Below are positions 1 through 64,000 of a DNA stretch of 64,000 nt, piece by piece. A program made the position numbers and the translations under genes. Within the stretch, counting starts at the first letter, position 1, and the number at the start of each line of letters is the position of its first letter. This stretch comes from Microglena sp. YARC (Eukaryota > Chlorophyta > Chlorophyceae > Chlamydomonadales > Chlamydomonadaceae): contig CM039462.1 in NCBI GenBank assembly GCA_022414725.1, forward strand, positions 119,082,470 to 119,146,469, in the 5' to 3' direction. The notes below the pieces were generated by a model that was not told the origin of the DNA, did no database searches, and saw only the letters and a list, made by a program, of their open reading frames with translations.

Positions 1-190
1 TGGGACCCAAGGGGAAGTGTAGCTGAAGCATGCTGAGATAATTGTCCTGCTACTTAGGTGCTACTGTTTTGTTTCAAATCATGAGAACACCAGTTTGGGG
101 CTGCCCCCCGCAAAGTTGAAGTGCGACTGCGGTACCCGGGCAACCCAGAGGGGGTGCAAAACTGATTTTTGACTATCACACAATCCCTAT

Positions 191-290
191 GTGGGAATTC
201 TGAGGATGCCATTATGTGCGCCATACTGTAAACCCCCAGAATCCATATCTAAGTTTTTCAAAAAGGGGTTGTTTCTATTTAGGGGGGGGG
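191..290 (+). repeat. Dispersed repeat, copy 1 (second copy near 24739-24840)
   Basis: This stretch closely matches 24739-24840, sharing the text around ATTATGTGCGCCAT and CCATATCTAAGTTT. Both copies are followed by C- or G-homopolymer runs. The rest of 1-1200 holds C-tracts (394-418 and 1103-1115), a short CA run and AT-rich text. I see no gene there. Confidence 0.6.
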
Positions 291-1250
291 GAGGGTCAGC
301 CCTCCCCAGGTTTTTTAGGCATGGGTGTGGTCCAGGGGGCCCTTGGGAAGTTTTTTTCATATACCTAAGTCAGAAGTTTTTTAAATCTGCCTTCCCCCCC
401 ACCCCCCCCCCCCCCCCCAAAGTCCCATATCTCCTTCAGGAATTATAATTAGGGTTTCAAAGTAATGTCTATAGATCCTTTCGACAAGCTCTATCCATTT
501 GTGGTCTTAAATTTGGATTTGATCAAGTTTCACAAACACGGTCAAGCAAACACCCCTTTCTTAGTCCTGATTCTGAGCTGGGCTAGCTAGTGTTGGTGTT
601 TGAGAATTTGAAGGTCGTGTTGAGCCTAAGTTGCATGCCTAAGTACTCTCCTTATACCCAAGAAGTTTGGGGATGAAATATTGAGTTTCTGTTTTGACTC
701 AACTTTCACACTTGGTGTACTTGGAACCTGTGGAGGTCACTACGCGAGCACTACCACGACACATTTACCCGGTCATGAATACAAGCGCAGATTTGGAATG
801 CTCTCGTCTAACCAGTTTCGTGAGAATGCTTAACTTGGTCAGATTCCATCTGGTGAGGAAGTTACGAAGATATTTCCGAAACCGGCTCGACTTCTGTACT
901 AGGATCTGCCAGCCTGGGAGGTGCCTCGACTTGAATCTAGAGGATCACGCCTCCATATTTACTCGTTGTCAGAAATAAGCTTGGATTCTGAAAGATCTCG
1001 TCGAGCTTGTGTCACAGGTCTGCTTAATTTTATCAGAGACCGAGTCCTGAGGAAGTTTTGGCCTCTAACAGTTTTCACCAGAGGATACTTCTGAAAGCAG
1101 TCGCCCCCCCCCCCCACACACACACACACCCCTTCCCGACATATTTATCGACTTTTTCGATGGTTTTGGGGCTTACGACCCCTTAAGCCCCGGATTTCAA
1201 CGTGCAGTACACGAGCAACTTCCTAAGGGCCTCACGGTGTGGCCCAGGTA

Positions 1251-2535
1251 TCAAATGTCCGATTTTGAGCTATAATTTTTTGCCTGGTCGTTTCGTACTT
1301 TGTACCGCACTTAACTCTATTTATATGTGGTCAAAACATGATTCCCTTAGTGCTGCATATCATAGAATTTCAAGGCGTTTCCGAATATGCAATAAAATTT
1401 ACATTTGGAGAACATTTTGGCAAAACCATATTTTTGTCCTTTTCAAAGTGTGTTTTTGTACTTTGTACCGCAATTTACGATGCTTGTATGTCGACGAAAC
1501 ATGAATAACAAAAAATGTGGGACATAGAATTTCAAGGAGAATCCGAATATTCAATACAAATGAGGATTGGATAATTGTGGTGAAAGTTGTTTTTTGAACC
1601 CCCCATTTTTTTAGTAGGGCACGAATCCCAGGCCATAATCCCTTCAAAACAGAAATCTTGCAGAAATGAGTCTTAGCTCGGTGCCTTGGCATTTTTGCAA
1701 CACGTTTGTCAATACCGCAAGATACCAAGCTGCCAAACAAATATAATATCATATATATATTCGCAAAGACCTCCCCGAAAGGGATCAAGCGTATTAATTA
1801 CTGAAATTTTGCTAAATACATACTATACCCTACGGTACTCATCATGGTGATAACTGATACATCCAAGTCATGACATTAAATTGTGTGGAAGAACAGTACC
1901 GATATATATATTTTTATTCATAATTAAAAAAAACAAGACAATTTATAGGTGCTTTGTTAGAAAGTGAGAGAGAAAATTATAGATAAAAGAGACATGAAAC
2001 ATCAATTACTCGATTTTGCTTCCTTTCAAGAAGTACTGTTGTTGCAAAAAATGTACTCGTTCACAACTTACTTTTTTTTGCTTGATTGTAGGCTTTCGTC
2101 TTCTCGATCATCTGCAAGATTTCTGTTTTGAAGGGATTATGGCCTGGGATTCGTGTCCTACTAAAACAATGGGGGGGGTCAAAAAATACTTTCTCCACAA
2201 TTATCCAAACCTCATCTGTATTGAATATTCGGATTCTCCTTGAGATTCTATGACCCCCATGTTTTGTTATTCATGTTTCGTCAACATATAAGCATCGTAA
2301 ATTGCGGTACAGAGTACAAAAACACTCCTTGAAAAGGACAAAAATATGGTTTTGCCAAAATGTTCTCCAAATGTAAATTTTATTGCATATTCGGAAACGC
2401 CTTGAAATTCTATGGTATGTAGCACTTGGGAACTCATGTTTTGACCACACATAAGTAGAGTAAAGTGCAATACAAAGTACGAAAAGACCAGACAAAAAAA
2501 TTGTAATTACAGCACAAAATCGGACATTTGATGCT
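1251..2535. repeat. Long imperfect inverted repeat (foldback element)
   Basis: About 410 bp at 1251-1658 reappears in reverse complement at about 2124-2535, with many substitutions but good collinearity. An AT-rich spacer of about 465 bp separates the arms. The arms contain no recognisable protein; small ORFs inside them mirror each other because of the inversion. It could be a foldback or MITE-type transposon, or an inverted segmental duplication. Transcription through it would give a long hairpin RNA. 2536-2870 is AT-rich with nothing recognised. Confidence 0.8.
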
Positions 2536-2879
2536 TTTTGTCACAATATGAAGCCTTTATGAGTACATTTAAACATTCATTGTACTTCGAATAGCAACTA
2601 TCCATATTATATACCCAGGTCACATTCTCACACTGGCACATCTAAGCATCGCAATTCGCAAAATCGAAACTGTGCACCTTGGCACTAAGGCAATTTGGCT
2701 CATTCACTAGAAAATCAAAATCGTAAGAAAACAGCAAAACTAACTTTTGCAACAAAAAAAACCTAACCTCGATTTTAGTTCAAATTCGAATTATCTGTTG
2801 ACTTCTATGATAAATATATAATATATATAAAAACTTGGTGTGGCCTATCTTTTTTTTTTCTCCTCCCGGGTAGGGTAGT

Positions 2880-3600
2880 ATTTTCCGCATTGGTGGGACG
2901 CGCCTAGGACTTGACGCTCCGATAGCCAACACTCTCCGCCATTTTCCCGCATTGTTCTGACGCGCCTAGGACTTGTCGCTCCGATAGCCAACACTCTCCG
3001 CCATTTTCCCGCATTGTTGCGACGCGCCTAGGACTTGTCGCTCCGATAGCCAAAACTCTGTGCCATTTTCCCGCATTGTAGCGACGCGCCTAGGACTTGT
3101 CGCTCCAATAGCCAACACTCTCCGCCATTTTCCCGCATTGATCTGACGCGCCTAGGACTTGTAGCTCTCATAGCCAACACTCTCCGCCATTTTCCCGCAT
3201 TGTTCTGACGCGCCTAGGACTTGTCGCTCCGATAGCCAACACTCTCCGCCATTTTCCCGCATTGATCTGACGCGCCTAGGACTTGTAGCTCTCATAGCCA
3301 ACACTCTCCGCCATTTTCCCGCATTGTTCTGACGCGCCTAGGACTTGTCGCTCCGATAGCCAACACTCTCCGCCATTTTCCCGCATTGTTGCGACGCGCC
3401 TAGGACTTGTCGCTCCGATAGCCAAAACTCTGTGCCATTTTCCCGCATTGTAGCGACGCGCCTAGGACTTGTCGCTCCAATAGCCAACACTCTCCGCCAT
3501 TTTCCCGCATTGATCTGACGCGCCTAGGACTTGTAGCTCTCATAGCCAACACTCTCCGCCATTTTCCGCATTGTTGCAACGCGCCTAGGACTTGTCAACG
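2880..3600. repeat. 62-bp tandem satellite, about 12 monomers
   Basis: Each monomer carries CGCGCCTAGGACTTGT, GATAGCCAACACTCTCCGCC and ATTTTCCCGCATTG. Monomer variants (CCGATAG, CCAATAG or CTCATAG forms; TTCTGAC, TTGCGAC, TAGCGAC or ATCTGAC forms) recur in the same order after six monomers. The start at 2954 is repeated at 3326, 372 bp later, so there is a higher-order repeat. The monomer resembles the end of the dispersed repeat seen at 9619, 25717 and 40855. Confidence 0.9.
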
Positions 3601-3639
3601 ACGCGTTGCCACTGCGTCATCATTACGTCGTTGCGCTCC

Positions 3640-3760
3640 ACCATGCAATGGCTCTGCAACAATCCTGCCATCTGGGTTGAGTAGTCAAGTAGCTACTCAA
3701 CCTGGCCCTCATAAATCTGAAATAAATCAAACCGATGTTTCTAAAATGAAAGGGCCGGAC
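3640..3760 (+). repeat. Dispersed repeat family E (GTTGAGTAGCTAC type)
   Basis: This shares the words GCTCTGCAACAATCCTGC, GAGTAGCTACTCAACCTGG and ATAAATCTGAAATAAA with 63690-63790. In the other orientation it matches 12800-12960. No coding potential is seen. 3760-3940 is unremarkable apart from an ACACAC run. Confidence 0.6.
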
Positions 3761-3939
3761 CACATGTAGTAAACAAATACACACAAACACACACATCACC
3801 ACCGCCACTCATCCAGCCAGCTTCGGTTGTGTTTTGGGGGGTAGCCTTCAAGCCAAGGGCCAGCCCTCATGCCGTCCGACTCCACCAAAGTGTTACCAAG
3901 AGCGTCTGGGTAGAAAACATGTTGTTAGGAAAAATGTGT

Positions 3940-4130
3940 TGCAACCCAACCAAACCAAACTCAACTCAAACCAAAACAAAACAAACCAAACCAACCCTTT
4001 CCCCTCACACCCAAACCAAACCAAAACAAAACAACCCTGCCCAAACCAAACCAAACCAAACCTTTCTCCTCCCACCCAACCCAACCAAATCGTGCCCAAC
4101 CCAACCCAACCCAACCCAATGCAACCCCAG
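3940..4130 (+). repeat. (CCAAAC/CCCAAC)n array just upstream of a probable 3' splice site
   Basis: This is a pyrimidine- and A-rich array of CCAAAC, CCAAAACAAAAC and CCCAAC words ending in GCAACCCCAG at 4130. The same type of array sits directly upstream of proven acceptors elsewhere in the window (ATG3 exons 3, 4 and 7; PDZ-gene exons 3, 4 and 6). I therefore read it as the end of an intron rather than as coding DNA, although it is open in frame. Confidence 0.55.
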
Positions 4131-5819
4131 GTGCAACCACGCACACACTCCAACCTGGGACCTAGACCCAACTTCGGGAGCCCCATCCCAGAAGAAGAGG
4201 CCCACTACCATACGGTTCAAGGAGCCACTTTCCATGGATCCGGAGGAGGGGGGCTGGAGCCTTGCCCTACCCAGGTGTTTATGGGGTCCCCTGGGGGCAG
4301 TGGGCAAGATTGGGCCTTGGAGGGGGGGCCTGGGACCCACTCCGCCTCCCACGGGCAAGTTGGGGGGTCCAGGGGGGCGGGGGTGGGAGGGCCTGCCCAG
4401 GAGTGGGTAGGGCCTAGGTCATTGACCGCAGGCGAGTGGGCGGCGCAAGTTACAGAGGGCAGGCCGTCTCAGTCCCCCCCCATTCATAGAATGATGACAG
4501 TGGATAGAACGCAGTTGTCCTCCCACACGGGGCGGGGCTCCCCCTCCTTACAGCTGCCCACCACCCCCTGCTCCCAGGACGGCTCCGCAAGAGGCCAGGG
4601 GGGTATAGCCCAAGGCCAGGGGGGCTTAGTCCAAGGTCAGGGAGGGAATTTCTACCCTCTCAGGCCGGAGAGCGCAGCAGGGGGGCACCGGAGTCATGAG
4701 CAACAGCAGCGTCCTAGGACCCCCTTGGGTGGTCTGAACTTGGCTGAGCCGCCTCTACCATTCATGCGCACGGCCCCCCCCCAGGGTTCCCAGTTAGCGC
4801 AAGGGGACCAGCACTACACCCAGGCAGGACAGTCCTACTCGCCCTCCCAAGGCGGGTACATGAAGGAGGAGGAGTACGCAGACCGGCGTGTGCTCAGTCA
4901 GCAGGAGAGGCGCACAGGAACAAGCCACCTGCCCTCAGCTCAGCAACAACAGCAGCAACAGCAGCAGCAGCAGGGCATGATAACCTCTGGTCTCGAAGGG
5001 GGGGTGAGGGCCGCCCCTCATGGGTCAGTCATGCAGCCTCCCTTCCTCGGCTTCACGTCGCTACTCATGGACCCTGTTGTGGAACAGAATCACCCAAATC
5101 GGCCGGCTCAAGTATTAATCCACACCCAGGACCATGCCCAAGGGGGGCCTGGTCAGATGGGTCATGCCCCCGCGCCCTCCCAATATCGGGACCATGTCCA
5201 AGGGGGGCCTGGTCAGATGGGTCATGCCCCCGCGCCCTCCCAATATCAGGACCATGTCCAAGGGGGGCCTGGTCAGATGGGTCATGCCCCCACGCCCTCC
5301 CAATATCAGGACCATGTCCAAGGGGGGCCTGGTCAGATGGGTCATGCCCTTGTGCCCTCCCAATATCAGGACCATGTCCAAGGGGGGCCTGGTCAGATGG
5401 GTCATGCCCTCGCGCCCTCCCAATATCAGGACCATGTCCAAGGGGGGCCTGGTCAGATGGGTCATGCCCCTGCGCCCTCCCAATATGTGGACCATCTCCA
5501 AGGGGGGCCTGGTCAGATGGGCCATGCCCCCGCGCCCTCCCAATATCACGCTTTGGAGTATCACACCTTGCCCCCTAACCCCCGAGAATCTTCGTCTAAT
5601 ATCCCCATGACATCCTCCGATATGCTCCAACAGAATTACCAGAATCGACCAAATTACCATAACCAACAGAATTACCAGACAACCGCCGTGCAACAGCCGC
5701 AGCAGTGGGACACTCTGGATCACATGGGCAGCTCTGTCTCAGGGCGCCAGGCCGCATCCCCCCTGGGTTGGGAGCCCAACACACTGAACGAGTACGGGGG
5801 AAACAACTATCAGCAATAG
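4131..5819 (+). CDS. Terminal exon of an unidentified Gln/Gly/Pro-rich low-complexity protein
   Basis: An open frame of 562 codons runs from a probable acceptor (AG at 4129-4130) to TAG at 5817-5819. The same frame is open back to 3834, but that part is a CCAAAC array that looks intronic. Composition is Gln, Gly, Pro, Ser and His rich. A run of about ten Gln lies at 4945-4972, followed by seven copies of a 20-residue repeat with core GGPGQMGHAPAPSQY. The C-terminus is rich in Asn, Gln and Tyr and ends GGNNYQQ. No folded domain is recognisable; it would be intrinsically disordered, as seen in transcriptional or RNA-binding regulators, but I assign no function. Upstream exons were not found in the window. 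The region after the stop contains three further partial copies of the exon end. The antisense frames across the repeats are shadows. Confidence 0.5.
   Translation: MQPRTHSNLGPRPNFGSPIPEEEAHYHTVQGATFHGSGGGGLEPCPTQVFMGSPGGSGQDWALEGGPGTHSASHGQVGGSRGAGVGGPAQEWVGPRSLTAGEWAAQVTEGRPSQSPPIHRMMTVDRTQLSSHTGRGSPSLQLPTTPCSQDGSARGQGGIAQGQGGLVQGQGGNFYPLRPESAAGGHRSHEQQQRPRTPLGGLNLAEPPLPFMRTAPPQGSQLAQGDQHYTQAGQSYSPSQGGYMKEEEYADRRVLSQQERRTGTSHLPSAQQQQQQQQQQQGMITSGLEGGVRAAPHGSVMQPPFLGFTSLLMDPVVEQNHPNRPAQVLIHTQDHAQGGPGQMGHAPAPSQYRDHVQGGPGQMGHAPAPSQYQDHVQGGPGQMGHAPTPSQYQDHVQGGPGQMGHALVPSQYQDHVQGGPGQMGHALAPSQYQDHVQGGPGQMGHAPAPSQYVDHLQGGPGQMGHAPAPSQYHALEYHTLPPNPRESSSNIPMTSSDMLQQNYQNRPNYHNQQNYQTTAVQQPQQWDTLDHMGSSVSGRQAASPLGWEPNTLNEYGGNNYQQ
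5127..5546 (+). repeat. In-frame 60-bp minisatellite, 7 copies
   Basis: Seven 60-bp units encode a 20-residue repeat. Units differ mainly at a few positions (Ala/Thr/Val/Leu before Pro-Ser-Gln-Tyr; Val/Ala/Leu after Asp-His), many at third bases. The period is a multiple of three, so length changes keep the frame. Confidence 0.95.
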
Positions 5820-6075
5820 GAGGCTCTCTTAGGACGTCAGGCCGCAACCTCTGTGGGTTGGGAGCCCAACACACTGAATGAGTACAGGGGAAACAACTAT
5901 CAGCAGTAGGAGGCTCTTTTAGAACGTCAGGCCGCACCCCCTGTGGGTTGGGAGCCCAACACATTGAACGAGTACGGGGGAAACAACTATCAGCTATAGG
6001 AGGCTCTTTTAGGACGTCAGGCCGCACCCCCTGTGGGTTGGGAGCTCAACACACCGGACGAGTATGGGGGAAATA
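5741..6075 (+). repeat. 90-bp tandem array of the exon end, continuing beyond the stop
   Basis: The last 80 or so bases of the coding exon, including the TAG, are repeated at a 90-bp period (landmarks at 5746, 5836, 5926 and 6016). Only the first copy is in the long frame. The others lie downstream as dead copies, each with its own stop. An AATAAA at about 6074 could serve as a polyadenylation signal. Confidence 0.9.
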
Positions 6076-6129
6076 AAAACCTACAATGGGAGTTGGCGTG
6101 GCTTCCTTGAAGCAGCGTTAAAACTGTGA

Positions 6130-6400
6130 AGCCCCTTCAATGAATCTAGGATACACACAAACACACACATGTACTTGTACACACATGCGCATACACACAC
6201 AAACACACCCATGTGCATGTACACACATAAACACACATATGCACATGAACAGGTGCACACACACAAACACACACTCATGTACACATACACAAACGCACAC
6301 ACGTATATGTACACACAAACACACACATGTGCATGGACACACACGCAAACACACACACGCGCACACACATACATACATACTTACACGCAAACACACTTCC
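6130..6400. repeat. Degenerate (CA)n / (CACA-CATG)n microsatellite
   Basis: The sequence is ACACACAAACACACATGTACA-type throughout. Open frames on both strands here are low-complexity artefacts. Confidence 0.9.
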
Positions 6401-6465
6401 TGGATTGGGAGAAGGGTAAAGCTGAAGATCCCACGCCCTTTGTTGTGCCTCTCAATATTTATCTT

Positions 6466-6812
6466 TTGGGCTACGCATGGTAGCTCCAGCCAGCTCCACC
6501 GGTCCACCAGCCAGCTCCAGTCAGCTCCACCGGTCAGCCACTGTGTCAAGCCCAAAGCTTTCAGCCTTGTTAGCATACCTGTCATGACAGCTTTCACATA
6601 AACTACCTAGCTTCAGGTTCTGCCCAAGGATGGGGTTGGGTTTGATTACACGGTACATTACATTACATAACATTACGTTACAGAATTTTACATTACACAA
6701 CATTACATTACATGGTACATAACATTACATTACAGAATTTTACATTACATTACATTGATTACATCAGGAACTGCCTAGAAGCTGCTACGCTTAGCTCAAT
6801 AAAGAAACAGTG
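6466..6812 (+). repeat. Dispersed MITE-like repeat, family A2
   Basis: This begins near TTTTGGGCTACGCATG and ends near CTGCCTAGAAGCTGCTAC followed by AATAAAGAAACAGTG. The same order of words occurs at 27478-27690 and 38640-38790. It is interrupted by a (CATTA)n microsatellite at 6655-6750. Confidence 0.6.
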
Positions 6813-6945
6813 GTGTCTCTAATGAGTTCAAACCAAGACGTAGCTTTTGATTGATTGTATTAAAGGCACGAGTATAAAAGTCACATGACTTAAATTTCGT
6901 TGGATTACTGAATCAATCATATTTTTTAAAGAATTGGCTTAAGGG

Positions 6946-7200
6946 TTGGGGCAGCTTCAAACCAAAATGGCCCCATCATCCTACTGTGTAGCAGGGTACT
7001 ACTTATTGCCAAATTGGTCAGCGCTTAAAGCGCACAAACGTCAAATTGGTCAGCGCTTTTTACTGCAAAAAGCGCAAAATTGCGCGCTGCGCCCACAGGG
7101 GGTTGAAAAAACTGCGCGAAACGCGCTGAGGGGCTCAAAAAGGCAGCACAGCATCGCACTGCCGCGCGTGCTTAGTAGTACCCTGCTGTGTAGAGCTCAC
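6946..7200 (+). repeat. AAGCGC-rich dispersed repeat (second copy inverted at 24905-25115)
   Basis: Both copies contain repeated GCGC-centred words (AAGCGC, GCGCTTTT), GCGCCCACAGGGGGTT and an AGTACCCTG-type end. The two copies are in opposite orientation. Coding frames across it have no protein character. Confidence 0.6.
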
Positions 7201-7387
7201 AGAGAGAATGAAGAATCTTGTTATATTTCCTAAATTTGCCCTGTAGAAAAAAGTGATGGGCCTCCAAAGTTGGGGGTGGTGGGGGGGGGGTGGTAGTGGG
7301 GGGGGGACTAAAACTTCCAAAAATTATGAATTTTTCAGGCACTTTTCAGGGAATTTTTTATAGCCCTCAGAATGACATGGGAGTGGC

Positions 7388-7600
7388 CCTCCTTGCCCAC
7401 TACCATGCCGCCGCTCAACCTCGGTGTCATCCCTAGCTGGTCCCCTCCCTGACTTCATGCTGGTGCGGCCTAGCTTGTGGGTGATCTGCTGCAGGCCCTC
7501 CTTGCCCACCACCATGCCGCCGACTGGGTTGTTCCTGTACTGAATGCCACTCCATATACCGGTATGCTATTTGGGAGAGATCCACGATGTATTCTGCCCA
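7388..7600 (-). other. Possible exon fragment with duplicated end (unidentified)
   Basis: On the minus strand a C-tract ending in CTCCTGGGCAG is followed by sequence open in one frame (peptide EYIVDLSQIAYRYMEWHS) and then in another (NNPVGGMVVGKEGLQQITHK). The word coding GGMVVGKEG is repeated about 107 bp downstream (7388-7415 versus 7495-7522). This is the same exon-end duplication seen in the solid genes. I do not recognise the protein and the frames do not join cleanly. Confidence 0.2.
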
Positions 7601-7602
7601 GG

Positions 7603-7609
7603 AGGGGGG

Positions 7610-7642
<33 letters not shown>
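7603..7642. repeat. Poly-G tract (about 40 nt)
   Basis: A near-pure G run with a single A. 7640-8130 holds a CT/CA microsatellite and unassigned sequence. 7940-8010 is A/C-rich with no gene. Confidence 0.95.
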
Positions 7643-7643
<1 letters not shown>

Positions 7644-8220
7644 CCAGGGTCTCTCTCTCTCTCACACACGCACGCACACACACCGCCCTGACCAACCCGT
7701 GTACAACGAAGTACAGACTGAGATTTCGTAGCAGATCACTGCTCCTTTCCTTTCCGTCACTTTGCGTCTATTTTTGTCCTGATGTCTAGTGCCATTTTAT
7801 GTTATTCTATGGACCCGCAATCAAAGGGCACTGTCTGCGATAAGTGCGGTAAACAATCGCATTGCAGCGACCCAGGGAACCTAGTGCGCCATATTCTCAA
7901 GCGTGCTTGAAAGCAGTACCGGATAGAAGACCTGACTATTGAAGAGTTTTGAGGGTGGGCACATTAGGGGCCAAGGGGCCCTGAGCCCCTGAACCCCAAG
8001 CCCCACCAAACAATGTAACATTGTTGATGATTATTTCCAAGTTGCAAACATTCCCAGTGGTCATTATACTATCACCAACGGATAGGCCTTGAAGCCTGCC
8101 AAATTAGCCTAAAAAGACACCCTAACACGAAGTGGTGGCTGAGATAATAACTGTATGGCTGGTTTCGGAGCCGGGGGGGTCTGCAGAAGGGTGTCTTCAA
8201 ACTTTTTGTGATGGGGCCTT

Positions 8221-8255
8221 CCCCCCCTCCCCCCCCCCCCCCCCCCCCCCCCCCC
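8221..8255. repeat. Poly-C tract (35 nt, one T)
   Basis: A near-pure C run. 8260-8450 has no recognisable feature. Confidence 0.95.
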
Positions 8256-8451
8256 GGGATGCCTCAAATTTATGTATGGGCTACTCAGATGTATTTATTT
8301 TATTCAGATACTTGCCAAGCTGGCGCACAAGTGATTGAGTGTAATTGCTTGCAAAGGCCACTGACTCAGCAACCTTGCAGTAATGCAGGGTTTCGGGTTC
8401 AGGGTTAACCTGCAATTACAGGTTACTGCCCCTCCGCATATCAGGGTTGGG

Positions 8452-8560
8452 TTTGTTTTTTATTGTTACATGGTCTTTCAGCCAACTCTGAGCTGCTCAC
8501 CGTCTTCCAACTCCAAGCCCCCCCATGTAATACCCACGAAAACCAGAGATCACACTAAAC
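8452..8560 (+). repeat. Dispersed repeat family C
   Basis: This contains CAGCCAACTCTGAGCTGCTC, ACCGTCTTCCAACTCC and CCCACGAAAACCAGAGA. Related copies lie at 38516-38620 (+), and inverted at 9452-9510 and 14462-14522. 8600-9120 is otherwise AT-rich, with a short tandem AATTGCTGGCTG word. Confidence 0.6.
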
Positions 8561-9179
8561 AGATCCGCTTATGGGATGAATTGCAAGATTATGGCCAGTT
8601 CAGATGGGTTTGATTACATGGCCCATCAGCCTGCAGGCTGCTCACCGTATGCGGGCAGAGTAAACAGAGGAAGTACAAGCAATACGACACCACACTCCTG
8701 AATACCATACTCAGTGGAACTTGGCGTTGTCCCAACATTTAAATTTAATACGCCTTGCCCCGGACCGTGAGTCTGAATGGACTTTCCCGTTTGATTGCAC
8801 TGGGGAGATGTCACCTATTAGATCAAATATATTTTGATTAGAATGCTCAAATTTTGATTGTTTTTATAGCGATTGCATCTTTCCTGTTAACTGTTTTTAC
8901 AGCCGAAGACGGCGAGCACTCAAATTGCTGGCTGAATCCATGTGACCAAGTTAAAATCCAAATTCAAATTGCTGGCTGGATCCATGTAATTAAGATCAAG
9001 TTCAAGTTCAAATTGTTGGCTGTATCCATATAACCAAGTTCAAGTTACTTTTGGCTATCTATACCCTGTAGCTATCATAAAAACACGTCATACAAATGGA
9101 AGAGGCATCATGCGGCAAATATCATACTAATATATATCGTGATATATCGTACGATATCGACATTGAGGCATGCTAAATG

Positions 9180-9400
9180 TCTTAATACCTGCTTCTATCC
9201 CCGTTCGACGAATGGCTAAATGACAGCTCCTAGAACGACGTAGGTGCCGGGTTCGGATCCCCACAGGTGCGCCTAAGTGGTCGCGGTCGCCGTCAACCGC
9301 CTCCGTACTTCGTCTAGGTAAAGTAGCAGCGTGTTCCCTGTCGCCGTAAGATGGGGCTCCCTTAATACCACGCCCCACCAGGCGTTATCATTACCTGTTT
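9180..9400 (+). repeat. tRNA-related SINE-like element
   Basis: A B-box-like GGTTCGGATCC at about 9249 follows an A-box-like TGGCTAAATGAC about 40 bp earlier. The element ends with ACCACGCCCCACCAGGCG and TTATCATTAC. An inverted relative at 11848-12036 has the same head-to-tail order, and a third diverged copy lies at 11550-11672. The A box is weak and I cannot fold a cloverleaf, so this is not an intact tRNA gene. Confidence 0.5.
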
Positions 9401-9618
9401 GTGTCTAGTCCGCTTAGTATGTCCCCTGGTTTCTGTTATATATCGCTTGGGGGGAAGAATTGGAAAACGGTGAGCAGCCCTGAGTTGGTTGAAAAAATAT
9501 ACCGGTATATGAATCCAACATTTTAATGTTTATAACGGACAAGGCTTGATACCCAGTATGAGGTACGACAATACGTGCAATTATTCGCGCCCCGCACGTT
9601 GACTCAGTAGCTGCAGTT

Positions 9619-9812
9619 TTTTTGGCGGAGCCCCCCCTTCTGGGGGGCGGGAGTCCTCAGGGTCACCCCGTTGTTTGTGTGTCGGTTAGAATGTGCGACC
9701 AAGGCGAAGCCTGACACGTCAGCCAACGGTCTCGTAGCTAACTGGCTTCAATCCGCTCGATTACGTTGCCAATACTCTCTGCCAATTTTGCCTATGACTT
9801 GTCTTTTGGGAT
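9619..9812 (+). repeat. Dispersed repeat family D (ends AGGACTTG-like)
   Basis: The order of words is GGCGGAGCCCCC, CTGGGGGGCGGGAG, CTGACACGTCAGCCAACGG, TCGTAGCTAACTGGCTTC, then a GCCAA-TCTCTGCCAATTTT module and CTATGACTTGTCTT. Other copies are at 25717-25973, 40855-41048 and 57588-57735 (+), and at 11277-11510, 42858-42928 and 63905-64000 (-). Confidence 0.8.
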
Positions 9813-9993
9813 CTTCATAGCAGCTTCTAGACAGCTCTTTAAGCTGACCAATGGGCTTCACCACACTATTTCAGCAGTTCTGGAAAGCTGATTATGTCAG
9901 CTTGAAGGCGCTCAAGGTTGCGCTAAGATTGGCTGAATAGCCAGAAAGGGGAGCTGCCTAGAAGTTGCTGTTCGTAGCTGAAAATAAAACTCT
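9807..9993 (+). repeat. MITE with long terminal inverted repeats, family A
   Basis: The left end is AGCAGCTTCTAGACAGCTC and the right end is GAGCTGCCTAGAAGTTGCTG followed by TAGCTGAAAATAAAA. These are imperfect inverted repeats. Better-preserved members at 33531-33708 and 37736-37890 share both ends. No transposase is encoded. Confidence 0.7.
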
Positions 9994-10019
9994 GAGTGGC
10001 AAGCCAGATGTTGAGGTGC

Positions 10020-10443
10020 AGGTTTAGAAGTACAAGATTTATTTTTCGAAACCAGCCAGGCTGTTGAGTTACATGCTGTCCAGAAAGCCAGAGCCAGCGG
10101 CATAAGTACAACATTTGGTTTCCGAAACCGGCCAAGCTGTTGAGGTACATGTTGTCCAGAGACCCGGAGCTGGTGGCACAAGTACAACATTAATTTCCGA
10201 AACCAGCCAGGCTATTGAGATACATGCTGTCCAGAGAGCCGGAGCTGACGGCGCCAGTACAACATTTAGTGTCTGAAACAGGCCAGGCTGCTGATGTACA
10301 CATTGTCCAGAAAGCCGGAGCTGACGGCGCGAGTACAACACTTAGTTTCCGAAACTAGACAGGCTGCTGAGGTACATGTTGTCCAGAGAGCCAGAGCTGG
10401 CGGCGAAAGTACAACATTTAGTTTCCGAAACTAGACAGGCTGC
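10020..10443 (-). repeat. Tandem dead copies of the PDZ-gene terminal exon (about 75 bp, 5 extra copies)
   Basis: Downstream of the gene's stop (10418-10420, minus strand), the last 75 bp or so of the final exon recur about five times, at landmarks near 10368, 10291, 10217, 10142 and 10066. Each copy still resembles the codons for SSGFLDNMYLSSL plus a stop. The copies have diverged by substitutions and short indels. Confidence 0.85.
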
Positions 10444-12293
10444 TGAGGTACATGTTGTCCAGAAAGCCAGAGCTGGCTGCGTAAGCAAGAATAGCAAAAG
10501 CAGGACCAACAAAGGCTACTACGAGACCCAGGATGAGTTTGGTATCATCTCTCTGCAGCAAGAGTAATGGGGGAGGTGTGTGGGTGGCGAGTGGGGTGGG
10601 CGGGATGGTTTGGTTTGGTTTGGTTTGGTTTAGTTTGGTGGATTTGTTTGGGTTGTGCATGTGCGGTTTGTGTGTGTGTGCGTGCGTGTGGGGGTGGGGG
10701 TGGGGGGGGGCAGGGTTGTTTCGTGTTAGGATGGTTAGAGCATGTTGAGCGTGTGCATGGTGTGCATGTCGGTAAAATGATTGTTAGGGGTTCAGTTCAT
10801 CATTTTTTTTTCGTTTTAGCCCCTCCTGATATCATGGTTGGGCTAGTCCCTTTAGCTTATTTAGTTACGCCTGGACTGTAACAACATGCACATGTGTGTG
10901 AACATGGTTGCACGCGTAGAGGGATCAAGAACTTGAACAAGACAACAGGCGCAGCGGAGAGGAAAGGCAACACTGGGGTGGGGTGGGGAGTGGGGTGGGG
11001 GGAAGATGGGTATGAATTAGAGGCAGGTTGGTTTTGGGATTGGTTAAGGTTAATAATACATCTCTGCTTTATGACCTAGAATAAAAGGAACAAGGACTAG
11101 TCTAAATCAAAATAGGAAACTAGGAAACTAGGAAACTAGGAAACAGGAAACTAGGAAACTAGGAAACTAGGAAACTAGGAAACAGGAAACTAGGAAACTA
11201 GGAAACTAGGAAACTAGGAAACTAGGAAACAGGAAAAAGATCATAGGAAACAGACGTAGTAGAGATCTTTAAAACAAGTCCTATGCAGCATCGCAAGCGA
11301 CGCAGAAAGTTGGCGTAGTGTGTTGGCAACGGAACAAAAGTTGGCAAGGGACTGGAGCTGACCGAAGCCGGTATGTTATGAGACAGCTGGCTGACGTGTC
11401 AAGCTTCAATTTTTTTGTTGGTCAGTCGGACAAAAGGACAACGGGGTAATCCTGGGGGGGCCCGCCCCCCAGAAGGGGGGGCTCACCCAAAAATTAAACC
11501 AAACTAGGAAACAGACATAGAAGAGAGCTTGAGAAAAAGGAAAAAAAGAGAACGCCTGGAGGGGCATGGTGTTAATGGGACCCTCCCGTACGCCGCAGCT
11601 GGGGAAAGTCACCATGGCAGACATAGTAAGTGTTATTCTCCAGGCGGTAGGGACTCTCTAGAGCTTTAGATAATAAACAAGGTAATCAATTTACAAAGTC
11701 TCTTTTACCACTTTTCTTTTAGCAGTCCTGATATGACATTTTTAGTTCGACACAATGCACTTTGAAGGTGGATGGCCTTTGATCCATTCAATTCGAATCT
11801 TGTATGCTAGTAGGTGGGTGTTGGTAGGTGTCTATCTTGTATGTAAAAGTAACGATAACGCCTGGTGGGGCGTGGTGTTAAGGGAGCCCGTCGTACACGG
11901 GTGGGGAGCAGTCTCCTACCTCAACTGGACAAGCTACCATCGCGGTAGACAACGACCTGCAACGCCAAGAGCGACCGAAGGAGGGGTCAAACCCCCGACT
12001 CTTCATCCTCAAGCGATCTGGTCTAAGAGAGCTTTAGATAGAATAGAAGAAACAAGTAAACATTTAACGTCTGGCTTGATTAAAATAAATGAAAGTGCCA
12101 TTCACTTTATCATCAATTGCCACCGAACTGCCATGTTTGTTATTATATTATTCAAGTGCCACACGTTTATCATCGACTGCCATGAACATTATTATGTTAT
12201 TCAAGTGCCATGTATATTATTATATGATTCAAGTGCCACTCACTGTATCATCAACTGCCACGTATATTATTATCATTATTATTATTATTATTA

Positions 12294-12330
<37 letters not shown>

Positions 12331-12399
12331 GTTATTCAAGTGCCATGTATATTATTATATTATTCAAGTTCAACTCACTGTATCATCAACTGCCACGTA

Positions 12400-12434
<35 letters not shown>

Positions 12435-14966
12435 TATTTATTATATATTATTCAAGTGCCATGTATATTATTGTAATATTCAAGCGCCACTCACTGCATC
12501 ATCAACTGCCATGTAGGCTTGCCTCCTCTCAATACGCTGTCGGACTTCGTTGTCCAGCCTCTTCTGGCGAATGGTTTCCTCGTACCGAGATGCAAGATTA
12601 TTGGCTGTGAGCAGGAAAATTGAAAACGAAAATTGAAAATGGTTACTCCTTGCCACGGTGCGTGGGATTGAAGGAATCTTCCAGTTCGCTTGCACAGGGG
12701 AATGGTTACTTTGATGGGTTTTACTTTCGCTGAATGCAAATGTGCCTGGGCTCGGACTACCATGGGACAGTAGCTGCAAGCCAGCAGTGTTTGTATTCCA
12801 TATTCATGTTGGCCAGGTTGAGTAGCTACTTGGGCAACTCAAGCCTGATTTCAGGATTGTTGCATAGCCATCGCATGGCGGAATTGTTGCATGGCAGAAT
12901 TGTTGCATAGCCATCGCATGGCAGAATTGTTGCATAGCCATCGCATGGCGGAACGTGAATTGCAGAGCCTGGATGGGTTGGGGGGCAGCACCAGACCCAT
13001 GCGATGCCATTCAACGACAGAATGGGGACGCAGTGGCGACGCATCATCAGAAAGGAAAACAGCTGCAAGGAAGATATGGTTGCCATTTAAACATTCATTC
13101 AAACATGCATTCATCCATTAATTTATTACTTCATTTCCTGATTTATCCAAACAAACATTGATTCATATGCCAATTCATCCGTCCATCAATCTACCTATAA
13201 ATCCACCCATAATTTCGTTTGTTGGTTTGTCCATCCGTCCATCCATCCATGCGTTCACTCACCCACATACACACTCAATCACTGACACACTTATCAGACA
13301 CTAGACATGACACTGCACAACAGACTCACCAACTCAACCGCATTCAACCAACCCAACCACATCCAACCACGTAGACACTAGACAAGACACTGCACGACAG
13401 ACTCACCAGCTAACCGCATTCAACCAAACCAACCAACCCAAGCGGCATTCAACCTTATAGACACTAGACAAGACACTGCACGACCGACTTACCAACTCAA
13501 CTGGCATTCAACCAACCCAACCAACTCAACCAGCATTCAACCACACAGACACTAGGCAAGACCCTGCACGACAGAGTCACCAACTCAACTGCATTCAACC
13601 AACCCAACCAACCCAACCGGCATTCAACCACATAGACACTAGACAAGACACTGCACGACAGACTTACCAAGGGTAATGCCGCTATCATCATACTTAGTTT
13701 GGGGTTCAGTTCACCAATGCTTTTCTTTTTAGCCCTTCCTATCACGGTTGGGCAAGTCCCTTCAGCCTATTTAGCCTACCCCTGGACTGTAACAGACAGA
13801 CAGACAGGGCCATCAGTATCACTGGCACACAGACACAGACAATGCCAACTCAACCACATTCAACCACATGTTAATTTTTAAAATATTACACACCTATAGT
13901 AACTTAGTTAAGAATAATTATAATAATAAACATGACAAATAAAAAGAACAGGCACTAGACAAGACACTGGACGACAGACTTACCCAGAGTAATGCCGCTA
14001 TCATCTGACTTAGTTTGGGGTTCAGTTTATCAATGCTGTTCTTTTGCGCCCTAAAAAGAATAGAAACTGCAAGAGACTGGCCGACAGACTTACCCAGAGT
14101 GATTCCGTTATCGTCTGATTCGGAGCCATCACTATCACTGACTAGATTTTCCAGGGATCCCAACACACCGTTATCGCCTGCCAAGCAGTAAGGTGGGCGG
14201 GTTTGAGAGGTGGGTGGGTGGGTGGGTTTGGAGAGGTTTGGGTGAGGGTTGGGTGAGAGGGTTTGGGTTTGGGGGGTAGGGTGAGAGGTGTGTTAGTGAG
14301 GGGGGTTGAGTTGAGTTCAAGTGGGTGGGTGAGTTGCAGTATATTTTGATAATTGATATTTGGTATGCATGTATTCTTACAGTCCAGGGGCACCCAACGA
14401 GGTTAAAGGATATATATTTCATTTATGTTGCATAAATTGCAGTTTTTTTGTTAAGCTCGGGGGACATGGAATTGAAAACGGTGAGCAGCCCAGAGTTGGC
14501 TGAAAAACCATGTAACAATTCAAATTCAAATTTGTTACACTCTTAAAGTACACACACACATACACACTCACTATGTCCAACCAGCTGAAAAACAATGACA
14601 AGCCCCCCCCCCCCCCCCCCCCCCCCCTCCCTATTACCAAGCTCAAGTATGAATATCCTCTAGTTATTCCCCCTCCTCCCTCCCCCCCCTTCCCCCTCCC
14701 CATCGCACACGCACAAATATGAGTACTCCCCTAGTTTTTCCCCCCTTCTTCCTCTATCCCCCCCCTCCCCTCCCCCTCTCCCAATCGCACACACAAAAAT
14801 ATGAATAATCCCCTAGTTCTGCCCCCTCCTTCCTCTCCCCCCCCCTCCCTTTTATTATTATTATTATTATTATTATTAGTAGTAGTAGTAGTAGTAGTAG
14901 TAGTATTATTATTATTGCAGGATTCTTCTTCTTCTTCTTCTTCTTCTCCTTCTCCTTCTCCTTCTC

Positions 14967-14997
<31 letters not shown>

Positions 14998-17542
14998 TAA
15001 TAAGATTCATTTATTTTTCATTAGCGCCCTTTCCTTACTTTGCACAGCCTGGGGACTAGGCTCGGGTAGTTCTGGAGCAGCTGTGATAAAGTTGGGTTGC
15101 AACCAGATCTCCACGGGCAGCGTCCGTCGCATTCTCAAGGCATCCTTCACAAACCTCAAGGAGGGTCTGCAAAGAGATAGGTTGGGCTGGTTTGGTTTGG
15201 TTTGGCTCTGGGTCTGGGTTGGGTCTGAGTCTGGGTCTGGGTTGGGTCTGAGTCTGGGTCTGGGTTGGGTCTGAGTCTGGGTCTGGGTCTGGTTCTGGGT
15301 TTGGTTTGGTTTGGTTTGGTTTGGTTTGGTTTGGTTTGGTTTGGTTTGGTTTGGTTTGGTTTGGTTTGGTTTGGTTTGGTTTGGTTTGGTTTGGTTTGGT
15401 TGGGATGGGTTGGGTTAGGTTGGGTTGGGGTCAGGGTTGGGGTTGGGTCTGGGGTTGGGTTGGGCAGGGTTGGGTAAGGCTGGGTTGGGTCTGGGGGTGG
15501 GTTGGTCAGGGTTGGGTTGGGTTGGGCAGATGGTTGGGCAGATATTTGTTGGTTGTAGTGCCCATCAAGCATGGCCCTTGGTAACGAGACATGAATTGCC
15601 TGCCATAGCAGTACAAAGTGAATCAAACTTGACCAAATTGTAAATGAAATTTGACCCAACCCATGACAGTAGGGCCAAATTTAATTCGTTGTACCACCTC
15701 GTTGCACCGCTGGGTCAGAAAAATCTGCTGTACATCTGAGTGCCCTTCAAGTGTGGCCCTTCGTAATGTGACATAGTTGCCTGACGTAGTAGTACAAATT
15801 ATAAAGAACAAAGCTTAAAACTTCATTCAACCTTCACATGAGGTGGCTTTTCTAGTGTTCTTATTGGTGGTTGCCCCATGTGCATACAGTGAGATCTTGT
15901 GGTGTGTGTGTGCGGTGGTGGTGTGTGTGTGGTTAGGGTGTGATGGGTGGTGGGGTGGGGGTATCTAGGTATCCACGGTATCTAAGCCAGTAAGGACCAA
16001 TCCAATGATTCATTCAACCTTCACATGAGGTGGCCGTTCTTATTGATGGTTGCCCCCAATGAAAGCAAACGGGCTGGCTCTCTTAATGTCTCGCCTCGTA
16101 ATAAGGCGTTATTTTGATTTCCTTGTTTACATATTCAATCTTCACGAGAGAGGCACATTAGCATGACATGAATCATTCGACAACACTGGAAAATCATAAT
16201 CCTTTTTTCTTTCAGCTACAAGCAACATCTTCTGGGCAGCTCCCCTGCCTGGCTATTGAGCCTAACCAATTGCGACCCAGTGCACCTTGAAGCTGACACA
16301 AGCAGAAGTCCAGAACTGCTAAAATATTTTGGTTTGTCTCAGGAGCTGTCTAAAGGAGCTGCCGAGAAGCTACTGCTTAACTATTCAGGTTTGGATCAGG
16401 GGCTGGCTCAAGGAGCTGCCGAGAAGCTACTGAAATATTTGAGTTTGGCGCAGGAGCTGGCTCAAGGAGCTGCCGAGAAGCTACTGAAATATTTGAGTTT
16501 GGCGCAGGAGCTGGCTCAAGGAGCTGCCAAGAAGCTACTGAAATATTCGAGTTTGGCTCAGGAGCTGGCTCAAGATGCTGCCGAGAAGCTACTGAAATAT
16601 TTGAGTTAGGCGCAGGAGCTGGCTAAAGAAGCTGCCGAGAAGCTACTGAAATATTTGAGTTTTGCGCAGGAGCTGGCTAAAGGAGCTTCCGAGAAGCTAC
16701 TGAAATATTTGAGCTTGGCTCGGGAACTGGCTCAAGGAGCTTCCGAGAAGCTACTGAATTGTTTGAGTTTGGCTCAGAAGCTGCGGAGAAGTTACCACTC
16801 ACAGCTGATAAACAAAGCTCTCTTCCTTAAGCTTTCACAAGAGATGCAAATTCGCATGACATGAAAAATTCTGATTTCAATTCAAATTCAAATTCAATTC
16901 GCATGACATGAAAAATTCTGATTCAAATTCATATTCAATTCGCATGATATGAAACATCCTGATTTAAATTTAAATTTAAATTCAAATTCACATGACATGG
17001 CACATGCTGATTTAAATTCAAATTCAAATTCAATTCGCATGACATGAAACATCCTGATTTTAATTAAAATTAAAATTTGCATGACATGAAACATTCTGAT
17101 TTAAATTCAAATTCAAATTTGCACAACATGAAACATTCTGATTCCATCCACCTTTCATTCATCATGAACATGTCAGTAGTCTTGACCGGGTCGCTGACAG
17201 CTAGCACCTTCATTCCCGCTACAATGCCAGCCTTGTCAGCAGGGCTGTCCTCCAGCACACCCACCACCACCACTGCCTGTCCAGCGCCATCGGCCAGATT
17301 CTCTAGTAGGAGGCTGCGTTCAAGCCCATTTGAGGGTACTGACACCCTGCATGTGTGTGTGTGTGTGGGGGGGGTGGGTGGTGGGTGGGGGGGTGGGGGG
17401 GGATGTGTGTGTGAGTGTGTGCGTGTGCATGTGTGTGTGTGTGTTTTTGTGTGCCGTCAGCCAGACTCTCTAGCAGGAGGATCCGCTCAAGCCTGTTTGA
17501 AGGTACTGACACCCTGCATGTGTGTATATATGTGTGTGTGTT

Positions 17543-17616
<74 letters not shown>

Positions 17617-19237
17617 CATGTGTGTGTATGTGTTTGTGTGTTTGTGTGTGTGTTTGTTTTTGTGTCCTGTGCGCAAGATTCTTTAGCAGGAGGCTACGCT
17701 CAAGCCTGTTTGAGGGTACTGACACCCTGCATGTGTGTGTGTGTGCGTGTTTTTGTGTCCTGTGCGCAAGATTCTTTAGCAGGAGGCTACGCTCAAGCCC
17801 TTTTGAGGGTACTGACACCCTGCATGTGTGTGTGTGCGTGCGTGTGTGTGTTTGTGTGCTTTTAGCAAGATTCTTTAGCAGGAGGCCCAAGCCATTTAGA
17901 GGTTACTGACACCCTGCATGTGTGTGTGTGTGTGTGTTGTGTGCTTTTAGCAAGATTCTTTAGCAGGAGGCTACGCCCAAGCCTTTTTGAGGGTACTGAC
18001 ACCCTGCATGTGTGTGTGTGTGTTTGTGTGCTTTTAGCAAGATTCTTTAGCAGGAGGCTACGCCCAAGCCCTTTTGAGGGTACTGACACCTTGCATGTGT
18101 GTGTGTGTGTATGTGTGTTTACATATGTGTGTGTGTGCACCCATGTGTTACATGGGAGGGTATAAAAACCCTGGTGAACAGCAAACATACACACACAAAC
18201 AAAATGTCCATGTAACGACATTCACCCCACCCCACCCCACCCCCGCCCCCTCTATCATCTTTTCACTGTTAAACAGCGGTCCTGCCGTGATACATACATA
18301 GGCTCAGGCAATAGAACAAATTCAAAGTAGCATACATATTAGTCAAAATGTTCGCAGTAGATAGGGCGCAAAACTATGCTCGGTGCCTGGTCATAGGGCC
18401 CTATGCACTCCCTCTTTCTCTCACACTCCCCCTCCCCCTCCCTCCCCCCACACATTCCCCCTCCCCACACCCTCCCCACACACCCTCCCTCTCCCTGTCC
18501 CCCGCCCCCAATACGATTCCCCTCCCTCCTTCCCTCCCTCCCTCTCTTCCCCCCACCCCCCCCCCTCCCACCCTCCCCCACACCCTCCCTCTCCCTCTCC
18601 CCACCCTCAACACAATTCTCCTCCCTCCCTCCCTCTCTTCCTCCTCCCTCTCTCCCTCTCCCTTCCCCCCAATCTCCCTCCGTCCCTACCTCCCTTCCCC
18701 TGCACCCCTCCCCTCCCCACCCCACCCCCACCCCACCCCCACCACCACCACACCCACATTCCCCCCTCCCTGCCTGCCTGCCTCCCTCCCTGCCTTCTCC
18801 CACTTCCCCCCCTTCCCTCCCTCCCTTCCTCCCTCCCTCTCTCCCTCTCTCCCTCCACACCCACACCCACAATCCCCCCCACACCCACCACACACACCCA
18901 CACACACACACAAAATCCCCCCCCCCCCCCCCCAAACACACACACTCACCCTCCCTAAGCTGACACCCTGCCCAACTCACTTCAAGGTTTTATCTTGAGC
19001 CTCCACAGCTGCCTCGGACCCTGTCTCCTGAGCCCTACACACCATGCCTGCCCTCCCGAGCCCCTTCAGACTGACGTAATTCAGGGGGCCTGGGGTGAGC
19101 TGCTGGAGACCTAGGGGGACAGGCCCCCTCTTGGCTTGGCTCCTCACCTTGAGACCCCTGGGCATGGAGCCCACTGGTCGACTCCAGGTCCCATTTTGGG
19201 TCTGGGCACATTGAACAGTGGTGGGACTCAGGTGCAT
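10418..19237 (-). CDS. Predicted plastid-targeted PDZ protein with C-terminal membrane helix (6 exons, 302 aa)
   Basis: Exons (minus strand): 19237-18981, 17346-17152, 15166-15039, 14177-14094, 12604-12495 and 10552-10418. All have GT/AG borders and the phases agree across every junction (909 nt with stop). Residues 1 to about 70 are Ser/Thr/Arg-rich and end near MVCRAQ, as in a chloroplast transit peptide. Residues of about 86-195 form a PDZ domain, seen in VVVGVLEDSPADKAGIVAG and MKVLAVSDP. A basic linker (RPSLRFVKDALRMRR), an acidic Ser/Asp stretch and a charged helix (about 222-258) follow. Residues of about 264-284 form one hydrophobic helix (LGLVVAFVGPAFAILAYAA) near the C-terminus. By inference the protein sits in a plastid membrane as an adaptor. 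I do not recognise the named orthologue. An in-frame TAA 15 bases before the ATG supports the chosen start. Introns are full of tandem copies of exon-intron borders, listed separately. Confidence 0.8.
10560..10735 (-). repeat. C/A-rich array before the acceptor of PDZ-gene exon 6
   Basis: Read on the minus strand this is CCCCACCCCC, then (CCAAA)n, then CCACCCAC, ending in GCTGCAG before the exon at 10552. The plus-strand reading is GGTTTGGTTT. Confidence 0.8.
10787..10881 (+). repeat. Dispersed repeat family B
   Basis: This begins GTTCAGTTCATCA, has TTTTAGCCCCTCCTGATATC in the middle and ends ACGCCTGGACTGTAACA. Other copies lie at 13698-13795, 37976-38078 and 55840-55942 (+), and at 26117-26213 and 32752-32862 (-). 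A partial copy is at 14012-14056, and the 3' terminal word is also at 14378-14392. Confidence 0.8.
11105..11235. repeat. 10-bp tandem repeat (AGGAAACTA)n
   Basis: About 13 units, with occasional units shortened to AGGAAAC. Confidence 0.95.
11277..11510 (-). repeat. Dispersed repeat family D, inverted copy
   Basis: The reverse complement contains CTGACGTGTCA-type, GCCAACACACT-like and TGCATAGGAC words in the family D order, and it starts with the GGGGGGC/GCCCCCC stem at 11452-11475. Confidence 0.75.
11550..11672 (-). repeat. SINE-like element, diverged copy
   Basis: This shares AACGCCTGGAGGGGCATGG and GTGTTAATGGGA with 11848-12036. Confidence 0.45.
11848..12036 (-). repeat. tRNA-related SINE-like element, inverted copy
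   Basis: On the minus strand a B-box-like GGGTTTGACCC lies near the 5' end and ACCACGCCCCACCAGGCG closes the element. This matches the order in the 9180-9400 copy. Confidence 0.5.
12085..12494 (-). repeat. Array of duplicated exon-5 ends and 5' splice sites (PDZ gene)
   Basis: Just downstream of the exon 5 donor (minus strand), the words coding for ...VDD plus the donor (GGCAGTTGATGATGCAGTGA in the real exon) recur five or six times. The copies are separated by (ATT)n stretches, for example at about 12102-12120, 12165-12185, 12233-12262 and 12370-12397. Each copy carries a GTGAG-like donor or a remnant of one. Plus-strand frames here are poly-Ile/Tyr microsatellite artefacts. Confidence 0.85.
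12800..13060 (-). repeat. Dispersed repeat family E with an internal 30-bp tandem
   Basis: This contains TTGAGTAGCTACTTGGGCAA and several GGAATTGTTGCATAGCCATC / GCATGGC units at 12855-12955, then an ACCCATGCGATGCCATTC motif also found at 33870-33895. 13060-13300 is a region of degenerate TTCATTCAT and CCATCCAT words with no gene. Confidence 0.65.
13300..14010 (-). repeat. Array of duplicated exon-4 ends and 5' splice sites (PDZ gene)
   Basis: On the minus strand the real exon 4 end reads GGAATCACTCTGG then GTAAGTCTGTCGG. The same junction recurs near 13975-14005 (GGCATTACTCTGGGTAAGTC) and 13655-13690. Shorter donor-plus-intron units (GTAAGTCTGTCGTGCAGTGT) recur about every 85 bp at roughly 13570, 13482, 13397 and 13321. 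A family B repeat (13698-13795) is embedded in the array. Confidence 0.8.
14190..14345 (-). repeat. (CCCACC)n-like array before the acceptor of PDZ-gene exon 4
   Basis: On the minus strand this C/A-rich array ends about 15 bp before GGCAG and the exon at 14177. Confidence 0.8.
14603..14627. repeat. Poly-C tract and following CCCT-rich stretch in PDZ-gene intron 3
   Basis: A 25-nt C run is followed by CCCTCC words to about 14850 and by (TTA), (GTA) and (TTC) triplet arrays at 14850-15000. On the coding strand this is G- and GA-rich and lies just downstream of the exon 3 donor. Confidence 0.9.
15180..15540 (-). repeat. (CCAAA)n / (CCCAAC)n array before the acceptor of PDZ-gene exon 3
   Basis: The plus strand reads (GGTTT)n at about 15295-15400, flanked by GGGTCTGAGTCTGGGTCTGG-type units. 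The array ends at the acceptor next to 15166. 15540-16200 holds two related TGGTAACGAGACATGAATTG / TTCGTAATGTGACATAGTTG stretches and no gene. Confidence 0.85.
16213..16860 (+). repeat. 54-bp tandem repeat (about 9 copies) grown from a family A MITE end
   Basis: Units of 54 bp contain GGAGCTGCCGAGAAGCTACT and GAGTTTGGCGCAGGAGCTGG. The array starts with a family A left end (TTTCAGCTACAAGCA, 16213) and its unit contains the family A right-end word GAGCTGCC-GAGAAGCT. 54 is divisible by three, so a frame of 18-residue Leu/Ala/Glu repeats stays open (16256-16609, and 16655-16864 after a TAG). I regard this as a repeat-derived frame rather than a demonstrated gene. It lies inside PDZ-gene intron 2 on the opposite strand. 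Confidence 0.75.
16862..17150 (-). repeat. Tandem AATTTGAATTTG / TTTCATGTCATGC array next to the exon 2 donor
   Basis: Units of about 55 bp begin directly after the PDZ-gene exon 2 donor (17151). They run downstream on the minus strand with the word CAGAATGTTTCATGTCATGC. Confidence 0.85.
17355..18110 (-). repeat. Array of duplicated exon-2 starts and 3' splice sites (PDZ gene)
   Basis: Upstream of the real exon 2 (minus strand, 17346) there are six more copies of CATGCAG plus about 55 nt of exon start. They lie near 17510, 17718, 17812, 17905, 17998 and 18083 and are separated by (GT)n/(CA)n. Each copy could encode a VSVPS..LERSLLL-like stretch and offers a decoy acceptor. The plus-strand Cys/Val-rich frames are GT-repeat artefacts. 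Confidence 0.9.
18420..18957. repeat. CCCT/CCCA-rich low-complexity region in PDZ-gene intron 1
   Basis: This is a long CCCTCCCT-type stretch ending in a C run at 18917-18933. On the coding (minus) strand it is G-rich and begins about 25 bp downstream of the exon 1 donor. Very long Pro- or Gly-rich frames on both strands here are composition artefacts. 18110-18420 is a CA run and unassigned sequence. Confidence 0.9.
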
Positions 19238-19345
19238 CGTAGTTAAAGGTTATCCGACAGTTGCTTGAGCGTAGGTAAGCGTTGTAGGTGGGTGGGTACG
19301 GGTGTGAGGGTGAATGGGGGTCGGGTGTGTGTTTGGAGAGGAGGA

Positions 19346-19348
<3 letters not shown>

Positions 19349-19382
<34 letters not shown>
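19349..19382. repeat. Poly-G tract (34 nt)
   Basis: A pure G run following GAGGAGGAGG. Its exact length may be unreliable in a draft assembly. Confidence 0.95.
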
Positions 19383-19383
<1 letters not shown>

Positions 19384-19418
19384 TCTGGTCGCCTAGCGTA
19401 GTAGCGTGCAACACAGGT

Positions 19419-19698
19419 TCAGCGATAAGGCTGTGAAAGCAAGGCTTCGCAGTGGTAGAGATGGTAGCAATGCCCTCTTGGTGGTAGAGATGGTAGAAAT
19501 GCTGACGCGCGTTGCATGTGGTTGAAAGTATGATGGGGGCAGAGGGGGGCCCGGTCACGGGGGGCCACACGATCGCGATCGTGATCGCAATCGGTCTCTC
19601 TGTTCGGGGGTCCCCCAGGGGTCCCCGTCCATCTGGCTGGCTGGGGACTTTTCATCCAGTGGTAGCTCAGCTCTGAGCTCAGGGTAGTATCGCCCTCC

Positions 19699-19739
<41 letters not shown>

Positions 19740-19895
19740 AGGTTCGATGTTGTCGTCCGAGGACCCCCTTTGGACAGCTTCCTCAATTACGCGACTTGGC
19801 GTACTGCTTTTCCTTTCTTTCAGCTGCCACCTCCCGAGCTTTTTTTGCTTAGGGGACGAGGTATCATCATCCAGAAGTCGACTCAAGCCGACCAA
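19419..19895 (-). other. Unidentified open frame interrupted by a 38-nt homopolymer
   Basis: The minus-strand frame starts with a charged, Ser-rich segment (SRLLDDDTSSPKQKKLGRWQ) and crosses a C run at 19702-19739. It continues in a Pro/Arg-rich segment to 19419. Because the homopolymer length decides the frame, the two halves may not belong together. I recognise no domain. It lies upstream of the PDZ gene on the same strand and could be a retroelement relic or an upstream gene. 19900-20340 otherwise holds a G tract (20106-20132), a dispersed repeat shared with 25125-25230 and GGTGGGTGG words. Confidence 0.25.
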
Positions 19896-20136
19896 TTAAT
19901 TTCGAGTTAAGGAAGTATATGACATGAATATTTGCGATTTGTTGAGCATTTTTTATTTTTCTGAGCACAGGAGGTGTCAACGCCTCCAAACTTTTCCTTC
20001 TCCCGATCGATTTTTTCTGATAATTATCATTTATGGGGCTGTAATGGCATGTATCATGACGATATTGTGAGACATTTTCCAGGTCATTCTATGCACCTCG
20101 TTGAAGGGGGGGGGGGGGGGGGGGGGGGGGGGCCTC

Positions 20137-20235
20137 CTCAGTTTTTTTCTAACTTCTTACTCAGACCTCCCAATGACATTCTGAGACCACCCATGAGTAG
20201 GCATAAGCAAGGCAGTCCATTGGCACCACTTTGGA
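20137..20235 (+). repeat. Dispersed repeat shared with 25125-25230
   Basis: The two share TTACTCAG, ATTCTGA, CCACCCATGAGTAGGC-like and GGCAGTCCA words in order. The two copies lie on either side of the LTR element, in the same orientation. Confidence 0.6.
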
Positions 20236-20344
20236 ACTCGTGCAATAAGTATCTACCCCTTGGGTGGGTGGTGGGTGGTGGGAGGCTGGGGTGGGAGGCT
20301 TGGTGAATTAATGAGTGAGTGGGTGGGTAAATGGGTGAGTATGG

Positions 20345-20573
20345 TGTGAATGTAAGATTGTTACAACGGCATAGGCTCGATAGAGGAGAAGATGCTATTA
20401 AGCGCAACAGGCGCAATCATATAGAATAGGGATGTGTACTGCAAGGTACTGCAGTCACGTGCAGGCCACAGCTAGCCTGTGGCCTGGCGGCAGGCAACAC
20501 GGGTCCCGGAGGAAGTAGGTACCGGTGTGCATTATGCCAACTCAGAGACTGATATATAAATCAGTAAATAACA
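20345..20573 (-). repeat. 3' LTR (229 bp)
   Basis: Identical to 24485-24713. It is preceded on the plus strand by target-site copy TATGG at 20340-20344 and followed by the purine tract (C-run on plus) at 20574-20583. Confidence 0.95.
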
Positions 20574-22589
20574 TCCCCCCCAATTCTAGGTATTCTTGAA
20601 CTCAAGCATTCCTGGAATTAACTGAGGGGCATAAGGAAATAATAATACAAGGGCTAGTAAGACTTTTGAGATGGTTGCTAATAGCTGATATGAAAGACTG
20701 TGAATAATAAATTATTTGGGACAGGATTCAAGGGGGTATAGCACATTAGCGGATGTCTTCAAAGAAATGTCAGTCTACTAAAGTAGCTGGCCCTACTAGG
20801 AAACTGCAAAGGGACAGCAGGCTAGATTGCCGGGAAGCTGCTAGGAAACTAAAGGGGACTGCAGATAGGCTGCAGGCTAGGTTGCAGAGAGGTTGCTGGG
20901 AAACTAGAAAGAAGCTGCAGGTAGGCTGCATGCTAGGGTGCAGAGGGGCTGCTATGGGGATGGAAGGAAACTTCCAGGCTTGGTTAAATCTTGTGGAGAT
21001 AACCTTGGTTACGAGAAGGGCATGGTGTGAGGCTGGAGAATTTGTTCTTAGACAGGATGTCTGGACTAGTCCCCCCCATAATTTGGGTGTTTGTAGCTGG
21101 ATTGCTTGTAACCTAAATTAAAACGCAGACATCTGGTAGAGACTAGGATAATTCTAAATTCAAAATTTGACTGCCTGTGAAAGTACATGGGGCAGTACAT
21201 GTGGCATACAATCTAATAAATTCTAGAGTGTTCAGGTCTAATACAACAGATGGGGAGCAATGGTTTAACTACTAGGTGCCTGGCGTGCTGGGGAAGCTGT
21301 CAAGGGCAAGCTAGGGTCGCCGCAAGGGCACTAGGAGCGGATAAGAAAATTCAGGGACGGTAGGGACTGCTGGTGCTGTTGGGACCTGCTGGGTCATTGC
21401 AGATCAACGTAAGCATAGCTATGAATGCTGCAGGGGAGCTGCAGGGGATACAACTAAAGAGCTCCAGGGAAAACAACTGATGATGTCTGTACTAGTCCCC
21501 CATAATTTGGTAATGAAGGCTTAGTGCTGAAATGCTAAATTAGAATCATGCATGCATCATGTTGTTAGCATGAGAACATCGAAAGGGTAAAAGACTTGAA
21601 CTGCACGTGGGTAAGTACATGTGGCAGTACGGGGCAGATCATGAATTAATTCCTAGAGTGTTCATTACTAATTGTGTAACAGATGGTGGGGATCATCAAA
21701 TCGCTGCAGGTTAATTAGCTAGTTGTATTATTGCCTAGGCAACACTATGAGCTGTAGGAGCACTAGTACATGGGCGGTACGCTAGTGCTGTACAGCACTG
21801 CAGTTTGCTGTAATGTAGATCATCACACGAGGGTATCGCTCATGTAAACGAATCTGCATTACAGCATTGCGGTTCAGTGCACAGCAGTTTAGTACATCAG
21901 TACATTAGCAATGGGCAGTACGTTACTTCAATCTGTGCAGTACAGTACACGCAGATATAAATCAGCTCACGAGGGTATCGCTCATGCTTATTTCTGCATG
22001 TAAGAAGGGTCACATCACATGGGTGCACAGATGCATGCAATGCATAGGTCAGTCCCCCCGTCAGTACATCAGGACATTTCCCTTCCATGATATATACCTC
22101 CCCATGTTCCCCTTCACAAGTGTGTCCTTCATCCGATACCCACAAGGATGCATGGTCGCTTGCATGTCCTGTGGGGGTAGCGTGGGGAGGGCAGGTGGGG
22201 ATTGCCTTGGAGGGCAGAGGTGAGTGGAAGGTGGTGTGATCTGGTGATAGTTATCATGTCAGGAGTGGGGCTGACAGTATGCCAGGTGGTGGTGGTGTTG
22301 CTGTGCTTGGTGGGAGTTGGTTCCTCATCACTAGAGCAGGATGTGGATGTGGATGTGGGGACATAGGTGTTCATGTCCCCCCCATGCAAGTCATTAGAGA
22401 CATCAGGAGGGAGGACAGAATGGTCAGGCAATTCCCCCCCATGCAAGTGGTTCATGTCATGAGTGTTGCACTCATCATCAGCACTTGCAAGTTGGAGAGC
22501 TGGTGTGATTTTCCTATGGGGGATGGCAACGAGGATACACAAGGGTGTTGCAGGGATGGTATCAGATGCAAGTACAGGAATAACTGCAG

Positions 22590-22960
22590 GTGAGGGTGAG
22601 TGTAGTCCCCCATGCAGGTGAGCGTGATCAACAAGAGAGCATGTTAGTTCAGCTGCAGGTGAGGGTGAGTGTAGCCCCTCATGCAGGTGATTGTGATCAA
22701 CAGGTGGGCATGTCGGTTCAGCTACAGGGTAGGTGGGGGTGAGTGTAGCCCCTCATGTAGGTGAGTGTGATCAACAGGTGAGCATGTTGGTTCAGCTGCA
22801 GGTGGGGGTGAGTGTAGCTCCTCATGCAGGTGAGTGTGATCAACAGGTGAGCATGTCGGTTCAGCTACAGGTGGGGGTGAGTGTAGCCCCTCATGTAGGT
22901 GAGTGTGATGAACAGGTGAGCATGTTGGTTCAGCTGCAGGTGAGGGTGAGTGTAGCCCCC
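22590..22960 (-). repeat. About 60-bp minisatellite inside the LTR element
   Basis: About six units contain GGTGAGTGTGATCAACAGGT and GGTTCAGCTGCAGGTG. On the minus strand they encode repeats of the type HTHLHEGLHSPPP..EPTCSPVD. A one-base change near 22720 shifts the frame between units. Imperfect duplications also occupy 21056-21260 versus 21483-21690. Confidence 0.85.
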
Positions 22961-22992
22961 CATGCAAGCGGTCAGCAAGATCATCTGGTATG

Positions 22993-23655
22993 CTATAGTG
23001 GCTGGTTACTGTATGTGGATGCAGGATAGCGTTGCCGAACCCAGTTATCATGTTCCCGCTGACGGTTCATATCTTGCAGCTGGTGTTGCACGTCTTTGAG
23101 CTGATTGTGCACTTCTCTCAATTTTCTGTCGGAGTCAGCTTGGATTTGAACAAACCAATCCGGTGGCGTGGATTTCGGCTTTGGAATGGTGGGAATAGAA
23201 GCGGTCCTAGGGGCTGGGGTTTTCCTAGGCCCATATCTCAGTACATGTAACCGAGTACGTTCTTCTACGTATTTGACTTCACACTCGGCAAGTGCAAAGG
23301 CAGTAGAATTGGCAGAAAAGAATACAAGGCCTACAAGGTGGCTAGGAGGTGAATAATTAGGGATCTCATTCATGCAATCCTGGAACCAATGTAGGTGGCC
23401 TGACGGGGTCCCAAACACTCTTTCAAGGTGTGGAAGGATCAGTTGGGGATGAGTAAGTATCATGTGGTCTACTTCGGCTCGGATGTGGGGGGCTAAGTGT
23501 TCAGCAATGATACGGGCCCCCGTAATGAGTTCATTATAGTCACCTAGCCTATCAGTAGCCATGTCCAGCTTGTCGTTGATGTAGTGCTCCCATGTGTCCC
23601 AGTCAGATTTAATTCCAGTAAATTGCATGAAGCAATCCTTGTCAAGTAGTCCCAT
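22993..23655 (-). CDS. Gag-like protein of the non-autonomous LTR element (220 aa)
   Basis: A single frame of 220 codons starts about 830 bp downstream of the 5' LTR. The N-terminal half has Trp-containing helical text (DWDTWEHYINDKLDMATDRL) compatible with retrotransposon capsid folds. A basic Pro-rich linker (RKTPAPRTASIPTIPKPKS) and a predicted coiled coil (DRKLREVHNQLKDVQHQLQD) follow. No CCHC zinc knuckle is present. The downstream frame (22722-23051) overlaps it in another phase and enters the His/Pro minisatellite, so the original protein was probably longer and is now broken by indels. Assignment to Gag rests on position and general character only. Confidence 0.5.
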   Translation of the reverse strand: MGLLDKDCFMQFTGIKSDWDTWEHYINDKLDMATDRLGDYNELITGARIIAEHLAPHIRAEVDHMILTHPQLILPHLERVFGTPSGHLHWFQDCMNEIPNYSPPSHLVGLVFFSANSTAFALAECEVKYVEERTRLHVLRYGPRKTPAPRTASIPTIPKPKSTPPDWFVQIQADSDRKLREVHNQLKDVQHQLQDMNRQREHDNWVRQRYPASTYSNQPL

Positions 23656-23865
23656 TGTAAGGATTCTTCCCGCAGTCCTTGGAGGAGGCAGGATGAAGAA
23701 TGAGGGATAGGCGACAGTTGGAATTAATCCAGCGACGTGGCCATCGGCGATCTGGAGGTGCCCCCCATCAGGCGTTCAGCCGGATAAGATCCGTCGGGTG
23801 TGGCCACGGAGCAGGATGGGTGGCGTCGGGGGCGTTGACAGAGAGTGTTATTGGAGCGGTGGAGA

Positions 23866-23889
23866 GGGGGGGGGGGGGGGGGGGGGGGG
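23866..23889. repeat. Poly-G tract (24 nt) in the LTR-element leader
   Basis: A pure G run within the 5' leader (23656-24484) of the LTR element. The leader is otherwise without a recognised feature. Confidence 0.95.
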
Positions 23890-24484
23890 ACGTTGCGAGG
23901 CAACAGGGGATAAATGGAATCTGGTGGTGGGGGGGTCGAGTTGGAGGTGGGGGCCAACTGGGGAGAGAACGGGACGGTGTAAGGGGAGGGGAATGGGATC
24001 TTGATGCCGTTTGTTCGGAGTGATGGATGGATAGGGGATTACGAGGGTGGGGCAGGGGAAGGGGGGATGGAGTGCTTGTGGGAATCGGCGATCCAAAGGG
24101 ATCCAGCGGATTACCGGGGTTTGAACTGTGCCAAGCGGCAATGTTCGACGACAGGAGCTTCTCTTAAGCTGGGGTCGTAAGCAAATTGATCGTCTGAGAT
24201 CAATACAGCGCTGTGTGGGTCTCGGTGAGGGCGTCGTCCTATACTCACTTCATAGATTTCGGTGACTTGTGGTCGCTCTTGCTTGCTCCAGTCGTAGGAC
24301 GCAGTGGCAGATCCAAGGATTCTTGGTAGGAAGCGGCAGGCGGAGCAGCGGGAAGTAGGATCCGCACAGGGAGTCCAGGTGCTTAGTTAAAACTCGGGCC
24401 TTCGACTAGTCAGAGGGGAACTGATTCCGAACGCGGAAATCAGCGGCTGTTCTTCGTTAGCGTCTAAAGATGGCGCACATAACC

Positions 24485-24713
24485 TGTGAATGTAAGATTG
24501 TTACAACGGCATAGGCTCGATAGAGGAGAAGATGCTATTAAGCGCAACAGGCGCAATCATATAGAATAGGGATGTGTACTGCAAGGTACTGCAGTCACGT
24601 GCAGGCCACAGCTAGCCTGTGGCCTGGCGGCAGGCAACACGGGTCCCGGAGGAAGTAGGTACCGGTGTGCATTATGCCAACTCAGAGACTGATATATAAA
24701 TCAGTAAATAACA
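24485..24713 (-). repeat. 5' LTR (229 bp)
   Basis: Identical copy of 20345-20573, followed on the plus strand by the target-site duplication TATGG at 24714-24718. Confidence 0.95.
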
Positions 24714-24738
24714 TATGGGGGGTATGGCGCCTGCCCTG

Positions 24739-25240
24739 TGTGGGAATTCCGAGGGTGCCATTATGTGCGCCATGTTGTAACCCCCCATAATCCATATCTA
24801 AGTTTGTCAAAAAGGGGTATCCCTCAGGTTGTTTAGGGATAGGTGCCCCCCCATTCTTTTTTTTATACTCCCGCTGAGCACCTCATTTTGGGGTGCGGGG
24901 GAAGGGGGCAGGGTAATTCAAAGCGCACGCTTTTGCGCTTTTGAGCGCTGACTTTTTGACCCCCTCTGCGCTTTAAGCGCAGTTTTTTGCAACCCCCTGT
25001 GGGCGCAGCAAGCAATTTTTGCGCTTTTTGCACTACAATGCGCAGTTTTTTTTGTTTTCAAGTGCGCCAAAGCGCTGGCTAATTTGGTCATTTGAAGTAC
25101 CCTGGAAGGGGGGTCAGACCTCAATTGTTTGTTCGCTAACTTTTTACTCAGGTGTCCGAATGAAATTCTGAATCCACCCACGAGTAGGCCTTGGCAAGGG
25201 CAGTCCACAGGAACCACTTTACCAATAAGCTTGATTCTTC
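24739..25240. repeat. Cluster of dispersed repeats flanking the LTR element
   Basis: 24739-24840 matches 191-290. 24905-25115 is an inverted copy of the AAGCGC repeat at 6946-7200. 25125-25230 matches 20137-20235. 25240-25700 shows nothing recognisable. Confidence 0.6.
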
Positions 25241-25716
25241 TTCGCGTTAAATCTAAAGCTCTAGTTTCTGCCCCCACAGTCTGCCTAAAATTGTTTCCGT
25301 GAAACTATCAATTCGGTGAAATCCACTACAAGCAGAGGTGAAACCTTGAAGTATTTCCCATGCTGTCGTAGATTGTTATTGCTCATAGTCGGCGTATAAA
25401 GACTACCCTACTTCAATAGCTCCGCATGATCTCATATTCTAATGTTTTGCAAGTAGAATCGTTAAACATTCTCATGGGATGGGCATTTTTTGCAAAAAAG
25501 GGTGGCTCTCCCCACACTAGTCCTTGACTGGGAGAATTATATATTTAGATGTAATTTTGCGGAGCAATGAAAGGAAATCCATGTACACCGCGCACCGTCA
25601 AAATTGTAGCTGCAACTACTGAAGACCTTGATGTGAAGGTATATACAACAAGGGCATGACCGCCCTAGAGTTGGGAATGGGGAACCGCTGGGGATTGCGA
25701 TGGGATCCCCGCTGTC

Positions 25717-25973
25717 ACCAGTTTTTTCGGCGGAGCCCCCTTGAAGAGGGGGCTCCGCCTCTTCAAGGGGGCGGGAGCCCCCATGCCCATGTTTACCCAT
25801 TTGTCCGTCCGACCGAAAAACTTGAAGCCCGACACGTCAGCCAACGGTCGCGTAACTAACTCGCTTCAGTCAGCTCCATTGTTGCCACCTTTCGTTCCGC
25901 TGCCAACCAGGCTGCCAACACACTTCGCCAATTTTCCGCGTCGATTGCGACGCTGCATAGGACTTGTTTTTGT
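25717..25973 (+). repeat. Dispersed repeat family D
   Basis: This is the best-preserved copy, with a 19-bp stem made by GGCGGAGCCCCCTTGAAGAG and its inverted partner CTCTTCAAGGGGGCGGGAG. It continues with GACACGTCAGCCAACGGTCG, CCAACACACTTCGCCAATTT and CGACGCTGCATAGGACTTGT. Confidence 0.8.
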
Positions 25974-26116
25974 GCTGTGTGCGGTGTGCGATATCTTTAG
26001 GTTGTCTTAAGGCCGAGTGCATTTAATACCCCACTCACGCATTATGGCCTTTTTTTACAACACGGGTTTTCGCCTAAAATTTCATATTTTTGTACGTATT
26101 TATGTTGTCACAGACT

Positions 26117-26213
26117 TACAGTCCAGGGGTAGGCCCATCAGGCTAGTGGGATTTGCCCAACCGTGACAGGAGGGGCTAAAACGAAAAAGCACTGATGATC
26201 TGGACCCCAAACA
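26117..26213 (-). repeat. Dispersed repeat family B, inverted copy
   Basis: This runs from TTACAGTCCAGGGGTAGGCC to CTGGACCCCAAAC on the plus strand. 26213-26470 is the presumed promoter and 5' UTR of ATG3. I see no clear TATA box, and there is a GC-rich stretch GGCCGACCGGCCGCGGCCGA at 26341-26360. Confidence 0.8.
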
Positions 26214-26470
26214 ATCGTTGTACCGGCGAGGGCCCTAAGGAGAGAACTTGATTCGCCCTATCAAACGAAAATCTTCTCTGTAAAATAGGGTCGAGAGGAC
26301 TACATTATTGCATAACTTGAATGTTGAATTTGACAGATGGGGCCGACCGGCCGCGGCCGAGTCAGTATTCCGGTCAAAACACAAACCGAGGAAGCCACGC
26401 CACCCGATATCATTTCCTCGATAGAAAGATCTACTTGCCACCTACTTGCCATCTAGCAATCCCTGCAGTC

Positions 26471-27119
26471 ATGTCTATCCGCAACCTTGTACATTCTGCG
26501 TTCAAGCATGCTGCAGAGCAAGTACTACCCCCTCTGACCAAGAGTAAATTCGAGGAAAAGAGGGTTCTAACACCCGACGAATTTGTCGCAGCAGGCGACT
26601 TTTTGGTTCGGGCCTGTCCTACCTGGGCCTGGTAAGCGGAAATGAAAGCGGGAACGCCATTCAGCGCTCGCCGTGTTGGTTTTGCGCAGTATGAATAATC
26701 TGGCATCAGTCTTCCTTTCTTAATTGTAGACAAGTTAATTACCTCGCTGCTTAGGTCCCGACGCTGCGAAATGTCACAGGGTCTCACTATGGCACAGTCA
26801 CAATAACAGAACTGGCAGGAAGTTACGAAAACTTACAGGACGCTTGCGCTTACATCCCATGCGGTGACGTGTATTTTTTGTGGCAAGCTCGCCCGATTGT
26901 AATTCTACGCGCGTTATCCTCCAGCACCTGTCCCCTTGGCCCAGCACGGACGTCTTAGCCTTTATCATACTCCCGCACTTGCTGATCAGTCTTCGAGCTC
27001 GAATATATACGCTCTTATGCGCCTGGTATCTACCGAGAATCCCGTATCGAAATGCTTTTGCCACCGCTCGCTCCTTCCAAGCGCTGCGACATGTACGTGT
27101 GACAAATCCCCCCCCCCCG

Positions 27120-27155
<36 letters not shown>

Positions 27156-30100
27156 ACACACACACCCCACACACACCCCACCCCACCTGCCTTCCTCCAG
27201 GGATGCTGGGGACCCCAAGAAGGGCCGCCCATTCCTGCCGGCAGACAAGCAATGCCTCGTGACTCGAGGAGGTGAGTGCCAGAAATGTTTCGACAAGGCT
27301 GGGGTCGGACAGATGGGGTCGGGATCTTTAGGGTTGTTTGGAGGTCTCATAGGGACTAGGGTTTTTCTGACCCTTTCACCAAGACCATTGACTACCTTCA
27401 CTTTGCCTGGCTTACTCAGGGCTCTCCCGTCTTCTTGAATCTTGTCTTCTACCTCTGCCACTGTCTTCTCTGTCACTGTTTCTTTTTTGGGCTGCACATG
27501 ACAGCTTCCAGCCAGCTCCTTCAGCCAGCGACCGAGTCCAGCCCAAAGCTTTCAGCTACATTTGAATGCCTGTCGTATCAGCTTTCAAACGCACTAGCAA
27601 GCTTCAGGTTTGGCCCAAGGATAGGGAAGGGGAGCTGCCTAGAAGCTGCTACCCGTAGCCCCCCAAATAAACAGTGCCAGAGAAGCTGTGCAGCTTCAAA
27701 GCCCCTCCTTCCTCCTTCCTACCCACACCAACACCCAATCACCCACTCACCCACCCACCTACCCACCCACCACTCACCCACCCACCCACCCACCCACCCA
27801 CATCAACACCCACCCACTCACCCACTCACCCACCCACCCACCCACCCACATCAACACCCACCCACTCACCCACTCACCCACTCACCACCCACATCAACAC
27901 CCACCCACCCACATCAACACCCACCCACTCACCCACTCACCCACCACCCACCCACATCAACACCCCACCCAGCCCACCCACCCACATCAACACCCACCCA
28001 CCCACTCACCCACTCACATGCCCACCACCCACATCAACACCCACCCACTCACCCACTCACCCACCTACCCACCCACATCAACCTCCCACCCACTCACCCA
28101 CTCACCCACCCACCCACCCACATCAACACCCACCCACTCACCCACTCACCCACCCACCCACCCACATCAGCACCCACCCACCCACCCACATCAGCACCCA
28201 CCCACTCACCCACTCACCCACCCACCCACCCACATCAACACCCTCACCCACCCACTCACCCACCCACCCATCCACTCACCCACTCACCTACCCACTCACT
28301 CACTCACCCACCCACCCACCCACCCACCCACTCACTCACCTACCCACCCACCCACCCACTCACCCACCCACTCCTGTTCCAGTCCCCTGCATGCGCCGTG
28401 CCACCAATCTTGAAAGCTATGACCCTGAGTCAGAATATGCCATGAAGGGCGACGAGGATGGGTGGACTGCAACCCATGCAGATCCCTCCGTTCCCAGCAA
28501 GGTATTGAAATATAATCAGGTGTAGGTTTGTAGTTGTGGGGTTGGGTGTGTGGGTGTAGGTGTGTAAGTGTAGGTGGGTAGTTGTGGGGATGGGTGTGTG
28601 GGTGTGGGTGGGTAGGCGTGAGTGTGGGAAGTTCTGGGTGGGGTAACACCACTCCTACGTCCTCCTGGTTCCCTCTGTCCAGTCGGCGGCAGAGGAATTC
28701 CCTCGCCTGACGAGCCAGAGGCAGATGCTGTGGTGTTCATGTATTCTGGAGCTATTATTATTACTATTATTATTATTACTATTATTATTCAACCCAACCA
28801 CCCAACCAACCTAACCCAACCACCATCCCAACCCAACCACCAAACCAACCACTACAGGCAGCGGCAGAGGAAATCCCCTCAACTGACAAGCTAGAGGCAG
28901 ATGCTGTGGTGTGTGTATTCGGGTGCTATTGTTATTATTATTATTGTAAGCATTATTATTATTAGTATTATTAGTATTAGTATTGGGATTATTATTATTA
29001 TCCAACCCAACCCAACTACCAACCCAACCACCAACCCAACCCAACCACCACAGGCAGCGGCAGAAGAAATCCCCTCAATCGACGAGCCAGAAGCTGATGC
29101 AGGCGTCGATGACGTTCCAGACATTAATGAGCTGGAGGAGGAGGACGAGGCTGCTATCCCAGCCACAGGTGCTGCAGGTACGTCTGACTGACTGACTGAA
29201 TTGACCTTAACGTCTATCTGACTGACTGACTTATTTACTGACCTGACCTTAACGTCTGACTGACCTGACCTTGACGTCTGATTGACTGACCTTGACGTCT
29301 GACTGACTGACCTTGACGTCTGACTGACTGACCTTGACGTCTGACTGACTGACCTTAACGTCTGACTGACTGACCCGACCTTAACGTCTGACTTACCTGA
29401 CCTTGACGTCTGACTGACTGACCTATTAACTGACCTGACCTTCACGCCTGACTGACCTAACCTTGACGTCTGACTGACCTGACCTTGACGTCTGACTGAC
29501 CTTAACGTCTGACTGACCTGACCTTGACGTCTGACTGACTGACTCATGTATAATGCAGGTACAGCAGGAGCAGGGCCAGGCTACCTACGTGCCGAAGGTG
29601 GGTATCGCAACATCGCATCAACACGCACTCGCACACCAGCACCAGCACCTGCAGCTGCGCCAACCACACTCTTGTCTCTTTTTGCTTAGTACGCACTTGA
29701 GTTGGACCTTCCGTACCAGCACCTGCACACCAGCACCTGCACTCACACACCAGCACCAGCAGCTGTGCCAACCATCTCTTTGTCCTTAGTAGGCACTTGT
29801 GTTGGACCATTCCCAACCAGCACCTGCACACCAGCGCCAGCACCTGCACTCACACACCAGCACCAGCACCTGCACTCACACACCAGCGCCAGCACCTGCA
29901 CTCACACACCAGCGCCAGCACCTGCAATCACACACCAGTACCAGAACCTGCACTCACACACCAGCACCAGCACCTGCACTCACACACCAGCACCAGCACC
30001 TGCACTCACACACCAGCGCCAGCACCTGCACTCACACACCAGCACCAGCACCTGCACTCACACACCAGCAGCTGCGCCAACCACGCTCTCATCTCTTTGT

Positions 30101-33100
30101 CCTTTGTACGCACTTGAGTTGGACCTTCCCTACCAGCACCTGCACACCAGCATCTGCACCTGCACACCAGCGCCAGCACCTGCACACCAGCTTTTGCACC
30201 TGCACTCACACACCAGCACCTGCACACCAGCATCTGCACCTGCACTCACACACCAGCACCTTCAGCTGTGCCCACCATCTCTTTGTGCTTAGTAGGCACT
30301 TGTGGCTGGTCGGAACTTCTAGAACTAGAATTCTCGGATTTTCAGGCCAAATCCAAGTTACAGACTACGAACTACGACCTGATTTGAATGATCAAAATCC
30401 CAATCATCTGCTGAATTGCGATGACGTCTGACTGACCTGACCTTCACGTCTGACTGATCATTGTTGTATTGCCCTGATGTACACCTGCAGAGCCTGATAT
30501 GGCTTGACCTGACCTTGTGGTATTGTCTTGACTTTGTTGCATTGCCTGATGTACACCTGCAGAGCCTGAAGATAACATTGTCCGAACACGCACATACGAC
30601 TTGTACATTACATATGACCAGGTAAGACTTAAGTTTGTTGCTGTTATTCTTGTTGTTGCTGTTATTCTTGTTGATGTTGTCGCTGTTATTCTTCTTGTTG
30701 CTGCTGCAGTTTTTGTTGGTGTTGTTATTCTCGCTGTTGCTGTTGTTATTCTTGCTGTTGCTGTTGTTATTTTTGTTGTTGCTGGTATTCTTGTTGTCGC
30801 TGCTGTTGTTATTCTTGCTGTTGTTGTTTTGTTGTTGTTGTTGTTGTTGTCGTTGTCGTTGTTATTCCTGCTGTTGTTGCTGCTGCAGTTTTGTGTTGCT
30901 GATGTTATTCTTGCCGTTGTTGCTATTGTAATTGTTGTTTTTGCTATTCTTGCTGTTGTTGTTGTTGTTGTTGCTGTTGTCCCTACCTACAGTACTACCT
31001 ATCCCAATCACACCCCACCCACCCACACCCTACCCAACCACAACACACAACCTACCCAACCACAACATACACCCTGTCCACCCACAACCCACACTCTGCC
31101 CACCCACAACTCACAACCCACCCTACGCACCCACAACACACTACCTACCCACCCACAACACACTACCCACGACCCATCCACTCACAACACACACTACCCA
31201 CACTACGCACCCACAACACACAACCTACCCACCCACAACACAGTACCCACGACCTATCCACCCTACCCACCCACAGCACTCCCTACCACCCTACCCACCC
31301 ACCATACCCACCATACCCACCATACCCACCCACAACACACCCTACCCACCCTACCCACCCACCCTACCCACCATACCCACCTACAACACACGCTACCCAC
31401 CCTACCCACCCACAACACTCCCTGCCCAACCTACCCACCCACAACCACACACCCTACCCACCTACAACACACCCTACCCACCCTACCCACCACAACACAC
31501 ACCCTACCCACCCACAACACACCCTACCCACCCACAACACACACCCTACCCACCCACAACACACACACCCTACCCACCTACAACACACACCTACCCACCC
31601 TACCCACCACAACACACCCACCCTACCCACCACAACACACCCTACCCACCCACAACACACCCTACCCACCTACTACCCACCCTACCCACCCACCCTACCC
31701 ACCCTACCCACCCACAACACACACCGTACCCACCTACAACACACCCTACCCACCCACAACACCCACCCTACCCACCCACAACACCCACAACACACACCCT
31801 ACCCACCCACAACACACCCTCCCCACCCTCCCCACCCACACCCACACTACACACCCACAACACACACCCTTCCCAACAACAACACACACTACACACACTA
31901 CACACCCACAACACACACCATACCCGCCCACAACCTATCCACCCACAACTCACAACCCACCCTACCCACCCACAACCCACTACCCACATTCTACCCACAG
32001 TACTACCAAGTGCCAAGATTGTGGCTTGTGGGGTATGACGAGACACGTCATCCTCTGGCTCCTGCACAGGTATGTAGCCTATGTGTAGATTGTGATTGGG
32101 TGGCTGGCTATTGGGTGGCTTTGTGTAGATTGTGATTGGGTACGTGGCCCTGTGTAAATTGTGACTGGGTGGCTGGCTATTGGGTGGGTGGCTATGTGTA
32201 GATTGTGATTGGGTGGCTGGCTATTGGGTGGGTCGCTATGTGTAGATTGTGATTGGGTGGCTGGCTATTGGGTGGGTGGCTATGTGTAGATTGTGATTGG
32301 GTGGCTGGCTATTGCGTGGGTGGCTATGTGTAGATTGTGATTGGGTGGCTGGCTATGTGTAGATTGTGATTGGGTGGCTGGCTATTGGGTGGGTGGCTAT
32401 GTGTAGATTGTGATTGGGTGGGTGGCTATGTGTAGATTGTGATAAGGTGGGTGGCTATGCGTAAATTGTGATTGGGTGGCTGGCTATTGGGTGGGTGGCT
32501 ATGTGTAAATTGTGATTGGGTGGCTGGCTATTGGGTGGGCATGTATGTGTAGATTGTGATTGGGTGGCTGGCTATTGGGTGGGTGGCTATGTGTAGATTG
32601 TGATTGGGTGGCTGGGTATTGGGTGGGTGGCTATGTGTAGATTGTGATTGGGTGGCTGGCTATTTGGTGGGTGGCTATGTGTAGATTGTGATTGGGTGGC
32701 TGGCTATTGGGTTGGCGTGTATGATTTTGATTGGTTGGGTGGGTGTATATTACAGTCCAGGGGTAGCCAAATAGGCTAAAGGGACTAGCCCAACCTATAA
32801 GGGGGGGCTAATGTGAGGGGGGATATCGGGAGGGGCTAAAGCGAAAACGAGAAAGCCCATCTGTAGATTGTGATTTTTTTTTTTGAAGGTGTGAAAGGAA
32901 TTTCACCCCAGGAGATGGGTCTCCCGACACAAACCAGCGACTCCGAGGATTCAGGCCGAATGGTGTTGCCACGCCTACAAAAGAGTAGCCGTACTTAGCT
33001 TAGGGTGGCTGCCTGCGTCAGTGACAACTGACTCGTAGGGTGGAGAGCCAAGCTTTTCTTGTCTGCAGGCGCTCGAAAACAGCTTTTCCTTTCTGAGGGC

Positions 33101-36100
33101 GCAAGAAACCAGCTTTTCCTTTCTGTAGCCGCACGAAAACAGCTTTTCCTTTCTGAAGGCGCAAGAAACCAGCTTTTCCTTTCTGTAGCCGCACGAAAAC
33201 AGCTTTTCCTTTCTGTAGACGCAAGAAAACAGCTTTTCCTGTCTGTAGCCACACTAACACAGCCATCTAGGCAACACCATCCATAACCTAAACCACGTCA
33301 CCCAGACCTTTTTTTTCTGTAGCCGCACGGGAAAAAACAGTGGCCATCTGGCTCCCATCACAGATCCTACACAGCCATCTAGTCAACACCATCCGTAACC
33401 TAAACCACGTCTCCCAGACCTTTTTTCTGTAGCTGCACGGGAAAAAACAGTGCCCACCCATTTCCCGGCACAGATCCTACACCGCCATCTAGTAAACACC
33501 ATCTGTAACCTAAATCAAATCATTCAGAGCTTTTCTTGTCAGCTACAAGTAGTAGCTTCTAGGCAGCTCCTGCTGCGCCCAAATATTCAGCATTTATGGA
33601 CAGCAGAGTGTGTCAGCTTCAAGGTGCACTAGGCTTGGCTGAAGAGCTAGTCAGGGGAGCTGCCTAGAAGCTGTCGCTCGTTGCTGAAAATAAAAGCTAT
33701 GGGTGGAGTGGTCCATGTTACAAGGGTGTTGACTAGATGTCTATGTAGGATCCGAGCCGTGTGGGCACTTTTTTTCTTCGTGCAACGCAGTGCAAATTGT
33801 GTGACTCGGTGTGGCCCCAGTGCGAAGCGCAGTGCCCTGGGGGGGCATTTCTGACTAGTTTAGCCAGACCCATGCGGCGCCATGCAGCGACTGAATGACA
33901 AGGTGTCGGCAAAAGAAAAACAGCGCTTGTGGGTGTAAATGTATAGGGTACATGGAGGATTAGCTGGATATGTAAGGGGGTCTGTAGGGGCAAGTTAGAT
34001 GGCAAGTCATGCCTATGATTCTATATGCATTCGTTTATTTTAACCACACACGCATGCACACAATTGCACACAAATGCATGCACTTATTTGAACCACGCAC
34101 GAGCACACGCAAATGCACACATTTATTTGAACCGCACGCACGCTCACAAATGAATGCATTTATTTGGACCATACACGCATGCACACACATGCATGCATGC
34201 ATTTAACCACTCGCACGCACACAAATGCATGCATTTGTTTTAACCGCTCGCACGCACACAAATGCATGCATATCATTGTTGACCCATCTATCCACTTGTG
34301 TACTTCAATAGACAATTAGTCTCCAATCGTTTTCATACTCTTTCTCCCCCCCCCCCCCCCCCCCCCCCCCACCCCCACCCCCCACTCCCACCCCACCCCA
34401 ACCCCAACCCAAAGATTCTTGAGGATGTGAGTGAGGAGCATGCTAGGAAAACCATAACCGTCGAGATTCATCCTAACCTATCGATCACAGCCGCATCCAT
34501 TCATCCATGTAAACACGCCGAAGTGATGAAGAAGCTTGTCGACAACATCATCGAAGCAGGGAAGACATTCCCAATTGAACAGTGAGTTATATGATGTTAT
34601 GTTATGTTTTTTTTTCTTTCATTATTTCTTGTTATATTATATTCGATGGGGGGGGGGGGGGGGGGGGCAAGAATAAAGTTGGCTGACCGCATGTTTGGAA
34701 GTTGTTATTTTGACCCCTAGAGACCCCCCCCCCCCCCTTTCCCCCCTTTGAGACCTCATATCTAGACACCCAAACAGTATTACATTGTGAAAGGGGGGTT
34801 CATGAGCATCATCTAGTCCAGGCCTTTCCAACCATATAACCAAAAGATACAAATATCAAGTTCGGACAAAGTTATTTATATTTTAGTATTTTTACAACTT
34901 TCTTGGGCGCTCAGCAGTCGTCTGCGCCCTTGGAGATGATCACAAAGGTATTAAAACAACTGAAGGCGTTATTTATCTGTCTATCTATCTTTATCATCAT
35001 CGTTATCATAGCTTAATCGACACAACTTGTATTCTGGAGCCTGAGGGTCTGCCCGGGTGGTATGAGTGTATAATTTTTTGTGTGTGGGGGGGGAGGGGGA
35101 GGGGTGTTCGTGTGTGTGTGGGGGGGGGTGGGGGGCTCGACCCCAGGCTCAACTGCTTTAGGAACTTCGTAGGGGACCAGAACTCAGAACGCGCATCCGA
35201 ACGCCCTGCGCGCGCGCCTTTTCCCGCCCAACTGCCGCTCGTGCGAAGCTGGGCGCGAAGGTCTGGGTGACGTCCAGCCTGGATGTAGCCTGAATGTACC
35301 TTCCAGGAGATCCACCGATTACACTGCGTGTAACTTACTAACGACTGCAGATTCGCACTCCTCTCGTCGAGACATACTCATTGGTGTACCTCACGCTCGA
35401 AAATTCGCACTGGCAAGGAAGTTACACGAGGTACAAATAAAATTGGGGAAAACGGTCGGACCCCCCCCCCCCCCCCCCCTCGTATCTCGGCCCGCCGTGG
35501 GTGTATCGACATGATTTTTTCCCCGACTAAAGCTCGCGGTTCTCTATCCATATCGAACATGCAGTACAATTTTATTTTTCTTGCCCCCCCCTCGATTATT
35601 TTATTTTATTTTTATTATATTATTTTATTATATTCGCTTTATCAAGCTGACTTAGAAGCAAGGGAGGAAACGAGCAGATAGTGTACAATATATATCGTAC
35701 GAAAATAGGCCCATATGGGCCACCACCCCTGCTCCTACTTCAGTTACCTTGTCCCTTGCTGTGGCCTTTTGTGAGCCAAATAGGCCAAAATAGTAAAGTC
35801 TGTAAAGGCACTTGCCACCCTGCCTCATTCCTTTGCCCCATGACTTTGTGCGTGTAAGCTTGCACTAAACGCCACCACCCCTGTTTCATACTTCGCAGTT
35901 ACCTTGTCCCTTGCCTTAGACTTTTGTGAGCCAATATAGGCCAAAATAGGCACTTCAAAACAAACAGGGGCACGCACAAAAGGCATTATAGGCCTGTAGA
36001 GTCACTTTTTACTTGCCACCATGCCTAAAACCTTTGCCCCATGACTTTGTGCGTGTAAGCTTGCACTGAACGCCACCACCCCTGTTTCATGCTTAGCAGT

Positions 36101-36729
36101 TACCTTGTCCCTTGCCTTAGACTTTTGTGAGCCAATATAGGCCAAAATAGGCACGCACAAAAAGGCAAAATAGGCCTGTAAAGTCACTTTTTACTTGCCA
36201 CCATGCCTAAAACCTTTGCCCCATGACTTTGTGCGTGTAAGCTTGCACTGAACGCCACCACCCCTGTTTCATGCTTAGCAGTTACCTTGTCCCTTGCCTT
36301 AGACTTTTGTGAGCCAATATAGGCCAGAATAGGCACGCACAAAAAGGCAAAATAGGCCTGTAAAGTCACTTTTTACTTGCCACCATGCCTAAATCCTTTG
36401 CCCCATGACTTTGTGCGTGTAAGCTTGCACTGAACTCCACCACCCCTGTTTCATGCTTAGCAGTTACCTTGTCCCTTGCCTTAAACTTTTGTAAGCCAAA
36501 ATAGGCACATAAAATAGGCACGCACAAAAGGGCAAAATAGGCCTGTAAAGTCACTTTTTACTTGCCACCATGCCTAAATCCTTTGCCCCATGACTTACTG
36601 CGTGTAAGCTTGCACTAATCGCCACCACCCCTGCTCCTACTTCGCAGTTACCTTGTACTCTTCCTCAAGTTCATTGCATCAGTGGTTCCAACCATCCAGT
36701 ATGACTACACCATGTCTGTGGGAAACTAG
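26471..36729 (+). CDS. ATG3: Autophagy-related protein 3 (E2-like enzyme), 9 exons, 296 aa
   Basis: Exons: 26471-26631, 27201-27271, 28383-28501, 29054-29177, 29559-29597, 30563-30621, 32001-32069, 34415-34581 and 36648-36729. Every intron is GT-AG, phases agree, and the spliced length is 891 nt. ATG3 is the E2-like enzyme that takes ATG8 from ATG7 and transfers it to phosphatidylethanolamine on the growing autophagosome membrane. Diagnostic segments, in order: CPTWAW (exon 1), GRPFLPADKQCLVTRG (exon 2), DGWTATH (exon 3), an acidic flexible region with DVPDINELEEED (exon 4), NIVRTRTYDLYITYDQ (exon 6), YYQVPRLWLVGYDETR (exon 7), the catalytic motif HPCKH with Cys246 (exon 8) and FLKFIASVVPTIQYDYT at the C-terminus (exon 9). 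The total is slightly shorter than the roughly 310 residues of land-plant ATG3. The gene looks functional. Its introns are almost entirely tandem repeats, many carrying copies of exon borders. Confidence 0.95.
27108..27200 (+). repeat. Poly-C tract and CA/CCCCA run before the ATG3 exon 2 acceptor
   Basis: A 45-nt C run with one G is followed by ACACACACCCC words and the acceptor CTTCCTCCAG at 27200. It acts as an extreme polypyrimidine tract. Poly-Pro frames here are artefacts. Confidence 0.9.
27478..27690 (+). repeat. Dispersed MITE-like repeat family A2 (ATG3 intron 2)
   Basis: This starts TTCTTTTTTGGGCTGCACAT and ends GGGGAGCTGCCTAGAAGCTG followed by AATAAACAGTGCC. It parallels 6466-6812 and 38640-38790. 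Confidence 0.7.
27720..28375 (+). repeat. (CCCA/CTCA)n minisatellite ending at the ATG3 exon 3 acceptor
   Basis: Hundreds of CACCCACC and CACTCACC words contain a higher-order unit with ACATCAACACCCACCC about every 30-70 bp. All three plus frames are open over long distances for purely compositional reasons and are not genes. Confidence 0.95.
28683..28930 (+). repeat. Two partial upstream copies of ATG3 exon 4 (pseudo-exons)
   Basis: Copy 1 (28683-28757, preceded by CTGTCCAG) and copy 2 (28857-28930, preceded by ACTACAG) match the first 45 or so bases of exon 4 (29054). They then diverge into (TTA)n sequence. The spacing is about 175-195 bp, with CCAACC arrays between copies. Copy 1 has a one-base deletion relative to the exon. 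Neither copy has an obvious in-frame donor. Confidence 0.9.
29180..29545 (+). repeat. Array starting at the ATG3 exon 4 donor (GTCTGACTGACTGACC units)
   Basis: Units of about 21-35 bp with CTTGACGTCTGACTGACTGA begin within the donor sequence GTACGTCTGACTG at 29178 and fill intron 4. Confidence 0.9.
29620..30275 (+). repeat. 27-bp minisatellite in ATG3 intron 5 (CACCAGCACC type)
   Basis: Units such as ACACCAGCACCAGCACCTGC with ACTCACA repeat in three blocks. The blocks are joined by longer units containing CAACCATCTCTTTGTCCTTA and AGGCACTTG (about 29770, 30090 and 30270). Open frames are compositional. Confidence 0.9.
30470..30562 (+). repeat. Duplicated 3' splice site of ATG3 exon 6
   Basis: TGATGTACACCTGCAG plus AGCCTGA appears at about 30476-30502 and again, 72 bp later, at the real exon start (30563). 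The upstream copy is a decoy acceptor followed by only seven exon bases. Confidence 0.85.
30630..30985 (+). repeat. (GTT/GCT)n array starting at the ATG3 exon 6 donor
   Basis: Words such as GTTGCTGTTATTCTTGTTGT fill the 5' third of intron 6. Long Leu/Val-rich frames are artefacts. Confidence 0.9.
30984..32000 (+). repeat. (ACCCACCCACAACACACCCT)n array ending at the ATG3 exon 7 acceptor
   Basis: The array is entered by CTACCTACAGTACTACC at about 30986, a near copy of the real exon 7 junction (CTACCCACAG then TACTACC at 32001). It then runs for about 1 kb. Frames over 300 codons here are compositional. Confidence 0.9.
32075..32740 (+). repeat. About 44-bp minisatellite starting at the ATG3 exon 7 donor
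   Basis: Units with GGGTGGGTGGCTATGTGTAG and ATTGTGATTGGGTGGCTGGC repeat about 14 times. The first unit overlaps the donor region (GTATGTAGCCTATGTGTAG at 32070), so the unit is seeded by intron sequence at the splice site. Confidence 0.9.
32752..32862 (-). repeat. Dispersed repeat family B, inverted copy in ATG3 intron 7
   Basis: This begins TACAGTCCAGGGGTAGCC and ends with GGGGCTAAAGCGAAAACGAG. Confidence 0.75.
32885..33000 (-). repeat. Dispersed repeat shared with 39476-39580
   Basis: Both contain TTTCACCCCAGGAGATGGG, CCAGCGAC-CCGAGGATTCAG and GAATGG-GTTGCCAC in order. It is possibly a short retroposon. Confidence 0.6.
33040..33255. repeat. 30-bp minisatellite (AGCTTTTCCTTTCTG units, 7 copies)
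   Basis: Alternating subtypes (GAGGGCGCAAGAAACC and TAGCCGCACGAAAAC) give a 60-bp higher-order period. Related single units lie at about 33310 and 33420. Confidence 0.9.
33531..33708 (+). repeat. MITE family A with long terminal inverted repeats
   Basis: The left end GAGCTTTTCTTGTCAGCTAC plus CTTCTAGGCAGCTCC is inverted at the right end as GGAGCTGCCTAGAAGCTG plus GCTGAAAATAAAAGCTATG. 33710-34340 holds a family E fragment (33750-33925) and a GCATGCACACAAATGCATGC-type tandem (34040-34270). Confidence 0.8.
34347..34414 (+). repeat. Poly-C and CCCCA run before the ATG3 exon 8 acceptor
   Basis: A 24-nt C run, then CCCCACTCCCACCCC and CCAACCCAAAG directly precede the exon at 34415. A matching G run (34648-34667) follows the exon 8 donor. 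Confidence 0.9.
35700..36640 (+). repeat. 182-bp tandem array of the ATG3 exon 9 acceptor (5 extra copies)
   Basis: Units at about 182 bp (35739, 35898, 36099, 36281, 36463, then the real one at 36648) contain CGCCACCACCCCTGTTTCAT, then CTTAGCAG or CTTCGCAG, then TTACCTTGT. The last eight or so bases copy the start of exon 9. The real acceptor is the final unit. Minus-strand 61-62 codon frames repeat simply because the DNA repeats. Confidence 0.93.
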
Positions 36730-36798
36730 ACAGTGGAAGGGATGCTGGCATCCTCACCTCTTTTACATTTCCCCAGACAAGCCGGCTCTCGGTGACAG

Positions 36799-37060
36799 CC
36801 CTCTAGTTCATAGCATCAGTGGTTTCAACCATCCAGTATGACCAGGGAACGATAATATGATATCATGTCGTCATATGATATCATATGATGCCGGCAGTCT
36901 GACTGGGCTAAAGTTACCATTTGAATACAATATCACATGATGCAATTTGTGTGATATCATATGACATCATACTCGCCTTTTGTTTGTCATTATCATATGA
37001 TATACGATCCTAAGTATGACTACACCATGTCTGTGGGGAACTAGACAGTGCAAGGAATGC
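36799..37060 (+). pseudogene. Dead partial copy of ATG3 exon 9, split by a MITE
   Basis: TTCATAGCATCAGTGGTTTC and ACCATCCAGTATGAC (36806-36842) continue at 37021 with TACACCATGTCTGTGGGGAA and CTAGACAG. This is about 65 bp of the terminal exon, including the stop, lying about 155 bp downstream of the real stop. The two halves are separated by the 170-bp insertion at 36843-37012. 37060-37730 contains another imperfect tandem pair (37100-37170 versus 37560-37640; 37300-37330 versus 37525-37555). Confidence 0.9.
36843..37012. mobile_element. 170-bp hAT-like MITE with 8-bp target duplication
   Basis: The insert starts CAGGGAACGATA and ends TATACGATCCTA; the ends are imperfect inverted repeats (CAGGGAACG versus TAGGATCG). 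It is flanked by direct AGTATGAC copies at 36835-36842 and 37013-37020. An 8-bp duplication and CAGGG-type ends fit the hAT superfamily. The interior is rich in ATATCATATGAT palindromes. Removal of one target copy restores a continuous exon-9 copy, which confirms the borders. Confidence 0.88.
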
Positions 37061-37735
37061 CGGAGTGATGAGCACACTAGGAGGAGTGGACAGTTTAAAG
37101 ATTGGCTGAGATTTTGAGGAGTGGTGGCGCAGCATTGGAATGGCTGTAGTGTATCATAGCTATGATGATAATTGGCACCAGTGCAGGCAAAAAGGCTGCC
37201 CCCCCCCCCCCCCAACCTAAAGCCTTTTAATAAGGCGTTATATATATTTATTCATTTATCTTAGATATGTTAATTACCAGGGAATATGAACGCAATGCAC
37301 ATGACGGCCATATCAGTTATTCCCCTAACTTAGACTGAAATTCGACTCTTTTATTTTCAGGTGGCCCCTGCTTAATTCTAAGTCTGGGCTTTATAAGAAG
37401 AGCCCATAACCCCTCAAACTATACTTGCATAGCCTACACACTCTTCTGGGGTGTACTTGTATACATTCTTTACGGGGCTAAAAGATTAAAAGAGTAGCCT
37501 ATTTCAAAGGGGGTGGTCATGTATGCCGTGACGGCCATATCAGTTGTTCCCCTTGTTTGGCTGGGATTTTAGTGTGGAGTGGTGGCGCAGGATTGGAATG
37601 GCTGCAGTGTATCATAGCCATGTTAGTTGCTTATAATGAAAACCGATATAGATGGGTGCAGTGTTTTGTTAGTTCAGCCTTGTTCACCCCCACACACATC
37701 TGTAGCGGTATACCGTATGAGTGCGTGACCATAGC

Positions 37736-37890
37736 TTTTATTTTCAGCTACCAGCAGCAGATTCTAGGCAGCTCCCCCTGACTAGTCAGCCAAACCCGAT
37801 GCAATTTCCTGTCTGTTGGGGCTCGACCTGGTGGCTTGCTCAGGGAGTTTCCTAGAAGCTGCTGCCCCTGACTGAAAAGAAAAGCTATGT
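37736..37890 (+). repeat. MITE family A, well-preserved copy
   Basis: The ends CATAGCTTTTATTTTCAGC and CTGAAAAGAAAAGCTATG are inverted repeats, continuing inward with GATTCTAGGCAGCTCC and GGAGTTTCCTAGAAGCTGCT. Confidence 0.85.
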
Positions 37891-37975
37891 GTCTGAATGC
37901 ATGAGAGGTGGTTGTAACTATAAACATTTAAACATTATCATTGTAGCTCGGACTCAGGTCCCCCGTCGAAAGATT

Positions 37976-38078
37976 GTTTGGGGTTCAGTTCATCAATGCT
38001 TTTCTTTCTAGCCCCTCCCAATTCCAAGGTTAGGCAAGTCCCTAAAGCCTATTTGGCTACCCCCTGGATTGTAACAAA
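37976..38078 (+). repeat. Dispersed repeat family B
   Basis: This runs from TTTGGGGTTCAGTTCATCAA to CCCCCTGGATTGTAACA, matching the other family B copies. Confidence 0.8.
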
Positions 38079-38145
38079 CAACAAACAAGTCTTCTTTGAA
38101 AGAACTCTAGGAATTATTTACAGGCTGGGACAAGATGTTGATTTC

Positions 38146-38527
38146 CAATTGTTACTGTCAGCTGTACTACTAGGACACGAGTGCCTTATTGGTATCTGAA
38201 TCAGATGCCAATAAGGCACTATATCATAGGATACAACTGACAATAGTGCTTGTCCCGGGAGGAGAACAGATTACCCAGAGGTTCCACAAATCGATAGCCA
38301 AGCTCTCGTTCTAACGATTCGGAGCAACTTAGTTCAAATCAAACCGCATGTGTACCGCCAGTGTACCCCACATTTGCACCGCGTCCTTCAGGGGAGGATC
38401 GAACCCCCCCGTTTCCCCCCCGAGTCAGGTATTATTGTCAGCTATACTACAAAGACACGATTGCCTTCTGATCAGATGCTTATAGGGCACTCGTGTCCTA
38501 CTAGTACAGCTGACAGTTACATTGTTC
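38146..38527. repeat. Two palindromic ~100-bp MITEs flanking a SINE-like segment
   Basis: 38146-38252 and 38427-38525 each fold on themselves, for example GTGCCTTATTGGTATCTGA with TCAGATGCCAATAAGGCAC. The outermost ends (ACTGTCAGCTGTACTACTAG and CTAGTACAGCTGACAGT) are also inverted. The middle (38255-38420) contains GAGGATCGAACCCCCC, a tRNA B-box-like word on the minus strand. Confidence 0.75.
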
Positions 38528-38639
38528 TGCAGCCAACTCTGGGCAACCACGTCCTCCCCCCCCCCCCCCGTGCGATACCCACGGAAACCAGGGAGCGCAT
38601 TAAGCAGGTTCAATGTTACATGTTACAGCACTGCCACTG

Positions 38640-38790
38640 CTTATTTTAGGGGGGCACGCATGGCAGCTTCTGGCCAGCTCCATTAGCCAGCCACTGGGAC
38701 AAGCCCAAAGCTTTCAGCTGCATTTGAATGCATGTCATGGCAGGTTAAAGACACCAGCTAGATTTGGCGTCAGCCCAAGGACCAGTGAAA
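38640..38790 (+). repeat. Dispersed repeat families C and A2
   Basis: 38516-38620 is family C (CAGCCAACTCTGGGCAACCA). 38640-38790 is family A2 (AAGCCCAAAGCTTTCAGCTG). 38790-39240 holds a short tandem (CCCAGGTGTAACATTTGGGA). I see no gene from 38800 to 40500, apart from the short dispersed repeat at 39476-39580. Confidence 0.6.
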
Positions 38791-40499
38791 TGCATCAGGA
38801 TTAGGAAACGTACTTTTATAATCGGGCTGCCATATGCTCAGATGTAACATTTGGGAAGAATTAAACGTTTGAAGTTGGGCGCCCGATGCCCAGGTGTAAC
38901 ATTTGGGAAGGCATACACGTTTAATAACGGGCTACCTTTTTGGCCTTCCAGAATCGGGCTGCACCGTTTATCCTTAAATTTTTGCTATAAAAAAACTATT
39001 GCATCAGCATCTGCAGCATCAAGGCGCAAACATGTTTAGGCCTCAAAATCGGGTATTGTTTTGCCCCTCGATGGCAAAACGATTTGCACGGGCACTTATG
39101 CATCCAAGGGACACTTGCACCCTGATCTAAGAGGCTGAGACAGTGGTACAGACTACTATACTAAATAAACCTATGCAAATAGACCCTAGATACCGGTACT
39201 TCGAAAAATATAATTATACTTAAGCCTTGATCCATTAGCCTATAGAAGCTGAGACATGGGTAGAGAATGCTAGTGTTGAATTGCAGACTTCGAACTGCTC
39301 ACCGTCTGTCTGCGGTGGTAAGAACACTGCTAGCACGAGCCATGTGCATTTATATCCTAACCCAAAGGGGCAGGACGGTCGTGCAGTTCCGAGCATGGCC
39401 AGCCAACTCACAGGCGGCACGACCCGCCGCGCGCGGCGTTGGGTGGGCGTCCCGTCTTCTGCTTTTTTTAGTTGTATAAGGACTTTCACCCCAGGAGATG
39501 GGCCTCCCAATACTAACCAGCGACACCGAGGATTCAGTTCGAATGGCGTTGCCACTCCTACAACAGAGTACGCGCACTCTTCTTGACGCCTCTGATGTTA
39601 AATAGCGAGGTAGTTGAGTTCCTGGGTAAGGATCGAGATTTAAAAGTCCGGCGTAGTGCCGACTGCCGAGCCCGTTCCAATACCCTTGTCAATCCAAACC
39701 TCCTCAATTTCAAACCTGTGGTGTGGCTCTAATTAATTATAATAAATATATAATATATAATTAAAGTATAGTGGCTTAACCAGTTATAACTGAAGTATAG
39801 TGAAAATAGTGTTAATTCCACTATAGTATTACACAAACTGCACCGCCAAGAAAACAGGACCAACAGGAACTCTGTCATCACTAACATACAATATGACAGG
39901 GCTGAGACACATCCACCACCCCAAAACACAAGGCGTGACCATGGAAACAGCACTCTACCACAGCGACCGATTATCCATATAAACATGATCTACATGTTCG
40001 ACACAGCTTTAGCTTGTCACGTGGATCCTCACCCCCCCCCCCCAGGGTTGTTCAAAACGTAACTGCCATGCAAGGCTAAAAATAAAACCCATGCTCAACT
40101 CACAACACATCAATCCATCAGTAAAGAGTCAAACAGCATCCCATGGATGCACCAAATCTCGGAACTCCTCCAAGTCTTCTACCCCTCACTGGCAGCACTG
40201 CGCACATAGAAACATTAACATTAGGCACATAGCGAAAACAATATACAAACAAACTGAGGTAGTGTGCATGCTGCTGGATGCTCCACAGCATCCTGCTCGT
40301 GCTCACTGCAGCGGTGGACAAACAATATCTAATACTTTCACAGAAAAATAATATAAATAACACAACGCAACTATCTTCTGTAATTCAAGGAGATGAGGGT
40401 TTGGGGTACAAAAACCCTACACCCAAATCCTGGCCACTAGGTGTTCTTCACACCTGGGCCCAACGCAGAATTGTATGCTCGTGGAATAAATTCAACGAC

Positions 40500-40800
40500 A
40501 CATAGCTGATACTTTGGAAACATCTACCATTACCCAAGTATTTGTTGGCTGGAAGTTGTGTGTGTGCGATGGTGGTATGAGGGATGAATGGTGGGAGTGT
40601 GTGTGTGTGTGTGTGTGTGTGGGTGTGTGTGGGTGTGTGTGGGTGTGTGTGTGTGTGGGTGGGGGGGGGGGGGGTCCCACCTGTAGCAGGCTTCTCAAAT
40701 GGCCCAGCTGCAACACACTCAGGCCGGGATAGCAGGGTAATGGTGGTGGCAGTGGGGGTGGTAGAGGGGCGAGGGAAATTCCCGGGAAATTCAGTGAATC
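40500..40800 (-). other. Possible two small exons (unidentified)
   Basis: On the minus strand one open stretch (peptide YPGLSVLQLGHLRSLLQ) ends at a CTACAG/GTGGGA donor near 40678. After a C/CA-rich run, an acceptor TTCCAG near 40556 opens NTWVMVDVSKVSAMCR and a stop. The G-start and C/CA-rich end match the intron style of the real genes. I do not recognise the product. Confidence 0.2.
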
Positions 40801-40854
40801 TACCAAGTCTGCCCCGTGCATCATCCCTATCTTATGCCAGGGGCCAATAAGCAA

Positions 40855-41048
40855 TTTCTGGCTGAGCCCTCTCTTCAAGGGGGCGGGTCCGTTTGTGCGT
40901 CCGTCCATCCGACCGCCCCCCCGAGATGAAACCTGACACGTCAGCCAACGTTCTCGTAGCTAACTCGCTTCCGTTGCCACCTTTCGATCCGTAGCCAACA
41001 CACTCCGCCAATTTTCTGCATCGCTTGTGACGCTGCATAGGACTTGTA
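40855..41048 (+). repeat. Dispersed repeat family D
   Basis: This contains CTCTCTTCAAGGGGGCGGG, CTGACACGTCAGCCAACG, GCCAACACACTCCGCCAATT and GACGCTGCATAGGACTTGT. The last two words parallel the satellite monomer at 2880-3600. 41050-41234 is presumed 3' UTR of the next gene. Confidence 0.85.
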
Positions 41049-41234
41049 CCGCCTGTTGTAAACTCATCCTAGGAAACCAGAGCACATGGCCTATCCATAT
41101 CCTTCAATGCGTGAAAGCATGACAACACTCACCACACACATGAGCACACAACACGTCACCAGCTGTATCTGCAATGTCATATCTTAATCTATGCCAGTCT
41201 GGATGCCAGGCAAGCCTCAATGCTATTCAAGGCC

Positions 41235-42555
41235 CTAATGCCCACTCTTGCTTTCCACAGCCCCGTCCTGTTCAACAAAGGGGAGGAACAAAGCCAAGTC
41301 ATCCAGCTCTAGCTCGCCCACAGTAGGCACACTGTCTGGCAAATAATTGGGAATGAATCCAGTGGGCAGAGATGTAAGGGCTGCATGGCCGGGCCCCATC
41401 GACACATTGGGCATGCTTCCAGTGTGGACTAAGGCTGCGGGCAAGGCGTTCCCTCCACCCGAGAAGAAGACACGATTGAAGGGATGGCTTTGTTGTTGCT
41501 GCACTTGCTGGGCTTCATGGGCTGATGGCTGCGAGGACCGCAACGAGAATGCGCTGAGACCTCTCTCCTGCAGGGAGGCCGCCAGGCCTGGTAAGAAATT
41601 GTTGGCCAACCCCAAGTTCGGTTTCACAGGGAGCTGAGGCACCTGCGTCACATGGCCAGAGGTGCTGAGCTGCCCAAGATGGTTCATGAGGGATTCCAGG
41701 TTGTCTTTGTATTGGATCAGTAGATCGGCGTTCTCTGCCACCTTGCCTAACTTCACGTTGGCTTTGAACCTGTCCAGCAATGAGCAGTTGTTGCCCATGA
41801 GGCGGTTGATGGGAACGAGGGCAGGGTCGCCATGTTCTTGACCATCCATCTCGAGATCTAGGTCACCTTGGAGGGATTCCAAAAACATCTGGAAATTATC
41901 AGGATTGTCATCGGGTTGGTTTGCGGGGGCTCTGGAGGAAGGAATATGCATGCTGGCTTGCAGGCTGATATTCGTCTGTCCGGAAGCCCCGTCCGAGGGT
42001 GGTGGCATGCCTGGAAGGGGTTGGGATCCTTGGTTCGTTGGCACCAGCTGAATTGTTGATGTTCCGGGTGGATCGCCCTTCTTGCCTCCACCTGCCTGTC
42101 GGTTGATCCACTTTATTCTGAGGGCTGCATCCCTGGCTGTTCTGTGGGGAAACTGAGCGGCAAGGTGCATGAGCCGCTCTCCTTGGGTGAACTTGTCAGC
42201 CGTGAATCTGGCCATTGCAGTGTCCAGAGTTGTCTGTTCTTCTACATTCCATTCACTCCCTGTAGTGCCTGGGACATCTTTTGCTTCTCGAGACATTGAT
42301 CCACTGTTGCCTTCCTCGGTCTTGTCGCTGTTGCTGTTGGACCCATTGCCGACGTTGCCGCTGCCTCGAAGTTGCATGTCTGCAGTTGGCCGGATGTCTA
42401 AAGGTGCAGAAGAAAACAGCAGAGACGATTGTCAATCAAAATTTTCAAGTTGGCATTTCGAGACAGCATATCGAGAAGAATCGGGGGGAAAAAGAAAAAC
42501 CAGAAAAACTAGATGAGTACTTCGCCGAAAGACGATGTTTGTCCCTACCTGGCAT
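41235..42555 (-). CDS. SANT/Myb-like protein of the plant DUF3755 family (389 aa)
   Basis: The main exon is 42397-41235. A 7-nt first coding exon (42555-42549, ATGCCAG before GTAGGG) joins it in frame across a 151-bp intron with acceptor CACCTTTAG. A start at the internal Met (42377) would give 380 residues. Residues of about 51-101 (EWNVEEQTTLDTAMARFTAD through DAALRIKWI) form a single SANT/Myb-like helix bundle. Residues of about 205-273 carry the family's second block: LLDRFKANVKLGKVAENADL, LIQYKDNLESLMNHL, VPQLPVKPNLGLANNFLPG. Land-plant relatives have the same order of blocks. They are nuclear, chromatin-linked proteins, and some are labelled as histone H2A deubiquitination factors; no catalytic residues are visible here. 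Gln- and Asp-rich linkers look disordered. The C-terminus (LDDLALFLPFVEQD) is acidic and hydrophobic, as in activation domains. A LINE ends about 375 bp upstream of the start. Confidence 0.75.
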
Positions 42556-42857
42556 CAGTTAAAAGGCTGCGGTCATGTGGCACAAGGATTCTGTCGCACT
42601 CGCGATCGCGTCCAAGCTGCTTGATTTTATAAATTGTTTAGAAGACACCGGATCAGAAACGGGGTGCTGGCGAAGCTTTCGGATGCAGGTGCTCGCATGC
42701 TCTAGCAGCTTAAGCCAGTTATTTGTCCCAGAGACAGTAAATCAAGCAGGGAAACAGAAAGAAAGCACAAGGCTACAGGGAGCAGAAGTGTGTCCCTGCT
42801 GCGACCACCGCACTGGAGTTCTAGAGGTTGACAGCAGGCAGGAAAGAAACTAAATCT

Positions 42858-42928
42858 AACCTAGGAGGCGGCGTCGCAAGCAACGCGCAAAATGGTGGAA
42901 AGTGTTGGCAATGGATGGATAGGAGGCA
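42858..42928 (-). repeat. Dispersed repeat family D fragment cut at the LINE tail
   Basis: GGCGTCGCAAGCAACGCGCA and AGTGTTGGCAATGGA match the inverted family D copies at 11277 and 63905. The homology stops at the LINE 3' tail, so the LINE probably inserted here. 42560-42857 is the presumed upstream region of the DUF3755 gene. Confidence 0.6.
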
Positions 42929-43196
42929 ACAATTGAAATTGAAATTGAAATTGTTACATCCGTGTAGAACCGTTACTCACAGGACGTGAAGTTAAGGACA
43001 CCATAGCGTAAGCCGGAGCTAGCTATAGTCACCGTAGGGACCATCTCAGTAAAAGAATTACCACCGATGCCTGAACAACAGGCACCGTAGCCCCATCATG
43101 CCAGTGCAGCTTAATACGGGTTTTTCACCCCGGTTGGGAAGCACCGGCACAATACAGCTGGTAAGACAAAACCTGAGAGGGGGGACGGTCTGTGTG

Positions 43197-43570
43197 CTAG
43201 TCCCGGTATCGACCCGGGGTGTGTTTCATAAAGCGTCTGCACTGTAAAATACTCTGGAAACTAGTAATGGTGTGAGAGTGGACTGTGTCCGCCAGTTTGA
43301 GGGCACAGGATCTCTGAAGTCCAAGAGTGTCATAGAAGTCAAAAAAAGAGGTAGGAATAGTACCAGTTGTACCAACGGTAATAACTTCATAGTGAACAAG
43401 GTATCCAGCCGATCGAAGGCCATTGACTAATTCAACATGTTGGGCATGTTTAGTAATAAACTTAGTAGCGTGATTAGTATCAGAGCAGTATCCAAGCTCA
43501 AGAACCAGAGTTTCTTTATCAGACATACAGGTAGGAGAGTCTATGTCAGGTAGGACGCAAGATCAGGTCT
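43197..43570 (-). pseudogene. LINE C-terminal restriction-like endonuclease region
   Basis: The segment contains a (R/L)PD motif (around 43548-43572) followed about 15 residues later by the Glu of VLELGYCSDTNHATKF. A Lys and QHVELVNGLRSAGY follow, resembling the PD-(D/E)XK core of R2-type LINE nucleases. The region is broken: a TGA lies in the frame that carries LELGYC, and PD words appear in two frames, so at least one frameshift separates this block from the zinc motif. It would nick target DNA if intact. Confidence 0.6.
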
Positions 43571-43588
43571 CATCCTCTTTCCAATCCG

Positions 43589-43870
43589 CTACAGTAATAG
43601 TGGAGGGGCGTAACCAGTCAGGGAGACGTTTGCCCAGGACCCCCCTGGGGAGGTCCTCTTCCTTGCCAGCGTCCATGATATTCTGCGAGAATCCCAGGGC
43701 TCCTGTGCAAATGGCTTGTGGATGAGTCGCACTGCGGCGTCATGTCTCTTAATGTAGAGCCCCTTGAAAGTCCGGTGTGTGCAACCCGCCAGGATGTGGC
43801 CCGCTCCGTCCTCACAGGTGTGGCAGATGGGCATAGGGAGTTCTGGGTGGGTAGGGCTTGTAATATAAGG
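43589..43870 (-). pseudogene. LINE CCHC zinc motif segment
   Basis: The translated text CHTCEDGAGHILAGCTHR has spacing C-X2-C-X5-H-X4-C. This matches the zinc motif that precedes restriction-like nucleases in R2-like and Dualen-like elements. LYIKRHDAAVRLIHK follows. Confidence 0.7.
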
Positions 43871-44219
43871 AGTTTCCAGCGGAATGCAAGTTTACGTTCC
43901 ACAGTCTACCCCAGCGGGCTTTAAGGATGTGGAATTTAGTTTTATGCTGGATAAGGGTTGAGGTCCAAAATTTGTTACTTGCTTGAGGAAGTTGGTGGGG
44001 TGTTTTCAGCCCAGGTGGTTGCATAAATCCCTTTAAGGGGGTGTTGACCAAGGTGGCAGCTAGTGGGTAGGTTAGAGGTGATACCTTGTGTAAGGTTAGG
44101 TGCTAAAATTCTAGGGGGATATCTCCCATGGGTGTACGAGGAGGTTGAAACTGTAGGCCAGTAAACATTGTAGCGGGGGATTTCCCCAGTGTAATCAGTA
44201 AAATTAGTTGAGGTAGGGT

Positions 44220-44645
44220 GCTCAGCTGCCTTGCGTGCCAGAGTGTCTGCTCTGTCATTTCCAAGGATACCTGTGTGGGAACGGACTTTACAAAGGGTGG
44301 TGTGTGAGCCATGCAGGATGCGTTGAATGAGTGTTTTTGAATTGATTGCAGTAATTCAGTATGAATGGAACGGGTTGTTGTGGTGGGGTCATGAATCATT
44401 TTTTTATCAGTTGAAGAGAGCAGAGGCTGTCTGTATGAAGGGTAAGAGATTTGTCATAGTCAATGTTGAGAAGGGCTTGGTGGATGGCTACCAGTTCTGC
44501 CCGGTTGTTAGTTTTGGTGGCCCCTATTCCCCCAGGGTTGATGGTGTAGCTTTGTCCTGCAGCCGGGACATATACTGCAGCACCTATTTTGCTAGGATGC
44601 CCTGGTTTACCTTTTATTAGGCTACCATCTGTGTAGACCTGGAGG
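44220..44645 (-). pseudogene. LINE RNase H domain
   Basis: Motifs in order: VYTDGSLI (first catalytic Asp, about 44630), NNRAELVAIHQALL (Glu, about 44490), LHTDSLCSLQLI (Asp, about 44430) and GNDRADTLARKAA (last Asp, about 44250). All four acidic residues survive. A frameshift separates the third and fourth blocks. RNase H degrades the RNA strand during element replication. Confidence 0.85.
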
Positions 44646-47419
44646 CCAGAGGAGGGTAGCAAGGTAAAAACAGGGGTGGGTAATGGTAAGAGGAGAGGGG
44701 GGAGGGTGTTGGTGGAGTATAGGTTGCAGGGATTTTTGGCAAGAGATTTAAGTTTCCGAGGGTAGTGATGACAATATCAGTGAAAGTAAGGGTGGAAGGT
44801 GGTGTGATAGTAGAGGGCTCCCAGGATGAGGAGAGGCTTTGCATGTAGTATGTCCATTGTCAATAAAGTCTGGGAGTTTAGGAAAGTAAGTCTCTTGGCT
44901 GTGAGGGTTGCATATAAGGATGAGGTGTAATTTTTGAGTGGAGGGTGGGGTGTGAGATTTTGCTGCCAAGCCATATTTCAGAGGTAGTATAAAATTCAGA
45001 CAGTGGTCTAGAGTCAATGTAGTGGATCCAGGAGTGGTGGGAGAGTTTTGTAAGGGGCAGCAAGGTCATCAGGGAGGAGCATCAGGGTGCAGGTAGGGGC
45101 TGAGAGTATTTTCAGCATGGTCAGCACTGCTAGAGCCCACCTTAGAGCTTGGTGTGCTTGTGTGGTGGAATTGGGAATGTCCACCAGTGAGCCCCCAGTC
45201 CAGATGGTAAGAAAGGGGTCTTGGTTGGAGCCAAAGAGCTGGTCAGCAGGGCTGGTAGAAGAGAAGCTGGTGAGGCTTTGGTCGTAGCTAAGAGGATTGG
45301 AGTACGATGTGAGTAATGCCCAGGGCAGCTGCTGCTTGGTAGAGGAAGGGAGAAAGAATGTTAGTGGCAGCAGGAGCAGCTCTGTATCTGGTGAAGAGGG
45401 CAGCTAGGTCAGTGTGGTATGTTCCTCCTTGGGTCAGTTGGTTCCATTTGGTTGGGTAGTGATTTTTAAAAAGTGGTCATAGTTTTGTTTAAGAGAGGTG
45501 AGCCTGTCGTTGGGAATGTGCCCAAGACAGTGACCTGTGGGGTTATAAAAGATATGAAACGTTGGTATGTGTGTGTGTGGATTGGCAATCCAGAGTAGTG
45601 AGGATGCCTGTTTGTATAATGTAGGCTGAGGGTGGTTAAATGTCCCAGTCTGGGTGTCTGTCGTGTGTGTCAATTTTCAGAAGTTTGTGAACACAAGGTT
45701 GTGGTTTGTCAGCATTAAATCCTGGGGAGGTGGCCCATTGGCCTTGTTGCTGGAGGTTAGTGAGGTGGGTGTCCTTCCTGGGATTGAGGTATGTGGTTAT
45801 CGGAGGAATAGGTTTTAAAGGTGTGGGTTAATTGGTCATATGTTTGGTTGTTCCCTACCAGTTCCAACAAGGTGAGCCGCATGGTGAGATTGAGGCTTCC
45901 AGTGTATGGTGGAGGTAGTGGGGGTGAGAGGTGTGCAATGGTGGATGCTGTATCCCATGCGTGTGTAGGAGTTGATATGGTCGTTGTGCATGATGGTTTG
46001 GGGCCCATTGGACGTGGACAACGGTGGTGGTGGCAAGTTTGTCGTCGTTGTAGAGCGCTTGCCCCGCCAGCTCGTAATGTGCAGGGCTCTGTATACTGAG
46101 ATCCGTAAAGTAAGGTGAAGCAGGCGCGCCGGTGGTGCAGGTGCGCTGCTGGCTGGGAATGTCATGGCCTCGCGGATCCTGTCAGGGGTGCGAGGTGGAG
46201 GTTATTTTTTATATGCCGCGGTAGAATTTGGAGGAGGAGGAAGTGTCGGATCCAGGATTTGCCACAAGTAGTGGCGCGCTGACCAGAATGGCGTCACTGT
46301 TGGGGCAGCCCCATGCTTGGTGCGCGTGACTGCCTGCGATCTGCGTGGGCCACGCCCACCATTGGTTTCCTTCCAGGTCCCCAGTGGGGTCCGCCTCGTA
46401 GTCTGCATCAGTAACGGAGGCGTGAGGTTGGTAGCGCTGGTTAAGTGGGGTGGAGGATTCGATAGGAGCAGGAAATTTTAACGTTGTCTGTCGTGTTCTG
46501 CGAAATTGCGTAGCCAGGCGCAATAGTTGCCTGTGGGAGAGGGGGAGTGGGTCAGAGTGAGTTGGAGGAGTGACGGTTTGGAAGGAGGAGAGGTGTGCGG
46601 TGAGGCGGTTCAGGGATCGTTTGGTGTGTTTAGTAATTTTGTGAAGTAATAAGAGAGAGGTCTGTAGTGCTGATAAGAATGAAGTTCCCATGGGGGTGAC
46701 CAAGTCGTGGTATAGTAGATGTCCAGGTCGTGAAAAGGAGTCATTAGTGAGACAGGGGATTGCCTGTGGTGGAAGAGGGAGAGAGTGTATGTTAAGTTTG
46801 TCAAGGAGTTCTGTGTCATTCCAAGAAAATTATTATGTCAGATTTTTTTAATAATTTCCAGCTGGCGGGCTAGGGACATATATTTAAGTTGCTTGCTGGA
46901 GAGAGAGAGAGGATCTAGAGTGGTCATGGTGGAGGTTGATTTGTCAAAGCAAAAAAAAGAGCCCTGGTGAGAATTCCCAGGTGACCTTGGTCCGTTCATG
47001 GACTGGGTGAGGGCTGTTGGCAGTTAATCTGAGTATATTTCAGTGGGAGTAGAGAAGGCACCCCTAAGTCCTGCCTCTGTTTTAGGGAGGTGGAGTGCTC
47101 TTGTCGGAAAGGATCTAGGAAGGGAGCAGCAGAGTTTAACTGTTTTTAATACTGCTCTGTCAATGACACGAATGTCGGTTAGTGAGAAGGGAGCTACTAT
47201 CATGGGGTATTTAATAGCTGCTCTGACACATTGTGAGATTATTCGTAGACATTGGGTGGCGGGTTGCCCTATTTTTAGCTTTAGTGAGGATACTCAAGCC
47301 TTTGTTGTGGATGGTTTCAATAGTAGAGTGAAGTTGAGTTTTTCCAATTTAAGGTGAGTGAGATGTGGACCCCCAGGTATTTTTTAGGCTTGGTCTGGCG
47401 GCTGGTAGGTAGCATAGGA

Positions 47420-48571
47420 ATTACCTAGAGGAATTTTTTCTAGGCCTTTGTTTGAGTGTGTTGTTATGAGTAGGTTGTGAGGGGTGTGATTTGTGGAGTA
47501 ATGCCACTAACCACAACATTTTAGTGGCGTTAAGGGAATGCCCGGACCAGATACTAAAAGTTTGAACTTTACCACATTGGATGCGAAGGTCCTCTGAGCT
47601 GCCGGTTAGGACGGCAGTGTCATCAGCATACCCCAAGCTGCTAGTGTGGTTTTCATCTGCTGTTGTGGAGGGTAGGGATGCTGCTTCTGTATCCTCGTCC
47701 TCCAGAAACGAGCCATCTGTGTAAGGGGTTCTAGAAAAATGGATGAAGAGTAAGGGGAGAGAGTGTCCCCTGGATAGTGCCCCTAGTGATGGGGATAGGG
47801 GAGCCAGATGTATTGTTAAGTGAGGATATGTGTAGTAGAGTTTGTGTAAATACCTTTAATTGTATCTATAGTATCATAGGGTATAACCCAAGCTGTGCAT
47901 AATGCAGAGAAGTTTTTGGTGATCAATCATGTTGAAGGCAGAGCTAAAGTCAAAGTAGGCAGCATAATAAAGGTCCTGGTGGAAGAGGGCAGCATCCTCA
48001 ATGTTGTGGAGTAGGGTCAGGAGTTTGTCTATAGGTACTTTTGTCCTTTTCTGAAACCCTCTTGGCAGGCACTTAGAATGTGATTGGTTTCAGAGTAGGT
48101 AGTAATAGTGTTGGTAACAAGAGAGGTCCAGAGTTTGGCTACAGCATTGTTAAGGCCTATTGGCCTGTAATTTTGGGGTAAGCAAGGATCTGATTTTTTT
48201 GTAGAGCATGACTGTGTGGGAGATTTTTCCAGCAGTCTGGTGTTTCTCCCAGTATCCATACTAGCTGCATGAGTTTGTGTATGGTGAGGTGCATTTCCTG
48301 TGGGAGGCACAATAAGTAGTTCATTAGGTATGCTGTCTGGGCCTGTGGCTTTGTTAGTGGAGAGTTTCCTGATGCAGTCATCATAAGGTGGTTGAGGAGG
48401 AGAGATAGGTGTAAGGGGCGGAGGCAGTGGTTTGTATGGAATTGGCTGGAGTTTCAAGGTGGTATTTGTCTGTGTGTGTTTCCCATGGAGGGGGAGTGGC
48501 ATGTCGGGTAATAAATCATCTAAGATGGGTGGTGTGGGAGGTGACATAAGTTTACCCATGTGTTTGGTCAA
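47420..48571 (-). pseudogene. LINE reverse transcriptase domain
   Basis: Motifs in order: NKATGPDSIPNELL (about 48315-48360), NYRPIGLNNAVAKLWTSLV (about 48120-48185), YFDFSSAFNMIDHQKLL (motif A, about 47921-47965), HSLSPLLFIHF (motif B, about 47741-47780) and LGYADDTAVL (catalytic YADD, about 47610-47637). The pieces lie in different frames, so this copy cannot make an intact enzyme. Confidence 0.9.
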
Positions 48572-49429
48572 AACTTCCAGGAGACCCTGGGTACTGGGTG
48601 CTAAGTGTGTTCGAGGATGCGTCCAGAAGGGCAGTGGGTGTGTGTGTGTAAGTTTTTAGGAAGAGAAAATATACCTGTGAGTTTGTCGTGCTTGTGTGCT
48701 GAGGCGGCGTCTGAATTTCTTGATGGAGGCAGTTGCTCTCTCCTCTTTGAGTGCTGCCTGCATGTGACGTAGTTCTGTAATACTTTGTTGAATATCAGCA
48801 GTTAGAGAGAGGCAGTAGTCAGGGAGGAGTAGGTTTTGTAGGTGTTGTTGTATTTTGATTTTAGTGGTAGGTGAAGTATGTACCTGCCGTATGAGGTGTG
48901 CTTCTGAGCTCCATGTATTGCTGTTGGTCAAGGTGAGTGGAGGCCTGTTCGAAGTGCTTTAATGTGTTTAATATGGTAGTTCAGACGTCTTGTAAGTTTT
49001 AGCAGTTTGTCTGGGCAAAAAATGCCTGGTGGTGCTAGACTTAATGGGCAGATGTCAGTCATGATGGAAAGAGCTTGGTGTAAAGTGATCATGAGATGAT
49101 CTGCCATGCTGTTAAGATTTTCTGGCATGGTGGCTGTGAGTTATTGTCTAATAGATTGGATGTGTGCAAGATGTTTTTATCTTCTCCCAGTAAAGTTTGT
49201 GCTATAGTCCAGGCTTTATTTATGTTGATGTGGCTTTGTGTTGAAATTGATGGAGAAATTTATTTGAAGATAGCTCTTTGGCTTTGGCCATGTCCTGTTG
49301 CTTGAGAGGGAGTTGCAGTGGGGTGTTGGATTGTGAGGTGGTGTGTCCAGGTTGGGAGGTGGAAAGAGAGAGGAGGTAATTTGTTGTTCCAGGGTCAAGT
49401 GGTCAAGTGGTGTCTCCCATTTGGTGTGT

Positions 49430-50110
49430 GGTTTTCTGTCACCATGGTTGCAGGTGGAGGGTTGATGAGAATGATGTCATCTATCCTGCTGCTGTAGGAG
49501 TGTTGTCTGAATAAAGTATGGGGACGTGGAGATGGTTGGATGTGGATTGAATATTGATTAAGATGCTGGTAGTGAGGCTGGTCCTCCAGATGATGGACTG
49601 TGTTGCTTCTATCAGTGAGGTAATAAGCTGCATTCCAGTCTCCCCCTGCAATATAGTGGTGAGAGGGGTTCTGGGATTATGATGTAGTGGATGTGTTTCA
49701 TACATGCGGGCTCTTTTTGGCAGGATCATTGCAGGGCATGTAGACACCTAGGATGTGAGTGATTGTTGTAATAGTTTGATGAGTGAGGTGACCAGCTATG
49801 TCAGTAAGGGATTTCATGTTTAATTAGGTGTGCAGTAAGAGTCTCTTTTAATAAGTGTGATGACTCCAGCTGAGCGGGTAACAATGTTGTCTGCATTGGT
49901 AGCTTGCTTAATGGTTTTGCTGCTGTGATGAAAGTGGTAGTCAGAGAGGTCTTGTTTGATTCATATTAATTATGCCTGTATTGTTGGAGGTGAGTTTTGT
50001 TTCGGTGAGAATAGCAATGTCTGGCTCATTAGTTCGAATTATGGTCATAGAGTGTTTCCCCAGGATGAGAAAATGCCTCTGCAGTTGGAGGTGATAATGT
50101 TAGTGAGATA
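49430..50110 (-). pseudogene. LINE AP-like endonuclease domain
   Basis: Motifs in order: TSNCRGIFSSWGNTL (about 50045-50095), PDIAILTETKL with the catalytic Glu (about 49991-50024), GVYMPCNDP (about 49730-49755), GGDWNAAY (about 49628-49650) and SRIDDIILI (about 49466-49490). Frames change between them. This domain cleaves the target strand in APE-type LINEs. Confidence 0.8.
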
Positions 50111-50689
50111 GAGTGCAGTTTGCTGTTGTTGAACAGGATATGAAGTAGTATGAGTAATGTTTTAATTCTTTTCATTGGAAGGGTTTTGGTGGTGAGTCTG
50201 GAAGGAAGCAGGTTTCTTGGTAGGGAGGTTCTGCCCCAAAAAATTCTGCATTGGCGAAACTTAGTGAAGTCAGGAAGGACAACTTTGCTAGGTGTAGGGA
50301 GAGGTGTGTTGTGCATCTGGTGTGTGCAGGGGTGTGAGCGTTTGGTAGTTAAATAATTTTTCTTTGTAGGAGATGTTTTTTTGTTTTGATCTGGGAGGTT
50401 CCTCATCGTCAGAGACTAAGTAAATAGTTTCTGTGGGGTCTTTTTGATTTAAAGAGGGGGAATCTATGGGATCTTCTTGATCTGAATAGGGTGGAGTCTA
50501 GGGAGATCAGAGAAGTTAGATCTGAGGAGTTATCCTGATCTGGTAAGTTGTGATCTGTGAGTTCTGCAGGCCATGGGGAAGTTATGTGGTCCAATACTGT
50601 GGGGAGAGTCAGGAAGGTTGTGAGTGGGTGTGGTGTTACTAGTAGGGGAGATCATGTCAACAGTCTCCCTAGTAGGTGGCCTGGTGTGT

Positions 50690-51010
50690 GGTTAATTTCT
50701 GGTTGAAAAGGGTGTGAAAGGAAGGAGGGTGATGCTTTGGTAAGAGTGTAGATGTGCCCTTGGAGTTTTATCCAAATCTTGTGAGTGGAGAAGACTAGGA
50801 CCGTTGTGTTCAGAGTTCATGTCCCACCACTTACCATTAATTTGCTTAATGGTTGTAGCATGTCCATATCCACAGTTGTAGTGGAGGATAAACCCTTGTG
50901 CAGCTGGGAGGAAAGCCGAGATAAAAGTTGCCTGTTTAGTGCTGCCAGGCATAACTCCTGCAGAATACTTCTCAGATGTGTCTTCAGTTGTTGGTGTAAG
51001 TAGGGGGAGA
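50690..51010 (-). pseudogene. LINE cysteine-protease-like segment (tentative)
   Basis: The peptide GFILHYNCGYGHATTIKQIN then GKWWDMNSEHNGP has the Gly-His...Trp-Trp-Asp-x-Asn-Ser pattern of the His/Asn half of OTU- or Josephin-like cysteine proteases. OTU-like modules occur in some non-LTR elements. I could not locate a convincing catalytic Cys upstream, where the frames are broken. Confidence 0.4.
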
Positions 51011-51679
51011 TGGGATGGAGTATATGTTTGTGAGTTCCCTGTGGCCAGTGAGAGAGCCTAAGTGAGATTTCCTGTTAGCCAGGTAATAGTTGACTAAAGG
51101 GATTGTGTAGTTACCGGTTAGTTTGTTGAAGTAGCAACGTTTCTAGATCCCACTCATCTTTGAGTGTAGTTAGTGACGTGTGTGTTGAGGTTTATGGAGA
51201 AACTGTAGGACCTCTTTGTAGTCAAGGGCCTTGTATCCCGAGGTAGGCGTTAATAGAATGAACTTGACAGTGACAGTCTATTTGGGGTTCCCAATAGCTA
51301 GAGCTGTTTACAGGAGTGGAACGAAGGTCTGGAAAGTAGGTCTACCTCCCCTAGGAGCTGTATCCCAGGTATGATGAGTCACAGGTTCTATATGTCCTGA
51401 GTACAAGGATTTCCTATTAGGTTCACAGCTAGAATTCTGCTTTGCAGAGTGTTTCAGAAGAAGGAAGCTGTTCACGATTGACTTATCAATAGTGAGTGTA
51501 CTCTTACTAATGTCAATAGCTTGGTACACCCCTATGATCCAACAAGTAGCCATAAGGAGAGGGAAAATCAGAAGAGTGCTATAGAAGTCTATGACTAAGA
51601 AGCAGGGGATGTAGGACACAGTTGTCCAAGGTTGATTGTAAAGTTGGTTGTGAGCATAAGGACTTGCAGCTTCGTTATT

Positions 51680-52690
51680 GGTTAATTTTTTCGGGGAAGG
51701 ACAATGCCGTGAGGGGCACATCGGGACTTGCACCCAGCCATGGAGGCTGTGTTAATCGTCAGAGACGATGATGCCACGAGGGGCACATCGGGACTTGTAC
51801 CCACGCCATGGGAGGCTGTATTAAATCGTCAGAGACGACAATGCCACGACGGGCATATCGGGACTTGCACCCACGCCCGCGAGGGGCGGTATTAGTAGCT
51901 GTGGAGGCTTAGGGAGTATGGGGGTTTTTCCCGAAGATGGGCCAATGGGTTGTATTGTTGAGATGTTTGCAGTTTGTAAGGTAGTGCGGTGTGGTAGTCA
52001 GGGGAACGAGGTATGCGGCGGTGGTGGTGGAAGGTGGGGAAGCGAGGGCGGCAATTGAGCAGCTTGTTTCTCGCGGCGGTTTCGATTTCCTATCGATCTT
52101 ACCTTGTTGCACCCTGTTTTGTTGAGGCTCCCATTGAATACATGCTGTGGCTGGGTAGGTGTTAGGTGGCGAAGAAAGATAAAGGAGTGCGAGATTCCCC
52201 TAGGCTGTTGAATCGGCTCTGACGGCACATCAGTGGGACTTGAGCACCCACGCCATGGGAGGCTGTCACTTATTAATCGTCAGAGACGGACAAATGCCAC
52301 GAGGGGCAATATCGGGAGACTTGCACCCACGCGCGAGGGGCGTATTTAGTAGCTGTGGGAGGCCTTAGGAGTATGGGGTTTCGTTAAAGATGGCCAATGG
52401 GGTGTATTGTTGAGATGTTTGCAGTTTGTAAGGTAGTGCGTGTGTGGTAGCCCTCAGGGGAACGAGGTATGCGGCGTGTGGTGGGAAGGTGGTTTTTATC
52501 TTTTCCTTTTTTTTTACGGAAGCGAGGCGGGATTGAGCAGCTTGTTTCTCGCGGCGGTTCGATTTCCTATCGATCTTACACCTTGTTCACCCTGTTTTGT
52601 TGAGCTCCCATTGAATACATGCTAGGTGGCTGGTAGGTGTTTAGGTGCGAAGAAAGATAAAGGAGTGCGGAGATAGGCTGTTGAAGCGGC
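51680..52690. repeat. Noisy tandem duplications (about 75 bp and about 430 bp periods)
   Basis: Short units with GGGCACATCGGGACTTG and TCGTCAGAGACGA repeat four times. The segment 51895-52205 is repeated at 52335-52685 with many one-base insertions and deletions, mostly in homopolymers. The error style suggests unpolished long-read sequence rather than normal divergence. Confidence 0.75.
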
Positions 52691-52699
52691 GGCTAAATT

Positions 52700-54830
52700 C
52701 AGGCAGTTGACGAGAAGAAGCGGCAATGACAAGGTGAATGGCAGAGTTCGTGGTAGTAGGAGGATTTCGTCTGTCTTGCTTGTTCCGGATATATTTTTTG
52801 ATTGAGTAGGGTTGGGATGATTTTTAGGTTTAGCAGAACTTGTTCAGAATGAGTCCTAGGTAGATTCTTGGAGCTTTTGCTCTCCTGCCCCGGAAGCGGC
52901 CTGTAGGATCTTGTTGTCCAGGTTGTCCATTGAAAGGTGAGGATATTTTAGATTTTGGGGTGATCTGTCACTTTCGGCAGATTTGGTATTGAGTTTGTGG
53001 ACAGGGTTCCAAGCACTGGCGTTGGGGGCTGCGCAATTCCCCTACCTCCCTCCTGCGGGCAATCTGCTCTTGGACTTCTCCAAGGTACTTCTTGCCCGGA
53101 ATCGGGATGGCTTGGTCGCCGGCAGTTGTTATTGATCATTGGGGAGGAGAGGGGGGTTAGAGAATTTCGGCAAATCTGGTTTGGAGACATCTCAAATCAG
53201 GAAAGTGCGCGAATTGATGATCAATTGCAAAGCCCTAGCGTCGTCGCATCCCGATTCCCAGTCTCCGCTTATGCGGAGGAGAAGTAGCGCCTAACGAATG
53301 TGCCTTCGGAAAAAGTGACTGTCAGGATTGTCGAAAAAAAGTCGTCGTCGATGACAGGAGGCAACAGAATGGTGCGGATCGAAGCCAATTTACGCACTAA
53401 AGTTTCGAGAGATTTAGATAATTCCGACATCGGCCAGCAGTACGGTTACGCTTTCATTTGGCCTTGGAGAGTGAGGCTGGTAGTGGCTCGCGAACGAGTT
53501 TCTACAGCTCCCACGCCCATTTAACTGCCTGCATTTATCCGCACATCATGAGCGCTACGGGCTAACTGAAGCAGCCTCTCCTCTCTAGTAGGCAGCTGCA
53601 GCGCCTATTTTAGGCGGCATGGAAGGTTACGATGTTTGGCCTGCAAACCATGTGCGAGATATCACGAAACGGGGGCCTTGGAAACCGGTTCCGGGAAATC
53701 AGTTTGTTGATGGAGTATTGCTCCAAGACGATGGAAGGCCATGCGCTAATATTATATATAACAGATTGCCAAATGCTTGCTCGGCGAGTTCGATCGAGCT
53801 CGACGACTGTGTAATGAATTTCCAACTCACTAATGTATCACATTGAGGGGAATTCACAAGTCAATCCTCGAGCTCCTGCGGTTCCCAGCGTCCACTCCCT
53901 TCATAAATATACGAAATGGGAGATACAAGCTCTCGGCTCCTGGAGCTAATAATCCAGCCATCTAGCGCTCTGAACATAAAGTTTCGCATGCGGCTCAAGA
54001 TTTGTGTCGACCTGGAAAAGGTTGAGGGTCGAAAACGGGTTTCGCTGACTGGATGTCGATGCAAGCCGCATCCGCATCCGTCTACATCCAAACTGCTGTA
54101 CTGCCGGGTCTGGACAACTTGCTGTGTTTACTGTGCATTTCCATTGGACAGTTATGCCTCGAATGATACCCGACGTTGTACTGTTGGCAGCAGTACAGGT
54201 ACGTTCCTACTAGACAAACATCTCGTAGCACACCTCAATAGCATATCTGGTGACCCGTATAAATCTTTAACCTTTCTAAATCCGCTAATTATGCTCCGTA
54301 AATAAGTGGTTTCCGTGGGTACCGCATAGGGGACTTTAAGTTACAGACAGTGGGCAAGCCCAGAGTTGCCTGGGTGACAAATCATGCAATGAACAATCCA
54401 TTTCATCCCAGGGTTGCTGAGGGGGACTCCCAGATATGCATCTTGAGACGCTCCAAATCCCAATATCTGCATCTGAGAGGCAACAGATCAGGGTACTACA
54501 GGAGAGACCCCCAGCTCTGCCACCTGAGACGCAACCAAATTGTGGTAGCCTGCGTCCTCGTCGCAACGGACCCTTCCTTCTGGTCAAAGGACCCCCCTCC
54601 CCAGGTTGCATCCTACGTCGCACTACACCCTCGACGTTGCGAGTGCGACGTAGGACGCCAGCATCAGGAAACAAACCTGCAACGAACGCCCCAATTTCTG
54701 CGTCTGAGAATGCAAGAAGCAGCATTTTGAACAACCTTAATTCCAATCCAACATATGCTCAGGCGAAAGGGAAAGAAGAGTTCATTGAAACGATTGCTTT
54801 TTTATTTTACAGTGAGATACACACAACATC
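52700..54830. other. No recognisable gene
   Basis: Several short frames of 60-130 codons occur (for example 53300-53524 and 53619-53846 on plus, 54336-54746 on both strands), but none shows domain-like text, splice context or strand preference. 54420-54720 has a loose tandem of TGCATCTGAGACGC-type words. I make no gene call. Confidence 0.5.
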
Positions 54831-55189
54831 CTAATATAAAGTACCTTATTCTGCAGTACCTAGTCTGCAGTACCTAGTCTGTTAGTACCTAGTCTCCAGT
54901 ACCTTGTCTAGCAGCACCTATTCAACAGTACGCAGTAGCATTCATTAGTTCAACATATAAAACAAAAGGGGTCTAAGCGCACTATTTAGGCGATTATTAT
55001 GCCAACTACATGTTAAGCACCCAGTCCCCCAATTTACCCCTTCAACGGGGCTTATTGATGGCAGTATTGGAGAGGAGAACTGTTCAACGGGACAGAGAGT
55101 TCGCCCATTGCCTTTTTATGAGAGGATTGTGGCGTGGTTTGTGAGTCACTTGCCACTTTGTAATCTGCGTCAGATCTCCAATACAATGC

Positions 55190-55300
55190 ATTGCTAGATG
55201 TCAGCAGAACATACTCTATCAATGTACTTATTGGAGATTTGATCAGATGTCCAATACATGCATTGATAGAGTATGTTTCTGCTGACATCTAGCAATGCAC
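55190..55300. repeat. Near-perfect palindromic MITE-like hairpin
   Basis: GCATTGCTAGATGTCAGCAG and AACATACTCTATCAATG in the left arm return inverted as CATTGATAGAGTATGTT and CTGCTGACATCTAGCAATGC. Further diverged part-copies run to about 55370. Confidence 0.85.
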
Positions 55301-55839
55301 GTATTGGACATCTGATCGGATATCCAAGAAGTACATTGGTAGAGTATGTTCTGCTGACAATTGTCAACATCAGTGGTCATCAAACGTGTTGCCGGAATGT
55401 GACAGGAGTAATGAGATGTATTGAATGCGACACAATACATTATATATGTTGCTGGTGCATGGGCCCTGATGGACTTAGTCAGGCAACGACCAAATCGACG
55501 TGCTCAATGGTATGCTAACAGTTACGAGCAGCAGCAGCAAAACCACGCCCAGCAGTCCCCAATCCCTATCGCACCCCACCCCTCCACCCACACGAGTGAG
55601 ATGATTAATAGCAGGTATAGAATGCATCACTGCACTAAGCCCCAAGCCCGCACTGCCAGCCCCAAGACCCATGCTGGCCCCTAAGCTCAGGTACTAACAC
55701 CTATAAATGAATGCCGATACAGATACTCTGATAAATGTAGAAAGTGAAAATTGATTGGCAATGAGAGTATAGAACTGCATCACGAATAACGAGATGGTAC
55801 TGGAAGCACACATAGGCAACTCACGGGCTTCAGACTTTG

Positions 55840-55942
55840 GGGTTCAGTTCCATCAATGCTTTAGTATTTTAAAGCCCTTCTATCACGTTGTGCGGCCCAG
55901 CCCCTTTATAACCTTATTTAGCAAAACCCCTGGACTGCTAAC
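55840..55942 (+). repeat. Dispersed repeat family B, with extra single-base insertions
   Basis: This runs from TTGGGGTTCAGTTCCATCAA to CCCCTGGACTGCTAACA. Compared with other copies it has scattered one-base insertions, in keeping with poor local base quality. 55942-57580 contains no gene I can support. Confidence 0.75.
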
Positions 55943-57587
55943 ACTAAATGCATCACACGTAGGCAACTCATGGCACATTCAGAAGCTGAAACATTGCCGT
56001 CACAAAACATGTTTGCGGAACAGCCTCGCACCCCAAGGAGACATCACAATCAGTACATCATAGCCCCAGCACCCCCACCCCTCCCCTATCCCTATCGCGC
56101 CAGATTCTATGCACCAGAAACATCTTGCAGGAAGAAACGCACCAGTACATCATCCACAGTATATCATCGGCCCAGCGATACACTCGCCCCCAAGCCAGCC
56201 CCCCCTCAACCCAACTCTCATCTAGGGCAGCACGCGATTAATCCCATGATTACGCTCTCAGCCCTGACTGGCGATGTATGCAGTCTGATATGCAAGCTGC
56301 CTAGGGCAGCTATAGCTGAGCCTACCTTGCCTGAGCGAAGCCTGGTGTCTTGATCGCACTCCTTCATCTATAGCGCTTCATTCTTCTCAAACCTTGGAGG
56401 CCCACATGCCTATGTCATAGCATCTATTGGCGGCGGCATTGTAGGCGCTCTATAATACCCAATCGTGCGAGCATGGCCTAGCGTACCACATTCATACTGC
56501 CAGCGCGTGCGCACACAGTTGCGATCCTACTTCAGCTCCCAGCGAATCACTATTTGCTTTCTCTCAAAAACTTGCTCTCTCGAGCTTGCCCGGATAGAGT
56601 CCCTCCCGAGAGACCACACGCAAGCGTTTACCAGTGAGCCAAAGAGTGGTGATGCCTCGCACGTGGCATAATACTAGGCGGGGCTTGGGCGTGTGTCCAT
56701 AACCGTAGATTTGCGCTTTATCTTCATATCTAAGCCTTGTTCCTTCAAGGCTGCCAGCTACGATGTGCGATAGGCAGGCAAGAAAACGGCAAGCACGAGC
56801 TAAATCACTACCTCAGCTGCGAGGCAGCACGTATCATATCCATAGTCGACGAGACCACTAGCTGCCTCCGTCTGCGCTCTGCTTCCTTCTATCTTCGATG
56901 AAGGAGGCAGGTCCTGCTCCACTTCTCCCAACGTCTAACATCCCGCATGATGGGCGTGCACTGATAGAGAGCCAGGCTTCAATGAAAGAATGCACTACCA
57001 GATCATGCCGTCATCTCTTGCTCGACTACATCGATCTTGGCACCATTTCGCCTCAGATCCAAAAACGCGGGTGCTGCCAGATTGATTGCATCCGTCTAGC
57101 GCTCCATCTTCGCATTGCGCTTCTCTTTGCCTTCTCAGCCAGCTCCGCGTTCAGAGGTATGAGCACAGTGCTTCTTGTTGACGTAGCAGGCCCTTGCTCC
57201 AGTGTTCCGAAAATCATAGTGGCCAAGGCCCCCGTGCAGGGGCGAAGTCTCTAGAGGTTCACTCAATATTTCATCGTGCCAGGCCTGCAGGGCACCAGTA
57301 CACATGACGCAGGAGAACGCAGCAGTACATCATGCAGCAGACGTATACATGGGCGTTGTTCTAGTATTTTCGATTTTTGAATTGAGTGAAAAGTACAACG
57401 GATACTTGGCACCGTGGCTGGGCCCGCCCAGACCCAGACAGCTTGGCCTCTCCAGAGATCCCAGCTGGGCCCAAGTAATTCGAGACGGTGTCTCATGAGA
57501 CCCTACTAACTGGCACTTATTATAGCAGCTGTTGCGACGCGGCAATCACCCAGATTCACCCCATTGTTTGTTTTGCCCGAACCCAAC

Positions 57588-57735
57588 CCAAAAAATTGGA
57601 AGCCTGACACGTTCAAGCAGAGAGAGCTGTCTAAAACTTATACGTTCAGTCAGCTCCAGATCTGTTCGACCACCTGTTTCGTGTCCGTGTGCTCAATACA
57701 CTTCCGCCATACTTTGCAATAGGACTTGTTTCATT
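57588..57735 (+). repeat. Dispersed repeat family D, degenerate copy
   Basis: GCCTGACACGTTCAAGC, TTCAGTCAGCTCCAGATCTG, CACTTCCGCCATACTTTGCA and ATAGGACTTGTTT follow in order, with several small insertions. Confidence 0.65.
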
Positions 57736-58310
57736 CGAACACGTTTCTCATTCTCCAACTTTCACACATTCACTTTATTTCCCATAATTCAACCCTTGAT
57801 GTGGAATGCCGCACCTGCTAGGTACGACTCTCCAATTCTATGACAAGCAGCAGTTTCTGTCCCGAAAAGAAACTTTGAATCTACAACATTCTTTATAAAA
57901 CATTTGAAACTTAATTTCTTATTTTTGATTTGTTGATGTAGGGGGAGTACATACTCGCCTGTGCTGGGCCCCTTACGCAACACAACATGGGCTCTAGTGC
58001 TCGAAAGGCGTCACTTGGCCATGGTCGGCCACTTATAACAGTGGAAACATCGCAGCCTCATGATTCCACAAGGAACTTTGACTAGACAATATCAGCGAAT
58101 GCAACGACGGCGATTCACTAGTGGCTGATCATAACGTATGGATTATGTTAATAAAAGTGTTATGTTAGAATCTTGATAGTGTAGCCAGAATGCTTCAACC
58201 CATCTGAGGGTGCACAGTTAAAAACCCCACCCCACACACTACACAAAACTGCCCCCCCACCCCAGCCCCCACACACACATAAATCTTCGCCCCTCCCTGC
58301 CATCCCCTAC

Positions 58311-58425
58311 CTCCCCAGTTCATTATATTGATGATGTCTACTAGGTGCGATGTGTTCAATCCCCTCTTTACTGCTGTTCAACGAAAGTGTCTCAATATGG
58401 CGATGTAGCTCTCCATCCCTCTCCT
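58311..58425 (-). other. Possible exon, truncated by the assembly gap
   Basis: The minus-strand frame GELHRHIETLSLNSSKEGIE continues to a donor (GGGGAG/GTAGGGG at 58310). C-rich plus-strand sequence (G-rich on the coding strand) follows, matching the intron starts of the real genes. It probably belongs with the exon at 59453-59676 across the gap. Confidence 0.35.
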
Positions 58426-59425
58426 NNNNNNNNNNNNNNNNNNNNNNNNNNNNNNNNNNNNNNNNNNNNNNNNNNNNNNNNNNNNNNNNNNNNNNNNNNN
58501 NNNNNNNNNNNNNNNNNNNNNNNNNNNNNNNNNNNNNNNNNNNNNNNNNNNNNNNNNNNNNNNNNNNNNNNNNNNNNNNNNNNNNNNNNNNNNNNNNNNN
58601 NNNNNNNNNNNNNNNNNNNNNNNNNNNNNNNNNNNNNNNNNNNNNNNNNNNNNNNNNNNNNNNNNNNNNNNNNNNNNNNNNNNNNNNNNNNNNNNNNNNN
58701 NNNNNNNNNNNNNNNNNNNNNNNNNNNNNNNNNNNNNNNNNNNNNNNNNNNNNNNNNNNNNNNNNNNNNNNNNNNNNNNNNNNNNNNNNNNNNNNNNNNN
58801 NNNNNNNNNNNNNNNNNNNNNNNNNNNNNNNNNNNNNNNNNNNNNNNNNNNNNNNNNNNNNNNNNNNNNNNNNNNNNNNNNNNNNNNNNNNNNNNNNNNN
58901 NNNNNNNNNNNNNNNNNNNNNNNNNNNNNNNNNNNNNNNNNNNNNNNNNNNNNNNNNNNNNNNNNNNNNNNNNNNNNNNNNNNNNNNNNNNNNNNNNNNN
59001 NNNNNNNNNNNNNNNNNNNNNNNNNNNNNNNNNNNNNNNNNNNNNNNNNNNNNNNNNNNNNNNNNNNNNNNNNNNNNNNNNNNNNNNNNNNNNNNNNNNN
59101 NNNNNNNNNNNNNNNNNNNNNNNNNNNNNNNNNNNNNNNNNNNNNNNNNNNNNNNNNNNNNNNNNNNNNNNNNNNNNNNNNNNNNNNNNNNNNNNNNNNN
59201 NNNNNNNNNNNNNNNNNNNNNNNNNNNNNNNNNNNNNNNNNNNNNNNNNNNNNNNNNNNNNNNNNNNNNNNNNNNNNNNNNNNNNNNNNNNNNNNNNNNN
59301 NNNNNNNNNNNNNNNNNNNNNNNNNNNNNNNNNNNNNNNNNNNNNNNNNNNNNNNNNNNNNNNNNNNNNNNNNNNNNNNNNNNNNNNNNNNNNNNNNNNN
59401 NNNNNNNNNNNNNNNNNNNNNNNNN
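58426..59425. other. Assembly gap (1000 N)
   Basis: Exactly 1000 N. Apparent frames across it are meaningless. Confidence 1.
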
Positions 59426-59452
59426 ACCACACCACACCCTTCAAACACCGAC

Positions 59453-59676
59453 CTCTTCCTGCCTATGCTGCTCTGCAGCTTGAGCACCAGTCTCCACTGC
59501 AACCATCTGTTCCCTCAAGAACTCCACGTTGCCCAAGGCCCCGACCAGGGTGTCCTCGGCCACACAGAGCGCATGTTCGGCTGCCGCCAGCTGTGTGCAC
59601 ATGTCCAGGTCATCCAGAGGGCCAAGCTCCTGGAGCTCCTCACAGCTCGTGGGCAGCCACAGCCTGGATAGACTGG
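59453..59676 (-). CDS. Exon of an unidentified coiled-coil-like protein
   Basis: The acceptor TTTCGCAG (59677-59679 side) is preceded by a TACTAAC-like branch sequence (ATACTAACC at about 59713-59721). The exon is open for 74 codons to a donor GAG/GTCGGT at 59452. The peptide is acidic and helical: CEELQELGPLDDLDMCTQLA, AAEHALCVAEDTLVGALGNV, EFLREQMVAVETGAQAAEQH. Such text suggests a coiled-coil rod, but I recognise no family. The other minus frames and the plus frames have stops. Related exons may lie at 58311-58425, 61136-61229 and 61410-61697. Confidence 0.5.
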
Positions 59677-59689
59677 CTGCGAAACGCTG

Positions 59690-61080
59690 ATCGCGATGGC
59701 AGTGGGTGGTGGTTAGTATATCATCATCATCATCGACATCCTCCTCCCCCTCCTCCTCCTCTTCAGCAGCGCTGGCAGGGAGTGGTAAGTATTATCATCA
59801 TTTATCGACATCCTCATCTCCGTTCTCAGCGCGAATTTGCATGGGTGGTGGTGGTAGTTATCATCATCGACATCCTCCTCCTTCTCCTCCTTTTTCTCAG
59901 CAGCGATTGGCAGTGGGGGTGGTGGTTAGCATATACCTCATCATCGACATCCTTCCTCCTTTTTCTCAGCAAAGCGATGGCCAGTGGGGTTGGCGTGGTT
60001 TAGTATATCATCATCATCGACACCTCCTCCTCCCTCCTCCTCTCACCAGCCGATGGCAGTGGGTGGTGAGTTTAGTATAACATCATCATCGTCATCGACC
60101 TCCTCGCCTCAGCAGCGATAGGCAGTGGTAGTGGTTAGTATACATCATCATCGTCATGGACCTCCTCCCCTCCCCAGCCAGCGATGGCAGAGGTGGTGGT
60201 TAGATATTATCTAGGTTATCAAGTTAGTTTCTATAACATTATAATTGCATGCTATATCGAACAATATCGTTACAATATATACATATACACCAGGAAACTC
60301 CGATTGGCAGTCTCCTTGTTTTTTTTTCAAATTGCACATGGCATGAAACAAAGAAGCAAGCCCCCCTAACAGGCAATGAAACAAAGCCATGTCCCCAGTA
60401 TTTGCAAGGGCAAAAACGCCTGTGTTAAAGAAAACGTCTCATGTGCCGCAGGACAAGCCACACCACACAACATGCACCATACCACACCACACCACATGCA
60501 CCACCACTACACTTACACTACACCACTCCCACACTACACCACGCTTCCATGTGCTGCCACCACAGCCACACCACACCCACTACACTACGCCCACTCCACA
60601 CTGCCACCAATGTCATGGCATTGGACGTGCTTTGAACGCACCAGAAACTCGATTGGAAAGTCCATATTATATTTGTTCAAATATACCTTACTAATCGATT
60701 ACATTTCGCCCCATCATTTGGAGGAATTACATTTCGCCCCTCATCTTGGGATTACATTTCGCCCCATCATCTTGGGATTACATTTCGCCCATCATCTTGG
60801 GATTACAAGTTCGCCCCTCATCTTGGGGACCAGTAACGATATTGGCATCCCTATATATCCCTCCTTCCCTCCTCCTTGGCACCGCGATAGGCAGTGTGTG
60901 GTGGTTAGTATATCATAATCATCATCGACATCCTCCTTTAGCAGAAGATGACCAGTGTGTGGTGGTTAGTAAATCATCATCTTTGACATCCTCTTCAAAG
61001 CAGCGCATGGTAGTGTTGTGGTGGTTAGTATATCATCTACCTCCTCTTTGCTCCTCACCAGCAGCAGCTTCTCATCAACC
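59690..61080 (-). repeat. Array of intron-end/exon-like units upstream of the 59.5-kb exon
   Basis: Units of about 75-90 bp contain, on the minus strand, GAGGAGGATGTCGATGATGA, a branch-like ATACTAACCACC and CACTGCCATCGC. They occur about seven times at 59690-60190 and three times at 60890-61050. An unrelated block of about 700 bp with ACCACACCACAC words and an ATTACATTTCGCCCC tandem (60700-60830) separates them. Unit lengths vary by one-base indels. Confidence 0.75.
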
Positions 61081-61104
61081 ACCATGATCATCATTATCAG
61101 TCAT

Positions 61105-61135
<31 letters not shown>

Positions 61136-61375
61136 TTCCAGGAACCCCGATATCTTGCTTGGGCCTGTACTGTCTGCATCTTGAGCACCATTGCCGCCAC
61201 TTTTTGATCATTAGCCGACACGATCCCCCCCCCCCCCCCCCCTCCCTCTCCAGAACCAAACTTCTGTCTGTACTGCTCAGCACATTGAAAGCCACCATTT
61301 CCCGCCACCTTTACCATCATAGCGGACACAATCCCCCCCCCCCCGCAAAACACCTTTTGTCGCACCTTGAACATC
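61136..61375 (-). other. Duplicated small exon-like units between C-tracts
   Basis: Minus-strand units IVSANDQKVAAMVLKMQTVQ (about 61141-61228) and IVSAMMVKVAG (about 61250-61335) are related. Each follows a G/C homopolymer, which suggests another duplicated exon. A third remnant (MMFKVRQKVF) lies near 61350-61375. Homopolymer tracts at 61106-61135 and 61227-61242 make frames unreliable. Confidence 0.35.
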
Positions 61376-61409
61376 ATATTCCTCCAGTCTGTGTCACCTC
61401 TCACGACCT

Positions 61410-61697
61410 CTAATTTTCCAACTGGCTACCGCCAAGCTCAGCACGTGGCTGGCCCTGCCTCTCCTCTGCCAGCTCAAGCCTCCATCTGCTTGCAGAGCCT
61501 GTGTCGCTGGCATCTGACGCCAGCTCATTCAAGGCGCTGGAGTTCAGCATTGAGCTCCAAAACCGACTGCTCATGGCCTGCATCTGAGATGCGATTGCTC
61601 TCTTGAGGAATCTCTGACGGGCCTGCCGCTCCATGGACAGGGTGTCAATGGCCAAGCGGATTGCCAGGCTGTGTTCTTCACCATCGGGGCCACCGTT
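61410..61697 (-). CDS. Probable exon of the unidentified coiled-coil-like protein
   Basis: An acceptor ATCCTGCAG starts the exon. The frame reads NGGPDGEEHSLAIRLAIDTL, SMERQARQRFLKRAIASQMQ and onward to a stop at 61410. Midway, helical text (HEQSVLELNAELQRL) is found in a different frame, so either the assembly has an indel or my frame is wrong downstream. No family is recognised. The exon start is copied upstream three times. Confidence 0.4.
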   Translation of the reverse strand, partial: NGGPDGEEHSLAIRLAIDTLSMERQARQRFLKRAIASQMQAMSSRFWSSMLNSSALNELASDASDTGSASRWRLELAEERQGQPRAELGGSQLEN

Positions 61698-61779
61698 CTG
61701 CAGGATAGTTTGCAAGGGTAAGAAGTCAATACATAGCAGGTGCTTGGATAAGTTGTTTTTACGTTTGGTCTCCACTGGC

Positions 61780-62095
61780 GACCAGTAAATTCAACGTTTG
61801 CGCTCTTCACCATGGGCCCACCATTCTGCAGGTAGGAGTTGTAAGGCGTCAGAAAGTCAAGTCCCAATGCAGGTGCTTTGGATCACTTATTTTTTACGTT
61901 TGTCCCTTCACGCCGACCAGTAAACTCCAACGTTTTGTGCTCGTTCACCATTGGGGCCACCGTTTCTGCAGGTTGGGGTTGTGGGGTCAGAGGTCAATAC
62001 ATTGCAGGTGCTTGGATCAGTTTTTTTTACGTTGTCCCACACGCGACCAGTAAATGCAACTTTTGATAGAGGAGCAAGGACTTTGGGCCCCATGG
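61780..62095 (-). repeat. Three upstream copies of the 61.7-kb exon start and acceptor
   Basis: Units of about 110-150 bp carry CTGCAG, then AACGGTGGCCCC-like text, then ACTGGTCGC and ACTTATCCAAGCACCTG, ending at the next CTGCAG. Copies lie near 61835, 61970 and 62090. The copies differ by many one-base indels. Confidence 0.8.
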
Positions 62096-62579
62096 CACCA
62101 GCTTGGGACTGTTATGAAGGGCATTGCCCAGAGGCTAGCATGCGTTTTTAGTTTCATTGCTTGGAAACATCTCTTACCTTTTTGGTCCCTGAAAATTCGA
62201 TTTTTCAAATTTTGAAATGGGAATATTCTTTGAAATGATCGAAAGAGACGTTTTGTGTCTCAGAGTCCCCTAACGTTGTATTCAGGATCCCTGAACATTG
62301 CCCCTTAGCATTTGGGAGTCCAGTAGGGCCACCAAGAAAATGTGAAATCATTCATCAATCTTAAAAACCCAAAATTGGGCCCATTTGGGGCCCAATTTAG
62401 AGGGCTCTGACGTGCACAACATCTAGATGCACCACACATTAAAAAAATGGCCCACGCAGTTTAAACACCTAAATCTGTCAGCAGTTCAAATGTTGGATGT
62501 TGTACCTCTGAACGTTGAACCCCAACCAGGCCCACCCGTTAAACTGAAATTCCTTGCGTGTAGCTTGGATATTGAGGGA

Positions 62580-62860
62580 AAGGGGGGGGGCAGTGGGAAA
62601 AAGGAAGAGATGGAGAGGATAGGAGTTAGGGAGGTAAAGGGAGGATTTAGGAGAGAGAAAACAAAGAAGGGGGAGAGATGATGCGAAGTTGAAGTGGGAA
62701 GTAAAAGGGATAGGAGACAGGAATGAGGGAGGGCTGTCGGAAAGGGGGACACCAGGGAGCGTGGAGCACGGAGGGAGGGGTGGAGGGCGCGTGGGGGAGG
62801 ATGAGAAAATGGGCCAAAAGAGGGAGGGGGGACCAACAGCCACATGGGCTAGCCCTATAG
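62580..62860. repeat. Purine-rich (GGGA/GGAG) stretch
   Basis: A polypurine region on the plus strand. Pro/Ser-rich minus-strand frames are compositional. 62100-62580 shows nothing recognised. Confidence 0.8.
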
Positions 62861-62875
62861 TATATATACATATAA

Positions 62876-63026
62876 TAGATAGATAGATAGATAGATAGAA
62901 AGGAGGGAGGGGGCCGACAGCCCACATGGGCTAGCTTTCTAGTACATATTAACTAGAAGCTAGCCCATGTGGCTGTTCGGGCCCCCGTCCCTCTATCTAT
63001 CTATCTATCTATCTATCTATTTATCT
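62876..63026. repeat. Palindrome with GATA arm and TATC arm
   Basis: (GATA)n, GGGGGCCGACAGCCCACATG and GGGCTAGCTTTCTAG return inverted as CTAGAAGCTAGCCCATGTGG, CTGTTCGGGCCCCC and (TATC)n. The arms are about 70 bp with a short AT-rich loop. A partial extra copy lies at 62826-62860. Confidence 0.85.
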
Positions 63027-63029
63027 ATA

Positions 63030-63258
63030 AACAGACAGAAAGACAGCATGTGCGCCTATATGTTTATGTTTACTGTTGCAGCTGCGACCTCAAGTAGTCG
63101 AGTAGGACTGTTCACCATCAAACATAAAAACAGGATAGGCAATTTAGACACATATAGACAGAAAGACAGATATACACACCTATATGTTTATGTTTATGTT
63201 TACTGTGCGGCTGGGGAACTTGCAACTTAGTGAGTAGTCGCGTCACCATATAGACAGG

Positions 63259-63293
<35 letters not shown>

Positions 63294-63302
63294 GTAGATA
63301 GG

Positions 63303-63339
<37 letters not shown>

Positions 63340-63480
63340 GGATAGATAGAAAGACAGATAGATACACCTAAATGTCTATGTTTACTTGCGCGGCTGACGG
63401 CAAATTAGCTTTAGTAGGCCCGTTCATCATAAAGATAGACAGATTGGCAGACAGACGAGCAAGTAGAAAGATAGAGAGAA
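63030..63480. repeat. About 110-bp tandem units plus (GATA)n microsatellite
   Basis: ACCTATATGTTTATGTTTAC and a TGAGTAGTCG-CACCAT block repeat about four times with (GATA)n expansions at 63247-63350. Confidence 0.8.
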
Positions 63481-63689
63481 AGACAATTAGATAGATAAAC
63501 AGACTGACAGATACATGGACAGGTGCGATAGAGGCGACGAACTAGACAGAACAGACATCGTGCCAGCTTTGTGTTTACGGATTGCGGTCAACGACATGCC
63601 GGGTTTTCGTCATTCCGATCGTTGCATGGCGACTATGCGTGGCGGGGTTTTTGCGGCTGTCCCCCGAACCCCCCAGGCTCTGCACGATG

Positions 63690-63790
63690 GCAACTCAACA
63701 ATCCTGAAATCAAGCTTGAGTAGCCTAAGTAGGAAGAATCAACCTGGCCTACATAAATGTGAAATAAAAACACTGCTCCATAACCTGAGC
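63690..63790 (+). repeat. Dispersed repeat family E
   Basis: GGCAACTCAACAATCCTG and CAACCTGGCCTACATAAATG, then AATAAAAACACTG, parallel 3650-3750. The minus-strand family E copy is at 12800-12960. Confidence 0.65.
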
Positions 63791-63904
63791 TAGAGTGCTA
63801 TAAACGCGGGCCTGTGCAGGCTAGTGGATGACTTGGACTGGATGGTACGCTGGTGACTCATCAAATAGTAAAGAGACTGGTCTGATAAGATATAAAATTA
63901 AAAA

Positions 63905-64000
63905 GCCCTATGCAGCGTCGCAAGCGAACGCAGAAAAATAAAGTGGAGAGAGTTGGCGAACGTGGACAGGTGGCAACGATGGGCAGCTGCATCAAAGCCA
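63905..64000 (-). repeat. Dispersed repeat family D, running off the window
   Basis: CCTATGCAGCGTCGCAAGCG and GGTGGCAACGATGG match the inverted family D copies. The rest lies beyond the window edge. Confidence 0.75.

Follow-up and report, generated by a model that had tools for sequence, protein, structure and literature searches.

Tandem copies of exon edges together with their splice sites are frequent in the introns of the green alga Microglena sp. YARC: in six genes of its 568-Mb genome, 28 of 76 splice junctions have them, with 82 copies in total. Arrays of this kind have been named mirages in amphioxus, with the Adh, globin, PGBD5 and TnC genes among those described (PMC3087553, PMC3902484). 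In the one assembly studied here, the unit of the algal junction arrays includes the exon-intron boundary, at 5' and 3' junctions both, which places them within the mirage definition. We consider that they are probably the overhang of local tandem duplications that arise everywhere and are then filtered by selection, with no preference for the junction as such.

Copies of exon edges in the window

The window, i.e. the whole stretch of 64,000 nucleotides that was analyzed, holds two of the six genes, ATG3 and a PDZ-like gene (Table 1). The ATG3 product has 296 aa, with clean GT-AG splicing in the model, and matches PF03987 (1.2e-58) and PDB 3vx8_B (2.5e-79), while the protein of the PDZ-like gene gave no PDZ match against Pfam. 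A further gene at 4.1 kb (model P0125) has the SBP domain PF03110.

Table 1. Positions of genes, exons and copies in the window
Feature	Position	Strand	Remarks
SBP-domain gene, last exon	4131..5819	+	four arrays wholly inside, periods 21, 9, 60 and 18, each divisible by 3
90-bp array across SBP-gene stop codon	5737..6073	+	
PDZ-like gene, 6 exons	10418..19237	-	fits database gene model P0001
PDZ-like exons e1 to e6	e1 19237-18981, e2 17346-17152, e3 15166-15039, e4 14177-14094, e5 12604-12495, e6 10552-10418	-	
PDZ-like coding end, stop and 3' flank, 5 copies	10028..10417	-	76-bp period
PDZ-like exon 5 donor, 4 copies	12093..12399	-	3 of 4 also seen in a second analysis
PDZ-like exon 4 donor, 2 copies	13644..14008 (13644-13689, 13960-14008)	-	GTAAGT intact in 2/2
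PDZ-like exon 2 acceptor, 6 copies	17453..18110	-	each with 54-61 exon nt; CA tracts between
ATG3 gene, 9 exons	26471..36729	+	GT-AG model, Pfam, PDB
ATG3 exons 1-5	26471-26631, 27201-27271, 28383-28501, 29054-29177, 29559-29597	+	
ATG3 exons 6-9	30563-30621, 32001-32069, 34415-34581, 36648-36729	+	
ATG3 exon 4 acceptor, 2 upstream copies	28680..28904 (28680-28728, 28828-28904)	+	with ~47 nt of exon
ATG3 intron 4	29178..29558	+	22-bp array, 98% self-matching; 9-bp direct repeat TGCAG/GTAC at ends
ATG3 exon 6 acceptor, 1 copy	30461..30497	+	7 exon nt and 29 intron nt, 95%
ATG3 exon 7 acceptor, weak copy	30983..31007	+	far end of intron array; score 30
ATG3 exon 9 acceptor, 5 copies	35719..36484	+	182-bp array; AG aligned in 5/5
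ATG3 exon 9 and stop, copied downstream of gene, 2 pieces	36800..37063 (36800-36842, 37004-37063)	+	
61.7-kb exon acceptor (61697), 2 upstream copies	61698..61990 (approximate range)	-	

In the window, self-matches spanning a boundary were counted at a score cut of 36. Of the 26 splice junctions in ATG3 and the PDZ-like gene, 6 have boundary-spanning copies, and so do the stops of the two genes. This is more than chance: copies were found at 8 of 29 boundaries, whereas five runs with shuffled targets each gave 0 of 29, and 10 of 200 points placed at random in 38-57.5 kb had copies. The copies that a sequence-only reading had listed at such boundaries are thus real, that of ATG3 exon 7 being weak, and the self-match search found no copy at this acceptor at the stricter cut of 36. 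At the ATG3 exon 4 acceptor one copy spans the boundary and the other nearly does so, with 174 and 196 bp between copies. In the ATG3 exon 9 array, the inner units beside the junction are 90-100% alike and the exon-side unit is 65-84% identical to them. The array unit at PDZ-like exon 2 measures 87-93 bp. At the PDZ-like stop, the exon copy and its adjacent unit are 98% alike, which indicates that boundary units sometimes take part in recent duplication. The copy of the ATG3 stop was absent from the earlier list.

Concerning the SBP-domain gene, the terminal array that had been proposed is present, with the stop inside it, but no copy of the last acceptor (~4130) was found by boundary self-match search. 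Amplification of the 61.7-kb exon acceptor, also proposed, is borne out by its upstream copies. Array periods are divisible by three in 4/4 exonic versus 11/32 intronic cases (P 0.023), the four exonic arrays all belonging to one exon. The idea that repeats are special to introns was rejected: the contrast between 37-58 kb (2.6%) and the introns (51%) is only local, because in 13 stretches at arbitrary round positions elsewhere TRF coverage varies from 0.003 to 1.000, its median being 0.265.

Junction copies in six genes

The four genes outside the window were located by codon score and then recognized by eye. The RPL23A stretch (L009) adjoins the window's upstream neighbour stretch, and stretches L015, L017 and L018 lie elsewhere on contig C1. 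SMC2 is supported by a PDB match of its first five exons and by one hinge exon above the Pfam cut-off, spermidine synthase by Pfam matches of two of three exons, and RPL23A by one of two exons tested. The ABC transporter has two exons that pass the Pfam cut-off and one that falls short of it, all three in extension L027; the four L017 exons that were tested gave no Pfam match, and we take them as putative exons of this gene from the sequence of its family.

Three of these four genes show junction copies. RPL23A has them at 0/6 junctions at the strict cut (2/6 at a laxer one), so the proposal that every multi-exon gene is affected fails outside the window. Copies are found at acceptors and donors alike (15/39 and 16/37 at the laxer cut), and all but one of the 82 lie on the side of the adjoining intron, at a median offset of ~250 bp; inverted copies occur at 1/76 junctions only. 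Among positive junctions, the greatest length of exon included in a copy varies from 7 nt to at least 60 nt, where the query ended, and is thus not fixed. An exon-like segment in stretch L008 (6110-6349) has copies on both sides; it was excluded from the counts, as it has no confirming family and was noticed for its copies.

It is very improbable that the arrays are an assembly artefact made of collapsed or stuttered repeats. Long arrays are error-prone, the upstream stretches L007 and L010 contain 5000 and 6000 N, and one amphioxus mirage is described as misassembled in the draft genome (PMC3087553/PMC3902484). However, most of the algal copies visibly differ, with unit-specific changes, and many loci lie on one large contig with their coding frames intact.

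The splice dinucleotide is intact in 67 of the 82 copies, which lengthen introns and supply predicted decoy sites, as had been claimed from the window, and do so again in other genes. Such intactness might point to a role of the copies in regulating splicing or expression, with selection holding them as alternative sites. Moreover, two database models deviate from ours: P0008 omits three pieces of ATG3 (exon 3, exon 7 and a portion of exon 4), and P0001 begins PDZ-like exon 2 33 nt later. Yet the intact fraction is about that predicted by overall identity (median 0.89, squared 0.79), and gives no sign of selection on the decoys, and the segments of ATG3 exons 3 and 7 are kept in five other aligned ATG3 records. 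A regulatory role therefore appears improbable; the decoys would be neutral, with splicing presumably correct despite them; the protein frames are conserved.

Splice junctions as possible birthplaces of arrays

The junction had also been proposed as a preferred seed for repeat growth, for which replication-transcription conflict, R-loops or GT/AG-rich microhomology might be responsible. Several observations do not fit a preferred birthplace. In the window, self-match density declines from intron to exon, and a junction peak is absent. Circular shifts in the window give 3/16 junctions for ATG3 versus 8.9 expected, and 3/10 for the PDZ-like gene versus 4.7 expected, with the exon 1 donor two bases off; both the shift and the point-density tests count inner array units many times over, and their direction is against a junction excess. 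The variable exon portion of the copies also argues against such a seed, as does the spanning of 3/7 tested stops, where no splicing takes place. Array placement is neutral: of 27 intronic arrays (24 TRF rows plus ATG3 e4, ATG3 e6 and PDZ e4, added by hand from self-matches and all three spanning a junction), 6 span a junction versus 4.7 expected at random placement (P 0.32), four of these being found by script and PDZ e2 and e5 added by hand where TRF rows were too short.

By contrast, counting each family once gives a junction excess, as a preferred birthplace would predict. Outside the window, 11/32 junctions are positive versus 16.3% of intron points (P 0.010), and over the six genes, with complexity matched, 15/52 versus 11.5% (P 0.001); a few of the points counted as intron are perhaps exonic, since some gaps between modelled exons (e.g. 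ABC eb-ec, long extension gaps) must hold further exons. The extensions of SMC2 and ABC give 11/18 versus 28.7% (P 0.004), a biased sample because both genes were picked after they had already shown copies; two extension donors with unclear sites (SMC2 f3, ABC f5) were dropped. Copies at 7/7 junctions in the distal part of SMC2 point the same way, as does a report of repeats close to intron-exon junctions in the related C. reinhardtii and Volvox (PMC3887541). Two further points speak against our favoured explanation: outside the window the self-match profile hardly changes across the junction instead of sloping, and in the PDZ-like stop array the boundary unit has shared in recent duplication.

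The counts were also split by the age of the families, judged by identity. Among the youngest copies (identity at least 0.95), 4/76 junctions are positive versus 5.7% of introns, i.e. no excess, in what are small counts. Among older families, junctions reach 34.2% (identity 0.80) and 28.9% (0.84) versus 24.2% of introns at the most lenient identity floor of 0.70, or 34.8% and 30.4% versus 16.9% when complexity is matched. If doubled divergence is allowed for introns, the figures become 23.7% versus 22.4% at a junction identity of 0.88 and 17.1% versus 19.2% at 0.90; with complexity also matched, they are 24.6% versus 15.5% (0.88), 17.4% versus 14.2% (0.90) and 11.6% on both sides at 0.92, with no excess at 0.95. 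The excess thus shrinks toward younger copies, as expected if selection merely keeps the exon copy recognizable. The family-corrected excess stands across the six genes, but it is missing for the youngest copies and becomes smaller or disappears at 0.88-0.92 once a frozen exon is allowed for. We consequently favour pervasive local tandem duplication with a selection filter over seeding at junctions, which is rather unlikely, although a modest junction preference may remain. The full scenario in which splice junctions are hot spots of array birth and over a third of them consequently carry decoy copies, introns grow outward from them and the spliceosome picks the exon-proximal site among near-identical neighbours genome-wide is likewise doubtful.

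Under duplication filtered by selection, local tandem duplication of segments of ~20-200 bp would be ongoing genome-wide, introns included. Duplications within an intron would be tolerated, and those within a coding exon retained only when in frame. Duplications straddling a splice junction or a stop would be tolerated as well, as the copy still attached to the exon would stay functional, and the outward copies would turn into intron or 3' flank and then decay. Repeated unequal exchange or slippage may enlarge and homogenize the array. Because selection would freeze the exon copy, its relatives could remain recognizable up to twice as long, and mirages would seem over-represented among old families.

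Mirages in a green alga

The view of the sequence-only reading that the feature has no known named description does not hold, as these arrays correspond to amphioxus mirages and junction-near repeats have been reported in Chlamydomonas reinhardtii and Volvox. Mirage units measure 10-160 bp in the amphioxus cases quoted, those of BflGb6 being 81-100% alike, and the traits described include normal splicing despite decoys and a length polymorphism that is haplotypic or somatic (PMC3087553, PMC3902484). The algal arrays resemble them in that the unit joins an intron end to an exon edge, at acceptors and donors, with many AG/GT intact. The homogenized inner units and distinct boundary unit of mirages are seen at ATG3 exon 9 but not in the PDZ-like stop array. 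The PDZ-like stop and exon 2 units fit the mirage range, and those of ATG3 exons 9 and 4 are slightly longer. Whereas the amphioxus cases described are single loci, those of the green alga recur across several genes and also span stops, and tandem repeats make up roughly half of their host introns in the window.

In C. reinhardtii and Volvox, tandem repeats are densest in introns and commoner near intron-exon junctions, and in-frame motifs are favoured in coding sequence, all of which resembles the present case; however, the units there are 1-50 bp, and the parts of that report dealing with them make no mention of exon or splice-site copies (PMC3887541). In human segmental-duplication genes, internal tandem repeats at exon-intron boundaries are described as able to create new introns via cryptic sites (PMC2812944). 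There too minisatellites remodel exon-intron structure, but in the alga the exon-side copy appears to be still the exon.

Tandem duplication close to splice sites also recalls intron gain at proto-splice sites, and the introns might themselves have arisen through duplication of an AGGT-bearing exon segment. This would leave same-register repeats at both intron ends, as with the 9-bp run of ATG3 intron 4. Such an origin is nonetheless hardly credible, as only 1/13 introns has such repeats (PDZ-like intron 1 being two bases out of register), a run of at least 8 occurs in 1/156 mismatched control pairs, and the copies adjoin the source exon with its own acceptor or donor, where the model needs the opposite intron end.

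The pattern itself had already been named in lancelets; its frequency is new, and so is its lineage, that of a chlamydomonad-like alga. The protein matches point to Chlamydomonas-like green algae, and a charophyte origin, considered at first, was dropped. Mirages are thereby extended from lancelets to green algae, and introns can lengthen through repeat growth with their exon edges intact. Gene prediction in such genomes may miss or displace exons, as in P0008 and P0001. If the six-gene rate holds genome-wide, the alga would offer a very large natural supply of nearly identical splice sites lying next to one another, and site choice by the spliceosome would become testable directly from RNA reads.

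Window genes and the repeats that fill their introns

The protein of the window ATG3 matches Pfam PF03987 (1.2e-58) and the PDB ATG3 entry 3vx8_B (2.5e-79). It was aligned with the database protein model P0008 and five further ATG3 records, of which three carry the name Chlamydomonas. Exons 3 and 7 are missing from P0008, as is the beginning of exon 4; because the five further records all contain the segments of exons 3 and 7, the repeat-filled part of the gene is probably where this model went wrong. The second model, P0001, is the same protein as that of the PDZ-like gene, with a longer N-terminus and an exon 2 that starts 33 nt later. No PDZ domain was found in this protein by Pfam search, so the name rests on the sequence-only reading. 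The 4.1-kb gene corresponds to the final exon of a gene with an SBP domain (P0125, PF03110). The names of the three models are consecutive (17654-17656), and they therefore appear to be the database models of these three window genes.

Tandem repeat makes up half of the 13 window introns (51% by TRF), and self-matching ranges from 10% to 98% in single introns. The genome is repeat-rich in general, with a median TRF coverage of 0.265 over 13 stretches at arbitrary positions. The SBP exon holds all four of the arrays that lie wholly within coding exons; each of their periods is a multiple of three, compared with 11/32 among intronic arrays (P 0.023). The identical ends of ATG3 intron 4 may have been left by intron gain or by donor-seeded array growth. 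Among the other elements (see table), the pair of direct repeats and the sequence between them look like a young LTR-type element, and the interruption after the ATG3 stop resembles a small inserted element. The repeat stretch L013 is perhaps a satellite or centromere block.

Features of the window and of 10-kb stretches fetched outside it (L008, L010, L013)
Feature	Position	Strand	Description
ATG3	26471-36729	+	Nine exons, GT-AG introns, single open frame of 296 aa
PDZ-like gene		-	Six exons
ATG3 intron 4	29177-29562		Nearly whole a 22-bp array; both ends TGCAG|GTAC
Direct repeats	20345-20574, 24485-24714		230 bp, identical, 4140 bp apart
Open frame	within 20345-24714	-	220 aa, enclosed by the direct repeats; no Pfam match
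Interruption of post-stop copy of ATG3 exon 9	36843-37003		About 160 bp with palindromic ATCATATGAT-like inverted repeats
Dispersed motif ending GCTGCATAGGACTTGT	11274, 25936, 41016		Three occurrences, at most 3 mismatches
62-bp array	2880-3596		Built of sequence partly similar to the motif ending GCTGCATAGGACTTGT
Exon-like frame	L008 6110-6458	-	Each end copied on its outer side; excluded from counts
SBP-gene N-terminal part	L010 about 1903-2061		Upstream of window; stop and frame differences versus database model; L010 also contains 6000 N
Repeat stretch	L013 (G000 C1:20000001-20010000)		All 10 kb tandem repeat, TRF coverage 1.000

Copies of exon edges within and beyond the window

Thirty intron bases and up to 80 exon bases at each boundary were aligned locally against the surrounding non-coding sequence. 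Boundary-spanning copies were found at the ATG3 acceptors of exons 4, 6 and 9, at the exon 2 acceptor and the exon 4 and 5 donors of the PDZ-like gene, and at the stops of both genes. A stricter cut gives positives at 8/29 boundaries (6/26 splice junctions, 2/2 stops and 0/1 start), versus 0/29 in each of five runs on Markov-shuffled targets. The copies that the sequence-only reading had described in these two genes are thus borne out, at every place named in the PDZ-like gene and at three of the four ATG3 acceptors, the fourth (exon 7) having a single weak copy. The acceptor of the 61.7-kb exon is positive as proposed; for the 4.1-kb gene, the stop of the SBP gene is positive and its last acceptor is not. 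The 41-kb gene likewise has no copies at its stop or start, and none were found at the start of the PDZ-like gene or the stop of the 61.7-kb exon. Random points were positive in 110/200 cases in intron interiors, 10/200 at 38-57.5 kb and 10/100 at 19.5-26 kb.

The window covers C1:119082470-119146469 of a 568-Mb assembly. We screened 19 fetched 10-kb stretches for exons by codon score and modelled four genes: SMC2, whose exons 1-5 align gaplessly to PDB chain 9f5w_A (SMC2; 4.7e-85), RPL23A and spermidine synthase, identified via Pfam, and an ABC transporter, with Pfam matches on exons of its extension only. Spanning copies occur at 11/32 splice junctions (SMC2 2/9, RPL23A 0/6, spermidine synthase 3/5, ABC 6/12) and 0/2 stops. 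Two further stretches extending SMC2 and the ABC gene gave 11/18 junctions (7/7 and 4/11), a selected sample, as both genes had already shown copies when it was picked. The feature, proposed for every multi-exon gene, is hence present in five of six sampled genes, RPL23A being the exception.

Pooled, the copies number 82 and belong to 28 of 76 splice junctions; 81 lie toward the adjoining intron, with 50% no farther than about 250 bp away and 90% no farther than 591 bp. The splice dinucleotide is kept in 67 of the 82, the longest exon part per junction varies between 7 nt and 60 nt or more, and inverted copies occur at 1/76 junctions. In the ATG3 exon 9 array, the four inner units match one another at 90-100% in the sequence next to the junction, against 65-84% between them and the exon-side unit. 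A variant absent from the inner units is common to the outermost two, which suggests an array homogenised inside, with edges that retain other states. At the PDZ-like gene stop, the coding part of the coding copy agrees at 98% with that of the next unit, indicating that duplication occurs at the edge too.

The junction as a proposed preferred seed

That junctions are a preferred seed for repeat growth, as had been proposed, is not established. Against it, self-match density in the window declines from intron to exon, being 0.70 at 60-100 bp into the intron, 0.25 in its first 12 bp and 0.18 then 0.08 in the exon, with no peak at the junction; outside, the profile is nearly flat (exon edge 0.37, intron edge 0.27, intron core 0.44). 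Arrays spanning a junction number 6/27 versus 4.7 by random placement, some array additions having been made by hand, and near-end enrichment in introns is slight (30-100 bp versus core, P 0.09).

In favour of the proposal, counting each family once gives 17/58 junctions versus 21.2% of intron sites (one-sided P 0.09), or 15/52 versus 11.5% when complexity-matched (P 0.001). The window alone has no excess (6/26 versus 26.2%), the outside genes do (11/32 versus 16.3%, P 0.010), as does the selected extension sample (11/18 versus 28.7%, P 0.004). However, the excess is absent in the youngest copies and grows with age, as seen when copies are split by identity: 26/76 junctions versus 19.2% for introns at 0.80 or above, 13/76 versus 10.8% at 0.90, and 4/76 versus 5.7% at 0.95. 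Selection would hold one partner of a junction pair still, so that the pair would diverge about half as fast as an intron pair and stay detectable longer. Allowing introns twice the junction divergence, with an intron identity floor of 0.70, junctions and introns stand at 17.1% versus 19.2% (junction identity 0.90) and 23.7% versus 22.4% (0.88); complexity-matched values are 11.6% versus 11.6% (0.92), 17.4% versus 14.2% (0.90) and 24.6% versus 15.5% (0.88). At 0.80 and 0.84, where the floor is limiting, junctions (34.2% and 28.9%) exceed introns (24.2%), also when complexity-matched (34.8% and 30.4% versus 16.9%). We read the junction excess as an effect of survival and detection, on small numbers; a modest junction preference for duplication is possible.

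Relation to mirages and algal repeats

Tandem repeats whose unit includes an exon-intron boundary are called mirages in amphioxus. Among the titles and abstract openings of the matches listed, none describes mirages outside lancelets; similar repeats have been reported in PGBD5, in a paper that also cites TnC (PMC3902484). The introns of C. reinhardtii and Volvox are reported to have the highest density of tandem repeats, which are commoner near intron-exon junctions (PMC3887541). The Microglena feature, seen in five of six sampled genes, is real. It places an already named phenomenon far from lancelets, and at an unusually high frequency.
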